Shown here piece by piece: positions 1 to 43,299 of a stretch of 43,299 nt of DNA. The notes under the pieces were generated by a model that saw nothing but the letters and a program-made list of their open reading frames with translations, was not told the origin of the DNA and did not search any database. The position numbers and the translations under genes are program-made. Positions within the stretch are counted from its first letter, which is position 1; each line of letters starts with the position of its first letter. Source of the DNA: Deltaproteobacteria bacterium (lineage in GTDB: Bacteria; Desulfobacterota_D; UBA1144; Nemesobacterales; CSP1-2). Location of the stretch: positions 1 through 43,299 of the forward strand of contig JACPIY010000046.1 in assembly GCA_016187835.1 (NCBI GenBank), read 5' to 3'.

Positions 1-41
1 GCTCCTCTGTTTTTTTTTGCATCCTTTTTCCTTTTTTTCTC

Positions 42-1412
42 TCATGTAACCCAAACCAGAGCTTCAAGCCTTCTCTCGGCCTCGTTATATTCCTCTTTGT
101 AAGCCCATTCCTCTTGAAGCTTTAAAATAAACTTCCTTCCACTCCTAACAAGCCTCCCTGCGATCAACAAAAACCTCTGTCTTATCCACTTGCCCATTCT
201 CTTCTTATCCTTTTGTCCTAACAATAGTTCCTTAAATAAGTTCATCAAATTATGTGCAAGCATAACTAACTGAAAATGGGCTACATTAGCTCCATAAAAG
301 TGGGATATGTTTACATCTAATGAGTATGATAGTATCCCTTCTTTTATCATGTTCTCAGCATTGGCTCTCCCATTATAGAACCTCCATACTTCTTCAGGTG
401 ACATCCATTCAATATTGGTCACTATGACCTGATAGTTGTAGCCCATGAGTTCAAAGAGTGTAGGCTGTTTCTTAGCTCTTTGGTTTCTCTGTTCTTCTCT
501 TATAACCACCATTCGTCTAGGCTCTTTCCATTCCTTCGACAGGGCTCAGGACAGGCCTATTCCTGTATACTTCATCTCACCAACAGATATTCCTCCACCT
601 ATATCTCTATAGTTAAGCCCTACAAGTTCAATCTGAATCCATGGATATAGCTTCACTACTATGGCAAACAGAACCTTTTTCATCTCTAGATAATTCAGGA
701 AATCACCATCATAAAATCCACTGTCCGCTCTTAGATAAATCTCTTTGATTCCCTCTGGAATCTTCTTCAAACACTCATCAACAAACCTTTTTACACCACG
801 GCAGCTATGAGCCTTCCCTGTGCGGAAGATTCCATGCAGAAAGTCTCTTGTCTCTCCTATGAAGCAAAACAAAGGATGGAAACTAGCTCTACCTGGTTTC
901 TTAGGATTATATCCCACTGAAGCCCTTTGCTGATGCCCATAAGCTGTCCTTACATGGGAATCTAAATTCAGCGTAACCTTATGCCACCCCTCAAAGTCTC
1001 TTCTCGCTTTCATGAGCAGGGAGTGGTTTACCTTAGCTATACCTTTAGCTGTCTCGACTCGAAAGCTCTTTAGAAATCGGCTGATTGTGCTCTGAACCGG
1101 GTAGTCATCGAGTCCAGCTATCTTCTGAAATACTTTATCCAGCCTAAGCACCACAGTATCACTTTGTCTCTTGAGGTCAAGTATTACAGCATAAAGTAGA
1201 CACACTAACATTCCACCTACTGAGAACTTACTGTCTCTATTCTCAATTGGGACAGCACTTTCAAGTTCTTCTTTGACTCCAAACCGTATAAGAAATTTCT
1301 TTAAAATGGGAATCCCGCCGAATTTTGTCAGGTTTCTGCCTGTAAATTCAACTCGAATATCTTTATGAAATTCTACTTTCTGTGAAGAGGAATAAGCAAA
1401 TTGAGATTTCAC
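42..1412 (-). pseudogene. IS1380-family transposase interrupted by an in-frame TGA
   Basis: The two halves (1412-546 and 512-42) are in the same frame, separated by a TGA at 548-546 and eleven sense codons. Together they give about 455 residues, the usual IS1380 transposase length. The N-terminal half has LDSHVRTAYGHQQ, GYNPKKPGRASFHPL and LRADSGFYDG (the two Asp of the DDE triad). The C-terminal half has FYNGRANAENMIKEG with the Glu. Translation would start at a GTG at 1412 behind AGGAGG. The stop lies inside a short repeat (533-555) that looks inserted into the gene. The element is probably inactive; its terminal inverted repeats were not delimited. Confidence 0.85.
533..555. repeat. short dispersed repeat inserted in the transposase
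   Basis: The block begins CCTTCGACAGGGCTCAGG and continues ACAGG. From memory, near-identical CCTTCGACAGGCTCAGGACAGG units recur in intergenic DNA of many unrelated bacterial genomes. Here it lies inside a coding sequence, is in frame, and supplies the TGA that splits the transposase. No second copy was seen in this window, so mobility is inferred from resemblance only. Confidence 0.45.
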
Positions 1413-1643
1413 TTTTTAGGTGACCTCCTAATATTGTAAATTTTTCCTGCTTTATACCTATTCTCTCAATGCATTATTTGGGTTTATATCAAAATCGATT
1501 TTGTCTGTCAAGCTTTTTGTAGGATTTCACAGTAGGAAAGCAAGTTACTAGTATGCCTAGCTCTTAGGGACTGATTTGATTTATGCAACTGGTGAAGATA
1601 AAGTACACTCTCTTGAATACATAATCAAAGGGAATTTTATATA

Positions 1644-2009
1644 TTGGGTGAGAGTAAAGTTAGATACGTCTGCTACATCCGGTATTATGTAAGCAACTTA
1701 GACCGTGCACTTACATTTTATAAGGATGTTTTAGGTTTAAAGTTAGTAGGACAATGAAGTAACGGCGTTACATTTGATGCTAACAATTTAATGATTGGAC
1801 TACATATTCAAGGGGGGGGGGAAATTCAAAGAGGGAACGAACCATTAGTTACCTTTCATATAGACAGCGACATAGAAAAATTCTATGATGTACTTAAGAA
1901 GCATGGAGTTAAGCTCTTGGGGAAAATTGCGGAAGAACCAATTGGTAAGGTTGTCTCCTTTGAGGACCCTGATGGGTATGTTTTGTCACTGCATGAACCA
2001 AAAAGGTAG
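1644..2009 (+). pseudogene. VOC (glyoxalase/bleomycin-resistance fold) protein with in-frame TGA
   Basis: One reading frame carries a complete small VOC domain: VRYVCYIRYYVSNLDRALTF, then YKDVLGLKLVGQ, a TGA at 1755-1757, SNGVTFDANNLMIGLHI, and the C-terminal FEDPDGYVLSLHEP typical of the family. The likely start is TTG at 1644 behind AAAGGGA. The part after the stop could restart at ATG 1791 but would lack the first beta-alpha-beta unit. Substrate unknown. A single TGG-to-TGA change would explain the stop; so would a base-call error. Confidence 0.7.
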
Positions 2010-2056
2010 AAGCTCAGAATATACGCTCTATCGGGTATAACGATATTGGTAAGGAA

Positions 2057-2713
2057 TCAAAGTCCTAGAGCGCCGCTCATTTCCTCAAGTGTTATTGCTA
2101 TAATGTCAGGTTTCATGCCAAGCTCATCAAGTTGAGTGCCAGAGCGGTTTATCCAACCCACTTTAAAACCAAAGGCTTTCGCCCCGACTACATCGAACGA
2201 ATTAGATGATACAAAGAAAATTTCTTCCTTAGGAATCCCTAGATACTTTGGACCAAGAGCATATACTTTGGGAGAGGGTTTATAGGTTCTAACCTCATCA
2301 GCACTAAGAATATACCTAAAATAATGCTTTAGACCGCTGTTCTCAAGGAGAGTGTTTAACATCATAGGGCTACCGTTTGAAAGCACTGCTAACTCGTAGT
2401 TCTTTAGATGTCTTAGTGCATCTGCAACTTCGGCAAAAGGTTTTAGATACAGGTAAGTTTCCATAAGCTTTTTTCGCTCAACTTGAGATACACTAATACT
2501 AAAGCTATTTATGGCGAAGGTAAGGGCATCTTCTGTAACCTCCCAGAAGTCCTTATATCTTTCCATAAGACTTCGAAGAAAAGTATATTCAAGTTGTTTT
2601 GCCCTCCAGAGTTTTGAAAAACCTTCTGGGTCTTGTATAATATACTTGCAGGCTTCTATAACAGAGTTTATATCAAACAAAGTTCCATAGGCATCAAAAA
2701 CAAACCCTTTCAT
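2057..2713 (-). CDS. HAD-superfamily hydrolase, L-2-haloacid dehalogenase type
   Basis: 218 residues, standard for type II haloacid dehalogenases. Motif I is FDAYGTLFD near the N-terminus (nucleophile Asp), motif II is LSNGSP near 113, motif III Lys is in YKPSPKVY, and motif IV region is FFVSSNSFDVVGAKAFG followed by VGWINR. The AYGTLFD form and the SSNSFDV motif favour the (S)-2-haloacid dehalogenase branch over phosphoglycolate phosphatase, but related proteins act as phosphatases. Cytosolic, no signal peptide. It is the only apparently intact gene between the left edge and 3050. Confidence 0.8.
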   Translation of the reverse strand: MKGFVFDAYGTLFDINSVIEACKYIIQDPEGFSKLWRAKQLEYTFLRSLMERYKDFWEVTEDALTFAINSFSISVSQVERKKLMETYLYLKPFAEVADALRHLKNYELAVLSNGSPMMLNTLLENSGLKHYFRYILSADEVRTYKPSPKVYALGPKYLGIPKEEIFFVSSNSFDVVGAKAFGFKVGWINRSGTQLDELGMKPDIIAITLEEMSGALGL

Positions 2714-2753
2714 TCAAACCAATCTTACCACACTATTACTTCTTTGGAAGGGG

Positions 2754-3049
2754 TTATAAAGAGGTTATATAAGAGAAGGTGTCGGTATCTATACCCACAA
2801 CTTCGTGCAATACTCTTACATCGAGTCCCCTCTTTTCTCTTAGCGTATTAATCGGCACAGCTATGAGTTCCAGAGGGTCCTTAACAAGACCTTCTATATA
2901 ATAGGGTAGTCCACATGAGCCGTATGAAGCATGAGGAGATTCTTCAAAAATCAAAGCTTCTATTTCGGGTCTTTTCCTTTTTACATAGCTTGCTGCACTT
3001 AGTCCTGCTGCATTTCCCCTATAACCACTAACCTTTCGCTATGAACCAT
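2754..3049 (-). pseudogene. N-terminal stub of CoA-disulfide reductase-like flavoprotein, frameshifted
   Basis: An ATG at 3049 follows GGAGGATTAAAG. The first codons read MVHSERLVVIG, then one G is missing; restoring it gives GNAAGLSAASYVKRKRPEIE, i.e. the FAD-binding Rossmann GxGxxG. The frame then runs through ALIFEESPHASYGSCGLPYY, where SxxxCGLPYY holds the redox cysteine of CoA-disulfide reductase/NADH oxidase-type enzymes. It ends after about 95 of the usual 440-plus residues, and no later part of the enzyme is present before the next gene at 2713. This is a gene remnant. Confidence 0.75.
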
Positions 3050-3147
3050 CTTTAATCCTCCAAATGTTAAGTTTCACAAGTCTTCATCATTTTCAAAACT
3101 TTGAATTGTTGCATGAATCACATTGCTTATCTTATTAACCTCCTTCT

Positions 3148-3552
3148 TTAAACCCTTTCCAAAGCCTTCTCTATTCTTTTTCGAACCTCTTTTCCGATTT
3201 CCTCTACATTGGGATTCCCAACTAGTTTGAAAGCCGCTTCCGGATCCATCGCCGTTACCACTACTTTCCCGTCTTCCTTTTCGTAAACTAAAACATTGCA
3301 GGGAAGAAGCCTGCCGAGTTCAGGCTCCATATCAATTGCCTTGTGGGCAAAATGAGGATTGCAGGCACCCAGAATCTTATAGGGTTTTCTCTCTAGTCCG
3401 AGTTTTTCCTTTAGCACCTTCTTTGCGTCAATCTCTGTAAGAACACCAAATCCCTGTTCCTTCAAGGTTTCGGTTACTTTCCTTACGGCTTCATCAAAAC
3501 CAAGGTTGGTTTCACCACCAAAGGAATAATTACTCAGTTTTCTTACTTCCAT
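3148..3552 (-). CDS. DUF302 family protein
   Basis: 134 residues from the ATG at 3552, chosen because GGAGGACAAAA precedes it; a 24-residue upstream extension would overlap the preceding peroxidase gene. The protein has the DUF302 core: FDEAVRKVTETLKEQGFGVL, then LGACNPHFAHKAI and LLPCNVLVYE, with the conserved Cys, His and second Cys of the family. DUF302 proteins are small soluble proteins often found with metal or sulfur genes; the biochemical role is unknown. Last gene of the probable 7028-3148 operon. A divergent paralogue lies at 9753-10160. Confidence 0.85.
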   Translation of the reverse strand: MEVRKLSNYSFGGETNLGFDEAVRKVTETLKEQGFGVLTEIDAKKVLKEKLGLERKPYKILGACNPHFAHKAIDMEPELGRLLPCNVLVYEKEDGKVVVTAMDPEAAFKLVGNPNVEEIGKEVRKRIEKALERV

Positions 3553-3568
3553 TTTTGTCCTCCTTCTC

Positions 3569-4633
3569 CTAGTGTCCCACACTGCTTTTTCCCAGAATCT
3601 CCAGAATTGGACGTGGAGTGTCATCAGTATTTGGCGGTAAAATTGGATACTCTACATTGGGTTGATCTCCGGTTAGGGTTCTTAGGAAGGCTGTAATGCT
3701 GTCAATTTCTTTATCGGTCAGTTTTATCCCCAACTGTGCTGATCCCATTACGGAAACAGCCTGTCTCAGGTTCCAGACTTTCCCTGAGTGGAAGTAGGGA
3801 GGTGTTAGCTCAATATTACGTAATGAGGGTACTTTGAACACATACTCATCGCTTGCCGTCTTTGTAACCATGAACCGACCTTTATCGCCTAGCGGTAGGA
3901 TATCGGCTCCTGGTCTTTCCACAACGCCAAATGGAAAGTAGCCACTACCGCCTATGTTAACCCCGTTATGGCAACCAGCGCAACCTTTTTCCATAAAAAG
4001 CTTAAGACCCTCCTTTTCCTCAGCGTTAAGAGCGCTGACATCTCCTTTCAAATATTTGTCGAAGCGAGAATTGGGAGTGAGTAGTGTAGCTTCAAAAACC
4101 TCGATCGCTTTGGCTGTGTTATCGAATGTGACCGGGGAATTTTCCATAGGAAATGATTTTTTGAAGAGGTCAACATATTGAGGCATGCTATTCAGAGTAG
4201 CGACAAGTCTTTCCGGGCCATTACTCATTTCCACTGTGGCCTGGACTGGACCTTTAGCTTGCTCGGCTAGATCTTTGGCGCGTCCATCCCAGAACTGAGC
4301 GATGTTAAAAACAGCATTAAGAACAGTAGGGGCGTTTCTAGGACCCTTTTGCCATCCGTGACCGGTTGAGATTTCCTGAAGGTCAACACCGCCGGTTCCT
4401 AGGTTGTGGCAGGTATTACAACTAATAAGTGCCGAGGCAGAAAGTCTGGGATCGAAATAAAGCATCTTTCCCAATTCAATCTTTTCTGTGGTTATTGGAT
4501 TATCTTTTAGAACTGGGGGGGGTTCCAGAATCGGCTTGAACAGGGTTTGCGCTTTCTTTAAAAGATCATCCTGAGCCCATGCGCTTTGTATAAATAATAA
4601 TATTCCTACTACAATTACAATCTTCCATCGCAT
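3569..4633 (-). CDS. Di-heme cytochrome c peroxidase (CcpA/MauG family)
   Basis: 354 residues. Signal peptide at 1-20 ending AWA. Two c-type heme sites: CNTCH at 72-76 and CAGCH at 218-222. Around them are the family blocks LGKMLYFDPRLSAS, GPRNAPTVLNAVFN, FWDGRAKDLAEQAKGP and the C-terminal KVPSLRNIELTPPYFHSG. Periplasmic; reduces hydrogen peroxide to water with electrons from a cytochrome c or cupredoxin, both of which are encoded in this window. Sits 20 bp after the OB-fold gene and 16 bp before DUF302, in the same orientation. Confidence 0.93.
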   Translation of the reverse strand: MRWKIVIVVGILLFIQSAWAQDDLLKKAQTLFKPILEPPPVLKDNPITTEKIELGKMLYFDPRLSASALISCNTCHNLGTGGVDLQEISTGHGWQKGPRNAPTVLNAVFNIAQFWDGRAKDLAEQAKGPVQATVEMSNGPERLVATLNSMPQYVDLFKKSFPMENSPVTFDNTAKAIEVFEATLLTPNSRFDKYLKGDVSALNAEEKEGLKLFMEKGCAGCHNGVNIGGSGYFPFGVVERPGADILPLGDKGRFMVTKTASDEYVFKVPSLRNIELTPPYFHSGKVWNLRQAVSVMGSAQLGIKLTDKEIDSITAFLRTLTGDQPNVEYPILPPNTDDTPRPILEILGKSSVGH

Positions 4634-4653
4634 ATTTTACCCTCCTTATTTAA

Positions 4654-5109
4654 TTAACTTTTTCTCCAACCGGCCCATACGGGAACACCGTTTTCATCAC
4701 GAAGCTTGAGTATCTCATCGCCCTTTTTCACTTCTGCTGCAATAATTGCTGGTTTCCCTTGATAAGTAATCCTAGAGCCTGTTATCTCAACTTTATCCTT
4801 TGGCTCAATCTTAATGTCCTGTCTTTCAATGAACCAACCGGGCCCAAGGTGAACTGAAATAGTTTCCTTTTCTGTCTTTAGCGTCAAATGAATTCCATAG
4901 GACATTCCACTCATTGGGGTAATTTTGTCTACGCTAACCACTTCACCGCTTATCGTTTCTACGGTTTTGGGATTGTACATACTATTGTAGGGGCTTCCCG
5001 TTCCCCAACCTTTACTGCCCTTCCATGCCATTCCGGGCTGAGCAAAAGATTCGGAAGGGATAAAGCCGAGGATGCCAATTAATAGAATCAAAATGCCCAC
5101 TTTTTGCAT
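4654..5109 (-). CDS. Exported OB-fold protein
   Basis: 151 residues from the ATG at 5109, which follows AAGGAGGGCAATATC. A signal peptide (hydrophobic core ILILLIGILGF, cleavage after SFA) precedes a Gly/Trp-rich linker. The domain has the order ISGEVVSVDKITP, YGIHLTLKTE, ISVHLGPGWFIE, DKVEITGSRITYQGKPAIIA, the layout of small bacterial OB-fold domains that occur in periplasmic redox and cytochrome operons. No heme motif. Precise function unknown; a partner of the neighbouring peroxidase is plausible but inferred from position only. Confidence 0.65.
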   Translation of the reverse strand: MQKVGILILLIGILGFIPSESFAQPGMAWKGSKGWGTGSPYNSMYNPKTVETISGEVVSVDKITPMSGMSYGIHLTLKTEKETISVHLGPGWFIERQDIKIEPKDKVEITGSRITYQGKPAIIAAEVKKGDEILKLRDENGVPVWAGWRKS

Positions 5110-5217
5110 GATATTGCCCTCCTTTTTATGTATTATGAATATCATAATCCACTAATCCAAAGATAATCTCTTTAGCCATTTTCTTACTTCGTTTGAGAAT
5201 TACATTTATTGCGAATC

Positions 5218-6252
5218 CTATGACTTAGAATGAAAAAGAGTTTCTTTCTTAATAGTTCCCGAATCAATAGTTGATCCTTCAGGAGATATCGCCCAAAAGC
5301 GGATCTCCTCCGGGTAAACTTCCAAATAAAGAAAATTGTTGGAATCCGCATCGCATGCAGTGTAGTCGTTGGGCTCGGGTTCTCTGAGTTTTGCTCCACC
5401 CCCACCAGAGATAAAGTGGATGATCCCTTTCTGTGGTTTCATACGGGCATAGTAGTGATTATGACCTGCAAGAGTAACCTGGACGTTTTCTCTGATTAGA
5501 ATGTCTTCAATAGCGTTACGGAACCCTATATCAGGCTTGTGACCACCATAGGGCGAGTATAATGGATGATGGAAGAATGCGATCTTCCAAATCGCATCAC
5601 TTTCTGACAAAGCTCGATTCAGCCATGCGACCTGTTCATCGTCTTTTTTTCCTTCCACCATTCGATTGGAGTTCAAAGCAAAGAAGGCAACGAGCGGTTT
5701 TTCATCGGTTTTGATATTGGGTGTATATGTGTAATAACCCTTTTCACCCATGATGCCAAATCGAGTCCCATCTTTGATTTCGTAGACTCCATTATTAGTT
5801 TGCATATCGTGGTTACCGAGTGCAGCATGGAATTTAACGTCTTTATCCTCGAGAACCTTGTAATACTTATCAAATCGTTCTGGGAAAAGCTTGGGGTCGC
5901 CACCTTTATTACTACTGTTCCCATATATATTGTCACCGAGCATTAGAACAAGGTTGTATGGATGCTTGTTATACAAATCCAACATGCGATCGGCGATTTT
6001 TTCCTCGGCTGGGCAGTCGCAACCATTGTCCCCAATCGCGACAAAAGAAAAATGTGAAGTAGCTTCTTCCTGATCAACGGGTGATGTTGGAGTCAGAGGT
6101 AAAGACGCTTTATCTTTTTTATCCGTGGAGTTAAGTAGACTGGAACCTGAAAGGCATGAAAGTGAAGTGGGTTTTTCCTTCTCACACCCTGCGGGGAGTA
6201 CGATCAGCAAGCTCATAAATATAAATAATGCTAACTTTGTGTCTACTTTCAT
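5218..6252 (-). CDS. Lipoprotein metallophosphoesterase (calcineurin / purple acid phosphatase-like)
   Basis: 344 residues. Lipoprotein signal with lipobox LPAGC at 20-24. The dinuclear metal motifs appear in order: IGDNGCD, LGDNIYG, LGNHDMQT, FFHHPLY and AGHNHYYAR. This is the complete set for the calcineurin-like superfamily, in the arrangement of tartrate-resistant/purple acid phosphatases. Predicted to be anchored in the envelope and to hydrolyse phosphomonoesters. Lies between the DUF2231 and OB-fold genes in one orientation with short gaps. Confidence 0.85.
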   Translation of the reverse strand: MKVDTKLALFIFMSLLIVLPAGCEKEKPTSLSCLSGSSLLNSTDKKDKASLPLTPTSPVDQEEATSHFSFVAIGDNGCDCPAEEKIADRMLDLYNKHPYNLVLMLGDNIYGNSSNKGGDPKLFPERFDKYYKVLEDKDVKFHAALGNHDMQTNNGVYEIKDGTRFGIMGEKGYYTYTPNIKTDEKPLVAFFALNSNRMVEGKKDDEQVAWLNRALSESDAIWKIAFFHHPLYSPYGGHKPDIGFRNAIEDILIRENVQVTLAGHNHYYARMKPQKGIIHFISGGGGAKLREPEPNDYTACDADSNNFLYLEVYPEEIRFWAISPEGSTIDSGTIKKETLFHSKS

Positions 6253-6282
6253 TGTGTTAGCTCAACTCTGGTTTTGATGCCA

Positions 6283-6777
6283 TTAATTTCCTTCGTCCTG
6301 ATCGGATTGATAAGGAGATGAACTTTGAGAACTCGCACCGGAGCGGATTTCAGGATGGTTTATTTTCCCACCTAGGTTTGCAGTCCAAGCCATTAGCCCG
6401 CCGCTTACTATGAGAACGAGGAGGGTTAGTACGGTTAATTTTCGTCCTAACTTGTCAGAATACCAACCGGCAATTAGAGATATAAGAGCTAGTGCCCCCG
6501 CAACCTCGATAAAGATAAATGCTAATTCCGCCTGTTCTTCATGCTCCTCGATCAGTTGTTCCGATATGCCCGGTAGTTTCTCAACAACTTCCTCTGTTGG
6601 CTCTCCAGTCAAATAGACAGGAATTGCCCACAGTGCCACCAGAATGACAAAAATCAGAGCGACGTTTATAAGCTCGTTGCTTCTTCGCAACATAGCTATG
6701 ATGAGGAGAAGTATACTAAATCCAATTCCTACAAGTGGAATATGATTTAATATCAAATGAACGTGAGCCCAATTCAT
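6283..6777 (-). CDS. DUF2231-like four-helix membrane protein
   Basis: 164 residues with four hydrophobic segments at about 8-28, 36-57, 84-106 and 112-134. It begins MNWAHVHLILNHIPLVGIG and closes with ANLGGKINHPEIR, both characteristic of the DUF2231 group of small membrane proteins seen beside cytochrome and metal genes. The conserved histidines could be heme ligands, but that is inference. The acidic loop EEHEEQAE separates helices 2 and 3. Follows the DUF2892 gene by 62 bp. Confidence 0.7.
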   Translation of the reverse strand: MNWAHVHLILNHIPLVGIGFSILLLIIAMLRRSNELINVALIFVILVALWAIPVYLTGEPTEEVVEKLPGISEQLIEEHEEQAELAFIFIEVAGALALISLIAGWYSDKLGRKLTVLTLLVLIVSGGLMAWTANLGGKINHPEIRSGASSQSSSPYQSDQDEGN

Positions 6778-6839
6778 TGATTACCCTCCTTGTTTTTATC
6801 CTGAATTCTTCACTTAATTTCAGAAGTACAACGTACTGC

Positions 6840-7028
6840 TTAAGTTTTGGTCTTACAAGTGGATACTCTAATTGGTTTATAAAGCGGACACCAGCCTAAA
6901 ACGGCAGTTAGAATCGGTATAACACCGATTGCTCCCCACCAACTCTTGAAATAAAACCCCACGGCAATAATGACCAATCCAATAATTACTCTCAAAACCT
7001 TGTCACTCATACCTACGTTGCATTTCAT
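6840..7028 (-). CDS. DUF2892 (YgaP-like) small membrane protein
   Basis: 62 residues; MKCNVGMSDKVLRVIIGLVI and the hydrophobic WWGAIGVIPILTAVLGWCPLY match the DUF2892 pattern (N-terminal Cys, two helices, conserved GWCPLY). Such proteins often accompany rhodanese or metal and sulfur genes. A GGAGGCAAC ribosome site precedes the ATG. It is the first gene after the sigma-54 element at 7065-7080, with a predicted leader of about 27 nt, so it probably heads the 7028-3148 operon. Confidence 0.85.
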   Translation of the reverse strand: MKCNVGMSDKVLRVIIGLVIIAVGFYFKSWWGAIGVIPILTAVLGWCPLYKPIRVSTCKTKT

Positions 7029-7064
7029 GGATGTTGCCTCCTTTTATGCTTTCTTATATTGTAG

Positions 7065-7080
7065 TGCAACCATTATGCCA
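7065..7080 (-). promoter_or_regulatory. Sigma-54 promoter (-24/-12) of the peroxidase operon
   Basis: Read on the minus strand: TGGCATAATGGTTGCA. The GG and GC dinucleotides are 10 bp apart and the flanking bases fit the TGGCAC-N5-TTGCA consensus. Transcription would begin near 7055, about 27 nt before the DUF2892 ATG and its ribosome site. The GTTGAA palindrome pair seen at four other promoters is not evident in the 160 bp upstream, so the activator site is unclear. Confidence 0.75.
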
Positions 7081-7239
7081 ATTAAGAAAACTTAGCAATT
7101 ATGAGGCGTTGCAAAATTAGAAAAATGTAAGATGTCAGATAATCGGACAGCGGTGACTATGGTAAGTTTGATCTAAAATAAGCGATTACACCTGCATTTT
7201 TCGATTAGGGTGTGTCTTTCTAGTTCTAAGGATAGTCAT

Positions 7240-8634
7240 TTACTTTTTGGTTACACTATCATGAGATTCCTTTGTAATTCCGTACTTCTGTATAGCGTAT
7301 ATTAGCGAGTTACGCGAAATATTAAGTAACTTTGCCGCCTGTGTTTGATTCCAGTTCTTATTTTTAAGAGCTTGAAGAATTAAGTCCTTTTCAACCTTCT
7401 CTAGATCGATTCCTTCCTCGGGAATTGGAATTGTGAAATTCTCAGTCTCTGGCTTTTGCTCTATCAGTATTTCTTCGGGTAAGTCCTGAACGGTAATCGT
7501 GTCTCCTTGACAGAGAACAACTAACCTATGAATCAGATTTTCAAGTTCTCTAATATTTCCCGGCCAATGGTAATGGTTAAAGGCTTTAAACACATCTTTA
7601 TCGAATTTTAGCCCAACCTTGCCAAACTGGTTTGTAAATTTATTCAGAAAATGATTAGCAAGAAGTGGAATATCCTCTTTCCTTCCTCTTAGAGGAGGCA
7701 GAGTTATCGGGATAATGTTAAGGCGATAGTAAAGGTCTTCTCTAAATAATTTCTCATCCACTAGGTGTTTAAGGTCCCTGTTTGTGGCGGCTATAACCCT
7801 GACATTAACTTTCAAAGGCTTCACATCTCCAATTTTATCGATTTCCATATCTTGAAGTACCCTTAACATCTTTACCTGTAGCTGAGGATGTAACTCGCTA
7901 ATCTCATCGAGGAAAATAGTGCCTCCATCTGCCGCCTCAAATTTGCCGATTTTATCAGATCCTGCTCCTGTAAAAGCTCCGCGTTTATAACCAAAGAGCT
8001 CTGACTCAAGTAGATTCTCCGGAATAGCACCACAGTTCACAACTATAAATGGTTTCTCACTCCGGGGACTGTTAAAATGAATGGCTTTTGCCAGAAGTTC
8101 TTTTCCTGTTCCGCTTTCACCTTGGATTAAAATAGCGGAAATAGTTTTAGCTACCTGACTCGTAATATCATAGACTTCTCTTATTGCCTTTGAGCTACCT
8201 ATCATATTATCAAAACTGAACGATTCCGATAGAAGCCCTCGAAGGTACCTATTTTCTGCTACAATTTCCTTCATTTTAAGGCATTTCCCCACTTTGAGCT
8301 TTAACTCATTTTTATCAAAAGGCTTCGTAATGTAGTCAAATGCCCCAAGACGGATGGCTTCTACCGCTGATGGTATTGACCCATAGGCAGTTATTACAAT
8401 TACCATTGCATCACTTGAGATAGCTTTTACTCTTTTAAGAAGCTCCATGCCGTCCATTTCAGGCATTTGTAAATCTGTAATAACCAGGTCCACTTCATTT
8501 TCTTGAAAAATGTCTAATCCCATAATGCCACTATCCGCTGTAAGTACCCTATATCCTACTTCTACCAGTTGATATTCTAGTACCCTTCGTAAGCTCTTGT
8601 CGTCGTCTATTAGTAAAATACTTTTCCCTTTCAT
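7240..8634 (-). CDS. NtrC-family sigma-54-dependent response regulator
   Basis: 464 residues. Receiver domain 1-120 with acidic pocket DDD at 10-12, phospho-acceptor Asp54 (TDLQMPEMDG) and Lys in YITKPFD. AAA+ domain about 143-370 with Walker A GESGTGKE at 172-179, the sigma-54-contacting GAFTGA at 219-224, Walker B GGTIFLDEI, and the WPGNIRELEN sensor motif. C-terminal Fis-type helix-turn-helix NQTQAAKLLNISRNSLIYAI. Overlaps the upstream kinase gene by 4 bp (ATGA), so the two are translationally coupled. Resembles ZraR/HydG/AtoC. It is the best candidate to bind the paired GTTGAA palindromes upstream of sigma-54 promoters in this window, including that of its own operon. Confidence 0.93.
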   Translation of the reverse strand: MKGKSILLIDDDKSLRRVLEYQLVEVGYRVLTADSGIMGLDIFQENEVDLVITDLQMPEMDGMELLKRVKAISSDAMVIVITAYGSIPSAVEAIRLGAFDYITKPFDKNELKLKVGKCLKMKEIVAENRYLRGLLSESFSFDNMIGSSKAIREVYDITSQVAKTISAILIQGESGTGKELLAKAIHFNSPRSEKPFIVVNCGAIPENLLESELFGYKRGAFTGAGSDKIGKFEAADGGTIFLDEISELHPQLQVKMLRVLQDMEIDKIGDVKPLKVNVRVIAATNRDLKHLVDEKLFREDLYYRLNIIPITLPPLRGRKEDIPLLANHFLNKFTNQFGKVGLKFDKDVFKAFNHYHWPGNIRELENLIHRLVVLCQGDTITVQDLPEEILIEQKPETENFTIPIPEEGIDLEKVEKDLILQALKNKNWNQTQAAKLLNISRNSLIYAIQKYGITKESHDSVTKK

Positions 8635-9695
8635 TGTTCCCTTCTTGGAATCCTTAGGGTAAATGTCAACCCACGATCAGGATTCAGGTGGACAGCAATG
8701 TCCCCGCCGTGCTTTTTAATTAACTGATAAGAAATTGACAGTCCTAATCCTGTACCATCTTCCTTTGTGGTAAAGAATGGGTCAAAAACTCTTGATAATT
8801 TTTCACTCTCGATTCCAACGCCTTCATCACTTACTGAAACCTCAATGCTACCGTTTCTATCATTGGTTTTAATGAGCAGCTTCCCTCCATAAGGCATTGC
8901 CTGAATCCCGTTGATTACAATGTTTAGAAGGACCTGTTTTATCTGCTCCGAGTCTACGAAGATATTAGGAAGTGCTTCACTAAGTTCAGAAATAACTTTA
9001 ACCTTTTGCTGTTCGGCTTTCTTGAAAGTAAGCCGAACTACGGAATCAACGATTTCATTAATATCAGCATCTCTTAACTCAGGCTCCGGTGGTCTTGCAA
9101 AGCGGACAAATTCAGAAACAAGCGTGTTTAGCCTCTCTACCTCAACTTTTATTACCTCTACAAATTCATACTTTGGGTTTTCCTTGTTAAACTCACTCTC
9201 TAGTATATCTATAGCTCCATTAATGGAACTAAGCGGGTTTCTTATCTCATGTGCAAGCCCTGCTGCTAGTTCTCCCAAGGCGGCTAATCTGTCTGCCTGC
9301 CTAAGCTGTTCAAATGTTGTCTGTAACTTTTGGTAGGCACGACTCAGGTCTTCTGCTGTCTTTTCAGATTTTTCTCTTTGTTTTTTTTCCATAAGAGATA
9401 AAACCCCTGTTACTATTCCAACAATATTGTAAATAACCATCTCAGAATAGAGATTGAATTCATGAACTGGATGGCTACCATAGTAGAAAATGTAACAACC
9501 GGTTATACCCAGTGATGCAAGGATTCCACCTTTTATCCTAAACCAAAAACCCGCAAGTATTATCGGAATGTAATAGAGATGTTGGTATAAGCCGTGCAAC
9601 TCAACTTCTTGTTCGCCAGTGCTGAAATGTAGGAAAGTGATAACAGCAACTAAAACTATAATAAGAGTAGTCTTAAAAACTGATCCTTGAATCAT
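8631..9695 (-). CDS. Membrane sensor histidine kinase, partner of the NtrC-type regulator
   Basis: 354 residues. Three or four hydrophobic segments in residues 1-102 form the membrane sensor, including LYQHLYYIPIILAGFWF; the periplasmic part is very small. A coiled coil near 103-135 leads to HisKA with LAAGLAHEIRNPL (phospho-accepting His149). The ATPase domain has the N box NGIQAM, DEGVGI, FDPFFTTK and GTGLGLSI. No PAS domain. The signal is probably sensed in or near the membrane. The NtrB/ZraS-like architecture fits the downstream regulator. Confidence 0.92.
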   Translation of the reverse strand: MIQGSVFKTTLIIVLVAVITFLHFSTGEQEVELHGLYQHLYYIPIILAGFWFRIKGGILASLGITGCYIFYYGSHPVHEFNLYSEMVIYNIVGIVTGVLSLMEKKQREKSEKTAEDLSRAYQKLQTTFEQLRQADRLAALGELAAGLAHEIRNPLSSINGAIDILESEFNKENPKYEFVEVIKVEVERLNTLVSEFVRFARPPEPELRDADINEIVDSVVRLTFKKAEQQKVKVISELSEALPNIFVDSEQIKQVLLNIVINGIQAMPYGGKLLIKTNDRNGSIEVSVSDEGVGIESEKLSRVFDPFFTTKEDGTGLGLSISYQLIKKHGGDIAVHLNPDRGLTFTLRIPRREQ

Positions 9696-9752
9696 CCCCT
9701 AAGTATTATAAACTGCCAAACGAAGATTCTAAAATTTTTATGCCACTGAGAA

Positions 9753-10160
9753 TTAAATGCTTTGATGAAGGCTACCAATGGCGTTTCTTAACTTTTCTGA
9801 TGCCTCAGCAGCAATTAGTTTAAAGACTGTATTCTCAGTAAACCTTGCCGTTTCCTTCGGATTAAACAGGGAAGCCGTTATATTTCCATCAGAATCCTCA
9901 AAGACTACTACCCGAAAAGGCACAAATAAACCCGCTTCAAGGACACTCAGCAAAGACTCGTAAGCCATAAAGGGGTTTAAGATTTCCAGGATGAGATATT
10001 TTTTTACCTTTATCCCTAACCGGTCCTCTATAAGGTCAGAGAATTTAATTTCAGATATGACTTCAAACCCGGCCTCTCGTAAAGCCTTTTTGACACCTTT
10101 TACGGCTTCATTGAACGAACCATTCAATTTAGTTGAGAACAAATAATTTCTTTCTACCAT
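9753..10160 (-). CDS. Divergent DUF302-like protein lacking the family cysteines
   Basis: 135 residues. It aligns with the DUF302 gene at 3148-3552: NEAVKGVKKALREAGFEVIS, then YLILEILNPFMAYESL and FVPFRVVVFEDSDGNI. The family pattern ACNP...LLPCNVVVYE has become EILNP...FVPFRVVVFE, so both cysteines are gone. First gene of the operon with the kinase and regulator (57 bp to the kinase). The sigma-54 element at 10182-10197 would give only about 11 nt of leader, without a clear ribosome site. Possibly a regulatory partner of the kinase; that is inference. Confidence 0.75.
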   Translation of the reverse strand: MVERNYLFSTKLNGSFNEAVKGVKKALREAGFEVISEIKFSDLIEDRLGIKVKKYLILEILNPFMAYESLLSVLEAGLFVPFRVVVFEDSDGNITASLFNPKETARFTENTVFKLIAAEASEKLRNAIGSLHQSI

Positions 10161-10181
10161 AGCTTTTTAAACATAAACTTC

Positions 10182-10197
10182 TGCAATTACTGTGCCA
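10182..10197 (-). promoter_or_regulatory. Sigma-54 promoter of the DUF302-kinase-regulator operon
   Basis: Minus-strand TGGCACAGTAATTGCA is a full match to the sigma-54 consensus with 10 bp between GG and GC. Predicted start near 10172, just before the ATG at 10160. The paired palindromes at 10292-10330 lie about 113 bp upstream. The same core, TGGCACAGTAATTGC, recurs at 41958-41973. Confidence 0.85.
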
Positions 10198-10291
10198 TCA
10201 ACTCAAAACTGGGGGAAGTACTTTAAGCTACCTATTTCGTTTATGTATGTATGGATACAGGGTGGATATAGCTAAGTTTAAGAGCGTTCAA

Positions 10292-10330
10292 CTGTCGAAA
10301 ATTCAACAGCAACTGTTGAAAAACCAACAG
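10292..10330. promoter_or_regulatory. Paired activator palindromes between divergent sigma-54 promoters
   Basis: CTGTCGAAAATTCAACAG at 10292-10309 and CTGTTGAAAAACCAACAG at 10313-10330, centres 21 bp apart (two helical turns). Same palindrome and spacing as at 15176, 26289 and 42025. Placed about 113 bp above the leftward sigma-54 element and about 200 bp above the rightward one, the normal range for NtrC-type enhancers. Confidence 0.8.
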
Positions 10331-10509
10331 GTATTAGCAATAGGCCTTAAAAACACTCTGCTGTATATTTAAAATCCGACCTCGAATTATGACTATGTTA
10401 ATTATGATCAGTGCTAACTGGTAGTAGCTAAACAAAATTCTTCCAGATAAAGAAGCTAATGGTCGTGTGCATCCGAGGTTATTCAGTGGATCTGAATAAT
10501 CACCGCTAG

Positions 10510-10525
10510 TGGCATGACATTTGCA
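10510..10525 (+). promoter_or_regulatory. Sigma-54 promoter of the Gly/His-PEGA operon
   Basis: TGGCATGACATTTGCA, GG and GC 10 bp apart. Start predicted near 10536, giving a leader of about 25 nt that contains the GGGGGTG ribosome site before ATG 10561. Confidence 0.82.
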
Positions 10526-10560
10526 ATACTTAAATTATGAGAATAAGGGGGTGAAAAAGT

Positions 10561-10902
10561 ATGTTAAGAAAACTATCCCTAATAATCATTATGTTTATAT
10601 CTTTGGCTATGATACCTTTGCCATTATACGCCTTCGAAGAGTATGGAGGATTTGGTGGGCACGGATTCAGGGGACATAGTAGTTTTGGCAGTCATGGATT
10701 TGGACGCGGATTCGGTAGCCATAGATTTAGAGTACACAACGGATTTGGGCACCGATTTGGTGGACACGACAGTTTTGGCGGTCATGGGTTTTGGGGACAC
10801 AGTGAGTTTAGACATGGATTTAGTGGATACCATGGATTTGGCTTCAGAGAATTTCACAACGGATATTTTGGTCACGGGCATTTCGAGCACTATGATTACT
10901 AG
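10561..10902 (+). CDS. Exported Gly/His/Phe-rich repeat protein
   Basis: 113 residues. Signal peptide (LSLIIIMFISLAMIPLPLYA) then a low-complexity chain of GFGGHGF, GSHGF and GHRFGGH units, with His in roughly one of six residues and ending FGHGHFEHYDY. The periodic histidines suggest metal binding outside the cytoplasm, but no catalytic domain is present. First gene after the 10510 sigma-54 promoter. Closely resembles the N-terminal half of the 311-residue protein at 11791 but stops where that protein enters its PEGA domains; the following 200 bp have no gene, so this may be a shortened paralogue. Confidence 0.8.
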   Translation: MLRKLSLIIIMFISLAMIPLPLYAFEEYGGFGGHGFRGHSSFGSHGFGRGFGSHRFRVHNGFGHRFGGHDSFGGHGFWGHSEFRHGFSGYHGFGFREFHNGYFGHGHFEHYDY

Positions 10903-11113
10903 CACCATTACACCGACGTTTGATACAGCTTTCTTCTTCGTAGCTAACTCAGGTTTACATCAGAGATCGTTGTAGGTTTATCAACCTTAATAATTGGTTT
11001 GGGTGTAGCCCTCAGAATATAAAGGAAACCAGTTTTCATATGGACAGGGTAGAAATTAAATAGAATTTAAATTAAGAGATAGAGAGGGTTTGTTAACTTG
11101 GGATTGGGGAGAA

Positions 11114-11284
11114 ATGAAAAAGAAAATTTTAATTCTATCGGTGGCTTTTATTCTTTTCTATGGGTGTGCTAGACCCTTAACGAGGAGAGAGAGCATTCCA
11201 CCGCCACCTTCTGCACAGGCTATATGGATATATGGACACTATGATTCACAAGACAAATGGATCCCCGGGCGTTGGGTTGAGTAA
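11114..11284 (+). CDS. Small lipoprotein with a WIPGRW motif
   Basis: 56 residues from the ATG at 11114, preceded by GGGGAGAA. Lipoprotein signal with lipobox FYGC; the mature part is short: ARPLTRRESIPPPP, then AIWIYGHYDSQDKWIPGRWV. The Y-x-W-I/V-P-G-x-W pattern resembles the repeat of small exported proteins that sit beside Gly/His-rich proteins in other bacteria. Presumably anchored in a membrane. Function unknown. Confidence 0.7.
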   Translation: MKKKILILSVAFILFYGCARPLTRRESIPPPPSAQAIWIYGHYDSQDKWIPGRWVE

Positions 11285-11335
11285 ATATTAATTAGCGATT
11301 TTTGATACAAAAAATAAAAAAGAGGGAGGGATGAG

Positions 11336-11746
11336 ATGAAGGGTAAAAAATTAAACACGATAATCTTATTAGCATTGATATTTATGCTGCTAGTTCCTTT
11401 ATCTGCTCGCGGACAATTTGGCACTAGTGGTAGTGGCAGGCGTGGATCCCTGGGCCTTCCATGGGGATGGCTTATTGTATCACTTCTCGGTGGCTCATCT
11501 TATAATACCCCTAATGTGATCCCAGCAGATAAATCACACGGTATCCTGCAGATCAAGGTAGAAACCCAGGATGCGGAAATATATGTAGATAGCAGGTTTA
11601 TCGGTCGGGCAAGGGATTTTAAGGGACCGGCGATGGTTTCAGTTCCCTCAGGAAAGCATGTAGCAGAGTTCAAATATAATGGCTTGAGTTTTGCAGCCGT
11701 TAATGTTGATGTAGTTCCAAACTCTACGACATTTATTGTAAGGTGA
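11336..11746 (+). CDS. Exported single-PEGA-domain protein
   Basis: 136 residues with a signal peptide (cleavage about after SARG), a Gly/Ser-rich stretch GTSGSGRRGSLGLPWGW and one PEGA-type beta domain: ILQIKVETQDAEIYVDSRFI, GRARDFKGPAMVSVPSGKH, VAEFKYNG. The domain is nearly the same as the first PEGA domain of the next gene (EIYVDGRFIGLARDFKGPAI), so the two are recent paralogues. PEGA domains are surface or periplasmic beta modules with little known function. Confidence 0.8.
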   Translation: MKGKKLNTIILLALIFMLLVPLSARGQFGTSGSGRRGSLGLPWGWLIVSLLGGSSYNTPNVIPADKSHGILQIKVETQDAEIYVDSRFIGRARDFKGPAMVSVPSGKHVAEFKYNGLSFAAVNVDVVPNSTTFIVR

Positions 11747-11790
11747 AAATTTGAAATGAAAAAATCTTAGTCTTTAGGGGGGTAAGCGGC

Positions 11791-12726
11791 ATGAGGAAGA
11801 TAACATTAGTGATTACAATATTAGTATCTATATTGCTAATCCCTTTGCCCTTATACGCCCGTGGGGGGCATGGAGGAGGGCACGGTGGGTTCGGTGGACA
11901 TGGATTTGGAGGACACACTAGTTTTGGTCATGGAGGATTTCATAGTGGATTTGGTGGGCACGGCTTTGGTGGGTTTGGCCATGGAGGATTTCACACCGGG
12001 CATTTTGGTCATGGGCATTTCTTTGGTCACCATCACCATGGACACTTTTTCCCCAGCTTTTTCCTCGGAGTGGGATTTGGAGCTTTAGCATTATCCCCAT
12101 TCGTGATATACCCATACTATCCTTATCCTTATCCCTATTATGTTTATCCTTATGCTTCTTATCCACCCACTGCTCAGTCGTACGGCGACCTTGAAATTCA
12201 GGTAGCTCCAGAAGAAGTAGAGATATATGTGGATGGCAGGTTTATAGGCCTGGCCAGGGACTTTAAGGGACCTGCTATAGTTTCAGTTCCTTCAGGAAGC
12301 CATGTTGTGGAGTTTAGGTACGGCGGTTCAAGTTCCTCAAACACTGTTTACGTTTCTCCGGGCTCTGTGTCGGTTGTAAGCGGGGAGTTTAAGCCTGTTC
12401 CCGGATCTTCGAAGGAGTTTTTTACTCCGCCGTCTTATAGATATTTCCCGACGGTTTACCTTGAGGAGTCCGCTGGTCTTTTAAAGTTAAAAGCTGAACC
12501 CGATAGTGCTGTTATATACATTAATGGAAAATCTTTAGCAACAGCAAATCAGATTGAAAACGGGGTAATTGCTTTACCAGCAGGGTCTCATAATATTAGA
12601 ATTGCTGCAGAAGGATATAGCTCATACGAGGGAAAGGTTAATATTCCAGAGAACGATAAAACCGAGCTTAGGGTGCATCTAGAAAAGGGACCAAGAGATA
12701 AAGTTAGCTCACTATATGAACACTAG
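11791..12726 (+). CDS. Exported Gly/His-rich protein with two PEGA domains
   Basis: 311 residues. Signal peptide ending LPLYA; residues 25-88 are GGHGGFGGHGF-type repeats with a HHHHGH cluster; a hydrophobic segment FFLGVGFGALALSPFVIY follows, then a Tyr/Pro-rich spacer (YPYYPYPYPYYVYPYASYPP). The first PEGA domain is at about 132-180 and the second at about 230-300, with the PEGA-like IALPAGSHNIRIAAEGYSSY. The layout suggests a metal-chelating N-terminal arm near the membrane and an outward beta module. Last gene of the 10561-12726 operon; converges on the ATPase gene with a 27-bp gap. Confidence 0.82.
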   Translation: MRKITLVITILVSILLIPLPLYARGGHGGGHGGFGGHGFGGHTSFGHGGFHSGFGGHGFGGFGHGGFHTGHFGHGHFFGHHHHGHFFPSFFLGVGFGALALSPFVIYPYYPYPYPYYVYPYASYPPTAQSYGDLEIQVAPEEVEIYVDGRFIGLARDFKGPAIVSVPSGSHVVEFRYGGSSSSNTVYVSPGSVSVVSGEFKPVPGSSKEFFTPPSYRYFPTVYLEESAGLLKLKAEPDSAVIYINGKSLATANQIENGVIALPAGSHNIRIAAEGYSSYEGKVNIPENDKTELRVHLEKGPRDKVSSLYEH

Positions 12727-12753
12727 AAGAGATAATCTCAAATATGGAGCATA

Positions 12754-14655
12754 TCAAAGAGAAGAAGCTTTCGACGTGGGCAAAAGTCGGGCGGAGTTAA
12801 GGATGAAAACTAATTCCGAAGAAACGTGGATGAAAGCAGCAAGTAACGGATTCAGTAATCCAAAGGCGGCAAGTCCAACACCGATACCGTCTACGGTCAG
12901 AGTTCCTATGAAATTTGTCATAATGATGCGATGGCACCGCCGGGCTATTTTTAAAGTTTCAACGAACTTCAGCAAGTCGTTGCCGAGAAGCAGGACGTTA
13001 GCACTTTCTCGTGCCACGTCTGTTCCAGAACCCATGGCTACACCGACACTTGCTTGCATCAGCGCTGGTGCATCATTAATACCATCGCCCACCATTGCTA
13101 CCTTTTTCCCCTGCTTAAGGAGAACCTTGATCCGGTCCAGCTTCTGATTCGGAAGAAGCTCTGTGCCAACTTCATCTATCCCAAGTTTTTTGCCGATTGC
13201 GTTACCGATAGATTCTGAGTCACCAGTTAAAAGTATTGACCGAATATCCATTTGCCGAAGGGCCGTTACCGCTTTCGCCGCTTCAGGTCGTAAGACGTCG
13301 GCAATTTGAATGCTTCCAAGAAAGCGTCCGCGACGTGCAACAAGCACTTCGGTTAAATAGTTTGAACTTCCGTCAAGCTGGCTAACATCAATGTTCCGTT
13401 CGGCAAAAAGTGCCCTATTCCCAACGATAATCTCCTCTTTATTGACAGAGCAGCTAATTCCCTTGCCAGGATCATATTTGAACTGTTGCGGCTCGACGAT
13501 GGAGAGAGACATTTCGTTTGCCTTATCTAAAATTGCCTTTCCTAATGGGTGTTCTGAAGGCTGTTCGGCGACGGCGGCGGCTTCAAGTAAGGCCTGCTTT
13601 AACACACCAGGACAAGGGGTTATACCAACGACTTGAGGGGTTCCTAAAGTCAGGGTGCCAGTTTTATCCAGAACGACCGTATCCACTGTGCTGAGAGCCT
13701 CGAGGTAGCGTCCGCCCTTGATAATCGCTCCGTTCCTGGCTGCTCGACCGATGGCACCAAGAATGGCCAGAGGAGTTCCTGCAGCAATGCCGCATGCTCC
13801 CGCAACGATAATAACAGAAATTGTAGAGCGCGTATCGCGTGTGATAAGAAACGTTAATGCTGCACAGGCTAGGGCAAAATAGACGAGGTATCCCGCCAAT
13901 CGATCAGCCATTTTTTGAATAGGTGCACGGGATTTTTCCGCTTGTTCAACTGCCTCTACGATTTTTCCGAATGCAGTGTTGCGACCCACACCAGTAACAC
14001 GAAACTCAAGAGCGCCGGACTGGTTAATTGTACCGGCATAAACTTGCGTGCCTGAAACCTTTTCCACAGGCAACGACTCTCCAGTGATTGCAGCTTGGTC
14101 AACAAATGAATTTCCGCTGACAACAACTCCATCCACCGGAATGCGCGCGCCTGGCTTGATAATGACAATGTCTCCTATCTGAAGCTCTGTCGCCGGGACT
14201 TCTTCCGTCTTGCCGTCGCGATGCACTAAAGCATTTCGCGGCAGGAGATCAAGGAGATCCTCAATTGCATTGCGGCCTCGACTGACCGTGAGCCCCTCCA
14301 ACATTTCAGCCACAAGCACGAAAAAAACAATCACTAACGCGGTGAAGAACTCGCCAATGACTAATGCCCCCGCGAGAGCAATAGTCATCGATAGTTCCAT
14401 GGTCATACGACGAGAGGCGAGGTTATGAAAAGCCTCCCGAAAGATGGGGTAACCCCCGATGAGGGTGGCTACAAGGCCGATAACGTCAAACTGAGCAAAA
14501 TTCTTCCACAGTCCAAGCCAACTGCCAAGAATAGCCAGACCTACAAAAGTAATTCGGGCAACATCGATGAACTCAAGGCAGTGTTGATGCTCCTTGCTAT
14601 AGTCATCGTTGTGCTTCACAGATATTTTGCTATTCAAACTAGACAATGTATTCAT
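12754..14655 (-). CDS. P1B-like metal-transporting P-type ATPase with GAC in place of CPC
   Basis: 633 residues from the ATG at 14655, chosen for its AGAGGATCAAAT ribosome site (a 14-residue extension would run into the repressor gene). No HMA domain, but a short His/Cys/Asp-rich head HNDDYSKEHQHC. Actuator TGES (ITGESLPVEK), phosphorylation DKTGT near 330, the P1B-type SEHPLG motif near 367, and GDGINDAPAL are all intact. In the membrane site the usual CPC reads VAGACGIAAGTPLA: the first Cys and the Pro are replaced and one Cys stays. C-terminal helix has SSELVFILNSARLL. Metal is uncertain; the RcnR-type repressor upstream suggests Ni or Co. GC-richer than its neighbours. Confidence 0.88.
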   Translation of the reverse strand: MNTLSSLNSKISVKHNDDYSKEHQHCLEFIDVARITFVGLAILGSWLGLWKNFAQFDVIGLVATLIGGYPIFREAFHNLASRRMTMELSMTIALAGALVIGEFFTALVIVFFVLVAEMLEGLTVSRGRNAIEDLLDLLPRNALVHRDGKTEEVPATELQIGDIVIIKPGARIPVDGVVVSGNSFVDQAAITGESLPVEKVSGTQVYAGTINQSGALEFRVTGVGRNTAFGKIVEAVEQAEKSRAPIQKMADRLAGYLVYFALACAALTFLITRDTRSTISVIIVAGACGIAAGTPLAILGAIGRAARNGAIIKGGRYLEALSTVDTVVLDKTGTLTLGTPQVVGITPCPGVLKQALLEAAAVAEQPSEHPLGKAILDKANEMSLSIVEPQQFKYDPGKGISCSVNKEEIIVGNRALFAERNIDVSQLDGSSNYLTEVLVARRGRFLGSIQIADVLRPEAAKAVTALRQMDIRSILLTGDSESIGNAIGKKLGIDEVGTELLPNQKLDRIKVLLKQGKKVAMVGDGINDAPALMQASVGVAMGSGTDVARESANVLLLGNDLLKFVETLKIARRCHRIIMTNFIGTLTVDGIGVGLAAFGLLNPLLAAFIHVSSELVFILNSARLLPTSKASSL

Positions 14656-14693
14656 ATTTGATCCTCTTCCATAAGTTTTGAACTGAGTCCGAA

Positions 14694-14972
14694 TCACTTC
14701 AGATATGTTTTTAGCACGTCAATCAATTCTTGGGTCGCCTTAGCTTGTTCCGACTCAGGTTGCAGGTCGGGGTTGATTACATGAAACCGAATGTGCCCTT
14801 CTATGACTTCGGTCATGAGGGAGTTTATCGCGCCCCGACAAGCAGCAATAGTCTGAAGAATGGAAGAACATTCCCGCTCTTCTTCGAGAGCTTTCTCCAC
14901 GGCATCAATTTGCCCGCGAATGCGTCGCACGCGGCTAAGAAGCTTCTGTTTGTCTCGGATCGTATGAGCCAT
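14694..14972 (-). CDS. RcnR/FrmR-type (CsoR family) metal-sensing repressor
   Basis: 92 residues, all-helical CsoR/RcnR family: MAHTIRDKQKLLSRVRRIRG, then ECSSILQTIAACRGAINSLM and EVIEGHIRFH. The residues at the sensing positions are His3, Cys35, His60 and His64, the set that binds Ni(II)/Co(II) in RcnR, so a nickel/cobalt sensor is favoured over a Cu(I) CsoR; an extra Cys45 is present. Probably represses itself and the downstream ATPase (38-bp gap) by binding the operator at 14987-15000 and releasing it when metal binds. Confidence 0.88.
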   Translation of the reverse strand: MAHTIRDKQKLLSRVRRIRGQIDAVEKALEEERECSSILQTIAACRGAINSLMTEVIEGHIRFHVINPDLQPESEQAKATQELIDVLKTYLK

Positions 14973-14986
14973 TGTACCTTAATTAA

Positions 14987-15027
14987 TATACTGGAGTATA
15001 GTATAATTAAAATTACGCTTTTTTCAA
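14987..15027 (-). promoter_or_regulatory. Sigma-70 promoter with overlapping RcnR/FrmR-type operator
   Basis: On the minus strand TTGAAA (15027-15022) and TATACT (15005-15000) are 16 bp apart. The -10 box runs into a perfect 6-2-6 inverted repeat TATACTCCAGTATA (15000-14987). Operators of FrmR and RcnR are AT-flanked palindromes around a short G/C core, so this fits an autoregulatory site that blocks RNA polymerase. The match to the family operator is by resemblance. Confidence 0.65.
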
Positions 15028-15175
15028 GCGAAAAACAGAGGTTGATAAAAGAATGACACAAATACGAAACAAGGATTTAAAAGTTAGAACTAGAAATGGA
15101 TATATTGCCCCCGAAAGTTGAAAGTAGGCCTATGCTAAAGACTGGGTTTTATATTCCTGTCCTTCGAATGTCCAA

Positions 15176-15214
15176 CTGTTGAAAATTCAACACACAACGT
15201 TGAAAAATCAACAT
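15176..15214. promoter_or_regulatory. Paired activator palindromes of the first RND operon
   Basis: CTGTTGAAAATTCAACAC at 15176-15193 and ACGTTGAAAAATCAACAT at 15197-15214; centres 21 bp apart. About 116 bp upstream of the sigma-54 element at 15311. Confidence 0.8.
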
Positions 15215-15310
15215 ATCAATCTGTTAATCAATATTTTCAATTGAGTATTAAACTATAAAAAATCTCTTTATTGCAGTAAGTTATATCTCCAAAAGAAAGT
15301 TAAAACTCTC

Positions 15311-15326
15311 TGGCACAGAAGTTGCC
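15311..15326 (+). promoter_or_regulatory. Sigma-54 promoter of the first RND efflux operon
   Basis: TGGCACAGAAGTTGCC; GG and GC 10 bp apart. Start predicted near 15337, giving an untranslated leader of about 120 nt before the small gene at 15457. Confidence 0.82.
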
Positions 15327-15456
15327 AATTTAATAGTAGCTTTAGTAATGATTTTAAAAAGCCGAGGAAAACACAAATGCTTTACAAAGGTGTCTACCAG
15401 CTAGCCTTGGTACAATGCTTAGGTACCAACCAGGAATTTATATAACTGAGAAACAT

Positions 15457-15651
15457 ATGAAAATAGGAAAACAGGACTTGGAGAAAAAGTTAATTGGGAT
15501 TAGATGGAAGATTGACTTCTATGAAGCAAAGAGACAAAAACTAAGCGGAATGTCTGGACTGGAGGAACAGTGGGAAGACGCCAACAAAAGGCTTCAAGAG
15601 CTCTGGGCTGAGTTCAGGGAGATTTATTGTCGCCTTGGAAACAAGCATTAA
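15457..15651 (+). CDS. Small charged helical protein, function unknown
   Basis: 64 residues from ATG 15457 (an in-frame ATG at 15415 lacks any ribosome site). Highly charged and predicted helical: KQDLEKKLIGIRWKIDFYEA, KRQKLSGMSGLEEQWEDANK, then LQELWAEFREIYCRL. No signal peptide or known domain. It lies between the sigma-54 promoter and the efflux genes (31 bp to the next gene), so it is probably co-transcribed with them. It could be a cytosolic accessory or adaptor; nothing in the sequence decides this. Confidence 0.5.
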   Translation: MKIGKQDLEKKLIGIRWKIDFYEAKRQKLSGMSGLEEQWEDANKRLQELWAEFREIYCRLGNKH

Positions 15652-15682
15652 AAACGCACAATACCGGAGGAACAAAATTTGA

Positions 15683-17011
15683 ATGAGAAAAACACTATTC
15701 GCGTCACTTGTCATAATTGTTACAGGAGTTCTAATCGTTTTTTCCATCTCAGTCTCAAACTCAGAAGAACCGACTCAAATTTTAACCATTGATCAGGCAG
15801 TAGATATAGCACTTCGGGAGAATCGTGATCTAAGGGCGGCGCGAATACAGGTGGAAGAGGCCAGAGGGAGGTTGACACAGGCAGGGCTTTTTCCCAATCC
15901 AGCTCTGGAATCCGATTTTAGTTTCGACTCTCTCTTTGCCAATGAAGGCGAGCGAGCTTTTTCTGCGGGTATCTTTCAACCGCTCCCCTTAAGCGGTCGA
16001 ATAGGCGCCCAAAAAAGAGTAGCTCATGTGGACATTAAAAGAACCCTTTCAGGCATTTCCGACCTGGAGCGTGGATTAGTAAGAGACGTTCGTCGCGCTT
16101 TTATCGAGGTTCTAGGAATTGACGAACAGATTAAACTGCAAGATACCCTGATTAGCTTAAATAGTGAACTAATTAAAGGAATAGAAGCGGGAATTAAAGA
16201 GGGATTAGCTTCAGAGAAAGATCTTAATGCCGTAGCAATTGCACTTCAACAGGCAAGACAGGAAAAAGACGTTCTAATAGCTCAAAGGAGAAGCAAGATT
16301 TTTGAATTAAATAGGCTATTGGGCAAACCGCCAACATTTTCTTTTCTGCCACAGGGAAAGCTCGAATATGAGGCCGCAATGGATTTAGCCGAGTACAGTG
16401 TAGAAGCGGCATACGCTAAAAGACCAGATTTTAAACTTGCAGAACTTAATATTGAGCTTACAAGGGCGGATTTAGGTCTGGCTAAAGCTCTGCGTTTTGA
16501 GGATATAGTAGCAGGCATCTTCTATGAGCGCGATCGTGCAGTTTTTGATATACCACAAGAAGAAATTACTGATTTAGATAACCTTATCGGTTTTAAGCTG
16601 ACTGTTCCCCTACCTTTCTTCGACCGAAAGCAGGGTCTTATTGCTGAGACGCGCGCTCGTGAGAGGAGAGCGGAAGAAAGCGTTGAGGCTTTAAAGTTGC
16701 AGATAGGTCAGGAGGTAAATGACGCTATGACCAGGGCAAAAGTACTGTCGGCTCTCCTAGAAACTTACCGATCTGGAATCCTAAAAACAGCGGAAGACAA
16801 TGTGAAACTAGTCGAAGACGGCTTTAAGCAGGGGCTTGTAGGTATTGTGGATGTCATTCAGTCCCGTCAGCAGTTTGCCACTCTTAAATCATCCTACATC
16901 AATACCGTTCGAGATTACGGAATTGCGCTTAATGATCTTCAAATAGCTGCTGGGATATACCCAAGTACGATTATTTTTAATGAAACAAAAAAAGAGGGTG
17001 AAAACAAATGA
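15683..17011 (+). CDS. TolC-family outer-membrane efflux channel (CzcC/CusC-like)
   Basis: 442 residues with a signal peptide. Two outer-membrane-efflux repeats: the first starts LTIDQAVDIALRENRDLRAA and includes LTQAGLFPNPALE; the second contains KRPDFKLAELNIELTRADLG and KLTVPLPFFDRKQGLIAE. This is the normal CzcC-type size and motif order. Forms the trimeric outer-membrane tunnel of the RND pump encoded downstream. Stop and start codons of this gene and the adaptor gene overlap by 4 bp (ATGA). Confidence 0.92.
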   Translation: MRKTLFASLVIIVTGVLIVFSISVSNSEEPTQILTIDQAVDIALRENRDLRAARIQVEEARGRLTQAGLFPNPALESDFSFDSLFANEGERAFSAGIFQPLPLSGRIGAQKRVAHVDIKRTLSGISDLERGLVRDVRRAFIEVLGIDEQIKLQDTLISLNSELIKGIEAGIKEGLASEKDLNAVAIALQQARQEKDVLIAQRRSKIFELNRLLGKPPTFSFLPQGKLEYEAAMDLAEYSVEAAYAKRPDFKLAELNIELTRADLGLAKALRFEDIVAGIFYERDRAVFDIPQEEITDLDNLIGFKLTVPLPFFDRKQGLIAETRARERRAEESVEALKLQIGQEVNDAMTRAKVLSALLETYRSGILKTAEDNVKLVEDGFKQGLVGIVDVIQSRQQFATLKSSYINTVRDYGIALNDLQIAAGIYPSTIIFNETKKEGENK

Positions 17012-17979
17012 GAATCGGGAAAAAGAAAATTTTTGCCTCACTTTTTGCCATAATTTTTGTGTTTCTCCTAACCATAACCCTTTCACGGTTTGTCTATGGA
17101 CATGGGGAAGAAGAACAGTTAGGCGGGGAGAATGAGAATAAGGGTAGTAGTTCTATTTCTAACAGTGCCGGTGTAGAACTCTCTGACATAGCTCAAAAGA
17201 GCATAGGTCTTAAAGTTGTTGAAGCGGATATAAGGTCGATTGAAGATGTGCTGTTAATTAATGGCATAGTAAAGCCCGAACCAAATAGAGTTGCTGAGGT
17301 AAATACAAGAGCCGAAGGCCACATTCAAGAGCTTTATGTAAACCTCGGAGACCAAGTTAATAAAGGCCAAAAGCTTGCCGTAATGGTGCCCCGTCAAATT
17401 GGCAATCCCCCACCTCTCGTATCAATTACAGCGCCGCTCTCGGGCACTGTTGTGGAGAGAAATGTCTCGCTCCACAGCACGGTAGAACCCAATAAGACTC
17501 TTTTTCGGATTGCGGATTTATCGAAGGTGATAGTAGAGGGTGATGCATTTGAAAGCGACATTTCTAAAGTAGAACTCGGTCAGGATGTGCGTATCAGACT
17601 GGATGCTTATCCTGATAAGGTTTTTACCGGAAAAGTAACCTTTGTTGCGAGTGAGCTTGACCCTATGAAGCGTGCTCTTCACTTTTGGGTTTCGGTAGAT
17701 AACAAGGACGGATTACTAAAGCCTGAGCTTTTTGCTAACGTCGCTCTTATAGTTGAGCACAGCAGGGAGGTTTTAACTGTCCCTATAGAGGCGATAATTG
17801 ACGATGGCGCAGAAAAATTTGTATTCGTAAAGAACGGGAATCAGTTCGTCCGCCAGGACATTGCTACCGGAGTAAGCAACGACCGCTACGTTGAAATTAC
17901 CGATGGCCTATATCCCGGAGACCAGGTGGTCACAGACGGAAATAGGCAAATCTACACAAAGTGGCTGTTTAGTAGATAG
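17008..17979 (+). CDS. Periplasmic adaptor (HlyD/CzcB family)
   Basis: 323 residues, at the short end for the family. Signal anchor at 8-30, a His/Glu-rich linker (GHGEEEQLGGENENKG), the barrel-sandwich hybrid halves AEVNTRAEGHIQELYVNLGD and LSGTVVERNVSLHSTVEPNK, then a beta-barrel with KVFTGKVTFVASELDP and a membrane-proximal domain ending in DGLYPGDQVVTDG. The coiled-coil hairpin of CzcB is nearly absent (a few residues around GNPPPLVS), which explains the length. Links the RND pump to the channel. Confidence 0.9.
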   Translation: MRIGKKKIFASLFAIIFVFLLTITLSRFVYGHGEEEQLGGENENKGSSSISNSAGVELSDIAQKSIGLKVVEADIRSIEDVLLINGIVKPEPNRVAEVNTRAEGHIQELYVNLGDQVNKGQKLAVMVPRQIGNPPPLVSITAPLSGTVVERNVSLHSTVEPNKTLFRIADLSKVIVEGDAFESDISKVELGQDVRIRLDAYPDKVFTGKVTFVASELDPMKRALHFWVSVDNKDGLLKPELFANVALIVEHSREVLTVPIEAIIDDGAEKFVFVKNGNQFVRQDIATGVSNDRYVEITDGLYPGDQVVTDGNRQIYTKWLFSR

Positions 17980-17990
17980 GAGATTAATGG

Positions 17991-20900
17991 ATGTTTAACG
18001 CAATAATCAGATGGTCGCTAAATAATAAGTTTTTAATTGTAGTGGCTACTATTATTTTCTTTGGCGTCTCTATATACCTTGTAGGGCAGATGGCTGTAGA
18101 TGTTTTTCCAGAATTTGCGCCACCTCAGGTTGTGGTTCAAACTGAGGCGCCTGGACTTTCTCCTGAAGACGTAGAGGCACTAATCACATTTCCTATAGAG
18201 AGCGCCGTAAACGGCACACCCGGCGTTGATACAGTCCGCTCATCATCTTCCGTAGGCCTTTCAACTATAATCATAGTCTTTAAATGGGGCACCAACATCT
18301 ATACTGCACGCCAGCTCGTGAATGAGCGTATCCAGTCGGTTGCGGACCGGTTTCCTCCGGGAACAAACCCACCTGCACTACTTCCTGTTACGTCTGCTGT
18401 AGGCTGGCTCATCAAATACAGTTTATCAAGCGACAAGCTTTCACCGATGGAGCTCCGAACGATCTCGGACTGGCAAATCCGACCGAGGATTCTTGCAATC
18501 GGAGGAATAGCCTCTGTTGTCTCAATCGGAGGGGAGGTTAAGCAGTACCAGGTCCTTGTTGACCCACTGAAGCTACGCGCATTTGATGTAACCCTGGCTC
18601 AGGTAAAAGAGGCAGTAGAGAAATCAAATATAAATGTTCCGGGAGCTTTTCTATATCGTGGCGGCGCAGAATTTGCTATTACAGGCATTGGACGAATTAC
18701 CTCTCTCGATGACTTAAGAAGAACTGTAGTATCTGTTCGTGATGATGGAACCCCTATTACTCTCAGCCACTTGGCTCAAGTTAATCTCGGTCCTGAGATA
18801 AAACGGGGAGATGGGGCTTACATGAATGAATCTGCTGCTATCGGTACGATTTCAAAGGCTTATGGTGCAGATACATTGACCACAACGTACAAAGTTGAAA
18901 AAGCCCTTGAGGAGATTAAATCGAAGCTCCCAGCGGGTGTCCAGATGGATTATCGCGTCTTTAGACAGGCAGAGTTCATAGAGTCCGCTATTAAAAACTT
19001 AAAAGACGCTCTCTGGCAGGGCGCAATCATAGTTACAATAATTCTCTTTTTATTCCTTTATAACCTCCGTGCCTCCTTCATCAGTCTTCTTGCCATGCCC
19101 CTCTCTCTTCTTGCGGTACTAATGGGTTTAAAAGCCTTTGGTATCGGGATTAACACGATGACTCTGGGAGGACTTGCCATTGCCCTGGGCATTGTGGTTG
19201 ACGATGCAATTATAGATGTGGAAAACGTCTATAGGAGGCTGCGCCTTAACCGCGCCTTACGCCATCCTGAGCCCGTTCTTAACGTTGTATTTAAAGGCTC
19301 AACCGAGATCCGAAACTCTATAGTTTATGCCACATTTATTATCATCATTGCTTTTTTCCCAGTGTTTTTACTCTCAGGTCTTGAAGGGAGGATTTTTACA
19401 CCGCTTGGGATTGCATTCGTAGCCAGCGTTCTTTGCTCGTTATTTGTGGCGGTAACCACAACGCCGGTGCTTTGTTATCTGCTTCTTACACGTAAATATG
19501 AGAGAGAGCCTAGAGAACAAAGTGAGGATTTATTAATACCAGCCGCTCCGCAAGAAGCTCTTTCTCCTTCGGGAAATCCAGGCCATGAGCATGAGATAGA
19601 AAAAGAAAGTGCACTGGTGCGGTTTCTAAAAAGAATTTATGAACGCGTTCTCCATCTGACGCTAAGGCGTTTTTATCTGGTGATAGGTATTTCCGTTGTT
19701 CTGCTCATTGGTGCAATCGCAATGGTGCCATTTTTTGGCCGATCATTTCTGCCTGAATTTCGAGAGGGGAATTTTATCATAGCACTTACCACACTTCCTG
19801 GAACATCCCTACAGGAATCAATGCGTCTTGGATCAATAATTAGGAAAAATCTTACCGACAAATCCAAATATCCAGAGGTAGTTTCAGTTGCACAGCGGGC
19901 AGGACGCTCAGAGCTTGATGAGGATGCGCAGCCACCAAACTTTAGTGAATTCGACCTCACAATTGAGTATGGAGAACGCCCGGCCGATGAGCTGATTGAG
20001 TTAATACGAAACGATTTAAAGCAAATTCCCGGAGTTGCGGTAAACATAGGCCAATTTATATCACACCGATTTGACGAGGTTCTCTCAGGGATTCGAGCCC
20101 AGGTAGCAATTAAAATCTACGGTCCTGACCTAAATAAATTACGAACCCTCGGCAAACAGGTAAGAGAGATTGTAGAGACGGTAAAAGGGGTTGAGGATTT
20201 ACAACTAGAGCAGCAGATTGATGTTCCTCAGGTTGTAGTTAAATATGACCGTGAGAAAGCCGCTAGATATGGACTTAATGTAGGGGATTTAGCAGAGATC
20301 ACCGAAACCTCCCTAAATGGCACTGCGGTCTCGCAGGTGTTAGAAGGCCAGAGGACTTTTGACCTGTTTATACGTCTCAGTGAGGAGTCACGTAATAATA
20401 TTGATTCTCTTAGAAACATCCTAATCGATACTCCTACGGGGGCAAAGATCCCCCTTCGTGAGGTTGCCGATGTTAATATCGAAAATCGTCCATACACGAT
20501 AAATCGCGAGCAGGTTCAACGCCGTATAGTGGTTCAATTTAACGTTGCCGGTCGTGACCTAAACAGCGTCATTACCGAGGCTAAAGGAAAGATTGAATCT
20601 CAGGTAAAACTACCTTCTTCGGACTATTTTATTGAATACGGTGGTCAGTTTGAAAGTCAGCAGAGGGCATCAAAGGTTCTTACAATCTTCGGGATTGTGG
20701 CAATACTCGGAATTTTTATGATGCTCTTTCAGGCTTTTGGAAACGCACGTGAATCAATAATGGTAATGGTTAATCTTCCTCTTTCACTTATTGGTGGTGT
20801 TTATGCTGTTTTTCTAACAGGAGGGGAACTAAGCATACCTTCGCTAATCGGTTTTATAACCCTATTTGGAATTGCGGTAAGAAACGGAGTTATTCTCATA

Positions 20901-21197
20901 ACTCATTATAGCCAATTGCGGGAAGAAAAGGGGCTTTCTCTACGCGATACCATCATCCAAGGCTCACTCAACCGATTAAATCCCATTTTAATGACAGCCT
21001 CTGTCGCTGCGCTTGGCCTCATTCCGCTGCTGCTAGGAGAGCCTACGGGAAAGGAAATAGAGAGACCGCTTGCAATCGTGCTTCTTGGGGGTCTCTTTAC
21101 TTCAACCTTTTTGAATCTGGTTGTTATTCCAACTTTATACAACAAGATTGAATCTAGGCGTGAGAAAAGAGAGAAAACGGCGGAGGCAAAGACGTGA
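17991..21197 (+). CDS. HME-RND heavy-metal efflux pump, non-CusA type
   Basis: 1068 residues with the RND layout: TM1 at the N-terminus, a large periplasmic loop, TM2-6 from about 340, a second loop and TM7-12. TM4 near 400 reads ALGIVVDDAIIDVEN. This has a double Asp, unlike the AIGAMVDAAIVIVEN of the second pump (29456) or the DFG-x3-DGA form of CzcA. It therefore belongs to a less characterised HME branch whose metal is not established. The cytoplasmic loop near 510-545 has a GHEHEIEKE patch. Proton-driven export from periplasm or inner membrane through the 15683 channel. Confidence 0.92.
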   Translation: MFNAIIRWSLNNKFLIVVATIIFFGVSIYLVGQMAVDVFPEFAPPQVVVQTEAPGLSPEDVEALITFPIESAVNGTPGVDTVRSSSSVGLSTIIIVFKWGTNIYTARQLVNERIQSVADRFPPGTNPPALLPVTSAVGWLIKYSLSSDKLSPMELRTISDWQIRPRILAIGGIASVVSIGGEVKQYQVLVDPLKLRAFDVTLAQVKEAVEKSNINVPGAFLYRGGAEFAITGIGRITSLDDLRRTVVSVRDDGTPITLSHLAQVNLGPEIKRGDGAYMNESAAIGTISKAYGADTLTTTYKVEKALEEIKSKLPAGVQMDYRVFRQAEFIESAIKNLKDALWQGAIIVTIILFLFLYNLRASFISLLAMPLSLLAVLMGLKAFGIGINTMTLGGLAIALGIVVDDAIIDVENVYRRLRLNRALRHPEPVLNVVFKGSTEIRNSIVYATFIIIIAFFPVFLLSGLEGRIFTPLGIAFVASVLCSLFVAVTTTPVLCYLLLTRKYEREPREQSEDLLIPAAPQEALSPSGNPGHEHEIEKESALVRFLKRIYERVLHLTLRRFYLVIGISVVLLIGAIAMVPFFGRSFLPEFREGNFIIALTTLPGTSLQESMRLGSIIRKNLTDKSKYPEVVSVAQRAGRSELDEDAQPPNFSEFDLTIEYGERPADELIELIRNDLKQIPGVAVNIGQFISHRFDEVLSGIRAQVAIKIYGPDLNKLRTLGKQVREIVETVKGVEDLQLEQQIDVPQVVVKYDREKAARYGLNVGDLAEITETSLNGTAVSQVLEGQRTFDLFIRLSEESRNNIDSLRNILIDTPTGAKIPLREVADVNIENRPYTINREQVQRRIVVQFNVAGRDLNSVITEAKGKIESQVKLPSSDYFIEYGGQFESQQRASKVLTIFGIVAILGIFMMLFQAFGNARESIMVMVNLPLSLIGGVYAVFLTGGELSIPSLIGFITLFGIAVRNGVILITHYSQLREEKGLSLRDTIIQGSLNRLNPILMTASVAALGLIPLLLGEPTGKEIERPLAIVLLGGLFTSTFLNLVVIPTLYNKIESRREKREKTAEAKT

Positions 21198-21216
21198 AGA
21201 AACAAGGAAAGCAATG

Positions 21217-21325
21217 CTTAGCCACTAAGGTGCAAGGGCACGAAGTTAGGAATTAGGGATATTCAATATCTAATGGCCAATTCCTTAAGAAAAAAACTTG
21301 GTGTCCTAGTGTCTTCGTGGCTAAG
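21217..21325. repeat. Long imperfect inverted repeat (about 29-bp arms)
   Basis: Left arm 21217-21245 begins CTTAGCCACTAAGG; right arm 21297-21325 ends TTCGTGGCTAAG. The arms are reverse complements with a few mismatches. Inside is a second nested inverted repeat, GGAATT at 21249 against AATTCC at 21279, so the whole unit can fold into one hairpin of about 110 nt. The arm sequence resembles the TTAGCCACGAAGACAC-type short repeats that recur in many bacterial genomes. Sits between the pump gene and the next gene of the cluster, where it may act as an attenuator or processing signal. Confidence 0.7.
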
Positions 21326-21351
21326 AAAAATTTAAACCAAGGAGGTGTAAA

Positions 21352-21846
21352 ATGAAATTACATAGTAAATCTATTTTGAGATGGGTAATTACCCTGAGCC
21401 TAATAATGGCGGTTGGGATATTACCTAAATGGACAGAAAAGGTGTGGGCGCATGGCAGAGAGCTCGGCGAAGAGGATAGCGGTGGAGTTCAGAAAGAAGA
21501 GGAAAAAGGTCCCCACGGCGGACCGGTAGTTGTATTTGGAAACAATCACCTGGAATTCACAGTTGACCATGAAAGCGGAGATATAGTCCTTTTCTTGCTG
21601 GATAAAGACCTGAAGGCGATTCCAATGCCGGAGAACTATTCGGGAGTAGTTTATCTAAATATGTCTGACGGCTCTAAGAAGAACTTTACGTTAAAGCGTG
21701 GAACCGAGGGTCCGGTTTCACATCTTGAGGCCGAGACAGGGATCAAGGAAATCAGTTCTTTTAAAGCCGTTGTCAGCTTAAAAGATGGAGAGAAGCGTGA
21801 AAACTTCCGGTTTAGTTGGACACCTGTTGCGCACGCACATGAATAA
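21352..21846 (+). CDS. Exported GPHGG-motif protein of metal-efflux clusters
   Basis: 164 residues. Signal peptide ends near VWAHG; an acidic linker leads to GPHGGPVVVFGNNHLEFTV, a block seen in small periplasmic proteins beside heavy-metal RND pumps, followed by a beta-rich region (GDIVLFLLDKDLKAIPM, FSWTPVAHAHE). Histidines at both ends (HG, PHGG, HLEF, AHAHE) could bind metal. It follows the hairpin repeat and has its own AAGGAGGTG ribosome site. Exact role unknown. Confidence 0.7.
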   Translation: MKLHSKSILRWVITLSLIMAVGILPKWTEKVWAHGRELGEEDSGGVQKEEEKGPHGGPVVVFGNNHLEFTVDHESGDIVLFLLDKDLKAIPMPENYSGVVYLNMSDGSKKNFTLKRGTEGPVSHLEAETGIKEISSFKAVVSLKDGEKRENFRFSWTPVAHAHE

Positions 21847-21884
21847 ACAATAGACAAGTAAGATAACAAGTTAAATGAGTAGTA

Positions 21885-21906
21885 GGGGCGCGGCATGCCG
21901 TGCCCC
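21885..21906. repeat. GC-rich near-perfect palindrome (REP-like)
   Basis: A 22-bp block from GGGGCGCGGC to GCCGTGCCCC around a central GCATGC, with one mismatched pair. It stands out in an AT-rich intergenic region and resembles dispersed palindromes of the GTAGGGGCGCGGCATGCC type known from many genomes. A bidirectional hairpin is expected; there is no T-run, so terminator function is doubtful. Confidence 0.55.
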
Positions 21907-21986
21907 GCTAATCAAGTAGCCATTGATATTAACAAGAAGAGAATAGGAGAAAATGATGTGAGGCATGGGAAAAGGAGGGAACAGAT

Positions 21987-22505
21987 ATGAAGATAGTCAT
22001 AGCGCTTATAGTTTTTGCTATCCTCGTGGTCGTATGTTCTCTCCTCTTTATCTACTCGGGTGTATACAACTTCTCCGCTACAGAGCCACGTACCGGACTT
22101 GCGCGGTGGGTATTCGATACTACAACGGAGCAATCGGTCAGTTCCCATGCAAAGGGAATCACGGTGCCTCCGCTTGAGGATGAATCCCTGGTACAGAAAG
22201 GCTTTCATCACTATAATGAGACGTGTGTCAAATGCCACGGTGCACTGGGCGTTTCTCCCTCTAAAATGGCCGAGGGACTTAACCCCAAGCCGCCCGACTT
22301 GACAGAAAGAGCCGATCAATGGACTCCTGCAGAGCTTTACTGGATTGTCAAGCACGGGATCAAGAGGAGCGGCATGCCTGCTTTCGGGCCTAAGCACAGC
22401 GAAGAAGATCTGTGGGCAATTGTGGCCTTTGTAAAGCATCAGCTCCCGACACTATCACCCGAGGAGTACCAGGCAATGAAAGAAGCCGAGGGAGGCAAGC
22501 AGTAA
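21987..22505 (+). CDS. Membrane-anchored class I cytochrome c
   Basis: 172 residues. An uncleaved-looking N-terminal helix (IVIALIVFAILVVVCSLLFI) anchors it to the inner membrane. One heme site, CVKCH, near 80 with the nearby HGALGVSP; the distal Met ligand is probably in RSGMPAFGPKHS. The tail has SEEDLWAIVAFVKHQLPTLS, common in cbb3- or thiosulfate-linked cytochromes. An AGGAGGGAACAGAT ribosome site is present. Codons are GC-richer than the flanking genes, hinting at separate ancestry. Likely an electron carrier for the exported redox proteins nearby. Confidence 0.88.
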   Translation: MKIVIALIVFAILVVVCSLLFIYSGVYNFSATEPRTGLARWVFDTTTEQSVSSHAKGITVPPLEDESLVQKGFHHYNETCVKCHGALGVSPSKMAEGLNPKPPDLTERADQWTPAELYWIVKHGIKRSGMPAFGPKHSEEDLWAIVAFVKHQLPTLSPEEYQAMKEAEGGKQ

Positions 22506-22565
22506 GGGCATAAGAGTAAACACAGAGCTATTAACTCTAACTCGCTAATACAAGAGGTTTGTGGC

Positions 22566-22616
22566 GTGCCGGCGGTTGAAACAGGAATTAAAGAAATCGG
22601 TTCCTTCAATGATGTT
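22566..22616 (+). pseudogene. Short remnant resembling the C-terminal part of the GPHGG protein
   Basis: Translation gives VETGIKEIGSFNDV. This matches AETGIKEISSFKAV near residue 127 of the gene at 21352, and the DNA is similar too (GAAACAGGAATTAAAGAAAT against GAGACAGGGATCAAGGAAAT). It is in frame with the next gene but upstream of its best start. Probably what is left of a duplicated copy. Confidence 0.5.
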
Positions 22617-22622
22617 AAGGTG

Positions 22623-23114
22623 ATGAAAAAAATATTAATGGTTCTTGGAGCTATTTTTATTTGTCTTATTGTTGTAGGAGCTATCGTTTTCTCTGGGTTT
22701 TATTACTATGCCAGCGGGTTAGATAAGGAAGCTAAAGCATACTTAGATGAAGTAGTTCCGATTATAGTTACTTCTTGGGATCCTAAAGAATTAATTAACC
22801 GTGTAAGTCCTGAGTTCCTTCAGGTTTACCCTGCTGAGAAAGTCGAACTGTTATTCAATGTACTTTCAAAGCAGATAGGACCATTGAAGGAGTATAAAGG
22901 GTCGACAGGCAAAGTAAAACTCACTGTTACATCAAAAGGTGAGCTTATAATAGCTGACTACGTAGCAAAGGCGGTTTTTGAGAAGGCTCCTGCTAAAATC
23001 CAGATTCAGATGATTCGGCGTAACAATGAATGGAAGATTGTGGGGTTTCGTGTAAGCCTTGAGGATTTTGCGCCTTACGAAAAGAGTATACCAAAACGCA
23101 GTTATCAATTTTAA
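22623..23114 (+). CDS. Membrane-anchored or exported protein of unknown function
   Basis: 163 residues from ATG 22623; the in-frame upstream codons belong to a remnant (22566-22616). N-terminal hydrophobic segment ILMVLGAIFICLIVVGAIVF, then an alpha+beta domain: KAYLDEVVPIIVTSWDPKEL, VSPEFLQVYPAEKVELLFN, ITSKGELIIADYVAKAVFEK-like strands and RRNNEWKIVGFRVS. The strand pattern with a final NNEWKIVGFRV resembles NTF2-like/DUF3887-type cone folds, but no family is recognised with confidence. Part of the accessory gene series after the RND pump. Confidence 0.6.
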   Translation: MKKILMVLGAIFICLIVVGAIVFSGFYYYASGLDKEAKAYLDEVVPIIVTSWDPKELINRVSPEFLQVYPAEKVELLFNVLSKQIGPLKEYKGSTGKVKLTVTSKGELIIADYVAKAVFEKAPAKIQIQMIRRNNEWKIVGFRVSLEDFAPYEKSIPKRSYQF

Positions 23115-23269
23115 CAGGTGAAGTGCATGAAAATTTTGGTCTATTTAGATATCCACTGCATATGCACATAACGAGAAAAATAGCCCGAGTGAGAAAATAG
23201 AGAAATGTTTAAATGAAGCTTAAAGTGCAAGGCAAGTTTTGACAGTTAAATAAATGGAGGAGAGATACA

Positions 23270-23842
23270 ATGAAGAAAGCTTTATTTTTAATGAATTTAT
23301 TGTCTGTATCCGCTCTACTTGTAGTTATCGCCAGTTCAAGTCAGGCTGAATCAAACACTATACGGATAATAATCGGTGACTTGTACTTCAAACCAGAAAC
23401 CGTCCAACTCAAAGCGGGTCAAGAGGTAAAAATTGAGCTAGTCAATGAAGGAAAAATCGAACATGAGTTCATGGTAGGCCGTGTGGTAAAGATGGAGGAA
23501 GGCAAAGATGAAACCCATGAGGGGAGGCACGAAGCCAATGAAGAAAAATAAGAAACATCAGACGAAGGACACGAACATCACGAAGGAATGCACAGTGCAC
23601 ATACGGGAATGTCCAAAAGCTTTGAAAAAGATTTCTTTGAAGGAATTAAAGTCGCATACACTGAGGAAGGAGGCAAGTTTATGAAAATCCCAGGCCATGG
23701 GACTATGGTGACATTAAAGCCTGGAGGCAGAGCCACGCTCACCTTCACCCCACCGACTGATCGAAAGGGCGAATGGATAACGGCCTGCTTTGTACCAGGT
23801 CACTACGAGGCTAAGATGAAAGAAAAGGTTATTATCAATTAA
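23270..23842 (+). pseudogene. Exported azurin-like cupredoxin with an in-frame TAA
   Basis: The frame from ATG 23270 to the stop at 23842 is continuous except for a TAA at 23549-23551. Signal peptide ends SSSQA. The first half carries IRIIIGDLYFKPETVQLKAG and GKIEHEFMVGR (first Cu-ligand His). The second half carries TACFVPGHYEAKM, the Cys-x4-His-x4-Met set of type 1 copper proteins such as azurin. Between them is a His/Glu-rich insertion (DEGHEHHEGMHSAH) in which the stop lies. As read, neither half holds all ligands, so a functional copper site needs readthrough or a corrected base. Confidence 0.8.
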
Positions 23843-23927
23843 AGGGTTAGGTGACCGATCACACACTTAATTTAATGGAAAGTGAAACAGCATAAAAGAA
23901 AAAATTACAGAAAGGAGGTAATCGAAG

Positions 23928-24524
23928 ATGAGAAGATTAATAGCTTCCGTGGTTATTCTATTATTTGTTTCAAGTCTTTCTTTTGCTCAGGGCATGATGC
24001 AGAAGAAGCAAGGACAGATGGGAATGATGAGTAAAGGCATGATGGAGATGCAAGGCGGAATGATGGGACACATGATGGTCGGAATGCAACATATGTATAC
24101 CATGATGGTTCATCACGTTCTCATTCAAGCAAACAAACTTGACCTCACAGATACTCAAAAGAAAGATTTAGCAAGTATTCGAGAGAAGTATGTTTACCCC
24201 ATGGTTCGTAAGGAAGCGGATTTTAAAATCTCTCACATGAAGATTATGGATATGTTACAAGACCCGAACTTTGATCCTGCCAAGGTAAAGGCAGAAGTCA
24301 AACTATCAAACGATATCAATCTTGAGATGGCAAATATGTCAATAGATGCACTTACGGCGATAAGAAAGGCTATTGGTATAGATAAGTTTAAAAAGATAAG
24401 TGGAATGATGTCCATGATGGGTGGCGTAATGATGATGGGGGAGGAAGAGAAAGAAGAAATGATGGAAGAAAAACCAGCACAAGAGAAAAAAGAAGATTCT
24501 GGGGAACACGAGGAACATCATTAA
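23928..24524 (+). CDS. Met-rich Spy/CpxP-like periplasmic protein
   Basis: 198 residues. Signal peptide ends LSFAQ. Residues 22-65 are exceptionally Met- and His-rich (MMSKGMMEMQGGMMGHMMVG), then a helical body with LDLTDTQKKDLASIREKYV, the LTxxQ motif of the Spy/CpxP/ZraP group, and an acidic His tail GEHEEHH. Such proteins are periplasmic chaperones or metal sensors/binders under envelope and metal stress. Met clusters suit Cu(I)/Ag(I). AAAGGAGG ribosome site. ZraP in enterobacteria is likewise under a sigma-54 NtrC-type regulator. Confidence 0.82.
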   Translation: MRRLIASVVILLFVSSLSFAQGMMQKKQGQMGMMSKGMMEMQGGMMGHMMVGMQHMYTMMVHHVLIQANKLDLTDTQKKDLASIREKYVYPMVRKEADFKISHMKIMDMLQDPNFDPAKVKAEVKLSNDINLEMANMSIDALTAIRKAIGIDKFKKISGMMSMMGGVMMMGEEEKEEMMEEKPAQEKKEDSGEHEEHH

Positions 24525-24562
24525 GACTAATAAAAACTTTATAAAAGGAGGTGTGACAAAAA

Positions 24563-24952
24563 ATGAAAAGGAGATTAACCCTAGCAATGGCTTTGATAGC
24601 AACCTCTCTGCTTCTCTCTTTCATGATTGGCTTACCCGGCAAGGCTTCTGAGGAGGAAGAGATTAACAAACTTATTGAGTCTGCCTCAACCCCTGAGGAT
24701 CACATGAAGCTCGCAGATTACTATGAAAAAGAAGCTGAAAAAATGGAGGTGAAGTCAAGCTCTCACTCCTCCATAGCTGATTCATATAGAACCAGGGCGA
24801 GACCATTAACAGAACACTTTCAACTAGATCAAAAGAAAGTATACACAGAACTAGCTATTCATTGCTCGAATCTCTCCAAGGAGTACAAGGAAGCTGCAGA
24901 GGAGTATAGGGCAATGGCAGCAGAACATAAAGAGATGGCCGAGGAAATGTAG
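24563..24952 (+). CDS. Exported helical protein, first of two paralogues
   Basis: 129 residues. Signal peptide (MALIATSLLLSFMIGLPGKA) then an all-helical, charged body: INKLIESASTPEDHMKLADY, YEKEAEKMEVKSSSHSS and KEYKEAAEEYRAMAAEHKEM. Shares the TPEDHMK.ADYYEK block and the C-terminal SNL..EYKEAAEEY.AMA with the gene at 25267. Has AAAGGAGGTG ribosome site. The family (short periplasmic coiled-coil proteins with A-E-K-x-x-x-H repeats) is seen in many Gram-negatives without known function. A terminator follows at 25083. Confidence 0.72.
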   Translation: MKRRLTLAMALIATSLLLSFMIGLPGKASEEEEINKLIESASTPEDHMKLADYYEKEAEKMEVKSSSHSSIADSYRTRARPLTEHFQLDQKKVYTELAIHCSNLSKEYKEAAEEYRAMAAEHKEMAEEM

Positions 24953-25082
24953 AAGTAGTGATAAACACTTCCCCAGGTAGGGATGACTGCTTTCAGTAAT
25001 TCTATGAAATAAATGTGGTCAAAATACAACAGCACATGTCTAAAAAACCAGCACATTTTATATCAGATATCTAGATAAATCT

Positions 25083-25110
25083 GGGAAATTGTGGTATTTC
25101 CCGTCTTTTT
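25083..25110 (+). terminator. Rho-independent terminator
   Basis: GGGAAAT (25083-25089), loop TGTGGT, ATTTCCC (25096-25102), then GTCTTTTT. A 7-bp stem and T-run end the gene series that runs from 15457 to 24952. Confidence 0.65.
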
Positions 25111-25136
25111 CATGAAAAATCGGAGAAAAAGATATT

Positions 25137-25152
25137 TGGCATAAAGTTTGCT
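25137..25152 (+). promoter_or_regulatory. Sigma-54 promoter of the second helical paralogue
   Basis: TGGCATAAAGTTTGCT, GG and GC 10 bp apart, just after the terminator. Start predicted near 25163. No GTTGAA palindrome pair is seen in the preceding 180 bp. Confidence 0.7.
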
Positions 25153-25184
25153 AATATTAAAATAACTGGCGGAAGGAGGTGAAA

Positions 25185-25253
25185 TTGTTAATCAAAGATA
25201 GAGAACAAGTCAATCCTTTTCGCTCTTTTAAAGTTGGCAAAATATACCATTAA
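25185..25253 (+). CDS. Possible 22-codon leader peptide
   Basis: A strong GGAAGGAGGTGAAA site precedes a TTG at 25185 that opens 22 codons (MLIKDREQVN... FKVGKIYH) and ends at TAA 25251-25253. That TAA is the first part of TAAGGAGG, the ribosome site of the next gene (ATG 25267). The arrangement suggests translational coupling or a regulatory upstream reading frame. No homology is recognised; coding status is inferred from signals alone. Confidence 0.35.
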   Translation: MLIKDREQVNPFRSFKVGKIYH

Positions 25254-25266
25254 GGAGGTAATAAGG

Positions 25267-25635
25267 ATGAAAAAGTTACTACCACTGGCAGTTGCTTTGA
25301 TTGTACCCCTTCTACTTTTTTCATTCACATCAGGAATTCGCACAAACGCTTCCGAGGATGAGGATGAAGGGATTACCAAACTTATAGAGTCTGCTACAAC
25401 CCCCGAGGATCATATGAAAATTGCAGATTACTACGAAAAGCAAGCTGCGAAGGCTGAAAGAAAAGCAAGGTTTCATGCCTCTATGGGTGATTCATACAAG
25501 AACAGGAGTAAGCCTTTAGCCGGACTTGCTACCCATTGCTCAAACCTTGCCAATAAGTACAAGGAAGCCGCAGAAGAGTATAAAGCTATGGCGACCGAGC
25601 ATAGAAAGATGGCGCAAGAAATGCAAATGCAATGA
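25267..25635 (+). CDS. Exported helical protein, second paralogue
   Basis: 122 residues from ATG 25267, selected for AAGGAGGTAATAAGG directly upstream. Signal peptide then acidic EDEDEGI and a helical body ITKLIESATTPEDHMKIADY, YEKQAAKAERKARFHASMGD, LATHCSNLANKYKEAAEEY. Clearly related to the gene at 24563, from which it differs by a short deletion of HFQLDQKKVYTE-like residues. Unlike the first copy it has its own sigma-54 promoter. Function unknown; a periplasmic metal-stress role is inferred from the cluster. Confidence 0.75.
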   Translation: MKKLLPLAVALIVPLLLFSFTSGIRTNASEDEDEGITKLIESATTPEDHMKIADYYEKQAAKAERKARFHASMGDSYKNRSKPLAGLATHCSNLANKYKEAAEEYKAMATEHRKMAQEMQMQ

Positions 25636-25641
25636 CAAATG

Positions 25642-25678
25642 CTCCCCAGGTACGTGGGGGACTCCCTGCCTGGGGAAG
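25642..25678. repeat. GC-rich hairpin after the second helical gene
   Basis: CCCCAGG (25644-25650) pairs with CCTGGGG (25669-25675); an inner GGGG...CCC can extend the stem. No T-run follows. A related string CTTCCCCAGGTAGGGA occurs at 24968-24983 just after the first paralogue, as if the 3' flank was duplicated along with the gene. Confidence 0.5.
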
Positions 25679-26288
25679 CTCTGCGGTATTTGTTAATTGC
25701 AAAAGTCAACATTTGCAACGCGTTTATTCGAAGATTTCCAGCATATACAAACTTATTGAATGGGTTCTGGAAAACATCTAACTCGTAATGAAAATTGACA
25801 TTCAGCTACCTAATGAATTTGGCAGCTTTTGAATTTTTAATGCTAAATCAGTATCTAACTAACGAAGACCGTACATTGTGGTCCTGGTTTCAGCATAAAG
25901 ATGAACTGAATTGCTCGTACACCTTCACTTTCCTGACCACCACCATCTTTTTCCTTATAATCGAGTTTTCCTCAAAATGAGTTTGTGTCCAGTAAAAATA
26001 ATTTCCCTTGCTTTAGCCGTTGCCGGTGTGCTGCTGCGAGTGAGCCAAGGATGACTTGTGTGCCACATCAACTAGTCTGACAGAATAGGTTTTTTCAAGT
26101 TTTATTCTAGTCCAGAATCTTAAGAATTAATTACCGCAACTAGAACTCAGCAATATGAACAAAATAGATCTACAATCGAACATTTAACTTATAAACTCGA
26201 AAGTTATAAAGATGTTACAAAAAATAAAGGAAGATTTTTATGTTTAAACGAATAAAAAGAATCCACTAGATAGCTTTACAGAATAAAA
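25679..26288. other. Intergenic region without a convincing gene
   Basis: About 600 bp of AT-rich sequence before the activator boxes. The reading frames here (for example 25795-25980) have no ribosome site and no recognisable product. A 25-codon frame at 25977-26054 reads SPVK-like hydrophobic residues (CPVKIISLALAVAGVLL) and could be the remnant of a small membrane protein; it lacks a ribosome site. Confidence 0.4.
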
Positions 26289-26327
26289 CTGTTGAATTTT
26301 CAACAGGAGGTGTTTGAAAATCATCAC
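26289..26327. promoter_or_regulatory. Activator palindrome pair of the Cus operon, second site degenerate
   Basis: CTGTTGAATTTTCAACAG at 26289-26306 is a perfect palindrome. Exactly 21 bp on from its GTTG is GTTTGAAAATCATCAC (26312-26327), a weakened copy. About 122 bp upstream of the sigma-54 element at 26422. Confidence 0.7.
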
Positions 26328-26421
26328 ATTTCCTGAGCTAATTGTTGTAAGGTGTCAGAAAATCATACAACGTTTGCTATGAGTTGTGACTGACATACCT
26401 TAAGAATTAAAGAAATTTTTC

Positions 26422-26437
26422 TGGTACACATATTGCT
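26422..26437 (+). promoter_or_regulatory. Sigma-54 promoter of the Cus operon
   Basis: TGGTACACATATTGCT; GG and GC 10 bp apart, with T instead of C at the fourth position. Start predicted near 26448, 80 nt before ATG 26529. Confidence 0.7.
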
Positions 26438-26528
26438 ACTAAGAATGAGAACAATGGTTTGTTTACTTTGAAATACAAATCCAACATAAACCCCAGGAGT
26501 AACTTTTCATGGTTAAGGAGGTAAAAAG

Positions 26529-27788
26529 ATGAAATTCCTTTTAGGGGTAATTTCTCTTGTTATATTTTCCATACAAGTAAGTGCATTAGCTAATGATACT
26601 ATGACCCTAAAATCCTTTGTTGAAGAAACGTTAGAGAAAAATCCAGAGATACTGAGGGCAAAAGCCGAATGGGAAGCTGCAACAAAGCGTCCGTCTCAGG
26701 CAGGCTCTCTCCCCGATCCAATCGTTGGGATCGGGTGGACAAATGTGAGTTTTGATCGTATAACCCTTACCGAGGATCCAGATAGTGCGATCATGTTTTC
26801 GTTCTCACAGGAACTTCCCTTTCCAGGAAAACTTTTCCTCAGAGAACAAATTGCTAAAGAGGAAGCACAGGCTCAGGAACAATTGTATGTGGCTACCGTA
26901 AGAAGGGTGACGGCTGATCTAAAGGAGGCCTATTACGAGTGGTTCTTAGTTGATAAATCTATAGAAATTACTCTTAGGAATAAGGAGCTTCTTGAGAAGT
27001 TTGTAAAAATTGCCGAAGCCAAGTACGCAGTAGGAATGGGAATACAGCAGGATGTGTTAAAAGCTCAGGTAGAGGTATCTAGGTTTATTGAACAGCTTCA
27101 GCTTCTCGAAGAAAGGAAAGGAATTGTGGAAGCTAGAATTAGAAGTATTTTAAATCGTCCACCCGATTCTTCACTAGGAAAGCCTGATGCTGTAGAGAAA
27201 TCTCCTTTCAGTCTAACGGCTGAAGAACTTTATGAGCTCACTAAAGAGGGAGCACCTCTTCTTAAAGCAAAAGAAAATCTAATCGAAAGGGAAGATAGAG
27301 CTTTAAAGCTTGCTAAAAAAGAGTATTTTCCTGACTTTGTTGTGGGTGCTGGGCCAGGTATTATGGGAATGACTGGAGGCGGAACACAGGGTGTTTGGGG
27401 AGTAACTCTTGGGGTAAAAGTACCGCTCTACTTCTATCGGAAACAGAGATTTGGTGTTCAGGAAGCAGCTTCACAGCTAAAAGCGGCACAAGAGGATTAT
27501 ACCAGCACGAATCAAGACCTATTTTTTAGGATAAAGGATCAATATCTGGTTGCTAAAACATCTGATAATCTTCTCAAGCTTTTCGAAGAAGGCATAATCC
27601 CACAGGCTACATCTTCCCTCGAATCAGCAATCGCAGGATATCAAGTTGGCAATATAGATTTTCTCACGCTTCTCGACAACTTAGTGACCCTTTTTAATTT
27701 TGAACTCACTTATTATACTTATCTTACAAATTATCAGACAGCATTAGCAAGGATCGAAGAAATTATTGACATGCCTTTAATTAAATAA
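26529..27788 (+). CDS. TolC-family outer-membrane channel of the Cu/Ag efflux system
   Basis: 419 residues with signal peptide. First repeat: LKSFVEETLEKNPEILRAKA, PSQAGSLPDPIVGIGWTN; second repeat: LTKEGAPLLKAKENLIERED, LGVKVPLYFYRKQRFGVQEA. Size and motifs are those of CusC/CzcC-type channels. TAAGGAGG ribosome site. Followed after 27 bp by the CusB-like adaptor, so the order is channel-adaptor-pump, the same order as in the first system. Confidence 0.92.
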   Translation: MKFLLGVISLVIFSIQVSALANDTMTLKSFVEETLEKNPEILRAKAEWEAATKRPSQAGSLPDPIVGIGWTNVSFDRITLTEDPDSAIMFSFSQELPFPGKLFLREQIAKEEAQAQEQLYVATVRRVTADLKEAYYEWFLVDKSIEITLRNKELLEKFVKIAEAKYAVGMGIQQDVLKAQVEVSRFIEQLQLLEERKGIVEARIRSILNRPPDSSLGKPDAVEKSPFSLTAEELYELTKEGAPLLKAKENLIEREDRALKLAKKEYFPDFVVGAGPGIMGMTGGGTQGVWGVTLGVKVPLYFYRKQRFGVQEAASQLKAAQEDYTSTNQDLFFRIKDQYLVAKTSDNLLKLFEEGIIPQATSSLESAIAGYQVGNIDFLTLLDNLVTLFNFELTYYTYLTNYQTALARIEEIIDMPLIK

Positions 27789-27815
27789 ACTAAGGCTACA
27801 AGGAGTTTTTAAGAA

Positions 27816-29432
27816 ATGAAAAAAGCGGGTTTAAAAAAGATAATAAAACTAAGTGTACTGGTGATCTTAATTCTTCTTGTATCGGTTTTTATCCTCTCAT
27901 CTATGTCTAAAAAGGAGGAAACCGATCGGGGAAAGGGTGAGGAGAGCACCGCATCAGAGAAAGTGCCTATCGGTAATCAGGCAGTAGAAGAAAAGACGAA
28001 GCAAGAAGGAATGAATATGGAAGAGGGTAAGGAAAAGGAGACTTCCCAGAGTCCCAAGGGATTTACAGAAGTTCAGATAAGCCCAGAAAAACAACAGACT
28101 ATAGGAGTAAAAACTGATGAGGTAGCTACAAGAAAACTTATAAGCGTTATCAGGACAGTCGGAGCTATTGAGTCCAATGAAACAAGGATTGCACGGGTTA
28201 GCATAAAATTCAGTGGATGGATAAAGGATGTGTTTGTAGATTATGTGGGGAAATATGTAAGACGTGGAGAACCACTTTTTACAGTTTATAGCCCTGACCT
28301 CGTCTCTACTCAGCAAGAATATCTTCTCGCCCTAAGGGCACAGGACACATTTGGGAAAAGTTCGTTCTCTGAAATATCTTCTGGAGCGAAATCATTACTT
28401 GAAGCTACACGTGAAAGGTTTCTTTTTTGGGACATCCCGGAGAGCGAGATAAAAAGAATCGAGAGAACTGGAAAACCCCTTAAGTATCTTACCCTTTATT
28501 CTCCTATAAGTGGTTATGTCACAAAACGTGAAGCCTTTCCGGAGAAGATGGTTACGCCAAATGATATTGTATTTGAGGTCGTAGACTTATCAACCTTATG
28601 GCTTCTTGCAGACATCTATGAGTATGAAATTCCTCTTGTTAAAGAGGGACAGGAAGCAACTCTCACTCTTTCTTACTATCCAGAACAGGTTTTTCGTGGA
28701 AAAGTCCGCTACATTTATCCCACATTAGAGACCACAACCAGAACAGTTAAAGTAAGGTTTGAGTTTAAGAATGAAGATACAAAGCTAAAGCCGGGTATGT
28801 ACGCCAATGTAGAGCTAAAGGTTCCTCTTGGACAGAACCTTTCTGTATCAGAGGATTCCGTGATTGATACAGGAGAGAGAAAGATCGCATTTGTTGCAAT
28901 GGGAGATGGCTATTTCGAACCACGAGAGGTTAAAGTCGGGCATAAAGCCGAGGGATACTATGAAGTCTTGGGTGGATTAAAAGACGGTGAAAAAGTTGTA
29001 AGGAGAGCTGCCTTCCTAGTGGATTCTGAAAGCCGTCTTAAGGCGGCACTGGGAGCCTTTGGTATGCCAGGCATGTCGGGGATGGAACCTACTTCTGAGG
29101 CTCCGAAAGCTGCTCCAAAGGAAGTCAATATCTCTTTCTCGACAGATGGCGGAACACCCAAAGTAGGAGGTAATAGCTTTAGAATCATCTTGACCGATAT
29201 GGACGGGAATCCTATAAAAGACGCTAAAGTGGATATTCAGCTTTATATGCCTCCTATGCCCGCTATGGGGATGCCCGCAATGAACATTCCAGCCGAGGCA
29301 AAACCTGTTGAAGACGGCTTATATGTGGCGGAGGTTAACATTCCTATGAGTGGGTCAGGGCAAGTAAAGGTCACCGTGACTAGACCCGGAAAGGCTCCTG
29401 CTTCCAGGGTTTTTGAGACTAGTGTAAGGTGA
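27816..29432 (+). CDS. cusB: CusB-type adaptor with a C-terminal YtkA-like domain
   Basis: 538 residues. Signal anchor 12-30, a Glu/Lys-rich linker, then CusB core: IARVSIKFSGWIKDVFVDYV, GEPLFTVYSPDLVSTQQEYL, YSPISGYVTKREAFPEKMVT, a beta-barrel (YYPEQVFRGKVRYIYPTLET) and VLGGLKDGEKVV. From about 430 a separate beta-domain NISFSTDGGTPKVGGNSFRI with a Met-rich loop (YMPPMPAMGMPAMNIPAEA) resembles the YtkA/FixH-like copper-associated domain, a fusion seen in some Cus adaptors. The Met loop could pass Cu(I)/Ag(I) to the pump. Confidence 0.88.
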   Translation: MKKAGLKKIIKLSVLVILILLVSVFILSSMSKKEETDRGKGEESTASEKVPIGNQAVEEKTKQEGMNMEEGKEKETSQSPKGFTEVQISPEKQQTIGVKTDEVATRKLISVIRTVGAIESNETRIARVSIKFSGWIKDVFVDYVGKYVRRGEPLFTVYSPDLVSTQQEYLLALRAQDTFGKSSFSEISSGAKSLLEATRERFLFWDIPESEIKRIERTGKPLKYLTLYSPISGYVTKREAFPEKMVTPNDIVFEVVDLSTLWLLADIYEYEIPLVKEGQEATLTLSYYPEQVFRGKVRYIYPTLETTTRTVKVRFEFKNEDTKLKPGMYANVELKVPLGQNLSVSEDSVIDTGERKIAFVAMGDGYFEPREVKVGHKAEGYYEVLGGLKDGEKVVRRAAFLVDSESRLKAALGAFGMPGMSGMEPTSEAPKAAPKEVNISFSTDGGTPKVGGNSFRIILTDMDGNPIKDAKVDIQLYMPPMPAMGMPAMNIPAEAKPVEDGLYVAEVNIPMSGSGQVKVTVTRPGKAPASRVFETSVR

Positions 29433-29455
29433 GTGAGTAAGAAAAGGGAACGGAA

Positions 29456-32400
29456 ATGATAGGAAAAATAATTGAATATTCATCTCGGAATCTTTTCTTG
29501 GTTTTCCTGATAATATTTTTTCTCACCGTTTGGGGCATCTTTGCTCTAAAGAAGACCCCGCTTGATGCCATCCCCGACCTCTCAGATACTCAAGTTATTG
29601 TTTTTACAGATTGGCCTGGTAGAAGCCCTGATCTGGTTGAGGATCAAGTTACTTACCCTATTACTACTACACTTCTTGCAGCACCTAAGGTGACTGTTGT
29701 AAGAGGACTTTCAATGTTTGGGTTCTCTTTCATTTATATTCTCTTTGAAGATGGAACTGACATCTACTGGGCAAGAACCCGTGTACTTGAATATATGACC
29801 GGACTTAGAGGTAGACTCCCTGAGGGGGTTAACCCTATTATCGGTCCAGATGCAACTGGTGTTGGATGGGTTTTTGAATATGCTCTTGTTGATGAGACTG
29901 GAAGCTATGACCTTTCGGAAATGCGCTCATTTCAGGACTGGTACTTAAGATACTGGCTTCAAAGCGTGCCAGGGGTTGCAGAGGTTGGAAGTGTTGGAGG
30001 ATTTGTAAAGCAGTACCAGATAAACGTGGATCCCAATAAACTCCTTGCCTATAACATTCCCTTGAAAACCGTCATTGATGCAGTGAGAATGAACAATAAC
30101 GATGTTGGTGGAAGGGTTGTGGAGTGGACGGGGAGAGAATACGTAGTAAGAGGAAGGGGATATATAAGAACACTTGATGATATAAGGAATATAGTCGTAT
30201 CTGTTGACGGACAGGGAATGGGTACACCTGTTCTACTGAGAGAACTGGCAGATGTGCGACTTGGCCCTGACATCAGGCGTGGCTTTACAGAGCTTGATGG
30301 AAAAGGAGAGGTAGTTGGAGGGATTGTAGTTGCGCGCTTTCGTGAAAACGCCCTGGATGTGATAAACAGAGTGAAAGAGAAGCTTGAAGAGGTTAAGGAT
30401 GCTTTTCCTGAGGGAGTTAAACTCGTTACAACCTACGACCGCTCTGAACTCATAAATAAAGCAATAGAAAATCTTGTAGGTAAGCTTATTGAAGAAAGTA
30501 TCATAGTAAGTATAGTCTGCGTTGTGTTCCTATATCACTTTAGATCCGCACTTGTAGTTATCATTACTCTCCCCTTTGCCATACTGTTTTCTTTCATTCC
30601 TATGTACTACCTGAAGCTTACATCCAACATCATGTCATTGGGAGGGATTGCTATTGCAATAGGAGCTATGGTTGATGCCGCAATAGTTATTGTCGAGAAC
30701 GTCCATAAGAGGCTTGAGCACTGGGAGGAGGAAGGAAAAAAACGGGATAGGCTAAGCGTAATGATAGATGCCGCAACAGAGGTGGGAAAACCCGTATTTT
30801 TTGCCCTGCTTGTAATAACCGTTTCCTTTATTCCGGTTTTTACGCTTGAATACCAGGAAGGAAGGCTTTTCAAACCCCTTGCATTTACGAAGACCTTCGG
30901 TATGGCTTTTGCCTCTATTCTCTCTATAACCCTTACAGCGGCTCTGATAACGATTCTCGTCCGTGGGAAAATTACCCCTGAGAAGAAAAACCCTGTAAGC
31001 CGCTTTTTAATCTGGGCTTATGATCCGGTAGTTAGGTTCGCTTTAAGATTTAGAAAGACTATAGTGTCAATAGCCTTTATTATTCTTATTGTCACGATTC
31101 CGGTATTCCTTAAACTCGGCTCGGAGTTTATGCCTCCTCTTTATGAAGGGGTCCTTCTTGACATGCCTCTAACCACTCCCGGAATCTCGATTACGCAGGC
31201 ACAGAGTTTTCTCCAGATGCGGGATAAGATTATTAAAAGCTTTCCTGAGGTTCAAATAGCCTTTGGGAAAATGGGGAGATCCGAAACATCCACTGATCCC
31301 GCTACTCTTGCCATGGTCGAAACAAATATAGTTTTAAAACCTGAGGAGGAATGGCGTAAGGTTCCCCAGAAACGGTGGTACTCAAGCTGGGCTCCTGAGC
31401 CACTAAAAAAAATCCTTCGACCCATCTGGCCTGAAGAGCGGACCCTGACCCCAGAGGAGCTTATAAGCGAACTAGACCAGGCTCTTCGTTTTCCTGGTGC
31501 TACAAACGCATGGACTATGCCCATAAAAGCAAGGGTGGATATGTTAACTACTGGGATTCGAACTCCAATCGGAATAAAAGTCTTCGGAGCCGACCTTTCT
31601 AAAATCGAGGAGATAGGGTTAGAGATCGAAGGTGCGCTTCAGGATATCCCCGGGACAAGGAACGTCTATGCAGAAAGGGTAACGGGTGGATATTACATAG
31701 ATTTCTGGATCCGTCGTGAGGAAGCCGCTCGCTACGGGCTTTCAGTAAGCGATGTAGAGGATGTGATTCAAGCAGCGATAGGAGGAGAGAGTATAACAAC
31801 AACAATAGAGGGACGAGAGAGGTATCCGGTAAATGTGAGATATTCAAGGGAACTGCGTGATGAAATGAGAAAACTCGAAAGGGTTCTTGTTCCTACCCCG
31901 GTTGGAGCACAGGTTCCGATAGAGCAGCTTGCTGATATCCGCATAGTAATGGGACCGCCTGAGATAAGAACTGAAGAAGCAACCAAGGTCGGATATGTAT
32001 ACGTTGACATAACTGGTAGAGATATAGGAAGCTACGTGGAAGAAGCAAAAAAGGTTGTCGCAGAACGTGTAAAACTCCCCCCCAAGTATTATCTGACCTG
32101 GAGCGGACAGTATGAATACATGTTGAGAGTTAAGGAGCGCTTGAAGCTAGTCGTTCCTATTACACTTCTTATAATCTTTGTTCTTCTTTACCTCAATTTC
32201 AGAAATATCACAGAAACGATAATAATTCTTCTTTCAGTTCCTTTTGCCGCTGTTGGGGGAATATGGCTTATGTATCTTCTGGGTTATAACATGAGCGTTG
32301 CTACATGGGTTGGGTTTATTGCCCTTTCTGGACTTGCCGCTCAGACAGGCGTGGTAATGATAATTTACCTGGATGAGTTTTACGAGAAAATGATTAGAGA

Positions 32401-32680
32401 AGGGAAAAAGGATTCAAAGAGTCTGGCCAAGGCTATACACGATGGAGCTGTGCAGAGAGTTAGACCTAAAATGATGACTGTTATGGCACTGATAATGGGA
32501 CTTCTTCCGCTTATGTGGAGCCAGGGGGCAGGAGCCGATATGATGAAGAGAATCGCAGCCCCCATGGTAGGAGGCCTTGTGACATCAACTATCCTCACAC
32601 TTATTATAATCCCGGCAATATATGAAATCTGGAGAGGCAGGGGGTTGCAACAAAACGAAGGGAATGAAAAAAATTTGTAA
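29456..32680 (+). CDS. cusA: CusA-type Cu(I)/Ag(I) RND efflux pump
   Basis: 1074 residues, 12 TM RND architecture. TM4 near 403 reads AIGAMVDAAIVIVENVHKRL, matching the monovalent-cation (CusA) class of HME-RND pumps. Other family blocks: KTPLDAIPDLSDTQVIVFTD, SVGGFVKQYQINVDPNKLLA, GSEFMPPLYEGVLLDMP, FAAVGGIWLMYLLGYNMSVA. Exports copper or silver ions from the periplasm using the proton gradient with the adaptor and channel upstream. Gene gap 23 bp. Confidence 0.94.
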   Translation: MIGKIIEYSSRNLFLVFLIIFFLTVWGIFALKKTPLDAIPDLSDTQVIVFTDWPGRSPDLVEDQVTYPITTTLLAAPKVTVVRGLSMFGFSFIYILFEDGTDIYWARTRVLEYMTGLRGRLPEGVNPIIGPDATGVGWVFEYALVDETGSYDLSEMRSFQDWYLRYWLQSVPGVAEVGSVGGFVKQYQINVDPNKLLAYNIPLKTVIDAVRMNNNDVGGRVVEWTGREYVVRGRGYIRTLDDIRNIVVSVDGQGMGTPVLLRELADVRLGPDIRRGFTELDGKGEVVGGIVVARFRENALDVINRVKEKLEEVKDAFPEGVKLVTTYDRSELINKAIENLVGKLIEESIIVSIVCVVFLYHFRSALVVIITLPFAILFSFIPMYYLKLTSNIMSLGGIAIAIGAMVDAAIVIVENVHKRLEHWEEEGKKRDRLSVMIDAATEVGKPVFFALLVITVSFIPVFTLEYQEGRLFKPLAFTKTFGMAFASILSITLTAALITILVRGKITPEKKNPVSRFLIWAYDPVVRFALRFRKTIVSIAFIILIVTIPVFLKLGSEFMPPLYEGVLLDMPLTTPGISITQAQSFLQMRDKIIKSFPEVQIAFGKMGRSETSTDPATLAMVETNIVLKPEEEWRKVPQKRWYSSWAPEPLKKILRPIWPEERTLTPEELISELDQALRFPGATNAWTMPIKARVDMLTTGIRTPIGIKVFGADLSKIEEIGLEIEGALQDIPGTRNVYAERVTGGYYIDFWIRREEAARYGLSVSDVEDVIQAAIGGESITTTIEGRERYPVNVRYSRELRDEMRKLERVLVPTPVGAQVPIEQLADIRIVMGPPEIRTEEATKVGYVYVDITGRDIGSYVEEAKKVVAERVKLPPKYYLTWSGQYEYMLRVKERLKLVVPITLLIIFVLLYLNFRNITETIIILLSVPFAAVGGIWLMYLLGYNMSVATWVGFIALSGLAAQTGVVMIIYLDEFYEKMIREGKKDSKSLAKAIHDGAVQRVRPKMMTVMALIMGLLPLMWSQGAGADMMKRIAAPMVGGLVTSTILTLIIIPAIYEIWRGRGLQQNEGNEKNL

Positions 32681-32745
32681 GTGTAAATTAATGAGATGTT
32701 TTTTGAAACTATTCTAAGACTCATTAAAAAAATAAGGGGGTTAAT

Positions 32746-32985
32746 ATGGGTAAGATCATATTATTAATCAGCTTTATTATGCTAATCACTGGGTGTGCGA
32801 GTAATTTAAATTGGAGAAAGCCAGCCGAAGACCCAAGAGGTTCTTTTCACGAAGCTTATCAGAGGTGCCTTGAGCAAAATTCAGAAAACAAATCAAAGTG
32901 TGATGAATATTTAGGATCTCACTTGGACAAATCAAGTTATTTTAAGGGCTTATCGGAACATCCGGATAAGGAGGGATATCATTGA
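32746..32985 (+). CDS. Small lipoprotein, function unknown
   Basis: 79 residues; lipoprotein signal with lipobox LITGC near 14-18. The mature part SNLNWRKPAEDPRGSFHEAY has two more cysteines (RCLEQ and KCDEYLG), perhaps a disulfide. AAGGGGG precedes the ATG. Follows cusA by 65 bp and probably ends the Cus operon. Confidence 0.65.
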   Translation: MGKIILLISFIMLITGCASNLNWRKPAEDPRGSFHEAYQRCLEQNSENKSKCDEYLGSHLDKSSYFKGLSEHPDKEGYH

Positions 32986-33131
32986 TTGATAATATTGATC
33001 CCCTTTAAGTTTACGTTTTGATAATCGATAAAATAACTCACTAGAGATGAGCGAGAATTTTCTAATAACATACCACTCTACAGAAATCCAGAGCAAGAAA
33101 TCTAGAATTTTTTAATGAGAGGTTCTAACAA

Positions 33132-33635
33132 ATGGCAAACAATGAATCGAACTCGAGACAAAACCAAGCAATCCATTCTGATGAATTTGAAGAACTCAGG
33201 CAACTTATCAGGCAACATAAAGTCTGCTGGGAGGTCTGGCCAGAATTTCATATAAACCGAGATGGGGAGAAAGTACAGATCGGCTTTGAATTAGACCTTA
33301 TAGGTACCCACTATCACACAGAACAATCCCCTTTACCAGGCTGTGCTGAATGTGTGGAAGTATATTACGATCTTAAATGTATTGCTCAATGTATTATTCC
33401 AAAGGGGGAACACGATAGTCGTTATGAAATTAGGATCTTTGACTCCTCAATTCACTATTCTCCTCGGCGAAAATCTAGAAAAGACATCACACTCACTTTA
33501 AAAATTCTACATCGTGAAGGATTTGACCGACCTGTAGATGCATGTGAAGTTGAATGCCTCAAAGAAATGGAGAAGAAACTTAAAGAGCTTGGAGCACAGA
33601 AAGAACATTGGCATGAATCGACTGGGATTGGCTAA
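33132..33635 (+). CDS. Conserved hypothetical protein with clustered cysteines
   Basis: 167 residues, no signal peptide. The core is EVWPEFHINRDGEKVQIGFE, LDLIGTHYHTEQSPLPGCAE, CVEVYYDLKCIAQCIIPK, SRYEIRIFDSSIHYSPRRKS and TLTLKILHREGFDRPVDACE. The PGCxxC, CIAQC and CEVEC cysteines with nearby histidines look like a structural or metal-binding site. Related hypothetical proteins seem familiar from other genomes but no function is known to me. Ends convergent with the phosphorylase gene. Confidence 0.65.
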   Translation: MANNESNSRQNQAIHSDEFEELRQLIRQHKVCWEVWPEFHINRDGEKVQIGFELDLIGTHYHTEQSPLPGCAECVEVYYDLKCIAQCIIPKGEHDSRYEIRIFDSSIHYSPRRKSRKDITLTLKILHREGFDRPVDACEVECLKEMEKKLKELGAQKEHWHESTGIG

Positions 33636-33687
33636 GGATAGTGGTGATTCTAAAGGATAACGTTCCTTATTAGAAAACTGCTTTTAT

Positions 33688-35400
33688 TTACTTCTGGTAA
33701 GCGTTCTTCAAATATTGGGACATCATGCGTTGGCTATTAAAAAATGAAGCGTTCAGAGCGATAGTCGAGCGCATGACCTCGGCAAATGCCTTCGGCCGTC
33801 CATAAAACATAGGGACAATCACATATTCTAGCTTGTTGTACAGAGAGCTAACCTCTTCGAAAGGATTGCTCTCAGGTTCCCAACTATCGCCGATAGACCA
33901 ACCAGTCACACCTTCCACATGTCCCTCAATCCACCACCCATCTAAAACACTAAGACTTGGCACCCCGTTGAGCGCAGCCTTCATGCCGCTAGTACCAGAG
34001 GCCTCCCTCGGTTTTTGTGGGGTGTTTAACCACAAATCCACCCCTGCACAGAGATACTTTGCTAACGCCATATCGTATTCCTCCAGGTAAACAACGTGCA
34101 CGGTATCTCTTAAAGTAGCCGCAGCCTCAAAGATTCGCCTGATCAGAGCCTTGCCGCCCTCATCCCGGGGATGGGCCTTACCCGCGTAAATGATCTGCAG
34201 AGGGCCAACCCGATGTGCTATCCTTCTCAGTCGGTCCGAGTCAGAGAATAGAAGATCTGACCGTTTGTAAGTGGTGGCGCGCCTGGCAAAACCAAGGGTC
34301 ATGGCTGTCTGGTCCAGACGCCTATTGGTGCGCCGTTCCACCTCTGCCAGCAATTCCTGCTTAGCCTGAGCGTGAGCCTGCTTGATTTCCAGAAGGGGTA
34401 TTTTTATGGCGTAGCGCAGATACAGGTTGTCACGGCGCCATTCGGGTATGCAGTGGTCGTAAAGGGCACAAAAAGATGGCGCAGTCCAGGTGAATGCATG
34501 CACGCCGTTGGTGATGGAGTTGATCGGATAGCTTGAGAACATGGTTTGAGAGATTTCTTCATGACGCAGAGAAACACCATTGATGTAGTATGAAAAGAAC
34601 AAAGATAGGTAAGTCATATTCAAGACCCCTTTCGGGCAACACTGACCCGCTTCCAGAGCGGCGGTTCGTTCCTCACCCAATACTCGCCGGACCAGATCTA
34701 GAGGGAACTGGTCATGGCCCGCAGCCACTGGTGTGTGGGTAGTAAACACGCATTGTCGGCGAACCGCCTCTCTATCCTCTTTTGTTGCACTCTGGAGCCC
34801 ACGCCCCTTTGTCTGTTCCTCAAGTAGGGCTAGGGCGAGAAGAGCGGAATGTCCCTCGTTCTTATGGTAGACTCGTACCTTCTCATATCCAAGGGCACAC
34901 AACATAGCCACACCGCCCAAGCCAAGCACTATTTCCTGACAAAGACGGTATCGTTCGTCTCCACCGTAGAGGTGATCAGTAAGGGTTTGATCCCATGGGT
35001 TGTTTTCCTTAAGAAACGTGTCTAAAAAATACACAGGCACGGTATGTCCAGACAACCCACGCACAAAGTAGCGCCATGCGCGTATCCATACCTGTCGTCC
35101 CTCAATAGTTACATTCACACGGAGAGGCAATGGTTCAAGAAATTCTTCTGGAGTCCAATTAAAAGGGCTTTCAGATTGATTCCCAGAGGTGTCTAGGTGC
35201 TGTCTGAAATAACCTTTCCGGTGCAAGAGTGTTACTCCGACCATAGATATGCCCAAGTCTGCTGCGGCGCGCAGAGTGTCTCCGGCCAGCCCACCTAAGC
35301 CACCACTGTACGTGGGCATGGCCGAGTCAAGGCCAATCTCCATGGAGAAATAAGCAACTGTAATAGATTGATTTACTCGAGTCTTTGACGCGGATGTCAT
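33688..35400 (-). CDS. glgP: Alpha-glucan (glycogen/maltodextrin) phosphorylase, GT35
   Basis: 570 residues from ATG 35400 (GGAGGTATCCATA upstream). The short thermophile-type phosphorylase: AYFSMEIGLDSAMPTYSGGL at the start, NEGHSALLALALLEE, FTTHTPVAAGHDQFP, NSITNGVHAFTWTAPSF and the PLP-binding EASGTSGMKAALNG with its Lys. Releases glucose-1-phosphate from alpha-1,4-glucans in the cytosol. About 360 bp separate it from the upstream GH57 gene in the same orientation. GC content is higher than in the metal genes, so the pair may have been acquired together. Confidence 0.92.
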   Translation of the reverse strand: MTSASKTRVNQSITVAYFSMEIGLDSAMPTYSGGLGGLAGDTLRAAADLGISMVGVTLLHRKGYFRQHLDTSGNQSESPFNWTPEEFLEPLPLRVNVTIEGRQVWIRAWRYFVRGLSGHTVPVYFLDTFLKENNPWDQTLTDHLYGGDERYRLCQEIVLGLGGVAMLCALGYEKVRVYHKNEGHSALLALALLEEQTKGRGLQSATKEDREAVRRQCVFTTHTPVAAGHDQFPLDLVRRVLGEERTAALEAGQCCPKGVLNMTYLSLFFSYYINGVSLRHEEISQTMFSSYPINSITNGVHAFTWTAPSFCALYDHCIPEWRRDNLYLRYAIKIPLLEIKQAHAQAKQELLAEVERRTNRRLDQTAMTLGFARRATTYKRSDLLFSDSDRLRRIAHRVGPLQIIYAGKAHPRDEGGKALIRRIFEAAATLRDTVHVVYLEEYDMALAKYLCAGVDLWLNTPQKPREASGTSGMKAALNGVPSLSVLDGWWIEGHVEGVTGWSIGDSWEPESNPFEEVSSLYNKLEYVIVPMFYGRPKAFAEVMRSTIALNASFFNSQRMMSQYLKNAYQK

Positions 35401-35760
35401 TATGGATACCTCCTGTAAGATTTTTGCATACAATACATAAAAGAGAAAAATACATTGTGAGGGGGAAAAGGATTAAATTTTAAAGACCTATTGTATAGGA
35501 GACACTTTAAATTCCCGTTAATTTCTGGATTACACTGTAGAATTGGGATAGAGTTTATTCTCAAGATACAAGCACCCTAGATTACATTTTCCCATTAAAA
35601 CATTGCATTAATCAATCACACCTTTTAATTTTTCGATATCTTTTCTGATCTCTAGTAACCTTCTTATCAAATCGAACTCATTTGGCCACTTACTTTACTC
35701 AGCTTTCCCCAAATAGGACTTCTCTTATAAAATGAAACTGTATTTTTACTCACATATTTC
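35401..35760 (-). other. Intergenic region between phosphorylase and GH57 gene
   Basis: AT-rich, without a supported gene. A short frame at about 35692-35608 (minus) reads WPNEFDLIRRLLEIRKDIEK followed by LKGVID and a stop; it has no start codon or ribosome site and is probably a remnant. No tRNA or terminator was seen. Confidence 0.4.
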
Positions 35761-38043
35761 TTATGTAATTTGTACTCTGTGTTCCCCCAATTTACAACAG
35801 ATGTCACCGCCATCGCAGCCTCGGCAAGTGCAGCGAAAGCCGAAGCACACCTCTCGTGATTCTGGCGGGAAGGGTCCTAAAGTAAGGTGATAGCGTTGCA
35901 CCCCAGCCATCACGCCGCCGGCAGGTACCATGTTGGCAGTATCAGACTTCCCGCTATCTAATTGCCAGGTGAGAAGCCCAGGACAATTAGTACGGACTGT
36001 CAGCCGATCACCTGGCTGAATCCGAGCCACCTGTTGCGTGAAAGTCCACGTTACTGCGTGGGGTACAATGTTGCGGTCTAGTTCCACTGGTGGCTCGTAC
36101 TTAAGGGCACGATAAACGTTTTTGAGGTGAATGCGGAATAGGTCATCGAATTCATCATCATTGCCTGAATCCTGATCCGTACCGAACCACCAGAACCAGT
36201 CACTACCTTCAGCCATGTACAGGGCTTCGAAAGCTACCGGAGCTGTCTCCGGCGTTACGCCCGCCTGCTTCAGGAACTCACGTGCTTGACCAAGCAACTC
36301 CCAACCCTGGTTCTCCTCTTCCTCACCAATCCACGTCCCTAGGTCCACTCCAGATGCCGAGCCATTTTCGTCAATCCAGGAACCTGTGAAAAGATCATAG
36401 ACTTTTGTCTGATCTCCCAGGTGATGGGGGACAATACCTCGTGTCGGGTTCCCCTCTAGATACTCCGCGAAAGTGACAGTCCGAATATCAGCGTCGAGTT
36501 CTAATAGTCCATATAGTGCATGTAGGAAAGGCCGGGCGTCCTCACGATAGGCACCCCAAGCGTTCTCACCGTCTAACACCACAGTCAACACTCGATCTTC
36601 ATCTCCCATGACTCGCCAAGCGAAACGCTCTTTGATCTGATTGAGAAAATCACGCGCTGCCTGCTCATAGTCTGTGTAGTTCTGATAGTGAAAGCCTATC
36701 TCATGGGAAAGCCTAGTATCCCTGAAGAAAACGCTTATAGCGCTTTCCTCCTCTTCGGCACGATAGGGTTGGCAGAGAATATCAGGGTTGTCCACCTGGT
36801 AACCCCAACGTCCTGAACGGGCCAATACGCCCTGATCGGTAGCAATCCAGCGCACGCCATGCCGGGCGAAGAAGGGAATAACAAACTGGCTTACGGCTCC
36901 CTCAGCCGGCCACATACCACGCGGTGGCTGACCAAATCGTTGCTTGTAGTACTCAACAGTAAGCCTTACCTGAGCCTCTCCGTCTTCCGGGTAGATGAAG
37001 CGACGTGGATGTGTTGCTCCAGGGCGGTCAATCGTGGCTCGATTGGTATCCACCAGAAGGGGCAGAATCGGGTGATAGAAGGGGGTAGTTGAGACTTCGA
37101 TTTGTCCTCGTTCCTGCAACTGACGATGGATAGGAATTACAGCTCGCATGATTTTGTACTGCTCGACAACCATCGCTTGAATGTCAGCCAATCTGAATTT
37201 ACTCCCTTTTTCAACAAAACGGCAAACCGAGGCAACCTCACCAGTTGCCAGCTTTACTTCACCGTCACGAAATTCCTTGCCAAACCAAGCTAGGTTAAAC
37301 CACATTTGCAGATCTCGCAGATCTTGCACAGTGAATGGCTGGGCTTCTTGTCACTGCTTAAACAGTTCCTTATAACGTGGGTGCGGGAAGATTTGATTGT
37401 GCCAGTGGGCATCAAAAAAAGTACCCAGTACCTGCTCTTGCTCCTCTTTCGTCAACTTTTCGGTGCGCTTCAGCGTCAACTCGAGTACTCTGTCAGTAGC
37501 ACCGCGCTCCACATAATCCTCAATCTGCCACAGCAGCGAGGGTGTCAGATTGATGGTCAGATGAACGCCAGGATGTTTAGCTATTAAAGCAGCCATCGAG
37601 TAGTAGTCACGAATGGCATGAAGCCTTACCCAAGGCTGAGCATAGCTGCCTTTCTCAGTGGGATGAGAGGTGTCTTTATAGACAGGCTGGTGTTGATGCC
37701 ATAGAATTGCCAAGTAAATTTTCGGTCCTACATTAAAGGACGTTGTCTGCCCCAACACCTCACCATCAAGCGAGCGGCCATGCACACTATAGGTTACCCT
37801 ACCACCTTCGCCAAATGGACCTAACTCGACTTGCCAGTAACTATTTGGTCCTTGGTTATACTGCCAGACTGCGTCGATCCTTATCTCGTCAGTTATTTTG
37901 CCCGGGCGTTCAACTCGATACCTTATCCAGACTGATTGTCTTGGCTCGATAGGCCAGGTGCCAATACACAGTGTTACGCGCTCGCTCTGACTTACCCGAT
38001 GAGGTAAACGCGGAGCATCAGGGGTTAGGTGCCAAATGTGCAT
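35761..38043 (-). pseudogene. GH57 glycoside hydrolase (amylopullulanase-like) with in-frame TGA
   Basis: From ATG 38043 the frame runs 230 codons, meets TGA at 37353-37351, and continues in the same frame to 35761: YKELFKQ, stop, QEAQPFTVQDLRDLQMWFN. About 760 residues in total. An N-terminal beta-sandwich (residues 1-100) is followed by GH57 motif 1 WHQHQPVYKD, HWHNQIFPH, then MWPAEGAVSQ (nucleophile Glu) and VVLDGENAWG (general-acid Asp). The C-terminal part has the Ig-like end of family members. A CGA-to-TGA change would explain the stop, since R is common at this place. Expected to cleave starch/glycogen for the phosphorylase. If the stop is real, the catalytic part could only restart at GTG 37329 or later. 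Confidence 0.82.
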
Positions 38044-38307
38044 TATATCTCTCAATCTCACTTCAACTTGTATGAATTATCCTCAATCGACATCAATCCG
38101 GTGGTTTTCAGAGTGAAGGCTGATCATCAGCAGGATTTGAAAAATATCATTCCTCACGTGATTTCGACGTAAGAGAATCAACTATCTTAAAAAGCGGATC
38201 GGTCATCTTCTTCAATAAAGAAAGGCCAAGCTCTACATTCGTAGGTCTTACAATCACTCGTAGATATAATACCTTTTCCAACTATTAAGTGTTCAAATTT
38301 TGTTTGC

Positions 38308-38754
38308 TTACCTTACGAGTATTTGACGTTTTGTCATACCCGAATGTATTAAACGGGTATCCATAAATTCTTGGATTCCTCCTAAAAGCATGCGGTAATG
38401 ACAACCTTCTGATGGCACTTTAAACTCTTTTCCATTGAAAATTGTATAAATACTGGTTTCTGAAGTGCTAAAGTTATCTTTGTATCTTTTTTCCCCCTCT
38501 TCCCTATAAACTTTCTCAAGCTTAAAGCGAGCCTCAATGTCATTAGGATTAATTCTTAGAATTTCTTTGTATTCATCTATAGCTTGGTTATATTCCCCCT
38601 TGGCATAGTAAACATTTCCAAGGTTATAGTAGGCATCAACATAATTAGGATTGATTTTTAGAGCTTCTTTAAATTCATCTATCACTTGGTTGTATTGACC
38701 TTCGGCATAGTAATCGATACCACGGTCAAAGTGCGCTTTGGCTTCTTGAGTCAT
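38308..38754 (-). CDS. TPR-repeat protein
   Basis: 148 residues. Two or three tetratricopeptide repeats in residues 4-90: AKAHFDRGIDYYAEGQYNQV, ALKINPNYVDAYYNLGNVYY, ILRINPNDIEARFKLEKVYR. The C-terminal 55 residues (GKEFKVPSEGCHYRMLLGGI) are not TPR and have no recognised family. No signal peptide. AAGGAGGGAGATATG start context; 10 bp after the cytochrome gene, so it is the last gene of the bc operon. Confidence 0.8.
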   Translation of the reverse strand: MTQEAKAHFDRGIDYYAEGQYNQVIDEFKEALKINPNYVDAYYNLGNVYYAKGEYNQAIDEYKEILRINPNDIEARFKLEKVYREEGEKRYKDNFSTSETSIYTIFNGKEFKVPSEGCHYRMLLGGIQEFMDTRLIHSGMTKRQILVR

Positions 38755-38764
38755 ATCTCCCTCC

Positions 38765-39418
38765 TTACCTTTCGGGAATTTCTCGGCTCTTAGACCGAAT
38801 GTAGGTTATAAGGTCAACCAGCTCATTTCCTTTAAATTCTGGCCACTCAACTCCCATCTCCTTCATCCTTTCTTCCATTTCCGCTGCGTGTCCCCACATG
38901 ACTTCAGCCCACAAAATTGGTGAAACAAGCCCCCTCCATTTACTAAGGTCTCCTCCGATCTTATGAGCCTCTGTTCCAACAGAATGACAGTTCTCACATC
39001 CCTTTGTAGAAAAAAGCTTTTCTCCCTTTTTTACATCACCTGGTTCATCTAAATAATGTAGTGAGTATATATATGCGAATAAATCTCTCATCTCCGAGCC
39101 TTCAAAGGGCTTCCAGATAAAAGCGCTTTTTACCGCTAATTCTCTCATCGCTGGGGCATGGTTCCACATAACACCTGCAAGTTGAGTCACTGTCAGATGG
39201 TATGAAGGGGACTTTCCTAAGTCTGAACCTACCTTACCGCCTACACCCCTTATAGCGTGACACTTTATACACCCTTTTTGAGCAAACACCTGACGCCCTT
39301 TTTGAGGGTCTCCCCAAAGGGCATATGTATTATCTTCAGAGAGGAGTGGTTCTGTTGAAAGAATTACTCCGATAAAGACGGCTACCAAAATCGTTAAAGT
39401 AAGCACATAACTTTTCAT
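38765..39418 (-). CDS. Periplasmic di-heme cytochrome c
   Basis: 217 residues. Signal peptide 1-22. Two similar cytochrome c domains: CIKCHAIRGVGGKVGSDLGK (heme at 50-54) and CENCHSVGTEAHKIGGDLSK (141-145). Each is followed by a conserved MWNHAPAM / MWGHAAEM block whose Met probably ligates heme. The tandem duplication is visible in the protein. Gene lies 22 bp after the cytochrome b-c gene; it likely accepts electrons from the bc complex. Confidence 0.9.
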   Translation of the reverse strand: MKSYVLTLTILVAVFIGVILSTEPLLSEDNTYALWGDPQKGRQVFAQKGCIKCHAIRGVGGKVGSDLGKSPSYHLTVTQLAGVMWNHAPAMRELAVKSAFIWKPFEGSEMRDLFAYIYSLHYLDEPGDVKKGEKLFSTKGCENCHSVGTEAHKIGGDLSKWRGLVSPILWAEVMWGHAAEMEERMKEMGVEWPEFKGNELVDLITYIRSKSREIPER

Positions 39419-39440
39419 TTTCTTTCCCTCCCCATTTTGG

Positions 39441-40835
39441 TTACTTCAAAGTCTCAAGATATCTCAATAGTGAATCCAGTTCCCCTTCCGAGAGTTCTTT
39501 ATAGGCAGGCATGGGTGAACCGGGTTTTATCGCTTCAGGGTCTCGAACAAACTTCTTTAACCATTCAATATCCCTCCGTGCCCCGATATTTGTTAGGTCT
39601 GGACCGGCATCACCTCCAATCTTATTTATCATGTGGCATGCTGAACAGCCCTGCTCTTCGTATACCTTTCTTCCTTGCACTACCTCAGGTGGTAAAGTTC
39701 TCTCTTCACGGGTAGTGATAGTAGGAGCTACGCCAGCAGGCTTTGGTGCTGTAAATCCCTTGTAAGTGAGGAAGGCAATTCCCGCTATTCCTAGCGTTGC
39801 CAGCATTGAAGCTATTGGTCTTTTTATTGGGCTTCTCCCAGGAGTTCGGTCAAAGAATGGAAGGAAGAGTAAAATTAGAATAATAGCCGCAGGAATGTAA
39901 AACGTGGCGATGGGAATAGATCGACCTGGAAAATACCAGAGAAGCTTGAACAAAAAGTAGAAATACCACTCGGGTCTTGGTACATAGCCGGTAGAAGTTG
40001 GATCAGCAGGCTCATCTACTGGAGCGCCTAGGCGAAGCGACATGAAAACAAGAATTAAGAAGAGTATAAATATCACGACCGAATCACGAAAAAGGTGATC
40101 AAAGAAAGTTTCCCCTTTTTCTTTAGATTCCTCATAAAGCTTTTTATAATCCTCCCTCCTTATAACTGCCAGTTTCTCTATTGGTGCAGGGGCAATTCCC
40201 TGTTTTATCACCATAAAGAGGTGGATTCCTATCAAAGTGTAAAGAACGGCAGGCAGTATGAGCACGTGTGAAGCATAGAAGCGTCCTATCGTACGGGCTC
40301 CTACATCTATCCCTCCTATAAGGACTCTTCGAACATAAGAACCTATAAGAGGAGAATACTCTGCAACATGCGTCCCAACAACCGTAGCCCAGTAACCCTT
40401 TTGATCCCATGGAAGAAGATAGCCCGTGAACCCAAAGGCCATAATGATTATTAAAAGTAGGACTCCTACAACCCAAGAAGCCTCTCTTGGATACTTATAA
40501 GCTCCCATAAAGAAAACTCTGAGAAGATGAAGGAACGCCATAACTATAACAAGACTCGCTCCCCAGTGGTGTAATCCCCGAATAAAGGCACCAAAAGGAA
40601 TCTGATCTATATACTTTATACTGTGATAAGCGTGTTCAGGTGATGCCACGTAATAAAAAGCAAGAAAAAATCCAGTAGCTGTTTGTACAAGAATGAGAAA
40701 CAAAGTAGCGCTTCCAAAGGTTTGCCACCAGCCAGTTCCCTGGGGAAGCCTCCTATCAAGAAACCTCGAGAGGATAAGTCTAATTTCTAATCGTTCTTGA
40801 AACCAGTCTCCGATCTTGCTCATGAGTGACGCCAT
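39441..40835 (-). CDS. Cytochrome b fused to a C-terminal cytochrome c domain
   Basis: 464 residues. Cytochrome b6-like part with heme-ligand His pairs in RGLHHWGASLVIVMAFLHLL and SHVLILPAVLYTLIGIHLF; Qo-site region includes PRPEWYFYFLFKLLWYFPG (PEWY motif) in the subunit IV-like part. From about 385 a cytochrome c domain follows: CSACH at 397-401, GPDLTNIG, and Met in GSPMPAY. Such b-c fusions occur in several anaerobic and chemolithotrophic lineages. Membrane quinol:cytochrome c oxidoreductase core. Start ATG overlaps the end of the restored Rieske frame. Confidence 0.93.
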   Translation of the reverse strand: MASLMSKIGDWFQERLEIRLILSRFLDRRLPQGTGWWQTFGSATLFLILVQTATGFFLAFYYVASPEHAYHSIKYIDQIPFGAFIRGLHHWGASLVIVMAFLHLLRVFFMGAYKYPREASWVVGVLLLIIIMAFGFTGYLLPWDQKGYWATVVGTHVAEYSPLIGSYVRRVLIGGIDVGARTIGRFYASHVLILPAVLYTLIGIHLFMVIKQGIAPAPIEKLAVIRREDYKKLYEESKEKGETFFDHLFRDSVVIFILFLILVFMSLRLGAPVDEPADPTSTGYVPRPEWYFYFLFKLLWYFPGRSIPIATFYIPAAIILILLFLPFFDRTPGRSPIKRPIASMLATLGIAGIAFLTYKGFTAPKPAGVAPTITTREERTLPPEVVQGRKVYEEQGCSACHMINKIGGDAGPDLTNIGARRDIEWLKKFVRDPEAIKPGSPMPAYKELSEGELDSLLRYLETLK

Positions 40836-41352
40836 CCTGAAAACTCAAGTTTTTCATTTACTTCGTAAATACGACCGGCGTAGAGAATTCCGTTCTCTAT
40901 TTTGTACTCATGGCGATCCAAAGGCGCGGTGGCGGGCCGGCAAGAACCTTTCCATCCCGGTCAAAAACTCCGCCATGGCAGGGACTAAAAAAACGTTGAG
41001 CTGGAGGGTTCCATTGTATTGGGCAGCCAACATGTGTGCAGTGGGTGTGAAAAATATCAAACTTTCCTCCCCCTCTATTAGAGACAAAAACGGCAACTTT
41101 TGGAACTTCTTCAGGCCAGAGCTTTTTAAGCACAGGTCTAGCTACAACGAGTTTTGTCTCTCCCTCTTTAAAATCACTTATAGGACCTACCGCAAGCCAT
41201 GTGACCTCTTCTTTTTTTAAGGCAGGAATAATATAGAAACCAAAAAGAGGAACTCCTATGGCAGCGGTAATGCCCGCAGAGATTGCTCCTAAGGCGAATT
41301 TTACAAATCCCCTACGGGTTGGTTTAGACTGAGTATTATCTGCGTCTTTCAT
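40820..41352 (-). pseudogene. Rieske iron-sulfur protein with a one-base deletion near the end
   Basis: 151 residues as read, ending LAGPPPRLWIAMSTK. N-terminal TM/twin-Arg-like segment TRRGFVKFALGAISAGITAA, then cluster motifs CTHVGCPIQW and CHGGVFD. Adding one base after GPPPR restores PLDRHEYKIENGILYAGRIY and a stop at 40820, the normal Rieske ending, overlapping the cytochrome b start. Cluster ligands are intact even without the tail. The operon is otherwise intact, so an assembly or base-call error is likely; a real truncation is not excluded. Confidence 0.8.
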
Positions 41353-41447
41353 CTTACAAACCCCCTTTCTCTATTTATACTTCGTTAAATTTCAGTAAAT
41401 AAACCTCACATACCCACAGTTAAAGAATCTAAATCTATTATCTAGAT

Positions 41448-41873
41448 TCATCTAAAAGGTCCCCCTTTACCTTCCTTTTTGGTAGTGGTATGACCTTTGC
41501 TTGACTCCCGAACCCTTTCTGAGAGGCCAGGGAGCTTAGATTCGAGGTTGTTTAGGGTTGATAAAATCTTATCCACATCGTTTTTAGTAGAGATACGAAG
41601 ATTCTTTAGAATCCTCTCTGCAAATTCACAGTAGTGTTTTTTGAAATCGGCAAACCCTTCGAACCCTTTTTCTGCTCCCCAGATAAAGAAAGGGCTCCTC
41701 ATCCACATGTCAAAGGTGTCCGACGTGAACTTCTCCCAAACATTATAAACCTGCTTAAAGTAGTCGACTTCACCCTTCCTTTCCCAAGACGCGGAAAGAA
41801 TGCTCATCCACATATCAATTGATTTGGATAGAAATTCTCCCCCAAAGTCCATAAAAATTCTTGAAATATTCAT
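41448..41873 (-). CDS. PhaE/phasin-like protein
   Basis: 141 residues. Helical, Trp/Phe-rich: KSIDMWMSILSASWERKGEV, YFKQVYNVWEKFTSDTFDMW, FFIWGAEKGFEGFADFKKHY. The C-terminal NLRISTKNDVDKILSTLNNL followed by ESKLPGLSERV resembles the end of the PHA synthase subunit PhaE and phasins, in which a rtkkDVD sequence starts a coiled coil. No synthase gene is in view. First gene after the 41958 sigma-54 promoter; 95 bp from the Rieske gene. Confidence 0.55.
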   Translation of the reverse strand: MNISRIFMDFGGEFLSKSIDMWMSILSASWERKGEVDYFKQVYNVWEKFTSDTFDMWMRSPFFIWGAEKGFEGFADFKKHYCEFAERILKNLRISTKNDVDKILSTLNNLESKLPGLSERVRESSKGHTTTKKEGKGGPFR

Positions 41874-41957
41874 ATTCTTTTCCTTTCTTTTCTTCCCCTC
41901 TCATTGTCCAGCCCTTCTTTCTTTTCTTTTGTTAAAGAGACCCTTTATAATTAGGTC

Positions 41958-41973
41958 GGCAATTACTGTGCCA
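41958..41973 (-). promoter_or_regulatory. Sigma-54 promoter of the PhaE-bc operon
   Basis: Minus-strand TGGCACAGTAATTGCC; GG and GC 10 bp apart. Start predicted near 41947, 73 nt before ATG 41873. Shares TGGCACAGTAATTGC exactly with the promoter at 10182-10197. Confidence 0.85.
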
Positions 41974-42024
41974 ATTATTTAATTTGTATTTTCAATACAT
42001 TTCATAGATAACGAACTTGAAATA

Positions 42025-42063
42025 TTGTTGAAAAACCAACACCCACCGTTGAAAATTCAACAG
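42025..42063. promoter_or_regulatory. Paired activator palindromes of the PhaE-bc operon
   Basis: TTGTTGAAAAACCAACAC at 42025-42042 and CCGTTGAAAATTCAACAG at 42046-42063; centres 21 bp apart, about 70 bp upstream of the sigma-54 element. The half GTTGAAAAACCAAC is identical to that at 10315-10328. Confidence 0.8.
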
Positions 42064-42264
42064 AAGTAACGTTCTGTTTTCTCTCTTAATCTGAAAAAGA
42101 CTATTATCTCCTATATAAAAAATATAGGAAATTAAGGAAGTTATATGTTTTTATATCGAACTCACGTTATTTGAATATTATATCTCTTCGTGCTAACTGT
42201 ATTGAATTGTTCTTCTCCTATAGGAATGGTAAATTCATTAAATATGCCTTACATTTTATAGTTT

Positions 42265-42540
42265 CTATTCTTGTTCTTGTTTCGTCTTTGTAGGAGTTGC
42301 TTTCTTTATATCTGCTATGCTAATAACACCCGCTTGTGATTTCATCTTGTTGTATAGTGCTAGCTGTGCACCCCACCTTAAGTCTTCACATTCTAGGATA
42401 TCAGAACTATACATGAGGCATCCTAAATAGGCTTCAGTTATACCCATCTCGTTCCTTTGAGCTAGGTCTTTTACTGTTATTCCGCAACCGGATAAGATTA
42501 AGGCAAATCCAAAAACCAGTATTTTCTGAAAATTCTCTTT
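42265..42540 (-). pseudogene. Small lipoprotein gene cut at its 5' end by the IS30 element
   Basis: The frame reads FQKILVFGFALILSGCGITV (lipoprotein signal with lipobox LSGC, Cys codon at 42486-42484), then LAQRNEMGITEAYLGCLMY and ends QEQE. It is open back to about 42550 but has no ATG, GTG or TTG upstream of the signal sequence; the first ATG (42447) is after it. The IS30-type transposase starts at 42571 in the other direction, so the missing start was most likely removed by that insertion. Function unknown. Confidence 0.6.
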
Positions 42541-42547
42541 TGAAATG

Positions 42548-42569
42548 CAACTCCAGTACTATGGAGTTG
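42548..42569 (+). promoter_or_regulatory. Hairpin hiding the transposase ribosome site
   Basis: CAACTCC (42548-42554) pairs perfectly with GGAGTTG (42563-42569), two bases before ATG 42571. The GGAG is the only ribosome site. Transcripts reading in from outside would fold it away, a known way for insertion sequences to limit transposase synthesis. Confidence 0.6.
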
Positions 42570-42570
42570 T

Positions 42571-43299
42571 ATGAAAAAACATCAATCATTTAGGCACATA
42601 ACAGACAGTGATCGCGACCGCATCCAGGCTCTACGGGATAGCTGGCATACTCAAAAAGAGGTTGCTACCATATTGGGTTTCTCAGAGAGCGCTCTCTCAC
42701 GGGAACTCAACCGAGATCCTACTCGAGTCGGCAGGTATGTGGCGGATCGTGCTCGAGAACATGCCGAGGAGAAGCGAACGCACAGCAAGTATCCCGGCAT
42801 GAAGGTCGAAGCGCGCCCTGATCTTAAACAGTACATTATCCGAGAACTCAAGAAGCTGCGCTCCCCGGACGAGATCGCGGGGCGCTTGAAGAAGGAGGGA
42901 GCCATGCCAAGAATCGGCACGAACGCGATATACAAATGGCTTTACAGCGATGCGGGAGAGTCATATTGCCGGTACCTCTGCACGAAGAGGAGTCGCGTAC
43001 GACGCCAGCGTCATCTCAAGAAACGAGTACTCATTCCGAACAGAAAACCCCTTAAAGACAGGCCTGATATGCCCGGCTTGGTGCATGTTGAGCGCGATTT
43101 GTTTGTCTCTCCGACGCGGCTGCACACAAAACCCGCAGGCCTTCTGCTTGTCGCTCCCACAGCACAACTCCTCAAAGGATCCATACTTCCGAACCGTGAA
43201 AGCACAACCGTCATATCTGCGACACAACGGCATGTGAGAGCAATGCGTGCTGACACCTGCACCGCCGACAATGGCGTCGAGAATGTCCGGCATGAGGAA
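42571..43299 (+). CDS. IS30-family transposase (partial, runs off the window)
   Basis: Open for 243 codons from ATG 42571 to the window end. N-terminal IS30 helix-turn-helix: LRDSWHTQKEVATILGFSES, ALSRELNRDPTRVGRYVADR. Then KLRSPDEIAGRLKKEG, IGTNAIYKWLYSDAG and RRQRHLKKRVLIPNRKPLKD. The catalytic core begins with VERDLFVSP (first Asp) and TADNGVENVRHEE (second Asp region). The Glu lies beyond the edge. Much GC-richer than the surrounding DNA, consistent with recent arrival. Confidence 0.9.
   Translation, partial: MKKHQSFRHITDSDRDRIQALRDSWHTQKEVATILGFSESALSRELNRDPTRVGRYVADRAREHAEEKRTHSKYPGMKVEARPDLKQYIIRELKKLRSPDEIAGRLKKEGAMPRIGTNAIYKWLYSDAGESYCRYLCTKRSRVRRQRHLKKRVLIPNRKPLKDRPDMPGLVHVERDLFVSPTRLHTKPAGLLLVAPTAQLLKGSILPNRESTTVISATQRHVRAMRADTCTADNGVENVRHEE

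Follow-up and report, generated by a model that had tools for sequence, protein, structure and literature searches.

NtrBC and AtoSC combine a regulator of the REC-AAA+-HTH type with sigma-54 and an enhancer located upstream of the promoter, and the NtrC sites at glnA lie about 32 bp apart. The kinase of the ZraSR system has a periplasmic sensor domain, and the regulators of the CusSR and CzcSR systems are OmpR-type proteins independent of sigma-54. Direct targets reported for E. coli ZraR include zraP, zraSR and mgtA, and an envelope-stress role has been proposed for ZraSR instead of zinc resistance (PMC7657598). In Desulfovibrio vulgaris, the sites reported for response regulators are mostly palindromic (PMC3333781), and activators of the sigma-54 regulome were tied to their targets by comparative genomics (PMC4641369); term searches of the main texts of these two studies, figure logos lying outside them, returned no GTTG, CAAC or "heavy metal".

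The window, i.e., the whole stretch of DNA analysed here (43,299 nucleotides of contig JACPIY010000046.1 from a Deltaproteobacteria bacterium), carries a two-box switch repeated ahead of genes for metal pumps, metal binding and respiration, and joint control of these genes by one two-component regulator acting through sigma-54 is the most likely explanation. Very probably, the regulator encoded at 7240-8634 uses the box pairs as its upstream activating sites, in a sigma-54 regulon whose likeliest trigger is metal stress. The four intergenic pairs described in the initial annotation, each with a spacing of 21 bp, were recovered at the same positions (Table 1). With mismatches counted at the eight conserved positions per box (GTTG-N6-CAAC), 21 bp was the only spacing in the range 15-60 found in the window at up to one mismatch per pair (three pairs); up to two mismatches gave four pairs at 21 bp and single pairs at 15, 36, 41 and 44, and three mismatches gave four pairs at 21 bp versus 12 with other spacings. 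The claim of one common palindrome held only in part, as the exact 14-mer occurs in three of the eight boxes (one of them on the - strand) but the other five deviate, four by one or two changes and box 26312 (GTTTGAAAATCATC) by four. The degeneracy of this last box counts against the paired-site reading.

In 300 dinucleotide shuffles, the mean was 0.003 pairs at 21 bp and the maximum 1. These statistics, together with the conservation of the pairs alongside the regulator in other genomes, make it extremely improbable that the pairs arose by chance or are duplicated repeats spread by IS elements, in spite of the transposase genes at both contig ends and of a sequence common to promoters 10197(-) and 41973(-), TGGCACAGTAATTGC. 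Full-text search for the box strings found no description of the box in the literature, logos in figures not being text-searchable, which agrees with the earlier statement that no regulon with this box is described. The box looks undescribed, though the scheme around it is a familiar bacterial one.

Table 1. Features of the window, with positions given for the whole stretch.
Feature	Position	Strand	Remarks
Putative enhancer pair 1	10292..10330	.	boxes 10294 and 10315; between the divergent regulator and His-rich operons
Putative enhancer pair 2	15176..15214	.	boxes 15178 and 15199; ahead of RND pump 1
Putative enhancer pair 3	26289..26327	.	box 26291 perfect on - strand, box 26312 degenerate; ahead of RND pump 2
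Putative enhancer pair 4	42025..42063	.	boxes 42027 and 42048; ahead of bc-complex operon
Sigma-54 promoter TGGCACAGTAATTGCA	10182..10197	-	DUF302-kinase-regulator operon; 97 bp from pair 1
Sigma-54 promoter TGGCATGACATTTGCA	10510..10525	+	His-rich genes; 182 bp from pair 1
Sigma-54 promoter TGGCACAGAAGTTGCC	15311..15326	+	pump 1; 99 bp from pair 2
Sigma-54 promoter TGGTACACATATTGCT	26422..26437	+	pump 2; 97 bp from pair 3
Sigma-54 promoter TGGCACAGTAATTGCC	41958..41973	-	bc operon; 54 bp from pair 4
NtrC-type response regulator, proposed activator	7240..8634	-	REC, AAA+ with GAFTGA, Fis-type HTH; orthologs beside boxes
Membrane histidine kinase, proposed partner	8631..9695	-	PF00512, PF02518; kept in L070 and G029
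DUF302 protein	9753..10160	-	PF03625; first gene of regulator operon
His/Gly-rich exported proteins	10561..12726	+	10561-10902 and 11791-12726 (PEGA domain); also gene 11336-11746; from translations
Pump 1 operon	15415..21197	+	small ORF, outer-membrane protein, adaptor, CusA/CzcA-family RND nearest ZneA
Genes 3' of pump 1	21352..25635	+	same strand; include cytochrome c 21987-22505 and ZraP/CnrX-like helical protein 23928-24524; cotranscription with pump 1 putative
Pump 2 operon	26529..32680	+	outer-membrane protein, CusB-like adaptor, CusA-type RND
bc-type operon	38308..41873	-	41448-41873 (no assigned function), Rieske 40897-41352, cytochrome b 39441-40835, cytochrome c 38765-39418, TPR protein

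All five -24/-12 elements with 10 bp between GG and GC named in the initial annotation are present, at 10197(-), 10510(+), 15311(+), 26422(+) and 41973(-), and all match the strict site TGGYAY-N5-TTGC, of which the window holds eight versus 0.23 expected. Two other strict sites, 7066-7080(-) and 25137-25151(+), were not counted, no pair being recognisable at either; the boxes near 25017, which are degenerate, were judged by eye. The distance given earlier, 70-200 bp upstream, needs correction, since from pair edge to TGG it amounts to 97, 182, 99, 97 and 54 bp. Several pairs are flanked by divergent promoters on both sides. Across nine pairs in four genomes, a strict site is found on 14 of the 18 flanks, and the pair-to-promoter distance is 97-100 bp in 8 of these 14 cases; in the genome of the window, 7 of 10 pair flanks hold a strict site within 300 bp, the expectation being about 0.006 per flank by arithmetic from the 108 sites genome-wide. 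RpoN is encoded in this genome (contig C32). Helical phasing of the 14 distances (Rayleigh p ~0.003 at 10.5 bp) was set aside as carried by the 97-100 cluster, and gave p ~0.2 when recomputed on six distance classes. An IHF-like site between pair and promoter, matched once in 14 regions, is unsupported.

A sequence-model search of the 2.86-Mb genome returned a small, closed set of five pairs, four in the window and one on contig C96, with the next match at E = 0.54 (150 of the 727 first-look candidates were scored). The C96 pair has two further sigma-54 promoters, which brings the number to seven promoters at five pairs; the boxes are thus not scattered over the genome, and every pair is served by a strict sigma-54 promoter. 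Pairs and regulator orthologs were also found together in relatives. Among 100 genomes, pairs free of mismatches occur in three, the genome of the window, G029 and G021, and these are exactly the ones with the regulator, whose orthologs in G029 and G021 are 69-70% identical, the next best regulator among the 100 genomes reaching 52%. G029 and G021 belong to the same genus, and independent genomes are few. A bare pair with one mismatch, present in 7 of the remaining 97 genomes, was taken as chance. With the sequence model, 23 of the 57 phylum genomes gave a match at E <= 0.1, three true ones included. One of these matches, G006:C121:18896 (E 1.9e-4), has one good box and was not counted; the 3 kb around it contain no sigma-54-like site nearby, the sole site scoring 8 or more lying about 1.3 kb off. 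The remaining matches, at E 0.0018-0.1, were taken as chance. A search for pairs with three mismatches proved too loose, with many matches listed in all nine genomes searched in this way, above the reversed-pattern control.

Scanning 84,980 species genomes for the boxes alone yielded 58 stretches. A strict sigma-54 site is close by in three of them, which are also the three with a kinase ortholog beside the pair; at the other 55 pairs, neither kinase nor regulator lies in the surrounding 3.9-8.0 kb, a result that covers these spans and not the whole genomes. A looser sigma-54-like site (score of at least 9 of 12) lies within 300 bp in eight of these 55 stretches, once at 103 bp. In viral contigs, bare pairs were found in 19 stretches, with looser sites in two (187 and 253 bp) and a strict site within 300 bp in none. 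L070, a case not known before the scan, has a regulator 78% and a kinase 72% identical to those of the window, and a pump operon 67-76% identical to that of pump 1, with its promoter 99 bp from the pair. The pair is situated 49 bp from the kinase start; a strict promoter facing the kinase gene is absent, and self-activation is therefore not uniform. The genome record of L070 is Betaproteobacteria, and none of the 100 genomes nearest to it holds the regulator at E <= 1e-145, so the locus may be misbinned or horizontally acquired. The GC content of its contig is 41.7%, versus 42-47% in seven sampled stretches of its other contigs, and composition therefore cannot separate misbinning from transfer. 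On plasmids, regulator relatives at E <= 1e-100 occur in 28 records, all below 60% identity (best listed 48.9%); a search with the intergenic stretch that holds pair 1 gave nothing at E <= 0.01.

Pairs that stand without a strict sigma-54 site, as in 55 of the 58 stretches, and the short distances at pair 4 and at the L070 kinase gene could be read as operators of a repressor or of a sigma-70 activator, the sigma-54 promoters lying near by coincidence. This is very unlikely, as most flanks carry a strict site and eight of these sites lie 97-100 bp off, a distance that suits an enhancer rather than an operator.

The regulator has all three of its domains (PF00072, PF00158, PF02954) above the Pfam cut-off. 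Its sigma-54 contact loop reads GAFTGA in the window, GAFTDA in L070 and GSFTDA in G029 and G021, and the HTH segment NISRNSLIY is identical in the four orthologs and present in none of 27 other NtrC-type regulators compared. The proposal of one sigma-54 activator, probably this neighbouring protein, acting on paired boxes is supported by the genome scan and by the co-occurrence of pairs and regulator, and it is on this co-occurrence that we infer binding. The genome (G000) encodes many NtrC-type proteins (16 scored matches), and the boxes could be bound by an activator coded elsewhere, with the neighbouring two-component system merely a target. However, such an activator is unlikely, as the boxes track the 7240-8634 regulator from genome to genome, and its DNA-binding helix is kept along with the box while the remainder of the protein falls to 69-78% identity.

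In the kinase, HisKA starts from residue 140, there is one strong hydrophobic stretch, no periplasmic sensor domain is recognised by Pfam, and a weak DUF4118 match stays below cut-off. Its structure model (mean pLDDT 61.7) is too poor for fold search, the N-terminus being all-helical at low confidence. The kinase carries no pointer to metal.

Among the target genes, those at 10561-12726 would form one operon. The pump 2 RND (29456-32680) has CusA as its closest solved relative (1131.6 bits), and the three metal-site methionines of CusA (M573, M623 and M672) align in it. The pump 1 RND (17991-21197) is closest to ZneA (540.2 bits versus 489.7 for CusA) and does not show these methionines, reading FIIALTTLPG opposite LLDMPLTTPG of pump 2 in a placement made by eye. 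The best PDB folds for the protein at 23928-24524 are ZraP and CnrX, a weak match (E = 0.2), and its homolog in G029 (39% identity) is located behind a box-headed operon. The CusA methionines of pump 2 and this weak fold match favour the metal reading. In the bc-type operon, cytochrome b has a C-terminal heme motif and cytochrome c has two heme motifs; PF00355 scores above cut-off, and NCBIfam matches lie below their curated cut-offs. The operon opposite the kinase in G029 and G021 encodes a porin-like protein and a cytochrome.

It is possible, if doubtful, that the same regulator and sites answer a non-metal signal, the kinase sensing the redox state of membrane or quinones or general envelope damage, with the pumps as one arm of a respiratory-damage response. 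The short N-terminus of the kinase, in the membrane and lacking a recognised sensor domain, would suit such a role, as would the second bc-type complex, the cytochromes and the DUF302 protein in the regulon, and the porin-cytochrome operon in G029 and G021. On the other hand, the largest targets are two heavy-metal RND pumps and the His-rich proteins, which, like the ZraP/CnrX-like fold, points to metal as the probable signal.

With metal as the trigger, likeliest as envelope metal stress of the ZraSR kind, the membrane kinase would phosphorylate the regulator, and two regulator dimers would occupy the two palindromes 21 bp apart. As 21 bp is two helical turns, both dimers would lie on the same face of the DNA, and the "dimer of dimers" suggested in the initial annotation fits two palindromes so placed. 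The AAA+ ring would assemble and the DNA would loop, the GAFTGA loop contacting the sigma-54 polymerase waiting at -24/-12, most commonly 97-100 bp away. A single pair would often drive two divergent promoters, and since in this genome pair 1 serves the operon that encodes the regulator, activation would extend to the system itself. Five pairs and seven promoters are predicted to make up the regulon in this genome; its induction would bring up two pumps, one of the Cu(I)/Ag(I) type and one ZneA-like, as well as the His-rich exported proteins, cytochromes and the second bc-type complex.

We tentatively consider that this could be a sigma-54 stress regulon of a new class, with a paired enhancer code of its own. 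Its kinase would sense the signal inside the membrane and induce together the efflux of metal, its buffering in the periplasm and a respiratory complex that serves as a replacement, and the kinase-regulator-enhancer-pump module would move between distant bacteria. Independently of this wider reading, the box, the fixed 21-bp spacing and a promoter placed by preference about 98 bp away make up an enhancer code that corresponds to one DNA-binding helix and can be read from sequence, and the targets of one sigma-54 activator could be listed from the genome alone. Cus-type efflux and a second bc-type complex would share one sigma-54 two-component system, and this co-control suggests that bypass of damaged electron transport belongs to the toxic-metal response in this lineage.

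Like ZraSR-ZraP of enterobacteria, the locus combines a kinase with an NtrC-type sigma-54 regulator whose putative targets include its own operon and perhaps a metal-linked periplasmic protein, here the ZraP/CnrX-like one (weak match). Unlike in ZraSR, the regulator scores 391.6 against the 760-bit ZraR cut-off and the kinase 213.9 against the 479-bit ZraS cut-off, the kinase is without a recognised periplasmic sensor, and the targets are wider, including two RND pumps and the bc-type operon; the box, too, may be its own. With NtrBC and AtoSC it shares the REC-AAA+-HTH regulator, sigma-54 and the upstream enhancer, and AtoC is the best NCBIfam match of the regulator (494.5 bits), but this score lies below the AtoC (714) and NtrC (558.6) cut-offs, the targets differ, and the boxes are spaced at 21 bp, unlike the NtrC sites at glnA. 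Finally, CusCBA-type pumps are under two-component control here as in CusSR and CzcSR, whereas the output, in place of an OmpR winged-helix domain, consists of AAA+ and a Fis-type HTH (HTH_8).

The initial annotation had placed four pairs of palindromic boxes in the window, and all four were confirmed at the claimed positions (Table), with the GTTG-N6-CAAC palindromes starting 21 bp apart in 4/4 pairs, as it had held. The exact 14-mer makes up three of the eight boxes, four carry one or two changes, and the box at 26312 carries four. When spacings of 15-60 bp were examined across the window, allowing each pair up to one mismatch among its conserved letters gave three pairs, all spaced by 21 bp, and allowing up to two gave four pairs at 21 bp and one pair at each of four other spacings; spacings besides 21 bp also turn up once three mismatches are allowed. 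From 300 shuffles, 0.003 pairs at 21 bp were expected. The paired-box observation is real, and its support exceeds what could be known at first reading.

The strict sigma-54 pattern TGGYAY-N5-TTGC occurs eight times in the window versus 0.23 expected, and scoring combined with this pattern gave five promoters for the four pairs. The whole genome, with one match to RpoN, holds 108 strict sites versus 7 for the reversed pattern; it therefore makes heavy use of sigma-54, and the majority of these sites must serve other regulons. Among nine pairs from four genomes, a strict promoter lies within 300 bp in 14 of 18 flanks, at distances of 54, 86, 87, 97, 97, 97, 99, 99, 99, 99, 100, 141, 182 and 208 bp, with about 0.006 strict sites per flank expected by chance from the genome-wide density.

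Table. Box pairs, sigma-54 sites and genes in the window and on related stretches
Feature	Coordinates (strand)	Pair	Promoter (TGG to pair edge)
Regulator operon: DUF302 protein, kinase, response regulator	kinase 8631-9695 (-); regulator 7240-8634 (-)	10294/10315	10197(-) (97 bp)
His/Gly-rich exported proteins, opposite regulator operon		10294/10315	10510(+) (182 bp)
Pump 1, RND operon	15415-21197 (+)	15178/15199	15311(+) (99 bp)
Pump 2, RND operon	26529-32680 (+)	26291/26312	26422(+) (97 bp)
bc-type operon	38308-41873 (-)	42027/42048	41973(-) (54 bp)
Strict sites, intergenic, preceding genes	7066-7080 (-); 25137-25151 (+)	none recognisable	
Strict site inside gene	41486-41500 (+)	none recognisable	
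Heavy-metal P-type ATPase	12754-14697 (region 12754-14972 (-))		
Helical protein behind pump 1	23928-24524		
Small exported family	24563-24952; 25234-25635; L056 5190-5552; L051 8512-8889		
HAMP-domain proteins, contig C96 (L056)	439-1059 (-); 4263-4874 (+)		
Transposase-like genes	42-1412 (-); 42571-43299 (+)		

In regard to the genes served, pump 2 is of the CusA type (1131.6 bits to E. coli CusA), and its methionines align at the three CusA metal-site positions; pump 1 is closest to ZneA. The bc-type operon encodes a Rieske protein along with two cytochromes, a cytochrome b bearing a heme motif at its C-terminus and a cytochrome c that carries two such motifs; the NCBIfam matches fall under the curated cut-offs. 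Since contig C17 carries another Rieske protein followed by an apparent cytochrome b (the latter by eye), the window complex is probably an additional one. For the protein encoded behind pump 1, a helical core is predicted with confidence, and the top matches in the PDB, weak at E = 0.2, are ZraP and the metal sensor CnrX; a homolog in genome G029 (39% identity) lies behind box-headed porin-like/cytochrome genes.

A repressor gene of the CsoR/FrmR family (PF02583) precedes the P-type ATPase gene, the two forming a distinct metal-response unit within the same region. No pair was found at the ATPase gene, which is probably under separate control. Four copies of a small exported family, with a PEDHxKxAxYYE motif and conserved His and Cys, were found near box-controlled genes; it had no Pfam match above cut-off and a weak, below-cut-off NCBIfam likeness to the LIC_10421 family. 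Transposase-like genes, recognised by eye from translations, lie at both contig ends, and the contig probably ends in repeats.

With at most one mismatch, the 14-mer was found in this genome on the window contig and at C96:1344; contig C80 also has a lone box, around which a local look found no pair. The C96 pair was recovered by a two-box pattern search. The genome scan for pairs near sigma-54 elements, proposed in the initial annotation, bore out the expectation: a sequence model built from nine pairs, with 150 of 727 candidates scored, gave five pairs at E <= 2.4e-7 and the next match at E = 0.54. The five pairs are themselves training sequences, making their own E-values flattering, and it is the gap to the next match that constitutes the result. 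The regulon is small. Two strict promoters flank the C96 pair, one at 99 bp on the side of a gene for a 157-aa protein whose start resembles a signal sequence, the other at 208 bp on the side of a HAMP-domain protein gene. This contig encodes two short HAMP-domain membrane proteins, one of them with the box-pair promoter, and both show by eye a phosphoacceptor-helix-like stretch as in kinases, without the ATPase domain. They are possible feedback partners of the kinase.

Among 100 genomes, this one counted, pairs without mismatch were present in three (this genome, G029 and G021), and a regulator of at least 69% identity was found only in the same three, the next best reaching 52%, with up to about 16 candidates scored per genome. 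The two genomes with such 52%-identical relatives yielded no pair. In G029 the kinase-regulator operon lies on one side of the pair and a porin-like/cytochrome operon on the other, each side having its strict promoter, and a looser local scan gave a second, weaker pair, also with two strict promoters. The gene order of G021 is the same, with the kinase cut by a contig end and the regulator on a separate contig. As G029 and G021 belong to one genus, these are fewer than three independent cases.

Scanning 84,980 species genomes for the boxes alone gave 58 stretches. Three of them have a strict sigma-54 site at most 300 bp outward of the pair, and in the same three a clear kinase ortholog (57-72%) adjoins the pair; the regulator is within two of them and on a separate contig for the third. 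Two are those of G029 and G021, while L070 (SMXG01000044.1) is new, with a 78% identical regulator and a 72% identical kinase. On the side of its pair opposite the kinase, a pump operon with 67-76% identity to pump 1 has a promoter at 99 bp. The other 55 stretches were examined over 3.9-8.0 kb each, and in eight a looser match to a sigma-54 site lies no more than 300 bp away. About a dozen, mostly from marine gammaproteobacteria, have by eye a different box and linker in common, and this variant presumably represents another regulator's sites. Stretches L061, L064, L069, L073, L085, L086, L091, L099 and others, most of them from Alteromonas-like genomes, hold paired palindromes at 21 bp whose linker is AT-rich (TAAATTA, for example) and which have no strict sigma-54 site; these, too, are presumably bound by a different regulator.

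The helix segment NISRNSLIY is common to the four orthologous regulators and absent from all 27 other NtrC-type regulators compared. Their sigma-54 contact loop reads GAFTGA in the window and GAFTDA in L070, while G029 and G021 both have GSFTDA; this natural variation falls at a residue that is usually fixed. The set of sites, their placement and the co-occurrence of boxes and regulator were established computationally.

NtrC-type activators bind their sites as phosphorylated dimers, assemble an AAA+ ring, loop the DNA to the sigma-54 polymerase and open the promoter with ATP. We infer binding by the window regulator, looping, self-activation and a metal signal. Phosphorylated regulator dimers would occupy both palindromes, the two-turn spacing of which suits two dimers on one DNA face; the AAA+ ring would then assemble, a DNA loop would bring it to the polymerase, and ATP would drive promoter opening. 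The kinase gene of L070 has no strict promoter facing it, and this counts against uniform self-activation.

A search of the running text of open papers with six box strings gave no account of this box or regulon, and no description of either emerged among the papers listed for sigma-54 with copper, RND, CusA and the NtrC family. On a term search, the letters GTTG and CAAC and the words "heavy metal" were absent from the main texts of two Desulfovibrio vulgaris papers (PMC4641369, PMC3333781). In a large sigma-54 survey searched by term, heavy metals come up once, with ZraR (PMC12316311), the direct targets of which in E. coli are given in another study as zraP, zraSR and mgtA (PMC7657598). The present system resembles ZraSR-ZraP in its way of working, although the window regulator and kinase score below the cut-offs curated for ZraR and ZraS, and the kinase showed no recognisable periplasmic sensor. 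It is most likely a sigma-54 two-component stress regulon of known type, the apparently new features being an enhancer code of paired boxes peculiar to it and a broader set of targets, joining metal efflux with respiratory genes.
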